Source of the DNA: Mesocentrotus franciscanus
Lineage: Eukaryota > Echinodermata > Echinoidea > Camarodonta > Strongylocentrotidae
DNA length: 64,000 nt
Direction: 5' to 3'
NCBI GenBank assembly: GCA_037976565.1
Contig: CP137682.1
Coordinates: 25,611,298 to 25,675,297, forward strand
Both the position numbers and the translations under genes were made by a program. Positions 1 through 64,000 of the stretch are shown piece after piece (positions within the stretch are counted from its first letter, which is position 1; each line of letters begins with the position of its first letter). The notes below the pieces were generated by a model. The model did no database searches. It saw nothing but the letters and a program-made list of their open reading frames with translations, and was not told where the DNA came from.

Positions 1-1368
1 ACTGACCTCTATGGTTCTATGGCAGGACAGGAGGTGGGAGGAGTGGTTACCGGTGGCACTGAGGATCATGCGTTGAAGTATTCCATAACCGTATAATTTT
101 ACCATCGTCCAGCGTCCACCCGCAAATCGCCTTAAATTGGATAACAATCTTTTAATCTCTGTCCAATGATCTGTTTTTGTGGTTATAACGTTACTTGCTG
201 TTTTGCAAGCCGAAAGGAGATTTAACTTGACCGTCGCTTTTTGTCCTTGAACCATAATATCGGATGGTTTCCAACAAAAGTGATCGCATTGTTATGGTTG
301 GTTAGTTACACGCAAACGAAATAATACAGACTGAATGTAATTGGATTGCGAGCTAATTGATTGAAAACACAATCATCACATCAATCTACATATCTATGCT
401 ATGACATAATAGTCTCGGCTTACTGTATGAATTGCATATTGCGTGATGTGTGATTTGACATTTTTGTTTTAAAGATATTTTTTATTATTTTATCTCAAAT
501 CAAATACCTATTTTACAAATCTTTCTTAACAAAACTGAATACATTGTACATTGATATTTTGGATTAAACATACATTGCAATAATAAAAGAAAACAAAATT
601 TACATTTAATAAACTGTTTAGAAAACATTTTCATATATATGATCAAGAATATTAAAGTATACTTGAGAGAAAATTGTGGAGAGACATTGTAGACATCAAC
701 GATAGCTATGACTGGTTCGATCTCCTTTAATAACAAATGCATTCCTCTTCTAGGAAAAAAATGCATATTTATAATCATGGTTGCGCTAATAATTAGCATT
801 CTATTAAGACTATTTGGTTGTATAACTCATGTTCCGCACTCAAATCCTGAGATGTCAAATTCCTATATAAATCAAATTCATAACTTTCACACTTGGCCCA
901 ACACTGTCGCTGACCCCACTGATAAACGTAACAGTAACCTACAGTAACCCGACTGCAACACTAAACTTATCCCAATATATTTGACGACATAAATCCCGTA
1001 TCAATTGTGGCCGGAGCAAATGTCGGACAATCGGCTATTTGTCATTTAAGATATAAAGTCCAGTTTCATACCTTATAGTGACACCGCCATACTGATTCAA
1101 AATCGACTCCAAACCGACTGATTTTCGGCTATTCGGATAATGTAATAGTTTGGTCGGTGTGATGTTGTTCTGGGTCCCGTTTCATAAAACTTGATATCAA
1201 TAACAAGTTACAGGCTACTGTTATAAGCTACTGAAATCATGGCACCTGATTGGCTGAGAGCAAATTTGTCATAGAAATTTAGCATTTGTTATAGATAACA
1301 TATGAAACGGGCCCCTGGTGTCGGTCTCGTTGGTATGACTGAGGTATTATGTTTCGTTTTCTGTACAG
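1..1368. other. Sequence 5' of the first recognisable peptidase exon
   Basis: No coding exon is recognised here. A 79-codon frame at 708-947 has one hydrophobic stretch but lacks the Cys-rich start of an M13 ectodomain. The 1172-1314 palindromic element is listed separately. The missing N-terminal exons of the peptidase presumably lie before base 1. Confidence 0.5.
1172..1314. mobile_element. Short palindromic MITE-like element
   Basis: About 143 bp bounded by inverted ends. The left end reads GGGTCCCGTTTCATAAA and the right end reads TATGAAACGGGCCC. It has no coding capacity, so a non-autonomous DNA element is the simplest reading. It ends about 55 bp before the splice acceptor of the exon at 1369. 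Confidence 0.55.
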
Positions 1369-4300
1369 ATATACTCACACAGCGAGGGAGCGAACCACTA
1401 AAAGCACTTCTCAGGAAACTCGGCGGATGGCCCGTTGTCAACGACGGCGTGTACGATGAGAGCACGTGGACGTTGGAAGAAGTCCTTGCCGCATCACGAA
1501 TACAGCTCGATCGGAACTTCCTCTTCCACAACAGGATTTCAGTGGATGCGGCTGACTCAAACGCACACATTCTAACGGTATGGCTGAGAGAAAAGATTGA
1601 TTCACTAGAAATTGGGTATCAAAGAAAAAGAAACGTTGGTGAAACGGTTTGAAGGGGGAAGGTTAATACATTGGGTAATGCAAAGCATTTTACATATGAA
1701 TAGATAAAGTTAAAGATGATAAAAATTTATCAACATGGAAACGTAGGGAGGGGGATGAATAAGAGTAATTAAAAAAAATTGGATGGAATTCGACGTCGTT
1801 GGGAATGATAATACAAAATGAAGGGAAAATGCACGAATCTTACGCAAGTTGCACTCCTTGGTTCAATCAACATTGAAATATATATGCGTTGTTTTTCTGA
1901 AATCGACGGACACGAAAAGGTCTTAAATCCCAAAATCATCTGGGTTTATTCGCGGATAGCGTGGATAGCGTGGATGTTCGACGTAACAAACAAAAGGAAT
2001 AAAGTGTGGGAAAAGGGTGGTCACAACAAAAAAATTATCATTAACATGCCTGTTGCTTTAGTGAAGTCAATCGGTTAATTCAGATTAAGAACATAGCTGC
2101 TTAGCTTCAGTAGCTAATGTTATGTTGGACTAACTTGAATCTCGTCTTTTGGTTCTTCCTTCTTTTTCGTTTCAGTTTGACCAGCCAATATTAGGACTAG
2201 AAAACCGTGACTACTTTCTTAGAAACGAGTCAATAAAGGTACGTTGTTTTTTTAATTTTTTTAAAAATATGTTCTCTTCGCAACAAAGTAAAGTAGAGTC
2301 ATTTTGACATATTTAGTGCTGAGAATTGTTGACCATTTGAAGAATAAACTCGCTTTGATTGGTTGAACACCTGACCGTTACCTTTAACACGATTAAGAAT
2401 AGTGTATATCACCCATGTGCAAACATTAATTATTATGAATGTCAATTTCTCCTTGAATTTCCAGGTTTTTCAACATATCTACAGTTGTCACGGTTGGAAC
2501 GAGTTCAACTATGGCTGTCTTAGATCGTCACCACCTTCTCTGGAGCCGGCCCCAAAACATTAAAAGACCGGCTGAGGCTTTTTAGAAAGTATAGCAAAAG
2601 TTGTTGGTCTTTGATAAATCAATTTGTCAAAGTTTCAGGAGAAAATTATCTACACAACTCCTTTACATTTTCTTGTAATTACGTAAAGAGGATTTTATCT
2701 ATTTTGCAGGGTTTGGAAGCATATGAAAAATACATGATCGACATGGCGCTGTACGTAAGAGGGGGACATGACAGAGAAGAAGTTACCAGAGAGATGAAGG
2801 AAGTCCTAAACTTCGAGAAAAAGATGGCTAACGTGAGTATTATTTCACTCCCTGACTTTTGCTTTATAGAAATTCCGCACGGGGCTGAAAGTGTAAATAT
2901 ACTGCCCGGTTAGCGTTTGCTGATGTGACATTTTACAGCACTAATATGGTGCCATATTTCTGATTTAAAAACAAAAAGCATGTAAGAAAGCGCAGCTTAT
3001 CCAATTAAGTCAGCATTTACACATTTTCTAAAAAAAGTTAGTTGAAATGGCTCATTAAAAAATGCTAGCTGCTCAGTTTGTGTAGCTAATGAATTTAAAT
3101 GAAAGTACCAGGGAGGCAGAATACTAGTATAGAGATATCGACTGCTACGAGAGGACTGGCTGTTTTTATACGCTTAAGACCCAGGCGCGCCGAGGAGTGA
3201 TGGCAGCAGAGTCAACTTTCCCGCGAGCCAGTATAGAAACAGCCAGTCCTCGAGTATTAAAGCAGTCGATATGACTTTTATATGCCGAATTAAAACAAAC
3301 ATCTACCAAGAATTCTTACCTTAGGCTTTTATTGGGTAAAGATTGGTTAAAATATCACAGAAAATCTGAGACACTGTCTGTTAATCTGATGAAAAATGAC
3401 TGAAAGTTTCAATCATTTGGGAATCGCGGAAAAACCACTGTATGGTATCCGCGCTCGTACAAAGACAATTTTAACACGTAAACAAATGGGGATCGCAGTA
3501 CTCATGCCCCGCCTACCAGTCAATAGTCTTTTAAAAAGTGCCCTAGGGAACTTTTCAAAAGACTATTGACTGGTAGGCGGGGCATGGCTAAAATCACGGC
3601 TCCAATTTCGACCAATCAGATGGCTAGATTTCTGAAGTGCGGTATATAATATTTTATAAAAAGCCCTGATAGCATGTATAGCGTGAAATATTTGCATGTT
3701 TGAGAATCCAAGATATTTAGTGATTCAAACATTCAAAATTCCCTTCATGAATTTAAATGAAAGTACCAGGGGGGCAGACTACTGGTATTTTGTAATAGCC
3801 CTGATAGCACGTATAGCGTAAAATATTTGCATGTTTGAGAATCCAAGATATTTAGTGATTCAAACATTCAAAATTCCCTTCATGAATTTAAATGAAAGTA
3901 CCGGAGGGGGGGGCAGACTACTGGTATGTTACCCTGATAGCATGTATAGCGTGAAATATTTGCATGTTTGAGAATCCAAGATATCTAGTGATTCAACAAC
4001 AATTCAAAATTCCATTCATATCTTATTCCGTTTGATTTCATCTCTTTCAAAACCTGTACCACAGACGAATATGTTCATATGCTCATTTGTTCATTTCATA
4101 TACATGCAAACCAAATAGCTACCCGTTGTGGATTGCGCTTTGAATATGGTTTAATCCATACACAGTTTCATTTGTTCTTACATGCTCTTTCGGTTTTTTT
4201 TTTATTTTCAGATTTCTATGACGCAATTAGCTAAAAGAAGAGCCCAGATAATGAATCAGAAAGTCAGCGTATCATATCTCAAAAGAAGGATCCCTGCTGT

Positions 4301-7300
4301 GAGTCCTAATAGTATATATATTACTTGTTATTAAAAAGAATAAAGAGAATTGGATCAGTTCACATCTTGAACATCATGGAAGCAACCCCTTTCTATAGGG
4401 CTGCTTGGTAATTCCCTTTCACAGGAGTTTTTTTCAACAAGGAAGAAAAAAAAGGCCCCTGCAATTTTTTACACCGAAATTCGTCTTCAGCATCCCAGTA
4501 TCAGTGTGTCCACTGAAAAGTTAGCACTCCCAGTTCCCGGGTTTGTGTGTGATCGCAGATAACAAACTAATGAACCCTACTTTTAAGTGAGTATTTACTT
4601 ATTTCGAAATAAAATGTGTTACTGAAACCCTAACCCGTACTGTTACCAGGATCTAAACACTCAAATTCTTTACACGGAAAAGGCCCCAAATGGATTAAGA
4701 AGTGATTCTTCGCATGGATCAAGCATAACCTGATTAAACATATACAAATGTAGACATATTTTGTCTCTTAGCCTGTGAAAAACCGAGGGATTTGAAGATA
4801 AATAAATGGGGATAAATAGAACAAATAGAGAGATACAGAGAGAGACAAAACAAAATATGTATAGAGAGAGGGTGGAGGGGAGGGTGGGGGAGAAGGGGGC
4901 GGGGGTGGTGGGAGAGATAGAGAGAGAGAACAAAAATTGTCATTTTGAGCCTTATTCAAAATTTATTAGCTGACATGAAATAAACGGTTAATTCATTTTA
5001 CCTTCATTTCTTTTTCTAATCTTCAGATTAATTGGACTCGATATTTTCAGCTGGTGATGAATACATCTTCCGTCGACCACTCGATGGAACTCGTCGTCTA
5101 TTCACCACAATATTTGCTGGGGCTAAATCAAATGTTGTCAGAAACACCGAACAGGTAAACATTAAATTTCTTGAAAACTCCACAGGCAGGAGAGCATATA
5201 TATTTCCTCTGACTAAGTAAAAATGTTATTTCCTTAAATTTTCTCACATTAGTGACATGATCGAACTTTGTATCAGAAATATAATTCTTTATTTTCATTT
5301 GCAACATTGATCAGGTGATGAAGAACATCAAAATATATTGACAATTCGAACAATAGAAAATCTTTTTCCGCAGAGCTAGTTTTTTTAAATGTATTTTTCC
5401 TATGATTTTACATTATCACTATGGTACTTTATCTTGAAGGTGCTATTTTATCGTATAGTCTTCAGCTCATTTCTATTTCTTTAATCTGTTAAAATATATT
5501 CATCTATGCCTAAACTTTGGTAGTTTAATCTTTTTACTTGATTCTTTCATATGAAGATGGTAATCATGGATTAATCGAATAGGGTTTCAATAAAATGTAC
5601 CAATCTCCTATTTTGCAAACCAGGACCATTGCAAACTATGTTGTATGGCGTGCTGTTACACATACGATGGATATGATGAACACCGAGGCACGCTCAATAC
5701 GACAGACGTTCCTCAAGGTACAGTTTACTGTCCTTTACTATTCACTTGGTTGGATGATACATGCTTCTGCGAAAATACCCTACACTAACCGACTTCCAAC
5801 ACTTGACCAAATACCATAGCTAACCTTAAAGGTATTACAAAGTTTTGGTATGGGGTCATGAATTTGGTTCAAATGGAAGCATATGCGATTTTACAATATT
5901 CAATGATCGTTGTCGCGGTTGAAATCGAGTCTAAAGTGATGCAATTTTAAATAATAAATGTATGTTGTATAGCGCCCTCTCAAGAATGATATTACTTTAG
6001 CTTTAAAACAATGTTTCTTGACTACAATCGACTAATTTGCTATTTCCGTTTGGAAATTATGTATCGGAACTGCATATTCTGAGATTTTCATGGTCGCAGC
6101 TACCATGGAATGGCCTTAGGCGCTATTTGAAATATTTGAAATTTACCGGGAGCAGAAGTGTTTTAGGGGCTAAATTTTTATTGCTTATAATACATCCACA
6201 GGGGCATCCAAATATATCAAAAATTTAAAGAATTACTATCCATCCAATTTTAATATTTCCCAAAACTTTGCATTACCTTTAACCTGAAACCTAACCTAAA
6301 ACACAATCCTAACCCTACGGCTCTATCTTTGAGGAAATGAAACTCGGAGCTGTAATCGCCTGAGCAAAATCGAATCATCACATCCGTTTTACTATAGCAA
6401 ACTGAACAGGCTCAAATAACAACCTTGCAGCCAAGGGTGTTATTTGGTCGAATGAGGGGGTTCAGAATAAATTGAGAATTTTGTTGAGCATAAGGATCAT
6501 TTGTCAATCCTCTCGTTTTCGTATGAGGACTATTATCCCCAGACACCTACCTCTGAATAACTTCTGGACAACTAGCCCCTAGGACAAGTACCTCTCAGAC
6601 GACAACCTCATTTACGTTTCATTCTAGGTCCCTGCTGTTTAAATCTTAAAACATCTCCAAATGTACATCTCATTTTGATTTGAACATCTCGTTTTACCAT
6701 GATAATTAGGCAGAAATACTTACGGCTTTTGGAACAGGTTGATAAAGACGACTCCCTCTTTCACATTAATCGACATTTTCACTCCACTTTTGGTATCAAT
6801 GACTTTGTTGGAAACAATTTTAATGTCGCTATTATCTTATCCCTTCACAGCCAGGATTGTTTTTGTTTTGTTTACACACTAGATATATATATGTATATTG
6901 TTTTACTCGCTTTTTTCACTTTAATATTCATTTGATCTTTGACCTTAACCTTAAAGGTCGTGAGTGGAGAAAAGAAGGAACCTGCAAGATGGATACAGTG
7001 CATAGACAACACGAATACTTACATGTCTCACGCCTTGGGGGCGCTCTTCGTGCAGGAGAAATTCGACGTAGAGAGCAAAGAAACGGTAGGAGAAAGAGCA
7101 GGGCAATAAAAAAAGAAAAAAAAAAGAGTGAAATACGGACGGGAAGACCATTTGGGGACCTCGGGATGAGTTGGTAGGATCCATGTACTAAAGTGAAAAC
7201 CATGAAAATAGTCATGACGTTATACCTTTTGCCCCCTTGTTTAAGTTACATTGCATTACATGTCATGGGGCTTTTGAAGATCCCCAAAACTAAATAAACT

Positions 7301-10290
7301 GAATATTTAGCTGGAATGCAATAATACTATACATATTTTTGTACAGACGAAATTCCGTCACATTAAATTTTCGGAGAGCATAGAATTGTTGATACTTGCC
7401 ACCCCTTTCATTAATTGTTCCTTTATGAATGATTTTACTTATGATGATAAATCAACTTTATTATTGTTATTAACATTTCCATTATACCATAATTCTTACG
7501 AACACTACGATCATTATCATTTTGTTCATATCATTATTTAAACTTTTTTCTTAGATTATGGAACCGTGTTCAGAAATATAGTCACGGTTCTTTTTTTTAT
7601 CCGTAAGTTTAAGTAGTCGAATAATTTATTATAACATTGAGACTGAAATATGAATTATACCCATTATATCATTTTCGCTTTTTTTTCTTTCTCCAAAAGG
7701 CTTTTAAGATGATAGGACATATGAGAGACGCCCTCTATAGTATTATTAACACGACGGACTGGATGGATGACGTAACAAAACAGAAAGCATTACAGAAGGT
7801 GAGTTGAGAGATTATTAAAGACCTACTCTCGGAAGATTGTATTTGCACTGCATCATACACTTACACAAAATTTGAATGAATATTGAACTGTTGATGAAAA
7901 TGATATGCACTGAGTCAGGGGCGTAACAAAATCCTTATGAAAAAGGAATATTCCGATTACTCTCTGAAAAGCAAACACAATCAGGCGAGCAAACAACCCC
8001 CAAAGTATGCCAAGTCGGGTTTAAAATGGGACACGGGTCAGTTTTGTCTCTGTTAAATCCACCAGGGGATTCGATTATTGAGCAATTTGCACCTTGAAAA
8101 CACCCTCTACTATCCAACTACCAGTGGCGTATCTAGGTGTCTAGGCGCCTAGGGCAAGAAATTAAATAAATTGAAGAATGATTGCATGGCTAGAAATTTG
8201 GTTTCAGGGCACGAAATCAGTCATTGACAAATGAATTAATGAATACAAAATTTGGAGTAGTAGTGCGGTGTATGGAACTCGGAGAGATCCCTGTGAGAGT
8301 CCACTTGAGGGTATGACACACACAAATGAAACGATTATAAACAATATAAACATTAATAGAAGAAGACGAAGATAAAGAGGAAGGAGCATAAACAAAAAGT
8401 AAAACGATTATAAGAGAGCATTATAAAAAAAGAAGAGGAAGAATACAGAATAGCAGATGAGGAGGAAAAGAAGGTAAAAAGGAAGAGGTGAAGAAGCAAA
8501 ATACGAAGAAGATGAGCAATAGGAGGAGGAAGAAAGAAATGAAAATGAATGACATATAACAACAATATCTGGTTAACAAGAACAAGTATAGCCAAGCCAA
8601 TTCATCAGTCTTTTGGTGTAGGTGTCGTGATATCAAGCGGTTTAATTCACTTGACTCTCAATCTTAGGGCTGAGGATTCGAACCCCAGCTCGGTACTAAT
8701 GTCCTTTGGCAAGACACGAATCCAAATTTGCCACTCTTCACGAAGGTGTAAAATTGCGACCCGGTAAGATGCGAATGTCATTGTAGTTTGCCCAGCATTG
8801 TGAGCGACTTTAAAATGGCGCCTGGCTCGAATGCTCCCCAGGGAGTGGAGAACGTGTATACATTGTGTGGGACCAAGCCTGAATCCGATCACCAGCCTGG
8901 AGCAATACTATTTCTGCAAAGTGCTTAAATACATCGTCGATGTATATAGCGCTATCTAAATCCAAAATACTATTATTATTTTTTTTTCGATAGGAAATTC
9001 TTAATCTAGTCAAAAAAGATATATTCCGCTATCCTGGTATAAAAACACGGCTAAGAAAAACTGACATTTATTATATAATTCATCTTAATTTATAATTTGC
9101 ACTATCATGTTTTCTTATTTGATATATTTGTTTTCTTCCTTCTTACAGGCACATGCAATAAGAGAACAAATTGGATACGAGGAAAGATTATTAAACTTTA
9201 CACATCTTGATGGGCTGTATGAAGGAGTAAGTTAATGATTAATATCTTCTTTCTGTTATGTGTTTATATCAAACTAAAATGCTTCCAGATCTTGTTAATA
9301 TATATATATATATATACATCGATAATTCGTATCGGAAATTTAATTGCACATTGTCTAGCTAGCGTTCTATTTGTGAGAGAAATATTGCTACCCTTTTTTG
9401 GATAAAAAAAAAGATTGTTATTTAGCTTTTTTAGTATCATTACTTAGGCCTTACTGTCTGCTTCTTTAGCAGTCAATAATTGCAAAAAAATAGTAGTATA
9501 TCACTACATATCTTGGAATACATCATTGTGAGTAATGGAAAGTTAAATTCCATCCGTTTACTTGTAATACATATCAAGTGATTCAATAACTCCGACATAG
9601 TCTCGCAAAGCAGAGGAGTGAAACTTCAGTGTAATGTGTCTTATTAGATATCACTTCTTGAGTTGAATCCAAATCATAGTGAAATCTACTCCAAAGAATA
9701 GTTTGAACAACTCTTCTGAGAGTGGATTCCACTAGTTTGAGCGTGGATTTCGACTCCAAACGGCTCTTAAAATCAATCGGATCGATTTAAGATCAATTTT
9801 AAGGCTTGATGAAACACCCTCGTACATGCAGGGAGTAATCCTACATAATTTAACTGGAGATATTATATTTTTATTATTCATATTATATTCCCGTTTTTTT
9901 CTATCAATTTCGGTGGACATAACGGTAAAGCGGTATTTTCAAAAATTCATCATTATTGAAACGTGCCTGTGCATCTTTTTCCATTAAAAAAAAAATTCTT
10001 CTAGGTGAATATTACAGTAGATCGGTATTTTGACAACGCTGTTCAGATAATGTCGGATCACGCCAGGAAGCTGTTCGGTAAACTTGATGAAAGTGTGGAC
10101 AGGTATGGCTGGTCCACCGCACCTGTTGTTGTTAACGCTTACTACCAATTCCCCAGTAATTCGATCAGTAAGTTTAGTTAAATTTCTATTGCTATTAGGA
10201 CTACAACAAGAACAGCGGCGTCAGCAGCAGCAACAACGACAACAACGACAAACACAACATCTACTACTTCTACTACTACTATTAGTACTA

Positions 10291-10322
<32 letters not shown>

Positions 10323-10329
10323 ACTACTA

Positions 10330-10382
<53 letters not shown>

Positions 10383-10437
10383 TTACTACTACTCATGCTA
10401 CTTCTAATTCTACTACATTTGACATTTGATGTGTATA

Positions 10438-10493
<56 letters not shown>

Positions 10494-10535
10494 TACTCCT
10501 ACTACCACTACTACCACCACTTATTCTACTACTAT

Positions 10536-10588
<53 letters not shown>

Positions 10589-12018
10589 ACTACAACTTCT
10601 ACCCACTACTATTATTACTACTACTACTACTACTAGTACTACTACTACTCAAGATTATCTTTTGTTTTTGACTGAATTAATATTTCAACAGGATCATCAT
10701 GAAATTGCGTAGTATCTGTTAATTACAAACAGAAATTGACTGCATTGGCATTTTTTCTACTAATGCATTACACGGGTTTACCCAGTATTCTTTTATCACG
10801 GGGAAACGGGTGGGGGAGCAGAAGGGCTTAATTTCACAAAATGACATCATTGTATATTTCAGCCAAGATGTGTATGCATGTGTTTTCATGATAAAGTGGG
10901 TAATTGGCGGTGGGGTGTGAGGCGTAGGGGAATGGGAAGGATTTGGCCCACCCGACCTGATTATCCTTTGCGACGCCTATATGATTTGTATACAATGTAA
11001 TGTTGTTTTTGTGTCTATTTTCCCATTTAGCTTTCCCAGCAGGTATTTTGCAGCCACCATACTTCAGCAGACGATATTCAAGGTAATTGATATGCTCATT
11101 CCGTTTTAGAATGAAATAACAGCAAAATGAAGACTGAAATTAGTCTATTTAGATTGCCTAGTTGTCATATCAATCATCAATTGGAGCGAGAACCATATAT
11201 TTTATAGACATATATATTTCGCTAGATTTATCACCACTCTATCTTAAGAAATATGAAATATCAATTTAAATGGTGTCATTTATATTCTGTGCCATGCATC
11301 GTTAATATGATAATAGGACAATAACTTACCTCTCTAAAATTATTTTTACTATCATCATGAACTTGTTTGACGAGTGCAGATGGCAATTTGAAACTCTAAT
11401 TATTCAGAAGATTATCACTGAAGAAAATAATTTTCTACGGAGATAACAACTCGCTCGTTTATAGTCCAATGACTGACAATTATAAGCCCCATATCTTTCT
11501 CAGGAAATCGGAGGCTTGCGTATTCTTTTTTTATTGATGTTATATCTCTTGATTACTAAGATATGGAAATAGTTTTCTTGTTATTTTATAGATCTATGAA
11601 TTATGGTGGAATAGGAGTGGTAATCGGACATGAATTAATGCACGCGTTCGACGACAAAGGTAAGTAAATTGATAAACTGGTAATTGAATTGAATTGAATT
11701 GAATTGACCAGGCTTATTTATACAAATTCAAAGTCAGAGCTAAAAGCTAAAACATATTGAATGTACAAATAAATCTGCAACATATAAAATACATGCAAAT
11801 AGTACGATTTAAAGTAGGCAAATACAAAATTAAGACATCCACTAGTAAAATAAATATGAAATGAAGAAGAGGGAAGAAAAAAAAAGAACAAGATCTAGGA
11901 GGAGCAAATCAAAAGAAAAAGAAAGAAAGAGAGAAAGCAAGTAATAGCGTTGTCAGTGAAATAACAGTGGAAGACCACCAAATTGGTGATATGTGCCACC
12001 CTGTATAAATATCAGAAA

Positions 12019-12052
<34 letters not shown>

Positions 12053-12347
12053 GTCCCAGTAATAAAATTCAGTATGTAATTAAAAATTCGGTAATGAAGC
12101 CGTAATAAAGCTATTTGGCGTGAGATACGCATTAATAATCCTACTTGATGATTGTCATCAGAGGAGTAAAGGATTATTGGATATAGAGCAATGCGATCTA
12201 TTTCTAAAGTATCTCATATGATAGCATGGATTTGCTGCATATTCTGAAAAGTCAATAGTTTGTAAGTATACCAAGATGGTGCTGTAAGCACTAAGTATTA
12301 AGTATTAGGGATAGGCGATATGGAGAACAAAACAAAACAACACACAA

Positions 12348-12378
<31 letters not shown>

Positions 12379-15300
12379 ATCAGTAGCTACGAGAATGATG
12401 TTGAATAGCAAAATCATCATATATGGCCATTTTACATTTCACTTTTCTTTTTGTTTAGAATATCTCCCTAATAATAGTGTGTGTGTGTGTGTGTGTGTGT
12501 GGGGGGGGGTGTCATCCCAACATACCTTCAATATATGAGTGGCATGATTTAGATGTTTTGTATTGAGTCTCTTAGTCTAGTTCATATTTTTATTATATAT
12601 ATGCTTTCTTATACCGAATGTTACTTTTTTAAGGACATAATGTAGAAACAATACGAACTAAATTCTAAGTATCCATGATTTTTCCTTTTTTGTTTAAGGT
12701 CGTCATTTTGATATCGATGGAAACTTGGGTATTTGGTGGTCGAATTCATCTAGTCAGTCGTTCCAGAGAAAAGCGCAATGCCTCGTTGATCAGTATTCCA
12801 ATTATCAATATGAAGATCTCGGCATGAATGTGAGTGTTAATTTCAGATTAATCCACAGCAGTTCAGAGTTTTGTAGAGGTTGAACAGAATTAGCTTTTCA
12901 AATTGGCAACAATAATTTTCTATTTTTCACTCTTTCCTAGTTTAGAAAATATAAATGTATGTCACTTTACCTTTTTTAATTGTTATTTTTGTATGGATAT
13001 GATTTCATTAGAGTATCAAAAGAAATCACCAGTGAACAATAGAGTTCAATAACATTTTCATACATCCTTTAGTTTTATTGTTATCCTTTATGGAATATCG
13101 AAAAGACATATTGGAAAAAAGTCATAATAACTTGTGAACAACAGAGTTTTGTAATGATTTGAAATTTCAGATTTTAGTAATCTTCTTCATATGTTTATGT
13201 CATTATACCTAGATTAATGGCTGGCAGACGTTGGGTGAGAATATTGCTGATAACGGAGGCTTAAAGGAGGCTTTCATGGTGAGTTTTCTTTTTCTATTAT
13301 TTCTTTTAATTGTTTTTAGAAGCCAATAGCAAAGTACGAGAAGGAAGAGTTTCGAAACAAAGACATGAATAAGAACAGACATCTTTCTCGTAGGTTGTTG
13401 GTGTAGTGAACCCTTTATAGAGTTGTCAGAATCTCCACGAGACCGACATTGTAGTTCACGTTAGCTGTAGGCTATCGCTGATGTGCCACTAAGTAAATAA
13501 ATAAAGAAATGTCAGTCTCTGACTTGACCCAATCTTCCCCACCCCCTTGCCTTAATAATATTAATGTGGAGGTGTCGCTGAGGTGTCGTGGTCGAGCGGA
13601 TAAGTTTTCAGACTATAAAGCACAAGGTATGAGATTCGAATCCCTATCACGGCACTAATGTCCTTTGGCAAGACATTTATCTTCATTTGCCATGTTCAAC
13701 CCATGTGAAATAAATGGGTATACCCAGTAGGACTTAATTCCTTGAAACGCTAGTACGCCGTAATAGCAGTCATTCGAAAGCCGTGGTAATAAGAGTAGAA
13801 CATTAGGAGTGTCATGTATGACATACATGAGCACTGTTCAAGAATCTACTACTACTACTATTATTATAATTATTTTAGTCTTCTTCTTATTATTATTAAC
13901 AGGCATACAGACATTCTGTTGAGGAAACCGGTAAGGAGGAACCGTTACTGCCCGGTGTCGACCTCACACACAACCAGATCTTCTTCCTAAGCTTTGGTCA
14001 GGTAAGATTTAAATAATAGACATGTGTACTTATTTTATGCATACTCTTGATGACTGAAAAGACCCCAAACCTGCCAGATTCTCGCTCGGCATAGCCCCAA
14101 CTAATAAATACAAAGTGAGATATCTTTTTAGCATAGCAGGTGAATCATATTATTGGTAAACAAGGGTTTTGCAGAGAAACATGCATACATTGAAAAACAT
14201 AACTCAACAGGTCAATTTGTGAAGGGTCTTGACTCGCATATAAGAGGTCACGGTTGGATCCTTGCTCGTGCTTACATCAATGGACAAGGTGTTTCCTCAT
14301 GCATTTTATCCCAAAAGGATGAAAATTGTAAACAATGAAAAATGTTCATTTTGTAGAAAAGAAATAGAAGATATAGTACATTTCTTTTATGAATGTGAGA
14401 TAAGTAGAAAGATTTGGAATGAATTTATGAAAGAACTCAAATTATAACTTTGTTCACTTTACAAAATATAATTTTGGCTTCGAAGATAAGAGAAACGATG
14501 CCCTAAATTGCATTGCTATATTAATTAAACAACAGATGTTTATTTTTAAACTGAATAGTATTGTTTCGCTTTTTGATAAGTTGAAAAAGAAAGTTTTACA
14601 ATATTATAAAGATAAGAAATATTATGTACATCTATCTGGAATGGAAAGACATTTTGCTTTAAAATGGCAGTTGCTGCAATTGTTGTTAGAAAGATTATTT
14701 TGAATGTGTTTAAACATGCACATATATTTGATTTGTTTATTTCTGTGAAGATTATTAATAAATAGCCTGTGGAGGGCTCAAAAATTGAAGAAGACAATTT
14801 GTTTTATCTCAAAACGACCCAGGTATATTATATGGGTACCTAGCAAGGCTCGGGTAATAATAATTGTAGAGCGCTTAGGAAAAATAGTTTTAAAACCGAT
14901 GTGGCTACCCTGAGTATTCCTGTTTAATAATACATTTTCAAACTGAAGCAAAATCTCTTGCAGGAAGTACATGTATTATAAATCCGTCCCTGCATTAATT
15001 ATTTTCATTAATAATGCAGTTTGAAGCTGAACAGGCATTTGAATTTATTTACTCTCTTAGGTTTTCAGGGCAAGCACAACTCACTCCCATATGATTTAAT
15101 AATCAACATCCATCGTATTGTCCCCGCCAAACGAAATTATGGCATTTTCGTTTGCATACAAAGGATTCCTGGAAACTTCCAGATTTCAGTCACTCTAATA
15201 AGTTCCTGATAAAACTCTAAACTAATGTTAAAATATCGAATTCTCTCCGAAAAAATGATTGTTTTTGTTCAAACTACTGTCCCTTTGAAAAACGAAATAG

Positions 15301-15921
15301 CAAAGTTTTTTTTTCTTGTAATATACAAACGTAATAATAGCTGACTATGATATTTTTACCTAGCTCTGGTGCGGGCTTCATCGAGACCAAGATCGAATTA
15401 ACAGCCTCAAAACCGATTACCACTCACCTCTGAAATTCAGGTTGGTTCACATGTTTTTTTGTTTCCTCTCTCTCTCTCTCACACAAATGCAACTACTTTT
15501 ATTCGTCGTGATAAGCCCTTTTGAAAGCAGCTAAACTGAACCATCTTTCCTTTGCGGATGTCACATTCATCTGTTATTAAAATCAATGACTAAGGTAATG
15601 ATAATTTCCTGTTAAGCGCTTTGATGCTTTTACTTGTGACTGGAAAGCTGCCGTATGAAAAAATGGTCATCATCATCATACATTTTCGTTACAAATAATA
15701 CCACTTTTTAAATAGTTATATCATTAATGCTATTACTGTTTAATATTGTTTTCATCGTTATTAGTGTTGATGTAGACAATAATGTATGATCTTTCTTAAA
15801 TCTTTTTTTTTGGACACACAGGGTCTGGGGATCTGTAAGCAATTCCGAAAATTTCGCTAAAGCTTTCAACTGCCCGACCGGATCACCCATGAATCCTACA
15901 AAGAAGTGTGGGGTCTGGTAA
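1369..15921 (+). CDS. Neprilysin/ECE-like M13 zinc metalloendopeptidase, 3' part of gene (17 exons)
   Basis: Exons: 1369-1577, 2176-2238, 2710-2832, 4212-4298, 5027-5154, 5624-5717, 6957-7085, 7700-7798, 9149-9226, 10005-10167, 11031-11082, 11592-11659, 12699-12829, 13213-13278, 13903-14001, 15364-15440, 15822-15921. All introns between them are GT-AG and phases match throughout, giving 587 residues plus a partial first codon. Visible in the product (fragment numbering): the NAYY substrate-binding motif at 380-383, FPAGI after it, zinc motif HELMH at 421-425, GENIADNGG with the third zinc ligand Glu483 and Asp487, then DYHSP (His549) and Arg555, which match the transition-state His and substrate Arg of neprilysin, and the C-terminal CGVW. 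M13 enzymes are type II membrane ectopeptidases that cleave small peptides. Family length is about 670-770, so roughly 100-180 N-terminal residues, with the anchor, lie upstream. No frameshift or stop is seen, so the gene looks functional. I cannot separate the neprilysin from the ECE subgroup. Confidence 0.93.
3131..3648 (-). mobile_element. Dispersed foldback-type element, copy 1 (in intron 3)
   Basis: The reverse complement matches two other places in the window, 18846-19285 and 36146-36733. Shared landmarks are a GTGCGAGCGCGGATACCATACAG-like stretch, an ACAGTGTCTCA stretch and a TCGACTGCT end. It sits inside the first unit of a local tandem repeat; the next unit (3663 onward) has the same flanks without it. 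It contains two internal inverted repeats, one joining about 3135-3165 to 3236-3272, and a hairpin at 3503-3586. Confidence 0.7.
3503..3586. repeat. Near-perfect hairpin inside the dispersed element
   Basis: Arms of about 36 nt at 3503-3538 and 3550-3586 are reverse complements (CATGCCCCGCCTACCAGTCA against its complement), around an 11-nt loop containing CCCTAGGG. Copy 2 of the element (18900-18990) has related sequence as direct rather than inverted repeats. Confidence 0.85.
3663..4018. repeat. Tandem repeat, about 135-bp unit, three visible copies
   Basis: Copies begin near 3663, 3798 and 3931 with CCTGATAGCATGTATAGCG-like sequence. They run through GAATTTAAATGAAAGTACC to GGGGCAGACTACTGGTAT. 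A fourth, split unit flanks the dispersed element (left part at about 3088-3130). Intronic, no coding. Confidence 0.85.
4835..4935. repeat. Purine-rich GA/GGGGA low-complexity tract
   Basis: Runs of GAGAGA and GGGGAGGGTGGGGG in intron 4. Open frames on the other strand here are only low-complexity Ser/Pro/Leu translations and are not genes. Confidence 0.8.
5830..6278. mobile_element. TTAA-flanked MITE (intron 6 of the peptidase)
   Basis: 449 bp between two TTAA sites (5826-5829 and 6279-6282). Terminal inverted repeats are AGGTATTACAAAGTTTTGG and CCAAAACTTTGCATTACCT, with one mismatch. TTAA target duplication is typical of piggyBac-type transposition. There is no transposase frame, so it is non-autonomous. 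Its interior recurs inverted at about 26715-27162. Confidence 0.8.
8618..8990 (+). mobile_element. tRNA-derived SINE copy 1 (intron 8)
   Basis: The head has degenerate Pol III boxes: a box A-like TCAAGCGGTTTAA and a box B-like GGATTCGAACCCC. The family-specific TACTAATGTCCTTTGGCAAG follows. The tail reads ATATAGCGCTATCTAAATCC and runs into ATTATTATT and T-rich sequence. This is the standard tRNA-head/ATT-tail layout; the tRNA-like part is not a functional tRNA. Confidence 0.8.
10262..10660. repeat. (CTA)n microsatellite
   Basis: A long interrupted CTA/TAC trinucleotide array with CTG interruptions, 95 bp after the donor of the NAYY exon. Poly-Leu, poly-Tyr and poly-Ser frames across it are artefacts. 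Confidence 0.95.
12015..12510. repeat. Simple repeats in intron 12: (AAAT)n, (CA)n, (GT)n
   Basis: An AAATAAAT run lies near 12015-12043, a CA run near 12347-12372 and a GT run near 12477-12501 followed by G9-10. The CA and GT tracts are about 105 bp apart and complementary, so a hairpin is possible. Confidence 0.9.
13576..13867 (+). mobile_element. tRNA-derived SINE copy 2, abutting the exon 15 acceptor
   Basis: The head is TGGTCGAGCGGATAAG (box A-like) with GAGATTCGAATCC (box B-like), then the family core CACTAATGTCCTTTGGCAAG. The tail is a CTACTACTA/TTATTATAA run ending about 35 bp before the AG at 13901-13902. Same family as 8618-8990, and as the minus-strand copies near 34.8 and 49.0 kb. 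Confidence 0.85.
14150..14775 (+). mobile_element. 3' remnant of a LINE (non-LTR retrotransposon) in intron 15
   Basis: A frame at 14262-14447 encodes a CysX2Cys...HisX4Cys knuckle ([18 protein letters not shown]) followed by a Trp-containing helix. This is typical of the C-terminal region after reverse transcriptase in L1/Tx1-like LINEs. Shifted frames continue to about 14770 with F-K-rich LINE C-terminal sequence. Several frameshifts and stops show it is dead. No RT core is seen. Confidence 0.7.
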
Positions 15922-16146
15922 CATAAAGACTATTATTAGATCATCTGCTCTATTCCGTCGCATGGAAAGTCTACCGAGGAAGTACGACTCCAAATATGCC
16001 CGGTCATACCGAGAAGAGAGAGAACTAATAATGATAGAATAAACAACAAAATAAAAACCCCGACTTTTACGCAAATCGAACCCCGAGCGACCTCACGAAA
16101 TTTGACGTCAACTGTAATGATTCTGTCAATTGGTATTATGCCGAAT

Positions 16147-16152
16147 AATAAA
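16147..16152 (+). promoter_or_regulatory. Candidate poly(A) signal of the M13 peptidase gene
   Basis: The first AATAAA downstream of the stop codon at 15919-15921, about 225 bp into the 3' UTR. A T-rich GTTTGTTTTTTC follows. Position and sequence fit; usage is inferred. Confidence 0.5.
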
Positions 16153-18845
16153 GATGTTTGTTTTTTCAAGCACCCTCAATATCAAAGCTCTGAAAAAGTG
16201 TATTCACAGTTACAAAATGTTGACAAGGTTTTGATTTTTTAATCAAGTATTTTGACTGGAATATTATAGGCCTCGTTGGCCTTTCAATGGAAGTTTTGTA
16301 TTAGAGGCTTTAGAGAAGAAGGAGCTAATTTCAGGGCAGGAATAGTCTATGACACCCCCAGATGAGACAAGAGGACTTACAGGATGCCTCGATATGAAGA
16401 AGGTTGCAATGAAAACATGAGTGTTCTAAATTCAGTTAACTATTTTGTATTATATCAATTAGGTTTGTAATCATACCTGGATATCCCAATCATGTCGCAA
16501 TCTTAACCCGGTGACTCCTGGAACTTGTTGGCTACTGTATTAAGCCTATTGGAATTAAACAATTCAGTAGTCAACGGGCTCAGTATCCAATCATAAAGAC
16601 TTCATTTTCTACGTTTTGTTAATATATTTTGTACTTGTATTGTTCTAAAAGTTGTACTCTGTTATAAATATTATAATACGATGCATAATATTGCTGTCAC
16701 ACGAATAGTACTTGTTTCTTTCTTCTTCTTCTATTTTCCCTTCCTTTCCCTTTCTTTCTGTTTTACCCCCTTCTCCATTTGTCTGTGTCTCATTTTTTTA
16801 ATATTTTCGTTCATTTCTCCCACTGTTCTCCCCTAGTGTTGTGTTGGTCTGTTACTACTCTTTTATTTCCCATGTTCTTACCTCACATTAATATCAACAC
16901 CTACGTATTTCAAATCAATCGCATGTATTATACGAATATTTACATGTGTATATTCAAAATTATGTAAGAAATATTGTACAGATCTATAATGAATGAGAGT
17001 GATAACGCTTGTATTGAGTGAAAATTGTAGATTATTATTGAAAAATGTTTCATTCAAAGTGCAAAAAAGTTTTTATTATATATATTCAATTATGTTATGC
17101 CCACGATCAGAAAACCCGAAATATACTAATATTTACTACAAAAATGTAATTTACAATACGTTTCTCCAAATTGTTGATGTTGTAATTGCTGATTTCCTAA
17201 AATATTTTAAAGCACAATGCATTTGATTCATTTGATGAACTTTGCTTTTGCTTTAACATTAGATTCGTGCATGTGTGCAGTGCCCTAACAGATAAAAGAG
17301 TCAAGTATTTGACATAAAAAATAAAGATATTTTTATTCAAAATGCATCACATCTTTACAACATTTTCCCATTCTATCTTGAAGTAGAAATGGTGATAGAT
17401 AGCATTTAATTGAATAAACAACTACCAGAGAAACATTTATCACATTTATATGAAGTTTGGAATCCTCTTGGTTGAGGGATAGCCCTAATGAGTGATTTCA
17501 TAACGTCCACTAAATTTGACAAAGAAACGAACAAATAAAACAACGGCAGAACAATTAATAATGGCGTTGGCTACACTCTATTATGCATTGTTGCTCAAAA
17601 AAAAATTAAAGATCGAGATAATGATGATAACATTGATAGTAAGTTCTTGTTAGTCTACATGTCTGATATGCATGTTTCTCTTGGGAGTCTAGTATTACCA
17701 CCCCCGAACTTTAGTATAGATTCTATTACGACATTCCAGCATTCAACGAATCTCTCCCACGACCACATTTACGCTACTCCTGTGTCAAGGATGGCAATTA
17801 TTAATTAATGACTTGCCAAAGGTCATTAGTGCAATACAGAGGCTCTAACCGGCGAGCTTTCCATTTGTGTTAGAACCAATCGACCAGGACACTCAAACAA
17901 AAGGGATTAACAAAAAACAATAATACAAAATAAAAGTAAAAATGAAGGCTGTAAAGGTCTTGGGAAAAAAAAAAGATACATTGTTAGTTAGAATATAGTA
18001 GATTCTGAGTTTTATTGTCGTTCATTTCATAAGATCTTGTAAATATTAAAAAATACAATTTTCAGCCTTGTACAGTTAATCTAGTCGATTTTGTAAAATT
18101 GCAACTCGTCTTTAACAACCAAGTGTGTTTTCTGTGAACTATTTATGGTTTTGTTTGTTAAGAAATCATGTATTGTCATTTTCAGAGTTTCTTACCTATC
18201 ATAGGCAGATGTTGCATATTTAGAGAACTGGCAGTGATTCGAATTGTATACCATATGCTTGTTTTTGTGCAGACTTTGCATGTTTTCTTTTTCTACATTT
18301 GTCATATCTCTTTATTTTTTCATCTCTGATATCTGTACAAAAACACGTTACAATATATGTAAAGAAGTGATTGTGCGACAGTGTTTTTATTACCGTGTCG
18401 TTCCAGTTTACATTGTCATATCTTATACGAAACGTTTACCGAACGAATATGCCCAGAGTGTAGATGTAAAACCAACGTATACACGTAAATAACATCGGCA
18501 GTATGGAAAGCTTTCCTTTACTGTTGTACACAATATAAATCAAAATGTATATTAAGTTTACATCAGCATTATGCAAACAGGAGCTTTCGTGTAAATTACA
18601 ATTGAATTAATATCCATTTTGCTTCCCTCATTTCTACAATTTCCATTATATTTAATTACGACTTATCTACATTAGAAGATGCTTTTAATTTGAAATAAGA
18701 AAGTATGAAAATGCTTCAGTGACGAGACTTTCAGCAATTCTGGATTATAGTTGAACAATGTTTCATCAAAATCCTATTCAACATATCAATAGGATTGTCA
18801 TAGTTTTAAACTTTAAGTTTGCGAAACCTTGAACTTATAATTAAT
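16153..18845. other. Intergenic region without recognised genes
   Basis: AT-rich sequence. Open frames at 16779-17226 and 18244-18492 are short, hydrophobic or biased, and resemble no family I know. A degraded minus-strand copy of the SINE head is visible at about 17795-17900 (CTTGCCAAAGGTCATTAGTGC and box-like remnants). Confidence 0.6.
17795..17900 (-). mobile_element. Degraded SINE head, same family as 13576-13867
   Basis: The reverse complement carries GTGTCCTGGTCGATTGG, GCCGGTTAGAGCCTC and GCACTAATGACCTTTGGCAAG. This is the same order as the better-preserved copies, but with a degenerate box B. Confidence 0.55.
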
Positions 18846-19285
18846 TATATACCTCTCTTTAGAAATCTAGCCATCTGATTGGTCGAAATTGGAGTCGTGA
18901 TGTTAGCCATGCCCGCCTACCAGTCAATAGTCTTTTTTTAAATGCCCGCATGCCCGCCTATCAGTCAATAGTCTTTTAAAAATGACCGCATGCCCCGGTT
19001 AACTGGCCGCATAAATAAATGTTGGCGAGATCCCCATTGGTTTAAGTGTAAAAAGTTTCTTTGTGCGAGCGCGGATACCATACAGTGCAGTGTGTGTGCG
19101 ATTCCCAAATGATCGTAACATTCAGCCTTTTTCAGGTTACTTTCCAGCGCAGATTTACATACAGTGTCTCAGATTTTCTGTGGTGTTTTAACCAGTCTTT
19201 ACTCAAAAAAAGGATAAGGTAAGAGCTCTTTGTAGATTTTGTTGTGAATTCGGTATATAAAAAATATATCGACTGCTATGAGAGT
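18846..19285 (+). mobile_element. Dispersed foldback-type element, copy 2
   Basis: Starts with TATATACCTCTC and continues through GTGCGAGCGCGGATACCATA and ACAGTGTCTCAGATTTTCTG. It ends at GGTATATA...TCGACTGCTATGAGAG. It is reverse-complementary to 3131-3648 and parallel to 36146-36733. It lacks the outer GAGGACTGGCTG section seen in copies 1 and 3. Confidence 0.75.
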
Positions 19286-19533
19286 TCACAAGAGACCGAA
19301 ATAGGGGATACTCCACATTTTAACCAACAAGCCTGGAAATCATTTCTTTTAATTGCAACCTGATCGAGCTGCGAACTTAATCACTAATTGCGTCCGCACG
19401 GCACATAACTTCGAGTGAGGAACCTCGGCTGCTCGTAGGTATCGCACTCAACTTACGATCACTTCGTTATTATAACTTCGAGTAAACTTCATGCACGGTT
19501 CCTAACTAAAAGCGAACTTCGAAGTTTAAAACC
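19286..19533. other. Unassigned intergenic sequence
   Basis: About 250 bp between two mobile elements. It has ACTTCGAGT motifs at 19406-19414 and 19471-19480, and no coding frame. Confidence 0.4.
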
Positions 19534-19537
19534 TTAA

Positions 19538-20074
19538 AGGGAACCAAAACCTTCATCCTAAGTTACCTTTATTGTAAAGTTTAAACGATTTGAATAACAT
19601 TAGTGAAAAATTGAAAAAAATCAGGCAAGGTATAAGGAAGTTAAAGCTAAAGAAATAACTTGTCACCAGAGGGCGATATTTAATTTGATGGCGTCATTTG
19701 TGGACAACTCTCCATGCCTTCTGATCATGGAATTTCACAATTCTTTCATTTTCTTCGTATTCATTTGTGTTCAATATCCAACTTCATAAAATGTGAAGTA
19801 GAATATCGATCTGCATTCTATATCTTGTTTTCAGGGGAGTAGATTATCTCAATCACAAGAAAGAAGGAAAAACATGAAATTCCATGATCAGAAGGCATGG
19901 GGAGTTGTCCACAAATGACGCCATCAAATTAAATATCGCCCTCTGGTGACCAGTTATTTCTTTAGCTTTAACTTCCTTATATCTTGCCTGATTTTGTTCA
20001 ATTTTTCACTAATGTTATTCAAATCGTTTAAACTTAACAATAAAGGTAACTTAGGATGAAGGTTTTGGTTCCCT
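19538..20074. mobile_element. Large palindromic TTAA-flanked MITE
   Basis: 537 bp flanked by TTAA at 19534-19537 and 20075-20078. The termini are inverted repeats about 200 bp long (19538-19736 and 19875-20074), nearly identical, beginning AGGGAACCAAAACC. A 138-bp AT-rich unique centre separates them. It has no coding frame. TTAA duplication points to piggyBac-type mobilisation of a non-autonomous foldback element. Confidence 0.9.
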
Positions 20075-20078
20075 TTAA

Positions 20079-21086
20079 AGGAATGTTGTGTGAACCTAAG
20101 TGTAACGTGATATTGGATCTACATCAATACACAAAATACTGAAGCCAACTACAACGTTGCCTTTTCAATACGTGAATACTGAAGCCAATATACGAATGTT
20201 CATCAACATCAACATACGACGAATATTTCTTCCTATATTACAAGGCTTAAAGATGAAGATCAGTTCTGGTCATGCGATTACATTGTGAAAAAAACGTTGT
20301 GGAATCGATCAGAAAAGGTTGATCATGTAGCATATAAGTATTGGTATGTACTGAAAGGTTCTGGAATCATCAAAATGATAAGAAATTTGGCCCAGTCTTG
20401 GTAAAGTTACAAGCATTGTACACAGAAAGATGTAGATGGGACTACGCGACCACGTGCGCGATATCTATTTGGTCCCAATAGATATAATAATTTACCAAAT
20501 ATATCACTTAGTAGGCGGTTTCCCGGCAAAATTTGTATCATCACGTCTTAGTCAAACCATATTCTTTCACATGATTGGTAATGAGAGCTTCCATTTCATT
20601 TTTTTGAGAGAGGGGCGTTTCCAAAACTGGTCTTTACCTTTAAGTTTTAAAAAAGGAAACAAATACACTGTGTTGTATGTTATCAAACACGATATTCATA
20701 TCTTCAAAAACCTGAAATTCCTGTTTGTGTATCTACATATATTAACATATACACCTGAAACAGAATGATATCAAACACGATGAGCAAAATCATAGTTATA
20801 TTTTTTTCAATAAACCTGTATGTAGTCCTAATTTCAAAACAGTTTTCTAATGAAAAAGAATCTGAATAATAGTCATCTATATTTTACCTAGAGACGGGTC
20901 AAGCATCGTCAGAGTTTATCATAAAACAAAACAAAAACAAATTTATTAATAAAAATAAGAGTAAAGTCGTTATTTTGTCGATTTCAGTGGCTTAGAGTTG
21001 AATTCAAATTATTTAAACATGTTAAAAGATGATGCTTGCTTGGATTAAAAAAAAAGGTTTATGTAATTGTTTTGTTTGTTTTGATA
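20079..21086. other. Intergenic region without a supported gene
   Basis: A 110-codon frame at 20436-20768 is AT-rich, has no family features and is not called. Sequence near 20960-21120 recurs downstream of pseudogene C2 (about 27930-28150), so this is the conserved 3' flank of the C-type receptor unit. Confidence 0.5.
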
Positions 21087-21090
21087 TCTG

Positions 21091-21096
21091 TTTATT
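21091..21096 (-). promoter_or_regulatory. Candidate poly(A) signal for receptor C1
   Basis: TTTATT on the plus strand, that is AATAAA on the minus strand, about 105 bp after the C1 stop codon. Confidence 0.4.
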
Positions 21097-21200
21097 TTCT
21101 AATACTGTGCACCCCCTCCCCCGACCAGAGAATCCATGATCTACCAATGACTAGAGTTTAAAAATAAAATATTTTCTCTCATATCAGTTTAAATATACGG

Positions 21201-22592
21201 CTATTGTGTGCACTTGATCTGTTTAAAAGTCCTCTGGAAGATAGTCACCACATTTCTACGAAATATAGGGTTAACTGTAATAAAAACAAAGAAATTAATC
21301 ATATGATTTAAACTGCGAACACGAATAAGAAGAGAATAGGTTTGGCTATCCATAAGCTTTGTGAATACGAACGGTATCATTGCAAAAAGGATATACGGGA
21401 ACCACGTGATCAAACAGAATATTGTGACGACGAGGAACATTTTAGTCGTTTTGCTCCCGGGGACATTAATTGTTCGGTGTGAGGGTACAGGAGTATCCAT
21501 TGTTTTCTTGCCTGCATAGGCGATGCGGCTTGGAGGTTGTCGCGTACGTCTTCCTGCGCTGTTTGAAGGTTCATAGCTTCCTCCTTTGTCCCTGAATCGC
21601 AGGAATGTTTTCCTAGTTGCGGACCGCTGTGAAAGTACCGTTAGGTGATTAGCAGGCAGGATCGATGTTCTTTTGACAGCTTTTGCCTTACCAGATCTGG
21701 CCCAACCAATTTTAGCTTTACCTGATTTGCCACTGACGCCGTAACAAGCAGGATCTGGTCTTGAGCTTCCAGCCACTAATCCGCTGTTGACTAAAGCGAT
21801 AGAACCGTTGGACCATGCCACCTGGCCTGAAACTGATGGTACTATTCCTGAATCGGGCGAAGGTGTTATAACTCCCAGTTGATTTGACCGATCCATGTCT
21901 CTTCGAATTCTTCCTTGTCTAGTGATTACCAGATACACACGCAAATAGGAGTATATGCAGCCAAGAAACACGAACAGAAACGCCAGTGCTTGAAGTGTTC
22001 TGGATAATCTAGAAGCCCAGGAGAGTGGATTGTTTAGAAAATAGCAACCTTGTCTCCCATGTCGCATGGGCAAAATCTCGATGTGAAAAAGCAAAAGAAG
22101 GGAAATCCCAATAGCAAAGACGATGCTTCCAGAAGCTATCAGTATAGCCCGAAACTTGGTAGAGCGTCTGAATTGTTTGCATATGATCAAGTAGCGATCC
22201 ACGGCGATGATGAACATGATGAAAAGCGTCGCTAGTGAACATGACTGCCTCAGGATGACCAGAACCCAGCACAAAGGACTGGATGCGATCACCTTTCCTA
22301 CGGCTGCAGGAGACGGACAAACACAGGCGATTAGGTCTACAATTGCCTGGATCATGATCAGAACATCGGTACTCTTCCAAGGCCTTTTTCGACTGTACAC
22401 ACCAAAGATCAGCAAGTTCCCTGGCACACCAAGAACAAATATTGTCCACTGCATGACCGCGGAGATAATGCTGGGCGCAATCATCATCACCCGCAGTGCT
22501 CGAGAAAAGGTCATAAGCAAATGAAAGATAGTTGAGAGAAAAATCCTCGAGATGAATGCTGCAGCGAAGATTCTTAATTTACTTATAATCAA
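21201..22592 (-). CDS. Rhodopsin-class (class A) GPCR, single exon, receptor C1
   Basis: Intronless 463-codon frame. Seven hydrophobic segments are visible: TM1 with VPGN (residue 59), TM2 with Asp86 in the LxxxD position, Cys108 at the top of TM3, DRY at 132-134, Cys183 in extracellular loop 2, TM5 about 198-224, a basic, Ser/Thr-rich third intracellular loop about 225-382, TM6 with TWFPY (396-400) and TM7 with NPIFR (441-445). The NPxxY tyrosine is Phe here. By analogy with the paralogues in this window, translation more likely starts at Met36/37 (22487 or 22484), leaving only about 12 residues before TM1. It resembles the A and B receptors at 30.9-57.8 kb and is the intact relative of pseudogene C2. 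Such intronless, tandemly expanded receptors are known in sea urchins. The ligand is unknown. Confidence 0.9.
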   Translation of the reverse strand: MIISKLRIFAAAFISRIFLSTIFHLLMTFSRALRVMMIAPSIISAVMQWTIFVLGVPGNLLIFGVYSRKRPWKSTDVLIMIQAIVDLIACVCPSPAAVGKVIASSPLCWVLVILRQSCSLATLFIMFIIAVDRYLIICKQFRRSTKFRAILIASGSIVFAIGISLLLLFHIEILPMRHGRQGCYFLNNPLSWASRLSRTLQALAFLFVFLGCIYSYLRVYLVITRQGRIRRDMDRSNQLGVITPSPDSGIVPSVSGQVAWSNGSIALVNSGLVAGSSRPDPACYGVSGKSGKAKIGWARSGKAKAVKRTSILPANHLTVLSQRSATRKTFLRFRDKGGSYEPSNSAGRRTRQPPSRIAYAGKKTMDTPVPSHRTINVPGSKTTKMFLVVTIFCLITWFPYILFAMIPFVFTKLMDSQTYSLLIRVRSLNHMINFFVFITVNPIFRRNVVTIFQRTFKQIKCTQ

Positions 22593-22601
22593 AGTGTCAC
22601 A

Positions 22602-22965
22602 CCGAGAGAGAGAGAGAGAGAGGTATGTGTATCAACAAATACTTTCATACTGGATTTCAAGCACAGCAATGATAATTATTTTCCAGTAGTTGCCGCTCAC
22701 TATTCATCGACAAAGTATATTAACACAAAATTGTATCTACAGTAGGTGCTGACTGATCGTAAATCAATGCTAATTCGAAATCATTCACGTGGGCAGTACA
22801 AAATATACAACATAAACTTGAATTAATCGGACACAATACCGTATGAAAATTCCCACTCTCGCCGATTCTTGTTCCCGCTCTCAACTCCTCTCTCTCTCCC
22901 TCTGTCACACACACACACACACACAAACACACACACGCACGCACACACGCACGCACACACACACA

Positions 22966-23002
<37 letters not shown>

Positions 23003-23100
23003 TCTCTCTCTCGCTTTCTCTCTCTCTTATCTTATTCCTTTCTATAACCAATGTATCAGTATCTTTCGCTTCCTATCTCTTTTGACTTCTACATTTTCTT
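22602..23100. repeat. GA, CA/CG and CT microsatellites upstream of C1
   Basis: A (GA)n run lies at about 22602-22622, a (CA)n run with CG interruptions at about 22904-23003 and CT tracts to about 23030. Frames across them translate to repeated His-Thr or Cys-Val and are not genes. Confidence 0.9.
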
Positions 23101-23539
23101 TTTCCAGCATATATTAATAATCTCTGTCATTTAAAGCAAAGACACGGGTTGTGTTACATGCGTAACTGTAACCATGTGAAATGATTATTTATTGATGAAT
23201 GGTTCATCAAGACAAATTGCATATGCATGGAATCTAAAGCTACCTAGATAAGGTTAACAAAAGGCAGTCCAACTCTTGAAATAAGTTCATTTGTATGATA
23301 GTAGAAAAAATGGGGTTCTTTATTCCTTTGTGTGTAAGTCTATGCGAATCTCAAATTGGCAGTTTGGTCAGTGGATTGTGACGTACATGTTGTAGCTGCG
23401 GATAACTCTACCGTTTGTCTTGTCCAAAATATCATTAATTTTTGTTTATCTCCTAAATGCCCTCTCACTTGGGGCACTACTAAAAATATATATTATTGCT
23501 AGCATATTATTATATAGGTCTTCCAAAGATAGGGATGAA

Positions 23540-25040
23540 ATATTGTAAAATTTGTCCAGGGCAGCTGAATCACCATTCACAATCTTCTTCAGGGCTTTGC
23601 AAGATAACATATGGAATAAAGGAAACAAATTAAAGTGCGGGTTCAAATAAAATCACAAATATGGCAAATAACATATTACTAAAAACTGGTAAGCTAACAG
23701 ATGGCCATCGTACAAGTTTTAGGTCAACTACATATCGGGTGATTTATAACAATACAAATAAAACCACCTCCAAAGCATCTGGGATATGCGAGAGATTCGC
23801 CAGAAAAATAACGATGTTTTAATGCCGTCACAATATGAACCAAGCCTGCCCAAGCAGACGACATCCCATAAAGAATGAACATAATTGCAATGCTATTATT
23901 TCTCAAATTATAATGAGTTTAGTGTATATAAATGTGATGGAATTTTACACCATTCAAAAAGGGATATGAAACCGATTCTGATGACTAAATTATTTTGTTT
24001 GTAAATACACAGGATAGGGGTTAAGGAACAATCAACGAAACCACACTTTCAAATTTAAAACCCCCTCGAATGATAGCATGGACCATGGACGCATTTGTTC
24101 CCTCTTGAAACGCCGAACATACCGCGATGTATGCAGCTGAAAATACAATGGCGTCTTATTTTGTTTACAAGCGACGGATTCCTTTATTTTTTTATCGCTG
24201 CATTTTTCATCAAAATAATGCCATGCACGGGGTTTAGAGTGAGGCAATAGATTAAACATTTAACCTGACGGTAGTGAAGTAAGAGAAATAACTGAAGAGA
24301 AGATGACGAAACAGGCACTGAAAATGTGTGAGATGTCATGGGACATCGTCTGCTTGTGCAAATCATGTTCAACATGTGACGTCACACATCTCAGCAGCGA
24401 TCGGAGAGCATTTCAGGTGCTATGCCGGGGCTGTATCTAAGCGTTTTGGAATTCATAATAATCATTACTTCGAATGTTTCCGAGCATTGAATTTTGATAA
24501 CTTTGTCAAATCAAAGTGTCACCTTTGCAATTATGACAATAAAGTTAGTTTTTAAAATCAATGAACCTTCTCTTTAAATTAACATTCCGCTGTCTACGCA
24601 TGCATCCTCGATTCGACATGCGGTGATTTTGATTTGTAAAATGTACATGTATACGCGTTGGCTAATTCCGAGATTTTATCCAAAGAAAAAGGTCATGACA
24701 TCTAGCTTAAAATGAGTCTTCACTATTCTATACAGAAATACCTTTTTTCGGTGTATAAATTTTAAATGCCGAAGGTGAAAATCTGTTGAGATGATTGTAT
24801 TGACTTCTTCTTTCAATCGATAATCACGAAGGCTTAGTTACTGGATGTTAAAATAAAGGAAGTGATACTTTGCATCTATTCTGGATTGAAAGAGGATGTG
24901 ATATGTATGTATAATTGAATCAGAAATCAAATATGCAAGCGGCACTAATACGTCGTGGTAGTAGGAAGAAAAGAAATCTGGAGAAAAAAAGGTGCTATAG
25001 AATTTTACCACCGTGACGTTCCATTTATTTTCCAAAATAT
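23540..25040. repeat. Diverged orphan copy of the A-receptor upstream flank
   Basis: Two stretches match the 5' flank of the A units. One is at 23565-23640 (CAGGGCAGCTGAATCACC, CTTTGCAAGATAACATATGG). The other is at about 24835-24975 (TACTGGATGTTAAAATAAAG, GCGGCACTAATACGTCGTGG). Counterparts lie at about 28770-29210, 43540-43690 and 51690-52110. No A-type receptor follows it, so it looks like an older, gene-less remnant of a unit. Confidence 0.65.
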
Positions 25041-25109
25041 ATGTTAATTAAGCGGGAGAGAGATGTTAGAGAGAGAGAGAGAGGTATAGAGGAAGGGGGG
25101 TGTGACGAA

Positions 25110-26690
25110 GCAGAGATTCAGGGAGGGGGCAGAGTGTAAGATCAGTGAAAGGATGAGAAAGAGTGCTTTTGCACTGAAAGCTTAACAACGTTTAGAGCTG
25201 GTAAACTATTATTGATCGGAAAAAGTAGGAGCAGAGCAAACAAGGTCATTGGAACGATAAACCGGATTTTCTTTGCAAACAAAGTATTGTGCGCTTTGCA
25301 AGAAAACGGTTAAAGGAACATCTCGGCATGAAAAGGCGCTTCGCATGAAAAGATTGAAGAAAGATCTTCTTGCTTCAAGACTTCGTGTTGCTACAAAAAA
25401 AGTGTATAGTCTTATAAAGGAAAAAACGCTCTATAGACATAGTATTTTAAATATCGTACTGAATCTACATTTGATGCGGATATGGGTTTGATTTTTTATT
25501 TTAATGTAATACAACAAAAAATACCGATGGAATATTGGATTAAAAGGAAACGTGAATGTTTTTTCCTTAACATGTTACCACATAATTGATAAATCTTACT
25601 CAATCTTGGGAATACGTTATCAAATTTTACCCAAACAAACATAGTTCCTAATATCCAAAATTTAATTTTCACCAAACTGTTTTCAGAGACAGTAGTGTTT
25701 TCCGAAAGTTACTGTGTTGACGATGAAATATAATTGTATTTTAAAATCAACGATCTAGGAGTGGTTGGTTATCTATTAATTAGGACTTACTGTGTATCGT
25801 GGGGTTTTCCGAGCACCAGATGGAGTGAGCGAAAAGATGGTGAAGAATAATTGTTTACAAAAGGAAATTGATTTAATTGATCTAGATTATAATAAAAATA
25901 TATTTTTCGCTTTATCTTGAGTGAGGGACTTAAAGAAATCACGCAAAGATCATCATACATTTTATCATATCATGTTCGAAGATGACATTCCACTCGCCTC
26001 ATCAACAGTCGAAGAAGAAAAACAGCGACGTTTTTAATTAAAGTTCCGGTTCGTAAAACAACACTGCACGCGCATACATGTATAGCATGCCTCTTGCACA
26101 ATAGTATGCCGGTTCGAAAAGTCGGACTTTCTTCTTATCAAGGATTTGGGGTCACATGTGATTTTTAAGAATACCTATATCTTTAAAATATATAGCATAT
26201 CTGGGGTTGAAAATCGACGAAGAATTAGTTTTAGATGTGGCCTTTCATAATATGTACAAATCCAAAAACCGAAAATGTACACGTAAAATCGTTATTGGGC
26301 CGCTTCGTGAAACCAACGACGAAATGTTAAAATATTCGCGTCATGCATGCAAGATCAAATAGAATGACGAGGAGGGTAATACAAATTTATATCATCTTTT
26401 AAAGGATTCAGCACAAAATCGTACAAGGTACTGAGTGATTCCTTTCTCTCTGTCTCTATTTATCTCTCTCATACACAAACACATATACACTTTGTTTTGA
26501 ATATTATTTATTGTGCTTCAACGAATTCATAGAAAACAAAATTATATTTTATAGATGATACAAAAACAAGCTCATACGTTTCAATTACTATGACAAATAA
26601 TGACAGAATGGAAACAATATATAACTTAAAATACCTCAAACTCCCTCTCCCCCTAAAAACCCCTCCCCCTCGCCCCCAAACCCCTTTGTA
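25110..26690. other. Intergenic region, no supported gene
   Basis: A 72-codon frame at 25273-25491 has a CysX2Cys...His pattern and a basic Lys/Arg stretch, vaguely zinc-finger-like. It is too short and degenerate to call. The rest is AT-rich without features. Confidence 0.45.
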
Positions 26691-26714
26691 TATTTTTGTT
26701 CTGTTCTTGATGGA

Positions 26715-27162
26715 TAGTAATTCTTTATTTTTTAAATATTTGGATGCCCCTGTAGATGTATTATAAGCACTAAAAAATCGCCCCTAAAACACTTCTGCTT
26801 TCGAGCAAATTGAATAATCAAAATTTACCGGTGCTCCCGGTAAATTTCAAATATTTCAAATAGCGCCGAAGGTCATTCCATGGTAGCTGCGACCATGAAA
26901 ATCTTAGAATATGCATTTCTGATATATAATTTCCAAACGGGAATGGAAAATCGGTCGATTGTAGTCAAGAAACATTGTTTTAAAGCTACAGTAATATCAG
27001 TCTTGAGAGGGCGCTATACAACATAAAGAGTTTATTATTTTCAATTTCATCACTTTAGACTCGATTTTAACCGCGACAACGATCATTGAATATTGTAAAA
27101 TCGCATAATTATGTTTCCAATATGTTCATTTGAACCAAATTCATGACCCCATCCGAATCGGC
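26715..27162. mobile_element. Inverted internal copy of the 5830-6278 MITE
   Basis: Reverse-complementary to the interior of the intron 6 element. Shared runs include CCATGGTAGCTGCGACCATG-type sequence, GAGGGCGCTATACAACAT and AAATTCATGACCCCAT. The terminal inverted repeats and TTAA sites are not present here, so the copy has lost both ends. Confidence 0.75.
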
Positions 27163-27299
27163 GAGAGGGATAATTTCCTAACGGTATCGTGTCCTATTGA
27201 TTCAGTTATATTGTATTTATTTTAGTGCTCACGTTAATGACTTCAAAATCCGCATTGACGTAGGACCTGTCGGCCCCTACCGTAGATACAATATTGTTT

Positions 27300-27905
27300 G
27301 AAATACTTTGTTGATGTATAGGAAGCTGCAACTACTGGAATATAATTATTATTGCTCTGCTTGAAATCCAGTAAGTATTTGTTGTTACAAATACCTCTCA
27401 GTCTCTCGGTGCCACACTACAGATTATAAGTAAATAAAGTATGTCATCTTCTAAACAATCCACTCTCATGGGCTTCTAAATTATCTAGAACACTTCAAGC
27501 ACTGGCGTTTTTGTTCGTGTTTCTTGGCTGCATATACTCCTCTTTGCGTGTGTATCCGGTAATCACTAGACAAGTAAGAAGTCGGAGAGACATGGACCGG
27601 TCAAATCCGCTTAGAGTTCTAACACCTCAGCCTGAATCAGGAATAGTACCATCAGTTTCAAGCCGCGTGACATGGTCCAACACTCGCAGTTAGAAAACAA
27701 TGGATACCTCTGTACCCTTACACCGAAAAATTAATGTGTCGGTAGCAAAACGAATAAAATGTCCCTTGTGGTCACAATGTTCTGTTTTAATCACGTGGTT
27801 CCCGTATATCCTATGATCATTTTTTGTTTGTTTTTGTTGCAGTAAATCTAACCTTTCGTGACTATCTGTAAGAGGACTTTCGTACTATTTAAGTGCATAC
27901 AATAG
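27300..27905 (+). pseudogene. GPCR pseudogene C2, inverted deleted copy of C1
   Basis: From 27300 the sequence follows the C1 upstream region (read on the opposite strand), including GATTATAAGTAAAT. It then jumps at about 27440 to the part of C1 encoding TM5. All of TM1-TM4 (C1 residues up to about 182) is missing. A 60-codon frame at 27511-27693 still encodes TM5 and the start of the third loop. Further deletion joins this to a TM6-like ITWFPYIL stretch ending in a stop, and TM7 is destroyed by frameshift. The terminal codons and 3' flank (GCATACAATAGCCGTATATT) remain alignable. It cannot encode a receptor. Confidence 0.85.
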
Positions 27906-28350
27906 CCGTATATTTAGAATGTCATGAGAAAAAACCTACCCGTGATTGGCAGATCCAGGATTCGCTGGTCGGGGAAGGTGATGCACAATAAATAAAAATC
28001 AATGACAAAAACTGTAACAAGTATAAACAAAAAAAAATTACATTAACCTTGTTTTCCCCATGCAAACATTATCTTTTAATATGTTTAAATACATAAATTA
28101 AACTCTTAACTACTGAAATCGACAAAAATAACGACTTTACTCAGGTAATGGAGTGAGGCAACTTTCAACTGACTATTACCTGTATCACGGTCGTTCTCGA
28201 CACATATTTAGGCAAAACTGTTGGTAATAATCTATAAGGCCCGGGGCAAACTACACGATCTGACTAAGATCCGATTTCTGAAGAATTTGGAAGCATCTGA
28301 TGTGAAAATTCAAACTTGTAAAATCTAAATGATCGAGGATGTTAATAGCC
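27906..28350. other. 3' flank of C2, joining the A/B receptor array
   Basis: Matches the sequence downstream of C1 (a CTGGTCGGGG run, then ATCGACAAAAATAACGACTTTAC). No gene. The A/B composite unit begins near 28350. Confidence 0.5.
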
Positions 28351-29769
28351 ACATGATGAATAAATCGCAGAAGGATCGTATAGTGTGCGCTGGGAATAAG
28401 TAAAAAATGTTTGATGTACATGTTACAGGTTGTTTTATCTCCGATCTACACGGGTGATGGCTGATTTGTCACTATAAGAGCATCTAAAGATCTTGAAATA
28501 TTCTTTACGATTAGAAACTTTTCCCTATGCGCTTTACACCGCACAATGTGATTTTATGTCAAACATGATCGCAAAGGCTTCCGAAAAGAACAAAACAATT
28601 AGGGCAATTTCATTACCCCTGTGAACCACCCATTGTAACGTGAGAACATGACAATGACCTATTACGTTATCCAAACATAGGATATACAAAGTGTTATTGA
28701 CATTGCATTTGAGTTGATTTTGCGACAGCATTTGGGGATTGTCTTGTAACAATAATGAAACAAAATAATGAAATATGGTGATATTTTTCCAGGGCAGCCA
28801 TCATCAATCTTCACAAGGGCCTTGCAAGATCACCTATGGAATAAAGGAAACAAGTTATGATTTTCATTTAGCTATCTAGGCAAGCACCCTCGATTTTAAA
28901 TGCGGTGATTTTGATTTGTAAGATATACATGTATTTGCATTAGCCAATTTTTTTTTTTTTCATGGAAATAAAATCGCCCATTTTCATAACTTGGGGCTTA
29001 AAATGAGTTTTTGAGAGAATGTGTAATAGTTTTTTTTAATGCAAATGATAATCACGAATACTTAGTTATTGGATGTTAAAGTAAAAAAAAGTGTCACTTT
29101 ACATCCATTCTGGATTGATGAAGGATGTGATATGTATGGAAATCGGATCGGAAATAAAATATGCAAGTGGCACTAAAACGTTGTGGTAATAGGAAAAAAG
29201 AACTCTGGAAAAATTGTAAGGTTTTCGAGCCAACTGATCGGGTGAGCGAAAAGATGCTTCGATCAGACAAATCGCTCAATAAAAGGACATTGATGAAATT
29301 GATATAGGCCTTGATTATAAAAACCCACTTCCTATTTATCTATGGTGAGGAACTGAACAAAGGGTGACGAGCACATAACAAAATTTAAACTAAACTTATA
29401 GAAACAATGAAAGAATGAGCAAAAACAGAATCCAGGACATTTTGACTTGCAGAGGTAATGTGTGGTTCTTAGTAGACGAGGATCGTTGAGATAATGCATT
29501 AAACACGTTTTACAAGATAACGCTGTTCATCCTTGGTGATTATAAAAGTAGTCCCATTTAGACATCCCAAACACAATTTAAAAAAAAATCGTCGATATTA
29601 TGGCCGACCATGTACACTACTAGAAAAACCCATAAAAAAACCTTCGAATTTTGCTCATACCTACTTTTGGTGAGTACTGCGCATGGGGAACTCTTTGGTG
29701 CCCAGCATGCGTTAGCACGGAAGCGAGGAGAGTCACGTGCTAACGGTATCTTACCGAAGTTTGCATATA

Positions 29770-29885
29770 CACTGCAAGAATCGGTGAATCTTCGGGGTTG
29801 GATTTTTCGATTTCGACTATTCGCCGTTTTTGCCGGTGAAACACCGGAATGTGAGAAAATCAACGATTTTTTTGTTATTGCAGTG
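29770..29885. mobile_element. Small TA-flanked MITE in U1
   Basis: 116 bp with CACTGCAA/TTGCAGTG ends, each flanked by TA, as for Tc1/mariner-type elements. The same element sits at the homologous place in U2 (44227-44346), so it predates that duplication. Confidence 0.6.
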
Positions 29886-30199
29886 TAAATGCAGCTAGTC
29901 TAAACGGCTGACCATTGTATTTCATTGATGTGGAATCAATGATTACAGCTTGAAGGTATGATCTTCGTTATAAAGAAAGGGAAAAGACTGAAACACTTTC
30001 TGATAATCAAATTGAGGAAAAATAAGAGGATATTAGTAATGGCATAACCTAACAAGCATTGAATAAAAGGCCAATTCAATAATATTTCAAAGGTAAAACG
30101 TATCTATTTATATAGTTTTGCCACGCATGGTCAATTCTTGGTGTTATCCTTGACCGGGCGGCATCTTTATTCTACAAACGTCAGAAGGCGATTCAATGA

Positions 30200-30300
30200 T
30201 GCACAGAGAGAGAGAGACAGACAGAGAGAGAAAGATAGAGACAGGAGAGAATAATAGAAGAGAAGGATATGGAAGTAGATAAAAGAGAGGAAGGACAAGG
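30200..30300. repeat. GA-rich tract upstream of A1
   Basis: A GAGAGA low-complexity run in the conserved A-unit upstream region, with equivalents at about 44645-44700 and 55918-55965. The following stretch (GAACCATTCCATTATTGAAT, ACCCGAAAGGTCGACATTTC) is strongly conserved among the A copies and may hold the promoter. Confidence 0.6.
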
Positions 30301-30904
30301 AAACAGAAAGAGCACGAATGTTGCTTAAGAACCATTCCATTATTGAATTTCTTTGCTGCTCAGTCACGCTGCAAAATCTCTCGCTTCCCTGTTCAAAGGA
30401 GCGCCTTGATTGTTTTGTCATTTACCCGAAAGGTCGACATTTCAGGCAGAAATCTCACCACGACGTCGGCAGAATTAATTAAGAAGGAGTTACCAGCTTT
30501 ATTAAATCTATATTTTAACCTTGTTCCTATAAGTCAGGTAATATATAAATCACAGTATCCTTGTAAAGGACTGGAGTGACATTTTACTATCCTGGACTCA
30601 CCCGAAGCTGCTCGTTTTGTAGTCGTTTTGTAGTCTTACATAAAATGTAAACCACTTGACATCTACATTTTAGTAGCTGAGGTTGCCTGTTGATTCTATT
30701 ATCATGCTCACACGTTCCGCAACTCACCGGGAGCTAACAACCTTTCAAACCTTTCTGCTACAGCTGATTGATTTTTCATTTTATTAAAAAAAGGCCTCTC
30801 GAAGAAGTATATCCTAGGGACTCACCACTCTTACAAACATCCCTGTATAACTCGCACAGCAAAAAGCTGTTACCCAAACTTGAATATACATTACCAGCTT
30901 CAGG

Positions 30905-32125
30905 ATGGATGTGGGAAGTTTGGCCATCTTCTGTGTAATTTTCATCACCGGTTTGCCAGGGAATACTATCATCCTGGCAGCATATGCCATTAAACCGCAA
31001 AAGAAGAGCACGGACCTTTTGATTACAATCCAAGCCTTGGTAGATCTGATTGCTTGTATCACCCCTCAGCCTGAGATGATCAGTAGCGTGGCCATCTGCT
31101 GGATAACTCTTATTATCCGTCTCTCAACATCGCTTGGTTCTCTCTTCTTGACGTTCGTCATTGCTGTCGACAGGTATGTTACAGTCTGCAGACCTTTTGG
31201 TCGTCATCTGACGAAAACCAAAGCCGTTGTCCTTGCGATAGCAAGTCTGGCATTCTCCCTCCTCGTCAATCTTACCACACTTTGGTACTTCAAAGTCATA
31301 GACGTAAAATCGGCGGGGTGCATTTGGTCTACTGCCGCGTCTCCACTACAGATTTCTATGAATGTAGTCCAAACCGTCTTGTTCTTTGTTACGGTGGTCG
31401 TAATCATGTTTTCTTACACTAAGATATTCACATTTATACGTCGGCAAGCCCGGGTCAGATCCGAAATGGATGCCGGTCTTGCAAGCCATACCGGTGCCAG
31501 AACGGCTTCTGCCATGGGAACGATTTCTGAGTCTGTGACGGCATCTGGTAGAGTTTCCAAAAAGGCATGGAAAAATAACATTGCACCAACAGCAAACAGG
31601 CAGTCCTCCCTGATAGATGAAAGCAGCGGAGTTCAGAATCCGGGTTGTCTAGAAGTACCATCCTCTAGACCTGGTGGTGAACCTTCCAACTCTGGATGTA
31701 CGATCTGCAACTCTCCTGAAGGACACGTTGCCGAGAGAGATGGACCGTTTTCGGCAAGTATAGAGATATCTGCTACTCAAAGTTCTGCTGCAGCCGTTGG
31801 ACACCTGAGTCAGCCTGGAGAAAACAGCAGATGCAATAGACCTACCAGAAGGGTCCATGGCGACCGGACCACTAAAATGCTTCTTTGTATCACCGTACTC
31901 CTCATCATGTCCTGGATACCGTACGTCCTCATCTTTACTCTCCCTGCTCATGCTTACATCTACCTCGTGACAAGACTCACAAGCTATAAGGTTGTCTACT
32001 CAATCAGTCGTATCAGAGGCTTTAATCACATGATCAACGCCTTCGTCTACTGGGCCGTTAATCCTGTCTTCAGACAAGACGTCAAGCGAGTTTTCATCCG
32101 TCTTAGGAAGTTGACAAACCGATAA
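30905..32125 (+). CDS. Rhodopsin-class GPCR, single exon, receptor A1
   Basis: Intact 406-codon frame. Only a few residues precede TM1 (GLPGN, Asn20). TM2 carries Asp47. Cys65 before TM3 and Cys139 in loop 2 form the likely disulphide. DRY is at 89-91, TM4 about 106-128 and TM5 about 150-178. RRQARVRSEM starts a roughly 145-residue Ser/Thr/Pro-rich third loop (179-323). TM6 carries SWIPY (336-340) and TM7 carries NPVFR (386-390), with Phe for the NPxxY Tyr. The basic tail (RLRKLTNR) is short. The start is the first ATG of the frame and is conserved in A2 and A3. There are no N-terminal glycosylation sites or signal peptide. It is a class A heptahelical receptor, presumably G-protein coupled; ligand and expression cannot be read from sequence. 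Closest relative is A2 (45.35 kb), then A3. Confidence 0.93.
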   Translation: MDVGSLAIFCVIFITGLPGNTIILAAYAIKPQKKSTDLLITIQALVDLIACITPQPEMISSVAICWITLIIRLSTSLGSLFLTFVIAVDRYVTVCRPFGRHLTKTKAVVLAIASLAFSLLVNLTTLWYFKVIDVKSAGCIWSTAASPLQISMNVVQTVLFFVTVVVIMFSYTKIFTFIRRQARVRSEMDAGLASHTGARTASAMGTISESVTASGRVSKKAWKNNIAPTANRQSSLIDESSGVQNPGCLEVPSSRPGGEPSNSGCTICNSPEGHVAERDGPFSASIEISATQSSAAAVGHLSQPGENSRCNRPTRRVHGDRTTKMLLCITVLLIMSWIPYVLIFTLPAHAYIYLVTRLTSYKVVYSISRIRGFNHMINAFVYWAVNPVFRQDVKRVFIRLRKLTNR

Positions 32126-32215
32126 AGATCAAACAGGTTTGTTCTCTCCTTTCTCAAGTGATTGGGGAGCTTTTTGGCCCACAATTGAAGCTTTCTGGCT
32201 AATCGAAATAGAACA

Positions 32216-32668
32216 AAAATGATGTATTAATGCCCAGGCTACAACGAATATTAATAACAAGCAATGACTTTGTGTGATAAACCTTTTTAGTTTTTATCTT
32301 TGTCGTCAAAGTTTTTTTCTTAATAAGATCAGAAGTACGAGAAATGATGATTGACATAATAAAGAAACCTCTATAATTTGTTTCCAACCATACCGATATA
32401 GTTCTTCTGAATAAAACATAGCACATAACAAAAAGGATGTATTAATGCCTAGGCTGCAACGAAGATTAATATCAAGCAATGACTTTGGGTGATATAGCAA
32501 TTTCGGCTAAACAACCATAGTATTGATAATTAAAAGTGTTTATCTTTGCTGTTAAAGTTTTTTTCTTAATAAAATCAGAAGTATGAAAAATGATGATTGA
32601 CATAAGAAACCTCCATGAATTTTTTTCCAACCATACCGATATAGTTCTTCTGAATAAAACATAGCACA
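32216..32668. repeat. Tandem duplication in the A1 3' flank (about 217-bp unit)
   Basis: GATGTATTAATGCC starts both halves (32220 and 32437). Both end in CCATACCGATATAGTTCTTC TGAATAAAACATAGCACAT-type sequence, including an AATAAA. A2 and A3 have a single copy at the corresponding place (about 46660-46895 and 57925-58160). Confidence 0.8.
32358..32415 (+). promoter_or_regulatory. Candidate poly(A) signals for A1
   Basis: AATAAA occurs at 32358-32363 and 32410-32415, about 235-285 bp after the stop codon. The second is conserved in A2 and A3. Usage is inferred. Confidence 0.4.
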
Positions 32669-32936
32669 TGCCCTTTAAAATCTCTACAATTTCTTTCTCA
32701 GTGCTTTTACATGTCAAGGATTGGAGTATATTTAGAGAGCTATTCGTCATCGATGTTATTGTTTCTAGTTGTTCCTTCTGATGAAAAAAGTTCCAGATTT
32801 TAACAATGATAGATCACGAGTATGGAAAAGGCCGCCTCTCATTGTTGAAGGGGTCTATTGGCTGTAGCGCGATAACGTTGGATGTAAATACTGGTGGAAG
32901 ATCAGCCTTTTGCTGAAAATGTAAGTAAATAAAGTC

Positions 32937-33076
32937 TACTACTACTAATACTGCTACAACCCATACTACTAATACTACTATTCCACGATACTAGTACTTC
33001 TCCTCCTCCTCCTCTTCCTCATCCTACTAATACTACTACTACTATTACTACTACTACTACTACTACTACTGCCTCA

Positions 33077-33110
<34 letters not shown>

Positions 33111-33140
33111 CTACTATTACTACTACTCATGCTACTTCTA
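32937..33140. repeat. (CTA)n microsatellite, U1
   Basis: An interrupted CTA array with CTC/CTT blocks. It follows a stretch conserved in all A units (GGAAGATCAGCCTTTTGCTG then AAGTAAATAAAGT). Equivalents lie at about 47150-47480 (U2) and 58401-58552 (U3). Confidence 0.95.
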
Positions 33141-34440
33141 ATTCTACTACATTTGACATTTGATGTGTATATAATGTTATGTATATAATTATGACGTTAA
33201 AAAAAATTATGGTAGAAGTTGGTTCTAATGAAACATGTAAGATATTCTTTATAATCTGTACATAGTGCCATAGTAAAGTGCTGGTCAAACATCAAAGATA
33301 ACAATTACTATAACTTCAAAATCTGTTGCCTGAGGTAATCTTTATTTGAAGTATTTTATTTTGGATTCTGTTGTCGCTCACCATCTTATACACACTAATA
33401 TTCAGCGACGATATTCTTGAACTTGCATATTCAATACAATTTTAACTTCTTATTCAGGAGGTATGTTTTCAAGGAACCTCTGGACCCCAGAGCAAATATC
33501 GATGAACGCCTTACAAGGCATATATATATCACAAGCTAATATATCTCTAATATGATAATCACACAACATTATTCATGATATTTGCTTTTGATAATGTCAC
33601 AGTTCAATATAAAACAACTAGAGAGTGTTGAATAATTATTTTTAAAAAAAGAAAAGGAAGAATACCTGCCCATGTTCAAACTGTGTAAATCCGAATTGAT
33701 TTTGAAATAACACGTCTACCTAAACGACCCCTAACTCTAAATGCAGAGATAATTCCATCCTGGCTGAGTGGTTCGTAAACATAGTCATCTAGGAATAAAC
33801 ATTAATGTGCCCCTCCTCATGTACGAATTTCCCTTAAAATTCGAAGATGCAGCATTTTCACAAACATATTACTGTTATAAAAAATAAAGTTTTCAAGATA
33901 TTTGGTAATAATGGTATTAATTGTGTGTGAAAATAAACGTGGTATTGCATCCTTTAAAGGCAAATGTAGTATAAAGTTTTTGTCGTCTTCAATCTTTTAC
34001 CATGTAGAGATTCACAATTATTCTTTACTCATGTTTATTCTACATCTAAAATTACTCAGGAAATGAGGAATTACATAGAATTGAATACTTTATTATTTTC
34101 TATAAATAATTCAAACTTTACTTTAAAAAAACCTTAGAAACTCTTTCAAATATAACGTAGCAAAACCTCGGCGGTATTTTTATAACGACGTAAATCTTAA
34201 TACGGCTCGCATTTTTGTATTTTATAGCAAATAGCTCAGTGAATATTAAAGCGCAAGTCCTTTGTTGCGCGCAGTTGCAATTTATTTACACACGCGCACA
34301 CAAAAGCGCAGCGGCTTTTTTGCGGCGGTTTACCGCGCTATATCTGAACACGTCTTATGAATAATCTCCTGGGTCATGATGGAAAATAGCTTGTCATAAA
34401 ATCAATTGAAGTATACACTAAGTAGAACCTACCGTAGACA
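33141..34440. other. Conserved 3' part of the A unit, no gene
   Basis: Non-coding; aligns to about 47480-48730 in U2 and 58553-60065 in U3, with scattered indels. It contains AGGAGGTATGTTTTCAAGG and GACGTAAATCTTAATACGG; the latter is the empty site of the U3 MITE. Confidence 0.6.
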
Positions 34441-34454
34441 ATATTGTGCCAAGA

Positions 34455-34455
34455 G

Positions 34456-34486
<31 letters not shown>

Positions 34487-34530
34487 GCTATAACAATAGT
34501 AATAATAATAATAATAATAACACTAAGGAC

Positions 34531-34566
<36 letters not shown>

Positions 34567-34857
34567 CATAATACTTACTAATAATCTTTTTTTACCCAGA
34601 GTAGCCTCATCAGGAATAATACTGTTGTCCCTGAGATCCCTACAATTATATTATTACCTGACTTTAGCCGGACTACCATGATAAGTCGCTCAAGCATTGA
34701 GTAAATTTCTTCCAATACCGGGCCCCCAACGTCTACTTTAACCTGGGTGGAGAGGGGCAAAATTAATATCTTGCCAAAGGACATTAGTACCGCAGCGGGA
34801 CTCGAACCATGTGATTCTCAGTCCAGTGACGTGTTCACTCGACCACGACACCTCTAC
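34455..34857 (-). mobile_element. tRNA-derived SINE with (ATT)n tail, U1
   Basis: The minus strand reads GTGTCGTGGTCGAGTG (box A-like), GGTTCGAGTCC (a perfect box B), GGTACTAATGTCCTTTGGCAAG, a unique body, then the ATT-repeat tail (AAT runs at 34455-34566 on plus). The U2 counterpart is at about 48725-49085. Same head family as 8618-8990 and 13576-13867. Confidence 0.85.
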
Positions 34858-35115
34858 ATGATAACATAATAATGAGTAAAGAAATTTAATAATCCAGCTG
34901 GTATACTCTAAACACGATCTCACATATGTAAATGTGAGTTATGGTTTTCACTAAATGTGATTTTAAGCCAAATGCTCGGCATTTTATTACAAACACTACA
35001 CAACTGAGTGACAAATAATTCAGGGTAATTTTAAGTTTTTTTTCTTCAAGATTAGCTTTAATGATAATAATAATTAAGATATAAATAATGATAGTGATAA
35101 TAATCTTAATAATAA

Positions 35116-36120
35116 TGTAGCGGGGTCGAAGTTTCTTTAGTTCGACGATCTTATGGAACAGATCGTTTCAGTAGGGGAGAGTTGTAGCGGGGTCGAAATT
35201 TGCGATTTGTTTTTGTTTTGATAAAAAGTTCGTTTGCCTTTTCACACTATTCACATTTCATAGTAAGTTAATTTCAGTTGCCAGTTTTCTGGGTCAGGCT
35301 AGCGTGTTGGAATGTGAATGGGCGACAACGCAGGCGTTTGTAATATTATAAAAGATAATTGAAGAATTGCTGCGAATGACCAAACAATAGTTGTTTCGCT
35401 GGAAATAATAGACAGTTCAGCTGAGATAAATGTTTATTCTCTTCCCGATTAATTTCAGTCTTGACATTTTCCGGCTCGCCTACGATCTTCGAAGTTTTGA
35501 AAGAGCTAGAGCAGGTGAGAGTGCGAGTTATGCGAGGGAGGAGTTTCAGGCGATAGACGAGCAGAGAGAGAGAGAAATGGTGATAGAGAGCAGAAGCGAG
35601 TGTGTGAGAGAGTGTGTCCGAAAGTTTAGGAGAAACGTGGCGGGCCGGAGAACTCAAGTTCGGAGAGATAATTGGGAAATTAATTAATTAATTCCTATTT
35701 GTACACGGTTTAATATACTAAAGGGATTAATCTGACGCATTGCGTGATGGTGATACGCCTTTTTTGAGAGACGGAGATTTTGGCAACGTGGGTTTCTTTG
35801 TTTGGAAGGCATAAACGCGATAGGGTCTTGTACCGGTCAGCAGTTCTTCATTTGACAGTTTTAGTTGCTGTCATTTTTTATTTCGCGTCATGTGTTGCTA
35901 GAGCCCGAAGAAACGGTCGCCCAGCCCAATGATACGTTTTTGTCATAAATTAAATTTATTTTAAACTGTGCTTTTGATTTTAAGTAATAAACTCTTTTCA
36001 ACTGTATAAACTCTTGTCTGAATCTTCATTCTTCGTCTGCATCTTCTTGGAGCGAGCCGGGGGGAGGAGGTTGGCGGCCACCGGCCCCCTCGCCGGTATA
36101 GTCCCGTTTAAAAAATAACA
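35116..36120 (+). mobile_element. Probable solo LTR of an LTR retrotransposon
   Basis: 1005 bp starting TGTAGCGGGGTCGAA and ending AACA, flanked by ATAA on both sides, although the site is AT-simple. It has a TATAAAAG-like box at 35347 and an AATAAA near 35987, as expected for promoter and polyadenylation signals in one LTR. The starting 15-mer recurs at 35183. U2 lacks the whole block at the homologous place (about 49310). There are no gag or pol frames; the 85-codon frame at 35430-35687 is not recognised. Confidence 0.5.
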
Positions 36121-36145
36121 ATAATAATGATAATATCGATTATTA

Positions 36146-36733
36146 TATACCTCTCTTAAGAATGTTGAATAAATCTAGTCATCTGATTGGCCCGCAAAAA
36201 ATGAAATATGCCCGTTGCCCCTGGTAACGGGCGTTGCTAAATTTTGCTGCGATCCCTATTGTTTTACGTGTAAAAACTTTTTTTTGTGCGAGCGCGGATA
36301 CCATACAGTGTGTAGATAGATGAATACAAAATTAAAATTAAAAACAAATAAAATAAAAAAAATGAGAGATATAATCACGTGACGTAAAGTAATTTGGCGA
36401 CAATAGTCACAACTGACTAATTGCCATTGAATCAAAACAGAAGAAGAAGAAGAAGTTCGATTCCCGAATGATCGTGACATTCAGACAACTCTCCAGCAAA
36501 GATTAACAGACAGTGTCTCAATTTTGTTTGTAGTGTTTTATCCAATCTTTATTTAAGAAAAGGATAAGGCAAAAATTCTTTGTAGATTATTGTGTGAAAT
36601 CGGTATATACATGATATATGGACTGCTTTAATATTTGAGGCATAGCTGTTTCTATAGTGGCTCTCGGGGACGTTACATCCTGATATGACCCCTTGAGCCT
36701 ATAGAAACATCATATCTAATTTTATAGTAGTAT
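36146..36733 (+). mobile_element. Dispersed foldback-type element, copy 3
   Basis: Starts ATATACCTCTCTTAAG, contains GTGCGAGCGCGGATACCATA and ACAGTGTCTCA, and ends TAGTAG before TATTCAGGAGCG. U2 at 49336-49365 reads TATCGATTATTCACGAGC with no insert, giving precise boundaries. An A-rich stretch at about 36312-36455 is extra relative to copies 1 and 2. Confidence 0.75.
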
Positions 36734-37016
36734 TCAGGAGCGTTAAAAACAAAAAGTACCATAGCGCTTCCTAAAAAGTACCAGATTGTGAAGAAAAACA
36801 AAAAACTCATAAAATGGTATGTACATGTATGTTATAAAAATGCTTTTGTTGATCTTTTAATTTTTTGATTCTCACCGATTTTTTTCTCTCGTTGATTTGC
36901 CTGTCTGCGACTACTTTCACTGAAATAAATAAAGGGCCAATTACATTAGAAATTATTTCTTTTATGAACTGCATTTAATAATTTGGATCTTTGTTTGTAT
37001 TTCTCTCTTTCGTTAC

Positions 37017-38062
37017 GAAGAACATCATCTATAAGTTCACGGAAGCGAGGGCTCAGGATGTTCAACACCCTCATTTTATTAACCAAAGCTCTTGGCGCCC
37101 AAGTATTATCCCCTACTGCCCACTTTATTTCAGATCAGTCTGTAGATTTGGGAAAGCGGCAACTTATCATTAACTGCTTTTATTTCATTGGATCTTTGTT
37201 TGTCTTTCTTTCTTTCGTTATAAAGACCAACGATCGGATTTGTTTTCTTCTTTACATTATTCAACATTCTCCCTAGTGAAATACGTTAAAAGGAGAAGAG
37301 AAATTAGGAGAGAAAGTAAGGGGTATAGAGAGAGAGAGAGAGAGGAGGTGTTAGAGCACGAGTTATGTAAAATAGCAAAATAAATACGAATAAAAAAACG
37401 AATTAATTGATAAACCTTGGCATTGTGTTGAAGTAAGGCACTTTTCTCATGCATTGTTGCGTTTAAATTAGCAAAAATAGGCATAGCAAGGATTCAAGGA
37501 AACACATACCTTGGCCCAGGAACATTTAATGGAGTAAGAGATGAGCTCTTCGTGTCTTGTCTGACAAGGAGTATAGTTAGAAGAAACCCAGAATAAAAAA
37601 ACGTTTTTTTCGTTCCCTTTTTTTAAATTTTTTTATTGTTACACATTCCATAAAAATAACAGTTTACGTATATATATTATTAAAGGTCAGCAAGATAAAG
37701 CATAATGACAAAAAAAAACAACGATGGCAGTATATAATCAGTAACGTGAAATATGAGGAACCTATTAAAAAAAGCAATGCTTGTATAATATAGGTTCCCA
37801 TATATCAATGATTGTATAACAAATTATAATGCAATGAAGAGAGACGAATCCGGGAAATATAATTGATATATAATGAATACAAGTATGTGGTTACATAATA
37901 GTAGTGGCTCTGATTTTTTATTTTTTTTTAAGTAAAGCAATCAATAGGTCGCAGATGCTTTCAGAGTGCAGCCCGATGTTGCTTTGCGTGGTATTTTTTG
38001 CTGACAGGAAAGATGAAAACTGGGAAGTCCTATCATTTTTATTTTAATTGCTATTTGGTAAT
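37017..38062 (+). repeat. Orphan B-type receptor flanks (3' flank then 5' flank) without a receptor
   Basis: 37034-37175 matches the 3' flank of B1/B2 (TCACGGAAGCGAGGGCTCAG, CAAGTATTATCCCCTACTGC). 37180-38062 then matches the 5' flank of B1/B2 (GGATCTTTGTTTGTCTTTC, CGATGTTGCTTTGCGTG), ending at ATTTGGTAATC just short of where the receptor ATG region would start. No receptor follows; the homology stops at 38062. Confidence 0.8.
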
Positions 38063-38750
38063 CTAGACTTTAGCCTCTGATACTAAAAAGCGTTTGGAAA
38101 GTTGCGAAATATGGTTTTTAAAGCTGATATTCTAGGACAATAAATGTCCATTAATTTGGTACCGACGGCAAGCCTATGTTATTTCAAAGTTGTTCATTTA
38201 AATAGCATATCACACAAATCTTCTAGCTACTGGATATCCTCAATTGAAATGTCGAAAAATAGCCTCCTCTCTTTGCCTAGAAAATTAGTCACAGAGCTGG
38301 TCCACTATTTGTGACGTAACAACCGGGGACGAGTATATTCACGTACCCGGATGTTCCATAGAAAAACATGTTCAGAGAGATAAGAATTTCTGCTATTTAG
38401 TTTCAAAGTTTAGTTTCATAAATCTATGTAGAATTCTTCACATTCCCCTAATATTTCATAGTGTTAATATCAATTCCCTTTTTCAGAATTATGACAAAAA
38501 CTAGCCAACGATGCGCTATTAGTCGATATTTTCACCATGTAATTTTGTTTGAGTGTGTTGAATTTGGTGAGATTGTTTTCGTGTGCTCGGTAAAGTAGAT
38601 CCGGTCGTTTGGCTTCGTTCGAGTCTTTCTCGCGTTCGGTCTAGCTAGGTCGCTTTATACATACACGTTCGATTCACTTATACGTACGGTACATATTATA
38701 TAATTATATCAATTGATAATGGCCGGAGAGTTTGACCAGAACGATCTTTT

Positions 38751-39833
38751 ATGGATCTTGAAGAGTTTATGGAGGAAGATGATGAAAGTAATTAAGGAGA
38801 AAGGGACGAGAGTGCAGACAAGGATGATGGAAGTTGGGAGGACGCAAGTACAAGTGGGGGAGGAGACGATATCGAAGTTCCTGCAGCCGGGGCCGGGGGA
38901 GTAGCGGCAGTAGCACCTCAGGTAATGATCCCACAGCCTTATTTCCAAGAACCTTTGCCAAGAGACGAGGGTGGTGTGGCAGACGACGGGGATGCTCCTC
39001 GTCAGGATGTTGATCCTCAACGTTTATTTAACAATAATTGGTAAGTTCAAAACCTGTCTGTAGCGGTGTATTCTTATTTCTTTTTGTTTTGTTTTGATCT
39101 GTCAGCTGACAGTTAGAATCTAGACTCAGAGATGCATTTAACGTTACTCGTTAGATTTATCATTTACTCTTATGATCATCAAGATGCCGCTTATGATTGA
39201 TGGGGTGGGGGGGGGGTAATCTAAACTCAAACTCAAAAATACACGCTGTTTTTGGAGCAGCTAAAAAGTTATTTTATGGATTATTCTATTTTTTAAAATA
39301 ACAACTGGGTTCTGCATATTCTGAAGTTAAATTGGTGAGAAATTTATGACGGACAAATGCAGTAGTTGGTCAAGCTAGTAAGTCAACATTTTCAAGTCGA
39401 TATCGATGCTGGTGTCAAACTTTGTTCATCAAAATCTAAGTATATAACAGAGAATAAAGGGAAATTTATAAAAAAATTGACAGAATTCAATGATATATAT
39501 TTCTAAATGTTTTGTGTAAGTACGTAGATGTAGATGAAAAAGAGGAAAAAAAATAAGATGCTAATTTTCTTTCTCCTTTTGTTTCGATTCATTCAGGTGC
39601 CTGTGTGGTGGCCACTGCCATGTAGAGCCATCATTTACCGCAGAAGACTGCATATGCTGCTAGGAGATCCATGAAGTCTCTTCAGAGGCGGATGCCCTTG
39701 GTAGCCAGTGTCTGACTACCCTTGAAGCATTTGAAGCGGCTATTATTAACCCCATCTCTTTATACATTGGATGGATGGAGTACACTGAAAGGTGGCGGCA
39801 AGCATCCAAAGCCTTTGGTGATCGGAATAATGA
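38751..39833 (+). pseudogene. Broken gene for a P2X7 intracellular-domain-like protein
   Basis: Two exons can be read. Exon 1 (frame from ATG 38751 to donor 39041) gives an acidic leader, an in-frame TAA at 38793, then an Ala/Gly/Asp-rich stretch ending FNNNW. Exon 2 (39597-39833, acceptor AG at 39595-39596) reads CLCGGHC, then EDCICC, an in-frame TAG at 39661, EI, and QCLTTLEAFEAAIINPISL. The Cys pattern and the CC-x-EI...F-A..NP order match the zinc-binding cytoplasmic (ballast) domain of P2X7, which also occurs in invertebrates and fish in proteins without a channel. No P2X channel segment precedes it, and the last part of the domain is not found before 41 kb. Two stops and missing 3' exons argue for a pseudogene. 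Alternatively the true start is downstream of 38793, but the TAG would remain. Confidence 0.6.
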
Positions 39834-40239
39834 GTAAGTACACATGAGCAGTGAGAATTTTACTCCTGCAGTACTGCACTCTGTTTTTAAATTTTTCTTT
39901 CAAGTTAGAATGTGGCAATGAAACATTTCTGATGTCAATGGGATTATTCAATTTTTGGAAGAATTTGCCAGAAAATCAGTCCTAAATGTAAAATACATGT
40001 ACTTGATGGATGTTTACAATGTTTTGTATTTGCTTCAAAATTACTCCTTAGTTAAAAAATCTATACCTTATAAAATTATTAATACATGTAGCTTGGTTTA
40101 TTATTTTCATTCCAAACACGACACTACTTTTTTCCCAAATTTTGAACATTCCCTCCCCCTTTTTTGCACACTGTGACAAAGTGTGAGACAAATTAAAGAA
40201 CAATTTAATGATTTCAATGATCATGGTAATTTTTTTGTT

Positions 40240-41060
40240 ATTGCTCAGGATGTTCAACACCCTCATTTTATAAACCAAACCTCTTGGCGCCCAAGTATCA
40301 CCCCCTACTGCCTACTTTATGTCAGATCAGTCTGTAGATTTTGGAAAGCGGCAACTTATCATTAACTGCTTTTATTTCATTGGATCTTTGTTTGTCTTTC
40401 TTTCTTTCGTTATAAAGAGCAACGATCGGAGTTCTTTCTTCTGAACACTATTCAACATTCGCCCTATTTAAATATGTTAAAAGGAGGAGAGAAAGAAGGG
40501 AATAAGATAGGGGGTAGAGAGAGAGAAACAGAGAGGTGGGGGGGGGGGTGGGGAGTGAGAGCACGAGTTATGTGAAATAGCAAAAGTATTAGGAAGTAAA
40601 AACGAATTAATTTATAAACCTTGGTATTTTGTAGAAGTAAGGCACCTTTCTCATTCATGCAATTTGTGTAGCATTTATTAATTGGCAAAATGGCACGGCA
40701 AGGTTTGAAGGAAACACATTCCATGATCCAGGAATATTAAATGGAGTAAGAGATGAGCTCTTTGTGATATACATCCTTTGTCTAACAAGGAGTATAGCTA
40801 CGAGATACCCAGAACAAAAAACATCAATTTAGTTCCCTTTTAAAATCTTTAGTGGCTCTGAGTTTTTATTTTTTGAAGTAAAGAAATTGATAGGTCGTAG
40901 ATGCTTTCAGAGTGCAGAGCGATGTTGCTTCGTGTGATATTTTTTGCTGACAGAAAGATAAAAACCGGGAAGTCTTAGCATTTTTGTTTTAATTGCTATC
41001 TGGTAATCAGCGTCGTTCCAGTGCATTTGTTGCATGTCCTATAGAAGTGTTAGTTAAGTA
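40240..41060 (+). repeat. B-type 3' flank remnant followed by the B1 5' flank
   Basis: 40246-40370 repeats the B 3' flank (GCTCAGGATGTTCAACACCC). 40370-41060 is the B1 upstream region, aligned to 37180-38062 and to about 49580-50230. The 60-codon frame at 40183-40365 lies over this repeat and is not a gene. Confidence 0.7.
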
Positions 41061-41068
41061 CGAAAGTC

Positions 41069-42244
41069 ATGACGGAGGTAGGGAGTAAGGTGATCTTCTG
41101 GTTTGTATTCCTCACTGGATTACCCGGAAACACCATTATATTGGCCGCCTTTGCCATCAAGGCAAAAAAGAAAAGTACGGACATTTTACTCATAATCCAG
41201 GCCGTGGTAGATCTGATTGCTTGTATCACCCCGCTGACAGGGATGGTGAAGGGTGTTCCATCCTGCTTGATAAGCATTATCGTTCGATTCATTATATCTA
41301 TGACGTCTCTATTTCTAACATTCGCCATTGCTGTGGACAGGTATTTTACAGTCTGCAGACCATTTGGTCGTCATATGACCAAACCCCAAGCCGTAGTATT
41401 CGCAACAGCATGCATAACATTATCTTTCGTTCTGAACGTACCTGTAATTTGGTATGTTACAGTCGTATACACCGAATCAACTGGCTGCATATTTACTTCT
41501 TTACCAACACTTCTTCGGAGGTTGATGAAGGTATTACAACTCGCGTCGTTCTTTGTTGCTGCTTCTGTGAGTATGTACTCGTACCTAAAAGTATTCGCCG
41601 TGATACGCAGGCAAGCCCGCGTTCGGTCCGAAATGAGTGCTGGCGGTACTACAAGGAATGCTGCCAACGCAACGTCTGTGTTGACAACCGTTTCCGCTTC
41701 AATTGCAGAACCTGCTCCAGGACACCAACAAGCATGGAATGGCTTTGTGGCACAGTCAGCAACATCAGATAGGCGGTCAACTCTGATGTCCGACAACGAT
41801 GGAGTACATAATTCGGGCTTTCTAGAAATACCCTCCTCTGGACGTGATAAACTCTTCAATTTTGGAAGTAGTGTTGAGACATCTGTCAACAACCATGTCC
41901 ACACGCCGTCATCAACGAATACCTTTCAGAACCATTTCCAAGGTAGCACTGACAACTCTCGACCTCAGAGGAGAATCCAGGGTGACAAAACCACTAAGAT
42001 GCTCCTTGTTATTACCGTTTTTCTCATCTTGTCCTGGTCACCTTACATCCTATTTTCCGCAATCCCGACTGAAGCTTACATCTACATTGGGACAAAGATC
42101 TCACATGAACACATCTTATTGCTTTTTCGCCTCCGAGGCTTTAATAACATGATCAACGCCTTCGTGTACTGGGCCGTTAACCCTCTCTTCAGGCAAGACG
42201 TGAAGCGAGTTTTTATCCGTCTTAGGAACTTAAGTAAACGGTAA
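41069..42244 (+). CDS. Rhodopsin-class GPCR, single exon, receptor B1
   Basis: Intact 391-codon frame, clearly paralogous to A1. Features: GLPGN in TM1 (Asn21), Asp48 in TM2, Cys66 before TM3, DRY at 90-92, Cys140 in loop 2, TM5 about 155-178, RRQARVRSEM (180-189) opening a roughly 130-residue third loop rich in Ser, Thr and Asn, TM6 with SWSPY (322-326), TM7 with NPLFR (371-375), and a short basic tail. The extracellular N-terminus is a handful of residues with no signal peptide. Transmembrane segments and the TM7-tail junction are close to A-type, while the third loop is largely different. B2 at 50.24 kb is a decayed copy. Upstream at 36.98-41.06 kb lie duplicated B flanks and the P2X7-like block. 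It acts at the plasma membrane as a presumed G-protein-coupled receptor; ligand unknown. Confidence 0.92.
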   Translation: MTEVGSKVIFWFVFLTGLPGNTIILAAFAIKAKKKSTDILLIIQAVVDLIACITPLTGMVKGVPSCLISIIVRFIISMTSLFLTFAIAVDRYFTVCRPFGRHMTKPQAVVFATACITLSFVLNVPVIWYVTVVYTESTGCIFTSLPTLLRRLMKVLQLASFFVAASVSMYSYLKVFAVIRRQARVRSEMSAGGTTRNAANATSVLTTVSASIAEPAPGHQQAWNGFVAQSATSDRRSTLMSDNDGVHNSGFLEIPSSGRDKLFNFGSSVETSVNNHVHTPSSTNTFQNHFQGSTDNSRPQRRIQGDKTTKMLLVITVFLILSWSPYILFSAIPTEAYIYIGTKISHEHILLLFRLRGFNNMINAFVYWAVNPLFRQDVKRVFIRLRNLSKR

Positions 42245-45200
42245 ACGTACGGATACAAGTGGGGAGGGAGATACACGCCATCTTAATTCTCAACCAAGAA
42301 TATCTTCTGAGTTCACGGAAGCGAGGGCTCAGGATGCTCAACACTCTCATTTTGTTAACCAAATTTCTTGGAGCCCAAGTATCACCCCCTACTGCCCACT
42401 TTATTTAAGATAATTCTGTAGATTTGGGGAAACAGCAATGAGAAATTAACATTGATTTTATATTAGTTCATAATGAAGGCTTGTGCAAATTTCCAAGTCT
42501 CTCCAGATGTTCTGATTATAAGGAAATACATTATATAAAAGATATTTTGCATCCCAGAAGCGTGTTTTTGATGTTAAGGAAATAGCTACGTCCAACATCA
42601 CTCACACATTTACACACACCCTCCGAGAAATCGCAGGAGGATCGTATAGTGTGCGCGGGTAATAAGTAAAATGTTTTATGTACATGAAACATGTTGTTTT
42701 GATCTCCGATCTACATGGGGGTGGCTGATTTGTCACTATAAAAGCATTTATAGACGATGATAACAACAATTAAAACAAAAACTGGTGATGGTGATGATGG
42801 TGATGATGTTGAAGATAATGAATGATGGTGAAAATGAAAATGAAAATATGCCGATGTAAATATGTCTGACACAGACAACTTATCGAAGTATACGAGAATT
42901 ATAAAATATAGTGATGAATCTTTTATAGGAATCTGAAAATAATATTGAATATAAATTCGGCACTGGGAAAAGATCAAGCAATGTACTACTGTAGAAACGC
43001 TTTCTTCGTATTGAATTAAAATGATTTTAGGGTTTTACCTGATTTGATTGAGTATTGGAGTGCATGCCATAAATCTGGACCATGATGTATTATTTATTTT
43101 ATGCAGGATCAATAATTTAGGATTTATCAAATGTGTTTAATGAGTTCCGACTAGGGTAGGGATGTATAGTGTTATTAAATACAAAATAAAACTGAAATGA
43201 ATCAGGAAGCAGGTTATTTATGTATTTAACCAAGAAAATCAAACTCTGATGTGCGTTAATATTAAATATTATTAATGTTTTAAATTCATTAATAAAGATC
43301 ACCTATGGAATCAAGGAAACAAGTTCAGATTATTATATCGCTATCTAAGCAAGCACCCTCGATTTGAATTGCGGTGATTTTGATTTGTAAAATATACATG
43401 TATTTGCATTAGTCAATTTTTTTTTTCTTCATGGAAATAAAATCGCCCACTTTCATAACTTGGTGCTTAAAATGATTTTTTGAGAAAATTTGTAGTATTT
43501 TTGTAAATGCAAATGATAATAACGAATACTTAGTTATTGGATGTTAAAGTAAAATAAAAAGTGTCACTTTACATCCATCCTGGATTGATGGAGAATGTGA
43601 TATGTATGTAAATTTGATCAGAAATTAAAAATGCAAGCGGCACTAAAACGTTGTGGTAGTAGGAAGAAAAGAAATCTGGAGAAAATGTATGGTTTTCGAG
43701 CCAACTGATCGGGTGAGCGAAAAGATGCTTTAGACAGATCGCTTCATAAAAAACATTGATGAAAATAATATAAGCCTAGGTTTTAAAAAACTACTTCCTA
43801 TTCATCTAGGATGAGGAAATTAAAAAAGCAGCTTGATGACGGGCACATAACAAAATTTAAACTAATTTATAGAAACAATGACAAAATAAACAAAAACAGA
43901 ATCCAGCACCTTTGGATTTGCAGAGGTAATTTGTGGTTCTAGGAGACGAGGATCGTTGAGATAATGCATTAAACACGTTTTACGAGATAACGCTGTTCAT
44001 CCTTGGTGATATCAATAGTAGGCACATTTACACATCCCAAACCCAATTTTTAAAAATTTGATTGTTTGGCCTACCATTTACATTACTGGAAAAACCCATA
44101 AAAACCTTCGAAGTTTACTCAAACCTATTTTTTGTGAGTAGTGCGCATGGGGTACCCCGCATGCGTTAGCACGGAAGCGAGGAGAGTCACGTGCTGACGG
44201 GATCTTTATACCAAAGTTTGCATTTACACTGCAAGGATCGGTGAATCTTCGGGGTTGCATTTTTCGATTTCGACTATTGTTTTGCCGGTGAAACACCGGA
44301 ATGTGAAACAAAAAAAAAAAAATCGACGATTTGTTTTATTGCAGTGTAAATGCAGCTAGTCTAAACGGCTGACCATTGTATTTCATTGGAATCAATGATT
44401 ACAGCTTGAAGGTATGATCTTCGTTATAAAGAAAGGGAAAAGACTGAAATACTGATAATCAAATTGAGGAAAAATAAGAGGATATTAGTACTGGCATAAC
44501 GTAACAAGCATTGCATAAAAGGCCAATTCAATAATATTTCAAAGATAAAACGTGTCTATAAATTTTTGCCATGCATGGTCAATTGTTGGTATTTTCCTTG
44601 ACCGGGCGGCATCCTTAAAAACGTCAGAAGGCGATTCAATGATGCACAGAGAGAGAGAGAGAGACAGAGAGAGAGAGACAGATAGAGTCAGGGAGAGAAT
44701 AATAGAAGAGAAAGAGATGGAAGTAGATAAAAGAGAGGAAGGACAAGGAAATAGAAAGAGCACGAATGTTGCTTAAGAACCATTCCATTATTGAATTTCT
44801 TAGCTGCTTAGTCACGCTGCAAAATCTCTCGCTTCCCTGTTCAAAGGAGCGCCTTGATTGTATTGTCATTTACCCGAAAGGTCGACATTTCAGGCAGAAA
44901 TCTCACCACGACGGCAGAATTAATTAAGAAGGAGTTGCCGGCTTTTTAAAATCTATATTTTAACCTTGTTCCTATAAGTCAGGTAATATCTAAATCACAG
45001 TATCCATGTAAAGGACTGGAGTGACATTTTACTATCCTGAACTCACCCGAAGCTGCTCGTTTTGTAGTCGTTTTGTAGTCTTGCATAAAATGTAAACCAC
45101 TTGACATCTAAATTTTAGTAGCTGAGGTTACCTGTTGATTCTATTGTCATGCTCACACGTTCCGCAACTCACCGGGAGCTAACAACCTTTCAAACCTTTC

Positions 45201-45349
45201 TGCTACAGCTGATTGATTTTGCATTTTATTAAAAAAAGGCCTCTCGAAGAAGTATATCCTAGGGACTCATCATTCTTACAAACATCCCTGTATAACTCGC
45301 ACAGCAAAAAGCTGTTACCCAAACTTGAATATACATTACCAGCTTCAGG
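42245..45349 (+). other. B1 3' flank and U2 upstream region of A2
   Basis: 42290-42450 is the B 3' flank. 42450-43290 contains the unit junction (GGATCGTATAGTGTGCGC at 42640). 43290-45349 is the A-type upstream flank, parallel to 28830-30904, including the small MITE at 44227-44346 and a GA tract at about 44645-44700. No gene is seen. Confidence 0.6.
44227..44346. mobile_element. Small TA-flanked MITE in U2
   Basis: Same CACTGCAA/TTGCAGTG element as 29770-29885, at the homologous position in the next unit. Confidence 0.6.
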
Positions 45350-46569
45350 ATGGATGTGGGAAGTTTGGCCATCTTCTGTGTAATTTTCATCACCGGTTTG
45401 CCAGGGAATACTATCATCCTGGCAGCATATGCCATTAAACCGCAAAGAAGAGCACGGACCTTTTGATTACAATCCAAGCCTTGGTAGATCTGATTGCTTG
45501 TATCACCCCTCAGCCTGAGATGATCAGTAGCGTGGCCATCTGCTGGATAACTCTTATTATCCGTCTCTCAACATCGCTTGGTTCTCTCTTCTTGACGTTC
45601 GTCATTGCTGTCGACAGGTATGTTACAGTCTGCAGACCTTTTGGTCGTCATCTGACGAAAACCAAAGCCGTTGTCCTTGCGATAGCAAGTCTGGCATTCT
45701 CCCTCCTCGTCAATCTTACCACACTTTGGTACTTCAAAGTCATAGACGTAAAATCGGCGGGGTGCATCTGGTCTATTGCCGCGTCTCCACTACAGATTTC
45801 TATGAATGTAGTCCAAACCGTCTTGTTCTTTGTTACGGTGGTCGTAATCATGTTTTCTTACACTAAGATATTCACATTTATACGTCGGCAAGCCCGGGTC
45901 AGATCCGAAATGGATGCCGGTCTTGCAAGCCATACCGGTGCCAGAACGGCTTCTGCCATGGGAACGATTTCTGAGTCTGTGACGGCATCTGGTAGAGTTT
46001 CCAGAAAGGCATGGAAAAATAACATTGCACCAACAGCAAACAGGCAGTCCTCCCTGATAGATGAAAGCAGCGGAGTTCAGAATCCGGGTTGTCTAGAAGT
46101 ACCATCCTCTAGACCTGGTGGTGAACCTTCCAGCTCTGGATGTACGATCTCCAACCCTCCTGAAGGACACGTTGCCGAGAAGGAGGGACCGTTTTCGGCA
46201 AGTATAGAGATATCTGCTACTCAAAGTTCTGCTGCAGCCGTTGGACACCTGAGTCAGCCTGGAGAAAACAGCGGATGCAATAGACCTACCAGAAGGGTAC
46301 ATGGCGACCGGACCACTAAAATGCTTCTTTGTATCACCGTACTGCTCATCATGTCCTGGATACCGTACGTCCTCATCTTTACTCTCCCTGCTCATGCTTA
46401 CATCTACCTCGTGACAAGACTCACAAGCTATAAGGTTGTCTACTCAATCAGTCGTATCAGAGGCTTTAATCACATGATCAACGCCTTCGTCTACTGGGCC
46501 GTTAATCCTGTCTTCAGACAAGACGTCAAGCGAGTTTCCATCCGTCTTAGGAAGTTTAGAAACCGATAG
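45350..46569 (+). pseudogene. GPCR A2, frameshifted near the N-terminus
   Basis: The sequence is almost identical to A1 from the ATG at 45350 to the TAG at 46567-46569. One A is missing from the run at 45444-45446 (CGCAAAGAAG here, CGCAAAAGAAG in A1 and A3). The frame therefore stops at TGA 45464-45466 after 38 codons. From 45467 the A frame is open to the end, with DRY, RRQARVRSEM, SWIPY and NPVFR intact and about a dozen substitutions against A1. No ATG in the open part precedes TM2, so the remaining frame alone would lack TM1. Everything else looks functional. A very recent loss, a polymorphism, or a homopolymer base-calling error are all possible. Confidence 0.85.
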
Positions 46570-47149
46570 AGATCAAACAGGTTTGTTCTCTCCTTTCTCA
46601 AGTGATTGGGGAGCTTTTTGGCCCACAATTGAAGCTTTCTGGCTAATCAAAATAAAACAAAAAGGATGTATTATGGCGTAGGCTTCAACGAAGATTAATA
46701 ACAAGCAATGACTTCGTGTGATAAAGCAATTTAGGCGAGACAATTATGATATTGATAATTAAAAGTGTACAAGTTTTTATCTTTGTTGTTAAAGTTTTTT
46801 TAAAATAAGATCAGAAGTACGAGAAATGATGAATTGACCTAAGAAACCTCCATGAATCTTTTTCCAACCAGACCGATATAGTTCTTCTGAATAAAACTTT
46901 TAAAATCTCTACAATTTCTTTTTCAGTGCTTTTACATGTCAAGGATTGGAGTATGTTTAGAGAGCTATTCGCCATCGATGTTATTGTTTCTAGTTGTTCC
47001 TTCTGATGATTTTTACAATGAGAAATCACGAGTATGGAAAAGGCCGCCTCTCATTGTTGAAGGGGTCTATTGGCTGTAGCGCGATAACGTTGGATGTAAA
47101 TACTGGTGGAAGATCAGCCTTTTGCTGAAAATGTAAGTAAAAAATAAAG

Positions 47150-47376
47150 TCTACTACTACTAATGCTGCTACAACCCATACTACTAATACTACTATTCCA
47201 CGATAGTAGTACTTCTCCTCCTCTTTCTCTTCCTCATCCTACTAATACTACTACTAAGATTACTACTACTACTACTTCTACTATTACTACTACTCATCCT
47301 ACTTCTAATTCTACTACTTCAACTCTTACTATTAGTATTACTACTACAGACTATACTACGACTACTTCTTCTATTA

Positions 47377-47417
<41 letters not shown>

Positions 47418-47480
47418 TACTACATGTATTACTACTACTACTTCGACTTCTCCTACTTCCACTACTAATACTGCATGTAC
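47150..47480. repeat. (CTA)n microsatellite, U2
   Basis: An interrupted CTA/TAC array at the same position after A2 as 32937-33140 after A1. Confidence 0.95.
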
Positions 47481-48724
47481 GACATTTGATGTATATATAA
47501 TGTTATGTATATATGACGATAACAAATATATGGTAGAAGCTGGTTCTAATGAAACATGTAAGATCTTCTTTATAATCTGTACATAGACTCATAGTGCTAT
47601 AGTTAAATATTGGTCAAACATCAAATATAACAATTACTATAACTTCAAAATCTGTTGCCTGAGGTGATCTTTATTTGAAGTATTTTCTTTTGGATTCTGT
47701 TGTCACTCACCATCTTATACAATATTCAGCAACGATATTCTTGAACTTGCATATTCAACACAATTTCAACTTCTTATTCAGGAGGTATGTTTTCAAGGTA
47801 CCTCTGGACCCCCTAGCAATTGTCAATGAACGCCTTACAAGGCATATATATATATATATATCACAAGCTAATATAACTATACTATGATAATCACACAGCA
47901 TTATTCATGTTATTTGCCTTTGATAATGTCACAGTTCGATATGCAAAAACTAGAGAATGTTGAATAATTATTCAAAAAAGAAAGAAAAAAACCTGCCCAT
48001 GTTCAAACTGTGTAAATCCGTTGAAACAACACGTCTACCTAAACGACCCCTAACTCTAATTGCAGAGATAATTCCATCCTGTTTGAGTGGTTCGTATATA
48101 TTCATCTAGGAATACACATTAATGCGCTCCTCCTCATGTACGACTTTCCCTTAAAATCATAAGATGCAGCATTTTCAGAAATATATTACTGTTATTAAAA
48201 ATAAAGTTTTCAAGATATTTGGTAATAGTGGTATTAAATGTGTGTGAAAATAAACGTGTTATTGCATCCTTTAGAGGTAAATGTAGTACAAAATTTTCGT
48301 CGTTTTTTACTATTTAACCAGGTGGAGATTCACAATTATTCTTTATTGATGTTTATTCTACATTTAGAATTACTCAGGAAATGAGGAATGACATAGAATT
48401 TAATATTTTATTATTGTCTTGTGGTTAGTAAAAACTTCACTCACAAAATCTTAGAGACTCTTTCAGATATGACGCAGCAAAACCTCGGCGGTATTTTTAT
48501 GACGACGTAAAGCGTAATACGGCTCATATGGATGTTATAGCGAATAGCTCAGTGAATAAGTGCAAGTCCTTTGTTTCGCGCCGTTGGAATTTATTTACAC
48601 ACACAAAAGCGCAGCGGCTTTTTTGCGGCCGTTTACCGCGCTATATCTGAACACGCCTTATGAATAATCTCCTGAGTGGAAAAAGGCTTGTCATACAATC
48701 AAATGAAGTGTACACTAAAAAGTA

Positions 48725-49085
48725 GAACCTACTAATAATTATTACTACTAATAATAACAATAGTAATAATAACACTAATGACGATAATAATAATGATAAT
48801 TATAATATGTATTGTTTACCCAGGGTAGCCTCATCAGGAATAATACTGTTCTCCCTGAGGTCCCTACAATTATATTATTACCCGACTTTAACCGGACTAC
48901 CATGATAAGTCGCTCAAGCATTGAGTAAATTTCTTCCTACCGGGCACCCAACTTCTACTTTAACCTGGGTGGAGAGGGGCAAAATGTAGATGAATATCTT
49001 GCCAAAGGACATTAGTACCGCAGCGGGACTCGAACCATGTGATTCTCAGTCCAGTAACGTGTCCACTCGACCACGACACCTCTAC
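48725..49085 (-). mobile_element. tRNA-derived SINE, U2 copy
   Basis: Same element and position as 34455-34857. The minus strand shows GGTTCGAGTCC and GTACTAATGTCCTTTGGCAAG. The ATT tail is shorter and interrupted. Confidence 0.8.
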
Positions 49086-50236
49086 ATGATAACATGGTAT
49101 ACTCTACACGCCATCTCACCTATGTAAATGTGAGATTAATGGTTTTCATTAAATGTGATTTTAAGCCAAATGCTCGGCATTTCTTTATACAAACACTACA
49201 CAACTGAGTGACAAATAAATTTAGGGTCATTTTAAGCGAGTTTCTTTTTCAAGATTAGTTTTAATGATAATAATGATAGAGGTTTAAATAATGGTAGTGA
49301 TAATAATCATAATAATATGAATATAACTAATAATATCGATTATTCACGAGCATTAAACACAAAAAGTACCATAGCGCTTTCTAAGTAACAGATTGTGTAG
49401 ATAAACATAAAACTCATAAAATTGGTCAATAATATTATATTACTGGGCAAGCTGAGAGATGAAGTATGTTTTGGAGATTCTTTTGTTGATCTTCTGATTT
49501 TTTCCATTGATTCGCCTGTCTGCGTCCACTTTTAATCAAATAAATAAAGTACCAACTACATAAGAAATTATTTCTTTTATGAACTGGTTTTATTTCATTG
49601 GATCTTTGTTTGTCTTTCTTTCTTTCGTGACGTTGAGCAACGATCGGAATTTTTTCTTTAACATTATTCAACATTCTCCCTATTGAAATATGTTAAAAGG
49701 AGAAGAGAAAGTAAGGGTAGAGAGAGAGAGAGGGGGTTAAAGCACGAGTTATGCAAAAAAGCAGAAGAAATACGAAGAAAAAAAACGAATTTATTGATAA
49801 ACCTTGGCATTGTGTAAGGCACTTTGCTCATGCAATGTGCTGCATTTAAAATTGGCAAAATTTGATTGGATTGAAGGAAACACATACCATGGCCCAGGAA
49901 AATGTAATTGAGTAAGGATGAGCTCTTTGTGATATACATCCTTTGTCTGACAAGGAGTATAACTAGGAAAAACCCAGGAAGAAAAAAAAATCAATTTCGT
50001 TCCTTTTTGATCTTTAGTGGCTCTGAGTCTTTATTTTTTTTTAAGTAAAGAAATGAATAGGTCGTAAATGCTTTCAGAGTGCAGAGCGATGTTGCTTTGC
50101 GTGGTATTTTTTGCTGACAGAAAATATGAAAACCAGGAAGTCCTATCATTTTTATTTTAATTGCTATCTGGTAATCATCATCATTCCAGTGTATTTGTTG
50201 CATGTCTCATAGAAGTGTTAGTTAAGTACGAAAGTC

Positions 50237-51389
50237 ATGACGGAGGTAGGGAGTAACGTAATCTTCTGGGTTTTTTAAATTCCTTACTGGATTACCAGGA
50301 AACACCATTATATTGGCCGCCTTTGCCATCAAGGCAAAAAAGAAGAGTACTGACATTTTACTCATAATCCAGGCCGTGGTAGATCTGATCGCTTGTATCA
50401 TCCCGCAGACAGATATGGTGAAGGTGCTCCATCCTGCTTGATAAGCATTATCGTCCGATTCTTCCTATCTATGGCCTCTCTATTTCTAACATTCGCCATT
50501 GCTGTGGACAGGTATTTTACAGTCTGCAGACCATTTGGTCGTCATATGACCAAACCCCAAGCTGTAGTATTCGCAACAGCATGCATATCATTATCTTTCG
50601 TTCTCAACGTACCTACAATTTGGAATGTTTCAGTCGTATACACCGAATCAACTGGCTGCATATTGTCTTTCTTCAAATCGCTTCTTGGGATGTTGATGAA
50701 GCTATTACAGCTAGCGTCGTTCTTTGTTGCTGCTGCCATGAGTATGTACTCGTACCTAAAAGTATACGGCGTGATACGCAGGCAAACCCGCGTTAGATCC
50801 GAAATGAGTGCTGGCGGTACAAGGAATGCTGCAAACGCAACGTCTGTGTTGACAACCGTTTCCGCTTCTGTTCCAGGACACCAAAAAGCATTGAATGGCT
50901 ACGTGGCACATTCAGCGACATCAGATAGGCGGTCAACCCTGATGTCCAACAACGGTGGAGTACATGATTTGGACTATCTACAAATACCCTCCTCTGGACG
51001 TGATAAACTCTTCAATGTTGGAAGTAGTGTTGAGACATCTGTCAACAATGACCACACGCCGTCATCAACGAATACCTTTCAGAACCAATTTCAAGGTAGC
51101 ACTGACAACTCTCGACCTCAGAGGAGAATCCAGGGTGACAAAACCTCTATTAAAGATGCTTCTTGTTATTACCGTTTTTCTCATCCTGTCCTGGTTACCT
51201 TACATTCTAATCTCCTCTCTCCCGACCGAAGCTTACATCTACATTGTGACAAAGATCACACATGAACACGTGTTATTGCTCTTTAGCCTCCAAGGCTTTA
51301 ATAACATGATCAACGCCTTCGTGTACTGGGCCGTGAACCCTCTCTTCAGGCAAGACGTTAAGCAAGTTTTTATCCGTCTTGAACGGTAA
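50237..51389 (+). pseudogene. GPCR pseudogene B2
   Basis: Aligns end to end with B1 from ATG 50237 to TAA 51387-51389, but carries at least three lesions. An altered T-run gives TAA at 50276-50278 (codon 14). A one-base loss near 50421-50424 shifts the frame after TM2. A four-base gain near 51144-51155 shifts it again just before TM6. The C-terminal tail is also shortened (RLER instead of RLRNLSKR). Between lesions the receptor motifs persist: DRYFTVCRPFGR, a RRQTRVRSEM third-loop start, and NPLFR. It cannot make a full receptor. Confidence 0.9.
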
Positions 51390-52641
51390 ACGTACGAATA
51401 CAAAGGGGTGGGAGGAATACACGCCATCTTAATTATCAACGAAGAACATCTTCTGAGTTCACGGAAGTGAGGGCTCAGGATGCTCAACACTCTCATTTTA
51501 TTAACCAAACCTCTTGGAGCCCAAGTATCACCCCCTACTGCCTATTTTATTTCAGATAAGTCTATAGATTTGGGAAACGGCAAAGAGAAATTAACATTAA
51601 TTCTATATTGGTTGATTTTGCGACAGCATTTTGGGATTGTCTTGTAATAATAATGAAACAAAATAATGAAATATGGTGATATTTTTCCAGGGCAGCCGCA
51701 TCACCATCATCAATCTTCACAAGGGCCTTGCTAGATCATCTATGGAATAAAGGAAAGTTATGATTTTCATTGAGCTATCTAGGCAAGCACCCTCGATTTG
51801 AAATGCAGTGATTTTGATTTGTAAAATATTCATGTATTTGCTATTTTTATTTTCATGGAAATAAAATCTCCAACTTTCATAACTTGGGGCTTAAAATGAG
51901 TTTTGAGAAAATGTGTAGTATTTTTTTTAATGCAAATGTTAATCACGAATACTTAGTTATTGGATGTTAAAATAAAATAAAAAGTGTCACTTTAGATCCA
52001 TTCTAGATTGATGGAGGACGTGCTTTGTATGTAAATTGGATCGGAAATAAAATATGCAAACGGCACTACATGTAATACGTTGTGGTAGTAGGAAGAAAAG
52101 AACTCTGGAAAAATTGTAAGGTTTTCGAGCCAACTGATCGGGTGAGCGAAAAGATGCTTAAGGCAAATCGCTTCATAAAAGGACATTGATGAAATTGATA
52201 TAGGCCTAGATTAAAAAAAAAGCACTTTATATTTATCTAGGGTGAGGAACTTAAAAAGCAGCTGGGTGAAGGGCACATAACAAAATTTAAACTAATTTAT
52301 AGAAACAATGACAGAATGAACAAAAACAGAATCCAGGACCTTTGGATTTGCAGAGGTTATTTGTGGTTCTAGGAGACGAGGATCGTTGAGATAATGCATT
52401 AAACACGTTTAACAAGATAACGCCTGTTCATCCTTGGTGATATCAAAAGTAGGCAAATTTACACATCCGAAACCCAATTTTGAAAAATCGTCGATATTAT
52501 TGCCGACCATGTACACTACTGGTAAAACCTATAAAAAACCTTCGAAGTTTGCTCATACCTACTTTTGGTGAGTAGTGCGCATGGGGAACTCTTTGGTGCC
52601 CAGCATGCGTTAGCACGGAAGCGAGGAGAGTCACGTGCTAA

Positions 52642-53170
52642 CATGGCTGATCGTCAACAAAACGGAGTTAAGTCTCTTGTCAACTCTGTTTGTTGCTACG
52701 GCAGGCAGCCAGTGAAAACGAACACGTTCAATCAAATTATGGAAATGCAAGCATTGCCATTGCTTTAAACAACCAGAACTTTGTTATTCCTGGCTCATTT
52801 TTCCTGATTGAGGTGTCATATGAAAGGGCAGAAATTGAACTTTCTAGAAATGACTTTTGGGTTTCCTCTCTTCAAATTGTTTTTAATCGCTCATGCATGA
52901 AATATGCGTCATATAAGTTGCATTAAATGAAAGAGAAGGATCTAAGCTTTACAAATATGTGTCATTCATTAATTATAATTGCGATTAAGTTATGATAAAA
53001 CATCGATAATTCTCGGTTTCGTTTTTTTCTGGGACGCACTGTAAACAGAATCACCCCTTTTTGACAATAACACATATGAAATATATTCGTTACTAAACAT
53101 TATACAATACACAAATCAAGACAACAAACATACATACAAACAAACTTATAAAATATGTCTTGAATTCAAA
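52642..53170. other. Non-homologous insert in U3, left part
   Basis: Replaces the part of the A unit that holds the small MITE in U1 and U2. A short frame opens with ATG at 52643 but ends after about 40 codons and is not recognised. The rest is AT-rich. Confidence 0.4.
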
Positions 53171-55150
53171 TGAGAATTGCAATTTAACTAAAAGAACTTT
53201 CCTTATACCTACGTTTAAATACATATACACAAGCAGAATTCTGTTTGTAATGAGGATGAGTGTTCCACAGAAACGGTCCTTGGAAAATAATTGTTTTTTG
53301 GTTTAGTACTGTACGAGTCAATGGCAAATGAAAATGTTGAGCATTTCTAGTATTATAACTATGAATATTACAGTTTAATATAAACAATTTGGAAATGGAA
53401 TCAGGAAGAAGATTGTGACGACATAAATACATAAAAACACCTACTTGTAATAAATATACATTCCTATATTGCAACATCCTTAATGAGTAAAATATAGGAG
53501 TAGTATGGGCAAGAAAAGAAGAACGATTAATAATTCTTATTGCACGTTTTTGTGATTTAAACAATCTATCTTGATGAATTAAAGCATCATTGTCCCAGAC
53601 AATAATAGCATAATGCAAGTAAGGGTACACAATTGCAAAGTATATCATTTTGAGAACACTTTTAAGTAGATATTTCAATCTGAACATGATACCAATACTT
53701 CTAGACAATTTGTTGCAGATGTCACCAATATGATTAGACCAAGAGAGGTTATCATCAATAATAACATCCAAGAACTTTGCTGAAGAAACTCTCTGAATAT
53801 CTAGATTACCAAGTTTGATTATTATTGAATCTTTATTTAGTTTCTTTTGGTACAAATCATTAAATTTTTTTTTCATTGATGGAAAGTTTATTAGCGTAAC
53901 ACCACCGAACAATCAATCTGATCTCGATATTAAATGTAGTTTCAAGTGTATGTTTGTTTTTGTGTGAAAGGAATAAACTGGTGTCATCTGCAAACAGAAT
54001 ACATTTCAAAATGTTTGAAGCATGAAAAATGTCACTTGTATACAAAATAAATAAAAGTGGTCCAAGAATGGAACTTTTGTTACTCCACATCTAATAAGCT
54101 GTAATTGTAATTTGTTTTCATTTAATGTGAAAAATTATTTTGATTTGATAAATAACTTTTAAATAATTTCAATGTTATACCCTGATTCTATACATATACA
54201 ATTTCTCCAGCAAAATACTATGATCAAGAGTGTCAAACGCTTTTGTAAGATCAAGGAATAAGGCAATTGTTGTTTCTTCATTGCACTTCCCACTTTATGA
54301 ACAAAATATATCAGAGCTGAAGTTAACTGTCCTGCTCTAAATCCATACTGGCTATTGTTTATGATATTGCACTTTGTGATAAACTTTAAAAGTCCGGTAT
54401 ATATACACCTTTCAACGTTCTTGGAAAAAACAGGTAATACAGAAATTGGACGATAATTAGACATCATTCCTGGAAAACCACTTTTAAAAATGGGTGTAAC
54501 TCGAGCTAACTTTTTAACAATGTAGGAAACTCTCCTCATTTAAGGCATTGGTTGAATATTTCACTGAGATGTTCACTTATTTTTAAATGTATATTCCGTT
54601 TTATTACTTCGATATCCATGTCATCATAACCTGTACTAGAATAAGGCTTAAGTTTGTCTACAATATCTATAATTTCTTTACTGGTAATTGGTTTAAAAAT
54701 GCAGTTCGATCATTTTGAATAACATAATTTTAAAAAGCATTATTGCACAAAGAAAAGAAAGGTTCAAGTTATGACCAATGTTTACAAAATGTTCATTCAA
54801 TATATTACAAATTTCCATGTCAGTTTTTTTCTTCTTCATTTCATCGAATAGATTTAATAGCAGATTTCTTTGTCTGCTTACCAATAGCCTGACTGATAAC
54901 ATTCTATGTTTTTTCATGTTCTCTTTAATAGTCTGAAATTTGTTTCCATAATACGCTCTTTTCGCACTTTTAAAAAATCATATTCGTTACTTTATTACGA
55001 CATTTTAGACATTTTCTCTATATACAGTAGGATTTTCCAGATATAGCTTATATGATCTGTTTTTTCTTTTTACTTAACTTACGAATATCATTTGTAAACC
55101 AAGGTTTGTCCTTACGATTTTTTAAAGATATAAGTTCAATAGGAAAACAA
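53170..55150 (-). mobile_element. Degenerate LINE (APE-type non-LTR retrotransposon), 5'-truncated
   Basis: Minus-strand frames give reverse-transcriptase blocks in order. KPWFTNDIRKLSKKK lies at about 55050-55130 and a NEHFVNIGHNL linker in 54693-54917. PIFKSG...NYRPISVLPVFSK and YGFRAG lie in 54159-54539, and GPLLFILY...FADDT (catalytic block) in 53860-54090. The C-terminal part (LSWSNHIGDICNKLSRSIG, YPYLHYAIIVWDN) is in 53184-53912. Frames are interrupted several times, so it is inactive. The motifs fit the Jockey/CR1/Rex-like group; I cannot fix the clade. No endonuclease is present. Confidence 0.88.
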
Positions 55151-55304
55151 ATTTTATACGCATCCACGCATTTTCTGGAGAAATCATCGTAACTATGATC
55201 AGTATTATTTTCATTGAGATTCTATAGTTGTAATTCCAACAAATGATGTTTACATAACGCAAGGATAGTTTATGATTGAAAGATTTTAGGAGGTATTGTG
55301 TGTA

Positions 55305-55492
55305 CAGAGAAGCGAAGAACGAATCAGTAAAAAACAACAATATAGGTTCGAATACCAGGCAAGAGAGCAGCGACAGCGAAGATCAACGTCAATCAATTTC
55401 AGAGAAGCGAAGAACGAATCAGTGAACAACAACGACTGGTTCGAATGCCAGGCAAGTGAACAGCGACAGCGAAGATCAATGTCAATCAATGT
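55305..55492. repeat. Two tandem copies of a roughly 95-bp sequence
   Basis: CAGAGAAGCGAAGAACGAAT begins both copies (55305 and 55400). Each runs through GGTTCGAAT.CCAGGCAAG and CAGCGACAGCGAAGATCAA. A 76-codon frame across them reads as a repeated Glu/Arg/Gln-rich peptide. Coding status is doubtful. Confidence 0.8.
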
Positions 55493-56599
55493 CCATAACG
55501 AAAGCAGTACACATGAAATGGAGTAAACGGGACTCAACAAAATTTACCTACAAAATCACAGGTTGCTTCAAACGAATGTCAATCAAGTTTCAACGTTTAT
55601 TTCAATTATTGCTCCAAAATGTGCGGCAGAGTAATCCACAGATACAAATTTACATGTTCGTGTAAAAAGTTTGTCAAAAAAGAAAAAAATAAATCTGTTT
55701 TCGATGCACAAAGTGTGGTGGTTGTATTCTCTCTCTCTCCTTCGTTTTAGTACTGGCATCACATAAAAAGCATAAGCATAAAAGGTCAATTCAATAATAT
55801 TTCAAAGATAAAGTGTATTTATTTATATAGTTTTGCTATACATGGCCAATTGTCGGTATTATTCTTGACCGGGCGGCATCCTTATTCTACAAACGTCAGA
55901 AGGCGATTCAATGATGCAGATAGAGAGAGAGAGACAGAGAGAGAGACAGATAGAGACAGAAGATAATAGAAGAGAAGGAGATGAAAATACATAAAAGAGA
56001 GGAAGGAGAATGAAAAAGAAAGAGCACGAAAGTTGCTGAAGAACCATTCCATTATTGAATTTTTTAGCGGTATAGTCACGCTGCAAAATATCTTACTTCC
56101 CTGTTCAAAGGAGCGCCTTAATTTTTTGTCATTTACCCGAAAGGTCGACATTTCAGGCAGAATCTCACCACGACGTCAGCAGAATTAATTAAGAAGGAGT
56201 TGCCGGATTCATTAAATTGTTATTTTAACCTTGTTCCAAAAAGCCAGGTAATATATACATCACGGTATCCATGTACATGACTGGAGTGACATTTTACTAT
56301 TCTGAACTCACCCGAAGTTGGTCGTTTTGTAGTCTCACATGAATTGTGAACCAATGGACATCTAAATTTCAGTAGCTGAGTTTGCCTGGTGATATTATTT
56401 TCATGCTCACACGTACTCAACTCACAGGAGCTAAAAAACCTTTCAAACCTTTCTGCTACAACAGATTGATTTTGCATTTTATTAAAAAAAGGCCTCTCGA
56501 AGAAGTATATCCCAGGAACTCACCATTCTTACAAACATCCCTGTATAACTCGCACAGCAAAAAGCTGTTACCCAAACTTGTATAGACATTACCAGCTTC

Positions 56600-57823
56600 A
56601 TGATGGATGTGGGAAGTTTGGCCATCTTTTGTGTAATGTTAATCACCGGTTTGCCAGGGAATACCATCATCCTGGCAGCATATGCCATTAAACCGCAAAA
56701 GAAGAGCACGGACCTTTTGATTATAATCCAAGCCTTGGTAGATCTGATTGCTTGTATTATCCCTCAGCCTGAGATGATCAGTAGCGTGGCCATCTGCTGG
56801 ATAACTCTTATTATCCGTCTCTCAACACCGCTTGGTTCTCTCTTTTTGACGTTCGTCATTGCTGTCGACAGGTATGTTACAGTCTGCAGACCTTTCGGAC
56901 GTCATCTGACGAAAACCCAAGCCGTTGTCATTGCGGCAGCAAGTCTGGTATTCTCCCTCCTCGTCAATCTTACCACACTTTGGTACTTCAAAGTCATAGA
57001 CGTAAAATCGGCGGGGTGCATCTGGTCTACTGCCGCGTCTCCACTACAGATTTCTATGAATGTAGTCCAAACCGTCTTGTTCTTTGTTACGGTGGTCGTA
57101 ATCATGTTTTCTTACACTAAGATATTCACATTTATACGTCGGCAAGCCCGGGTCAGATCCGAAATGGATGCCGGTCTTGCAAGCCATACCGGTACCAGAA
57201 CGACTTCTGCCATGGGAACGATTTCTGAGTCTGTGACGGCATCTGGTAGAGTTTCCAGAAAGGCATGGGAAAATAACATTGCACCAACAGCAAACAGGCT
57301 GTCCTCCCTGATGGATGAAAGCTGCGGAGTTCAGAATCCGGGTTGTCTAGAAGTACCATCCTCTAGACCTTGTGGTGAACCTTCCAACTCTGGATGTACG
57401 ATCTCCCACCCTCCTGAAGGACACGTTGCCGAGAGGAATGGACCGTTTTCGGCAAGTATGGAGATATCTGCTACTCAAAGTTCTGATGCAGCCGTTGGAC
57501 ACCTGAGTCAGCCTGGAGAAAACAGCGGATACAATAGACCTACCAGAAGGGTACATGGTGACCGGACCACTAAAATGCTTCTTTGTATCACCGTACTCCT
57601 CATCATGTCCTGGATACCGTACGTCCTCATCTTTACTCTCCCAGCTCATGTTTACATCTACCTCGTGACAAGAATCATAAGCTATAAGGTTGTCTACTCA
57701 ATCACTCGTATCAGAGGCTTTAATCACATGATCAACGCCTTCGTCTACTGGGCCGTTAATCCTGTCTTCAGACAAGACGTCAAGCAAGTTTTCATCCGTC
57801 TCAGGAAGTTGACAAACCGATAA
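56600..57823 (+). CDS. Rhodopsin-class GPCR, single exon, receptor A3
   Basis: Intact 407-codon frame. It has two adjacent Met codons (56600 and 56603); the second aligns with the A1 start, so 56603 may be used. Motifs match A1: GLPGN in TM1, Asp in TM2, paired Cys before TM3 and in loop 2, DRY, RRQARVRSEM, a long Ser/Thr/Pro-rich third loop, SWIPY in TM6, NPVFR in TM7, and a basic RLRKLTNR end. It differs from A1 by more substitutions than A2 does, for example KTQAVVIAAASLVF in TM4 and Lys to Gln before VFIRL. It is an older branch of the A lineage. The upstream region is disrupted by the 52.64-55.78 kb insert, but the roughly 0.8 kb immediately 5' is conserved. Confidence 0.93.
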   Translation: MMDVGSLAIFCVMLITGLPGNTIILAAYAIKPQKKSTDLLIIIQALVDLIACIIPQPEMISSVAICWITLIIRLSTPLGSLFLTFVIAVDRYVTVCRPFGRHLTKTQAVVIAAASLVFSLLVNLTTLWYFKVIDVKSAGCIWSTAASPLQISMNVVQTVLFFVTVVVIMFSYTKIFTFIRRQARVRSEMDAGLASHTGTRTTSAMGTISESVTASGRVSRKAWENNIAPTANRLSSLMDESCGVQNPGCLEVPSSRPCGEPSNSGCTISHPPEGHVAERNGPFSASMEISATQSSDAAVGHLSQPGENSGYNRPTRRVHGDRTTKMLLCITVLLIMSWIPYVLIFTLPAHVYIYLVTRIISYKVVYSITRIRGFNHMINAFVYWAVNPVFRQDVKQVFIRLRKLTNR

Positions 57824-58438
57824 ATATTAAAAAAAGTTTATTCTCTCCTTCCTCGAGACAGTGATGGGGGACCTTTTTGGCCGACAGTTGAGGCTTTCTG
57901 GATAATCGAAATAGAACAAAAAAGAATGTATGAATGCCTAGGCTACAACGAAGATTAATATCAAGCAATTACTTTGGGTGATAAAGCAATTTAGGCTCAA
58001 CAACCATGGTATTGATAATTAAAAGTGTACAAGTGTTTATCTTTGCTGTTAAAGTTTTTTCTTAGTAAAATCAGAAGTACGAGAAATGATGGTTGACATA
58101 AGAAACCTCCATGAATTTTTTCCAACCATACCGATATAGTTCTTCTGAATAAAACATAGCACATGCCCTTTAGAATCTCTACAATTTCTTTCTCATGTTT
58201 AGAGAGCTATTCGTCATCGATGTTATTGTTTCTAGTTGTTCCTTCTGATGACAAAAGTTCCAGATTTTTACAATGAGAGATCACGAGTATGGAAAAGGCC
58301 GCCTCTCATTGTTGAAGGGGTTATTGGCTGTAGCGGGATAACGTTGAATGTAAATACTGGTGGAAGATCAGCCTTGTGCTGAAAATGTAAGTAAATAAAG
58401 TCGACTACTATTAGTACTATAAATACATGTACTTAATA

Positions 58439-58476
<38 letters not shown>

Positions 58477-58486
58477 TTACTACATG

Positions 58487-58519
<33 letters not shown>

Positions 58520-59562
58520 ATGTACTATTTCTCCTACTTCCACTACTAATACTGCATGTACGACATTTGATGTATATATAATGTTATGTATATATGACGA
58601 TAAAAAAAATATGGGAGAAACTTGTAAGATCTTCTTTATAAGCTGTACATAGTGCCATAGGAAAGTACTGGTCAAACATCAAAGATAACAATTACTATAA
58701 CTTCAAAATCTGTCTCCTGAGGTAAAATGTATTTGAAGTATATTTTTGTGCATTTTGTTGTCGCTCACCATCTTATACAAACTAATATTCGGCGACGATA
58801 TTCTTGAACTTGCATATTCAAAACATTTTCAACTTTCTTTTCAGGAGGTATGTTTCCAAGGAACCTCATGACCCCGGGCAAATGTCAATTAACACCTTAC
58901 AAGGCATATATATATATATTATAAAGTATTATACCTGTAATATGATAATCACACAGCATTATTCATGATATTTGCTTTTGATAAGATAATGTCACAGTTC
59001 AATATACAACAAACTAGAGAGTGGGGAATAATTACCACAAAAAGGAAGAAGGCCTGCCCATGTTCAAATTGTGTAAATCCGATTTGGTTTGGAAATAACA
59101 CGTCTACCTAAACAACCCCTAACTCTAATTGCAGAGATAATTCCATCCTGTTTGAGTGGTTCGTACATATTTATCTAGGAATACACATAAATGCGCCCTT
59201 CCTCATGTACGACTTTCCCTTAAAATTCTAAGATGGAGCATTTTTAGAAACATATTACTGTAATAAAAAAATAAGGCATTCAAGATATTTTTGTCAATAG
59301 TGGTATCAAATGTATGTGAAAATAAACATGTTATTACAGCCTTCAGAGATAATTGTAGTACAGAGTGTTGTCGCTTGTAATATTTTAACAGGTAGAGATT
59401 CACAATTATTCTCTACTGATGTATATTCTACATCTAGAATTACTCAGGAATCGAGGCATTACATAGAATTGAATATTTTTTAAAATTGTATTGTGGTTAG
59501 TGGAAACTCAAGTTCAGATGTGACGCAGCAAACCCTCGGCGTTTGTATGACGACGTAAATCT
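57824..59562 (+). other. A3 3' flank, no gene
   Basis: Parallel to 32126-34200 and 46570-48515. It contains one copy of the poly(A)-bearing segment that is doubled after A1 (AATAAA at about 58149) and the CTA array 58401-58552. Short frames here are artefacts. Confidence 0.6.
58401..58552. repeat. (CTA)n microsatellite, U3
   Basis: Third instance of the A-unit CTA array, shorter and interrupted by TACATG. Confidence 0.95.
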
Positions 59563-59566
59563 TTAA

Positions 59567-59965
59567 GGGGAATTCCACCCTGATATTAAATTGGTTTTAA
59601 TAGAAACAAACAAAATAGAGAAACAATTCAGTGAAAGTTTGAGAAAAATCGGAAAGCAAGTAAGAAAGTTATGAATCTGTCAAAATCATGAAAATCACAA
59701 AGAAAATATATCTTTTGATCAAAATAGAATTTAATGACATTTCTTGCATTCAACAAAGGATAAAATGTGAGGGGTGACAGCATATTTAGAGACCGCGTTG
59801 CCAATTAGACTCACAGATTTGAAGTATTTTATGAAAAGTTATGGATTTTAAAAAATCCATAACTTTCTTATTTATTGTCCGTTTTTTTTCAAATTTTCAC
59901 TGATCTGTTCTTCTCATTTGTCTCCTTATATTAAAACAAACTTATTATCAGGGTGGAATTCCCCT
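59567..59965. mobile_element. TTAA-site MITE inserted in U3
   Basis: About 399 bp with inverted ends GGGGAATTCCACCCTGATA and TATCAGGGTGGAATTCCCC. TTAA lies on the left (59563-59566) and right (59966-59969), with one extra T at the right edge. U1 and U2 read GACGTAAA(T/G)C(T/G)TAATACGGCTC at this place with no insert. An internal AAGTTATGGATTTT / AAAATCCATAACTT hairpin is at 59834-59868. Confidence 0.85.
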
Positions 59966-60059
59966 TTAATACGGCTCACATTTATGAATGTTATAGGACA
60001 TAGCTCAGTGAATACGCGCAAGTCCTTTGTTTCGCGCTGTTGCTATTTATTTACACTCA

Positions 60060-60090
60060 CACTTACACAGACACACAACACACACACAAA
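60060..60090. repeat. (CA)n tract at the end of U3 homology
   Basis: ACACACAACACACACACA-type sequence immediately before the duplicated MITE interior. Confidence 0.8.
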
Positions 60091-60281
60091 TTGCATTCAA
60101 CAAAGGATAAAATGTGAGGGGTGACAGCATATTTAGAGACCGCGTTGCCAATTAGACTCACAGATTTGAAGTATTTTATGAAAAGTTATGGATTTTAAAA
60201 AATCCATAACTTTCTTATTTATTGTCCGTTTTTTTTCAAATTTTCACTGATCTGTTCTTCTCATTTGTCTCCTTATATTAA
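60091..60281 (+). repeat. 191-bp direct repeat of the MITE interior
   Basis: Identical by eye to 59744-59934, from TTGCATTCAACAAAGG to CTCCTTATATTAA. It lies 347 bp downstream and lacks both element ends. Confidence 0.9.
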
Positions 60282-60927
60282 CCCGTTCCTTCCGAAATTA
60301 TTCAGCCTGATAGTTGCCTCACAAACGAGAATAAAAGTCGAAGACTCGACCCGTTCGCTGCCGTAGCGTGCGAGTGTTCAGCGGGCCGCACAATGCGTGT
60401 GCGTTCAAGCAAGCTAAAGCCTGGCCAGTGGCTTCGACGAGCAGGAACCTAGCGCATGCGCAGATCATTTAGCAATCTGGCTTCGTCGCGTCGAGAGCAA
60501 TTTGCACGCCCGTCCTCTCCCGTACTCCAAGCCTCTAATAGGTTTTTGTTTGTATAAGTTCTTTCAGCTCTTCTAGGCTTTTGTTCTTCGTTATCTTTTC
60601 TTCTTCTTCTTCTCCTTCTTCTTCTTCTTCTTTTTTCTCACTCTCATTTTATTTAGATAATAAATTTTATGAGGAAAATACAAACATTTTAAAAAGTAAA
60701 AGATTTGAATGTAAATCTCTGTTGCATCAAATTAATATGAAACAGTTTATTATCCTAAATTGACGGTTATAATATACGTCGGACACTATACTTTAGCGAA
60801 AATATGTAAACATGATAAAATGAAACTAAAGAAGAACCATGCAAAGCTTAGGGTGGGGGTGATGGGAGAGACAAAATAGCATAATAATACTGACAATAAT
60901 ATAATGATGCGCTCAAATTTCTCTCTC

Positions 60928-60968
<41 letters not shown>

Positions 60969-62584
60969 CTCTCTCAAAACCGTTTTCCTTCTTTATCTCT
61001 CATACTGTTTTCTGTCCCGCGATTTTTGAGAGCACGTTTCGACATACTCCTAAATAAGAATTGTTATTCATAATTTGTATATAACGCGTAACCAGATTTT
61101 ACCCTATCTGAAATATTCATTCAAAAATATAACAATCATGGAAAGATAAAGGAATAAACAAGAAGATGTGATTAAGTAAAATGTGACAGACAAAAGATGA
61201 TAGGAGAAATGATTGCTTCTCTCTCTCTCGAGTCGCTCGCTCGCTCTCTCAACGCAATTTTCCATCTTCATCTCTCGTACTGCTTTCCGTTCCGCTATTT
61301 GTTTTTATTCCGAAATTATTCCTTTAGATTTTGAGAAAAATTATTATACAATAATATGAAGGAAAAAAATGGAACGAACGGCTGATATCGAAATGAGAAG
61401 GATATTACTGTACATAATTAAAAAAGTAAAAGTTTGAATGTATAAATCTCTGTTGCGTCAAATTGATACAAAGAAAATGCTTATTATGCTATATTGACGG
61501 CATTATATACGTCGGACATTATACTTTAGCGAAAAGATATTTAAAAAAAGAAAAAGAAAAATGAAGAGAAACTAAAGAAAAATTCAGAGGAAGGGGGGGG
61601 GTCATCGGAGAGACACAAAGCATAATAATACATACACAGAGAGCGTCCAGCTTTCTACCCCCCTCTCTCTCTCTTTCTCTCTGTGTCTATCTGCCAATGT
61701 CGTTTCGCCATTTGCTTGTATGCCGGCATCATTCCTTCTTTGAGATAAATGCTTATAACATACCCCTGGTAATGAACACATATACCTTAGATATTATAGG
61801 GAACGAAAATAGAGAACAAGCGGCTGATAATGTCGAAATGAGAAGAATATTACTGTACAAAAATTATAGAAAGTAAAACTTTTGAATGGAAAACCTTGTT
61901 GCATCAAAATAATATGATACGTTCATTATTATGCTATTGACGGAAATATTATACATCGGACATTATACTTTAGCACAAAAGGTTGACAACATTATGAGAG
62001 AAAGAATGAAACTTCCTCTTCCATTTACAAACATTTAAATAGCATAAGCACCCTACGAAAATAGAAGAAGTCATGAAGAGGAGACAAGAAAAAATATGAA
62101 AAGTACACAACAAATAAATATAAAACAGATATGATTCTATATAGAACGGAAGATGATAGGGAAACGTAATAGTTTGTAAGTATTTGCAAATTTTGACAAT
62201 TATAGTTTGTAAGTATTGACAAAGTATATACAAACAAAAATGACACAGAAATATTTGCAAGTATTTGGGACCTATATAGAATATACGAAAAGAGTTATGT
62301 CTTAGGCCAATGCACCTTCAGCTAAGTTACGTAAGAAGAACAAAGGACGTGGCCAAGGGTAAAGCTCGTTGTCATGGTTATAAACTCCAACAATAGAAGA
62401 GAGCGGAAGGGTATAATTGATTTACAATGAACCTGACATACAGCATTGATGATCCTTGTATACTACATGTAATGTATATAGCTTCAGATAACCCTGTTTT
62501 TTCGGGGTATAGGTGGTAAAGATAAAGGAATGAACAAGAAGATGTGATGAAGTAAAATGTCACAGACAGAAAGCTGATTTGTAA

Positions 62585-62670
62585 TTTGTATGTAATAATG
62601 TAATTATCTATAATATGTATGTAATAATGTAGGCCTAATATGTAATATGTATGTGATAATGTAAGTTGTA
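62585..62670. repeat. Short tandem repeat, ATATGTATGTAATAATGTA-like unit
   Basis: Three imperfect copies of a roughly 30-bp AT-rich unit next to a SINE tail. Confidence 0.6.
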
Positions 62671-62691
62671 TAAATGTAACAGTAATGTATA

Positions 62692-62748
62692 AATGTAAAG
62701 CGCATAGAGGATTATCATCGATGATTATTATGCGCTATATAAATCACA

Positions 62749-62786
<38 letters not shown>
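62692..62786 (+). mobile_element. SINE 3' tail fragment
   Basis: AAAGCGCATAGAGGATTATC, then TATGCGCTATATAAATCAC and an (ATT)n run. This matches the tail type of the SINE at 8618-8990. The head is not recognisable upstream. Confidence 0.6.
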
Positions 62787-64000
62787 GAGAAATGATTGTT
62801 CTCTCTCTTTTTTCTCTCTATAATCTATATGTCTCTCGCTCTCTCTCTCTCTCTCTCGCTCGCTCGCTTTCTCGGCGCCGTTTTCCATCTTCATCTCTGG
62901 TACTGTTTTCCGTTCCGCTATTTGCTTTTATTCCGAAAGCATTCCGTTCGATCTTCAGATAAATTATTATACCATAACCCATGCATAACCTCGATATGGA
63001 GAAGGAAAACACTGAACGAGCGCCTGATAATGTCGAAATGAGAAGAATATTACTGTACAATAATTATACAAAATACAACTTTTGAATGTAAATCTCTGTT
63101 GCGTCAAATTGATGTGGAAAAAGGGTTATTATATGCTATATTAGCGGTCCACCTCCCTGGTCGGACATTATACTTTAGCGAAAAGATATAAACACACAAA
63201 ATACAGAGAAACTAAAGAAAGAAATCAGAGCTGGAGGGAAGGGGTGATCGGAGAGACAAATTTATAATAATAAATACAGTACAGGCTACGTCCAACTTTC
63301 TATCTCCCCCTTCTCTCTGTCTGTCTGTCTGTCTCTCTCTCTCTATGTCTCTCTCTCTCTCTCTCTCTCTGTATATCTGTCAATTTCCATCTTCATCTTT
63401 CATATTGTTTTCTATTCTGCCTTTGCTTGTATGCCGGTATCATTCCTTCCTTGACATAAATTATTATAACACATCCCTGATGAGTCCACAGTTATATACC
63501 TTATAATTATCATAGGGAACGAAATAGAGAACGAGCGGCTGATGATGTCGAAATGAGAAGAATATTATTATAAAAAGTAAAACTGTTGAATTTAAATCTC
63601 TGTTGCATCAAATTGATATGAAAAAATGTTTATTATGCTATATTGACGGTACTTTTTGACGTCGGACATTATACTTTAGCGAAAAGATATAAACAAACAA
63701 AAAGAGAAAATAAAGAAAAAAATCAGAGCAGGAGGAGTCGGGGGATGATCGGAGAGACAAATATAATAATAAATACAGTACATGCTACGTCCAACTTCTT
63801 ATCTCCCCTCCCTCTCTCTCTCTCTCTCTCTGTCTATCTGTCAATATCGTTTTCCATCTTCTTCTTTCTTATTGTTTTCTATTCCGCCATTTCTTTGTAT
63901 GCCGGAATCATTCCTTCCTTGAGATAAATTATTATAACATATCCCTGATAACGTTCACAGTCAAATACCTTATATTTATTATAGGGAACGAAATAGAAAA

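Follow-up and report, generated by a model that had tools for sequence, protein, structure and literature searches.

A tandem A-B-A-B-A array of intronless class A GPCR genes in Mesocentrotus franciscanus, with probable gene conversion among the A copies

Introduction

The surreal-GPCRs of Strongylocentrotus purpuratus were reportedly described by Raible et al. in 2006. As cited in PMC5442662, PMC7042368 and PMC10855541, they resemble the receptor array analyzed here in being echinoid, rhodopsin-type, clustered and the product of a lineage-specific expansion, and PMC10855541 and PMC7042368 report surreal-GPCR clusters in pedicellariae and tube feet. The array differed from surreal and OR-like receptors in transmembrane segment 7 (TM7), with NAxxY or NFxxF replacing NPxxY, and lacked the LxxxD signature in TM2 that PMC7042368 gives for echinoderm OR-like clades (residue 43 was Q in 19/20 rows). 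The olfactory-like receptor clusters of the crown-of-thorns starfish are likewise tandem echinoderm class A receptors, although the cluster in PMC5442662 holds 12 genes, on both strands, within 140 kb, and the array holds five, all on one strand, within 32 kb. The array is of a known kind, near the sea urchin surreal receptor clusters, and a candidate member of them.

The Sp185/333 (SpTransformer) genes of S. purpuratus, as presented in PMC3091723, share with the array an arrangement in tandem segmental duplications, genes more alike than their outer flanks, and GA and 3-base microsatellites at fixed spots near each gene. They are immune genes whose proteins are unrelated to the array receptors, and according to the same source their microsatellites bound the region of high likeness, which was not the case in the array for A1-A3, and pseudogenes are almost absent, whereas 2/5 array members were broken. 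In strongylocentrotids, GPCR activity is among the categories enriched for positive selection (15/45 genes tested; PMC5521101). A literature search that covered few subscription journals found no earlier report of gene conversion in surreal-GPCR or echinoderm receptor arrays.

The window, i.e., the whole stretch of DNA analyzed, comprised 64,000 bases with zero N and 36% G+C.

Array Layout and Module Structure

Self-BLAST of the window revealed three collinear blocks in direct order over ~28.4-60.1 kb, with the receptors in the order A1-B1-A2-B2-A3 and every one on the + strand. A first-pass annotation of this DNA had claimed the same A-B-A-B-A order, and its outer limits (28350..60065) agreed with edge matches spanning 28362 to 60056; the self-comparison that it had proposed as a check showed collinear flanking similarity (E = 0). 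The receptors and the parts of the modules were as follows:

21201..22514, - strand: C1, intact single-exon class A receptor, 437 aa (ORF; Pfam 7tm_1, E 2.6e-21)
27442..27830, + strand: decayed C-type pseudogene fragment, inverted relative to C1 (tblastn)
28362..29744, + strand: left edge of block 1, a copy of B-downstream DNA with the B gene absent before it (DNA matches)
30905..32125, + strand: A1, intact receptor, 406 aa (ORF; 7tm_1, E 1.8e-21)
36712..38063, + strand: B-upstream copy without a receptor, 2.2 kb ahead of the B-upstream DNA of B1 (DNA matches)
41069..42244, + strand: B1, intact receptor, 391 aa (ORF; 7tm_1, E 7.7e-21)
45350..46569, + strand: A2, receptor with a 1-base deletion at codon 32 (alignment; residual ORF 45520-46569)
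50237..~51386, + strand: B2, receptor pseudogene; indels of +4, -1 and +4, C-terminus altered (tblastn, alignment)
52643..55746, no strand: 3.1 kb spacer from the B2 downstream region to the A3 upstream region, unmatched elsewhere in the window
56600..57823, + strand: A3, intact receptor, 407 aa (ORF; 7tm_1, E 2.9e-20)
59513..60056, + strand: right edge of block 3, with the final short A-downstream matches at 59513-59559 and 59966-60056

Matches between blocks (E = 0 for all) included 28826-32281 vs. 43295-46725 (93.1%), 30033-32281 vs. 55747-57985 (92.2%), 44485-47309 vs. 55747-58550 (89.3%), 28709-29744 vs. 51608-52642 (89.0%) and 40361-42468 vs. 49579-51613 (86.5%), and chance is ruled out as their source. 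Short matches marked the left edge of the array (28362-28490 vs. 42628-42754; 87.7%) and the right edge (59966-60056 vs. 34197-34291; 85.3%). The module is [B-downstream - A - A-downstream - B-upstream - B], duplicated in tandem. Inserted DNA differed from block to block, and the spacer at 52643..55746 contained a minus-strand ORF of 230 aa. There was no B gene 3' of A3 within the window, and the likeness on the A3 side stopped at 60056. With A1, A3, B1 and C1 as tblastn queries there was no receptor match between 38064 and 41068, and a hidden B gene at 36712-41068 was ruled out on the same searches.

Receptor Genes and Their Relatives

Three of the five array members (A1, B1, A3) were open from ATG to stop and two (A2, B2) were broken, as the first-pass annotation had described. 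Its account of A1 and A2 as nearly identical and of B1 and B2 as close also held, with 16/1220 and 91/1145 aligned coding bases differing, respectively. The sole lesion of A2 was one base missing from an AAAA run, and therefore its open part begins at 45520; A2 is a pseudogene or the lesion is a sequencing error. Identity was 93% between A1 and A3 and 49% between A and B, which on these sequences are old paralogs. C1 was a distant family member (31-32% identity to both A and B). Pieces of the C-type fragment matched C1 residues 157-236 (81%) and 329-379 with tblastn, and the DNA at 27446-27681 and 27155-27407 matched the C1 region in self-BLAST.

The coding regions are single-exon, as had been claimed, with an in-frame stop 18-54 bases 5' of the ATG in A1, A2, A3 and B1 and 120 bases in C1; an intron in the 5' UTR is possible. 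Six of seven ORFs scanned (A1, A3, B1, C1 and the residual A2 and B2 ORFs) matched Pfam 7tm_1, scoring 43-77 bits where the cut-off is 30.5, and the seventh (53184-53876) had no Pfam match. Under residue numbering assigned by the analyst, the core N1.50, D2.50, R3.50, Y5.58, W6.48 and P6.50 was identical in 20/20 aligned rows. P7.50 was replaced by A, V or F in 19/20 rows, the Patiria row alone retaining P, and TM7 read NAxxY or NFxxF where NPxxY is usual. The NPxxY motif is usual in TM7 among class A GPCRs and is not needed for membership. Since R3.50, W6.48 and P6.50 were kept in 20/20 rows and P7.50 was lost in 19/20, the TM7 switch is likely altered in signaling.

The structure model of A1, of medium quality, had the seven-helix fold of class A receptors (mean pLDDT 63; 68-90 over most of the helices; below 50 in loop 197-318), with loop 3 left unresolved. 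Among the top 50 listed Foldseek PDB matches to it all were class A receptors, with fold matches 11-16% identical, and the best sequence matches among solved structures were GPR84 and the succinate receptor (E 3e-7 to 2e-6). By domain, core residues and these matches, the array receptors are classed as class A (rhodopsin-type) GPCRs, in line with the first-pass annotation. In the model, read together with knowledge of the class A family, the receptors are predicted to combine a long third intracellular loop with a very short N-terminus. Structure was dropped as a clue to the ligand, the model being of medium quality and its matches generic to class A. By kinship of type with the surreal-GPCR clusters, the receptors are probably sensory, and we infer a chemosensory role.

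Protein searches returned 19 matches for A1, 15 for B1 and one for C1. Named A1 matches reached 88% in S. purpuratus (XP_800101.1), 66% in Lytechinus variegatus and 51% in L. pictus; those with at least 51% identity were all from Strongylocentrotus or Lytechinus, and the two named non-echinoid matches were from Patiria (26%) and a bivalve (23%). By these identities, the A1 matches fit a lineage-specific expansion in echinoids, and the DNA comes from an echinoid close to Strongylocentrotus, in line with the sea urchin reading of the first-pass annotation. Gastrin/CCK-B-like and TAAR1-like are automatic names of the S. purpuratus and Lytechinus relatives, which have the class A fold in common with those receptors, and the labels reflect remote likeness only. 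A phylogeny, also suggested in the first-pass annotation, placed A1, A2 and A3 of the window in one clade (99/99), separate from the S. purpuratus A proteins, and B1 and B2 in their own clade (95/92), in a tree of 26 rows. B1 was 84% identical to the B-like relative P0011. The A-like P0006 and P0011 were taken to share one relative contig (26,678 bases in both entries), and A and B were therefore probably adjacent before the present copies arose.

Divergence of Coding Regions and Flanks

Module flanks differed by ~3-20%, varying by segment and pair. Divergence by segment was 0.032-0.136 outside and 0.013 inside the coding region for A1-A2, 0.069-0.202 and 0.036 for A1-A3, and 0.095-0.169 and 0.038 for A2-A3; Ks was 0.014, 0.042 and 0.035, respectively. 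Four-fold sites differed less than flanks in A1-A2 (2/207 vs. 190/2598; p = 8e-5), A1-A3 (6/196 vs. 245/2280; p = 2e-4) and A2-A3 (6/197 vs. 250/2243; p = 9e-5), and p was 1e-4 to 5e-4 for the A pairs when flank columns at most 5 or 10 bases from a gap were removed. The internal control B1-B2 showed no such difference (16/162 vs. 107/874; p = 0.43; with gap margins, p = 0.78 and 0.88). Four-fold sites of A and B tested directly against each other gave a weaker result (p = 0.013 and 0.008). Because the silent sites of A were low too, protein-level selection alone is insufficient for the likeness of the A genes.

In codons 101-300, bounds set after viewing counts in 100-codon bins, silent differences were 2/150 in A1-A3 (p = 2e-5 vs. 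flanks) and 0/150 in A2-A3 (p = 5e-8 vs. flanks); outside those codons they were 10/144 in both pairs and similar to the flanks (p = 0.16 and 0.13, respectively). The p-values for the A genes are optimistic, since the bounds were chosen post hoc, linked sites were counted and the pairs have sequences in common. A1-B1 Ks in the bins of codons 101-300 was 1.48 and 0.92, so that silent sites there are not intrinsically frozen. Two candidate conversion tracts were delimited:

30883..31251, + strand: candidate conversion tract, the longest run of A1-A2 agreement, 19 variable sites (permutation p = 0.0012)
31205..31804, + strand: candidate conversion tract, A1 codons 101-300, with silent differences of A3 from A1/A2 nearly nil

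The longest-run test was not significant for A1-A3 (p = 0.51), and its only pick for A2-A3 was 10 bases long and lay in the 3' flank (p = 0.015). The nearest copies changed along the module. Upstream of A, 57 sites joined copies 1 and 2 and 8 joined copies 1 and 3; in the B-downstream segment the counts were 31 and 57, respectively (switch p = 3e-11). At 32427-32935, 15 sites joined copies 1 and 3 and 8 joined copies 1 and 2, and heterogeneity of the nearest copy across 7 segments, in which sites are linked, had p ~1e-11. We read this switching as patchy conversion, to which unequal crossing-over could also contribute. Microsatellites as edges of the converted tract, on the Sp185/333 model, did not fit A1-A3 (0.128 outside the GA repeat, 0.118 within it) and partly fitted A1-A2 (0.085 outside and 0.032 inside).

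Selection on the A Genes

Whole-gene Ka/Ks among the A copies was 0.82-1.09, and the A gene taken as a whole gave no support for positive selection (binomial p = 0.59, 1.0 and 0.77). The transmembrane core of the A receptors looks constrained (A1-A3 Ka 0.023, Ks 0.051). In intracellular loop 3, silent and replacement differences were 0 vs. 15 in A2-A3 (p = 0.030), 2 vs. 16 in A1-A3 (p = 0.27) and 2 vs. 7 in A1-A2 (p = 1.0), with Ka of ~0.06. With p < 0.05 in 1/3 A pairs only, these counts are no more than suggestive of excess replacement in loop 3 of the A genes. Codons 101-300 of A2-A3 had 20 replacements beside 0 silent differences in ~150 silent sites.

Discussion

Near-identical neighbors in receptor arrays are often taken for fresh duplicates. 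The first-pass annotation had called the array young, A1 and A2 being nearly identical, a label that did not stand as given: flanks were several-fold more diverged than A1-A2 silent sites, for which reason gene conversion is the better reading of this likeness, and B1-B2 silent sites matched their own flanks. An explanation by youth of the entire array alone was rejected because of flank divergence. Its two-gene module stood as to tandem duplication of A+B and mixed fate, and not as a simple repeat of one module, because nearest copies switched and B flank occurred in pieces without a receptor, one at the left edge and one ahead of B1. Additional units may once have been present.

The sequences probably reflect older tandem modules whose A gene was later patchily homogenized by gene conversion. 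An A+B module would have been duplicated in tandem, giving modules that are not very young. Conversion between neighboring A genes would then have overwritten the coding region of A1/A2, together with some upstream DNA, and also the central part of the coding region of A3. The B genes and the flanks would meanwhile have gone on diverging, and 2/5 array members would have lost their frame afterwards. We infer conversion, rather than repeated unequal crossing-over, as the cause of the likeness among A genes.

The upstream flank of A1-A2 was 3.2% diverged, so that part of their likeness could come from a later, smaller duplication. Stepwise duplications of differing age and size, in which a recent copy of A with an upstream piece gave A1/A2 and conversion is not needed there, would account for this low upstream divergence (0.032) and for A1-A2 being the closest pair across most of the A block. 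Such a history is nevertheless unlikely: the likeness of A1-A2 faded on both sides without clean edges (0.085; 0.060-0.136), collinear B-downstream and A-downstream DNA extended beyond the stretch of low divergence, and the mid-coding stretch common to A3 is left unexplained.

Sea urchin genomes are highly heterozygous, and an assembly could have arranged haplotypes or repeated reads in tandem, or blended copies by polishing; A2 has as its single lesion a base lost from an A run, and polishing with short reads, where copies are near-identical, could produce the appearance of conversion. This source of the pattern is quite improbable: there are three A copies, most flank segments differ by 6-19 indels per kb, decay differs by copy (B1 vs. 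B2 lesions), insertions are unlike in each block, and a relative carries A and B on one contig. Purifying selection that included silent sites and held the A coding regions alike without conversion, to which a transmembrane core with Ka below Ks (A1-A3, 0.023 vs. 0.051) would correspond, is hardly credible: whole-gene Ka/Ks was 0.82-1.09, silent change in these codons has reached or almost reached saturation in comparisons of A with B, B silent sites diverge at the flank rate, and replacements were most numerous in the very stretch where silent changes were fewest.

Conversion on older modules remains the preferred reading, and the array is confirmed as one of a known kind whose label "young" requires a conversion caveat. 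Within the same modules, B genes diverged at the flank rate and A genes did not, and part of the apparent youth therefore looks like conversion. Echinoderm receptor expansions dated by coding divergence alone would then come out too young. It is a distinctly doubtful proposal that the A genes cycle, with conversion resetting the coding part from TM4 to loop 3 and selection then fixing replacements, chiefly in intracellular loop 3; if true, receptor coupling or regulation would be retuned while the ligand-binding core is kept common. If the loop 3 pattern holds in sister species, conversion and diversification would act on one shared stretch of a few hundred bases in a receptor of chemosensory type.

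Repeats and spacer elements of the array

Two repeats accompanied each A gene (A1, A2 and A3, tandem single-exon class A receptor genes): a GA repeat lying upstream by approximately 0.65 kb, and one of CTA type approximately 0.6 to 0.8 kb downstream. Other elements lay in the spacers and at the right end of the array:

30203-30258, 44648-44698, 55917-55960: GA repeats, one per A gene
32936-33150, 47239-47472, 58439-58553: CTA-type repeats, one per A gene
36712-38063: B upstream (promoter-side) copy without a receptor
53184-53876, minus strand: 230-aa ORF in the spacer ahead of A3
59744-59934, 60091-60281: two copies of a 191-base direct repeat

The receptor-less copy was located 2.2 kb ahead of the B-upstream region serving B1. 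The ORF ahead of A3 had no match in a Pfam scan; judged by eye, it may resemble the terminal part of the reverse transcriptase of a non-LTR retrotransposon. The final remnant of A-downstream DNA (59966-60056) was bracketed by the 191-base direct repeats, which were 100% identical to each other. The right end of the window (60686-63997) was occupied by several tandem-like repeats that had diverged to 77-80% likeness. The microsatellites beside the A genes resemble those close to the genes of the Sp185/333 immune clusters of S. purpuratus (PMC3091723).

Receptor family and relatives

In 19 of the 20 family members aligned, A, V or F stood in place of the TM7 NPxxY proline (A1 residue 379 and equivalents). 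Proline was present at position 5.50 in none of the 20 rows, while R3.50, W6.48 and P6.50 were retained. Among the proteins matched by A1, P0013, P0014, P0015 and P0017 formed two more pairs of unlike family members, each pair seemingly on a common contig (with lengths listed as 33,736 and 14,887). These pairs may represent a further two-gene unit that was duplicated, or a single such unit in two allelic forms.
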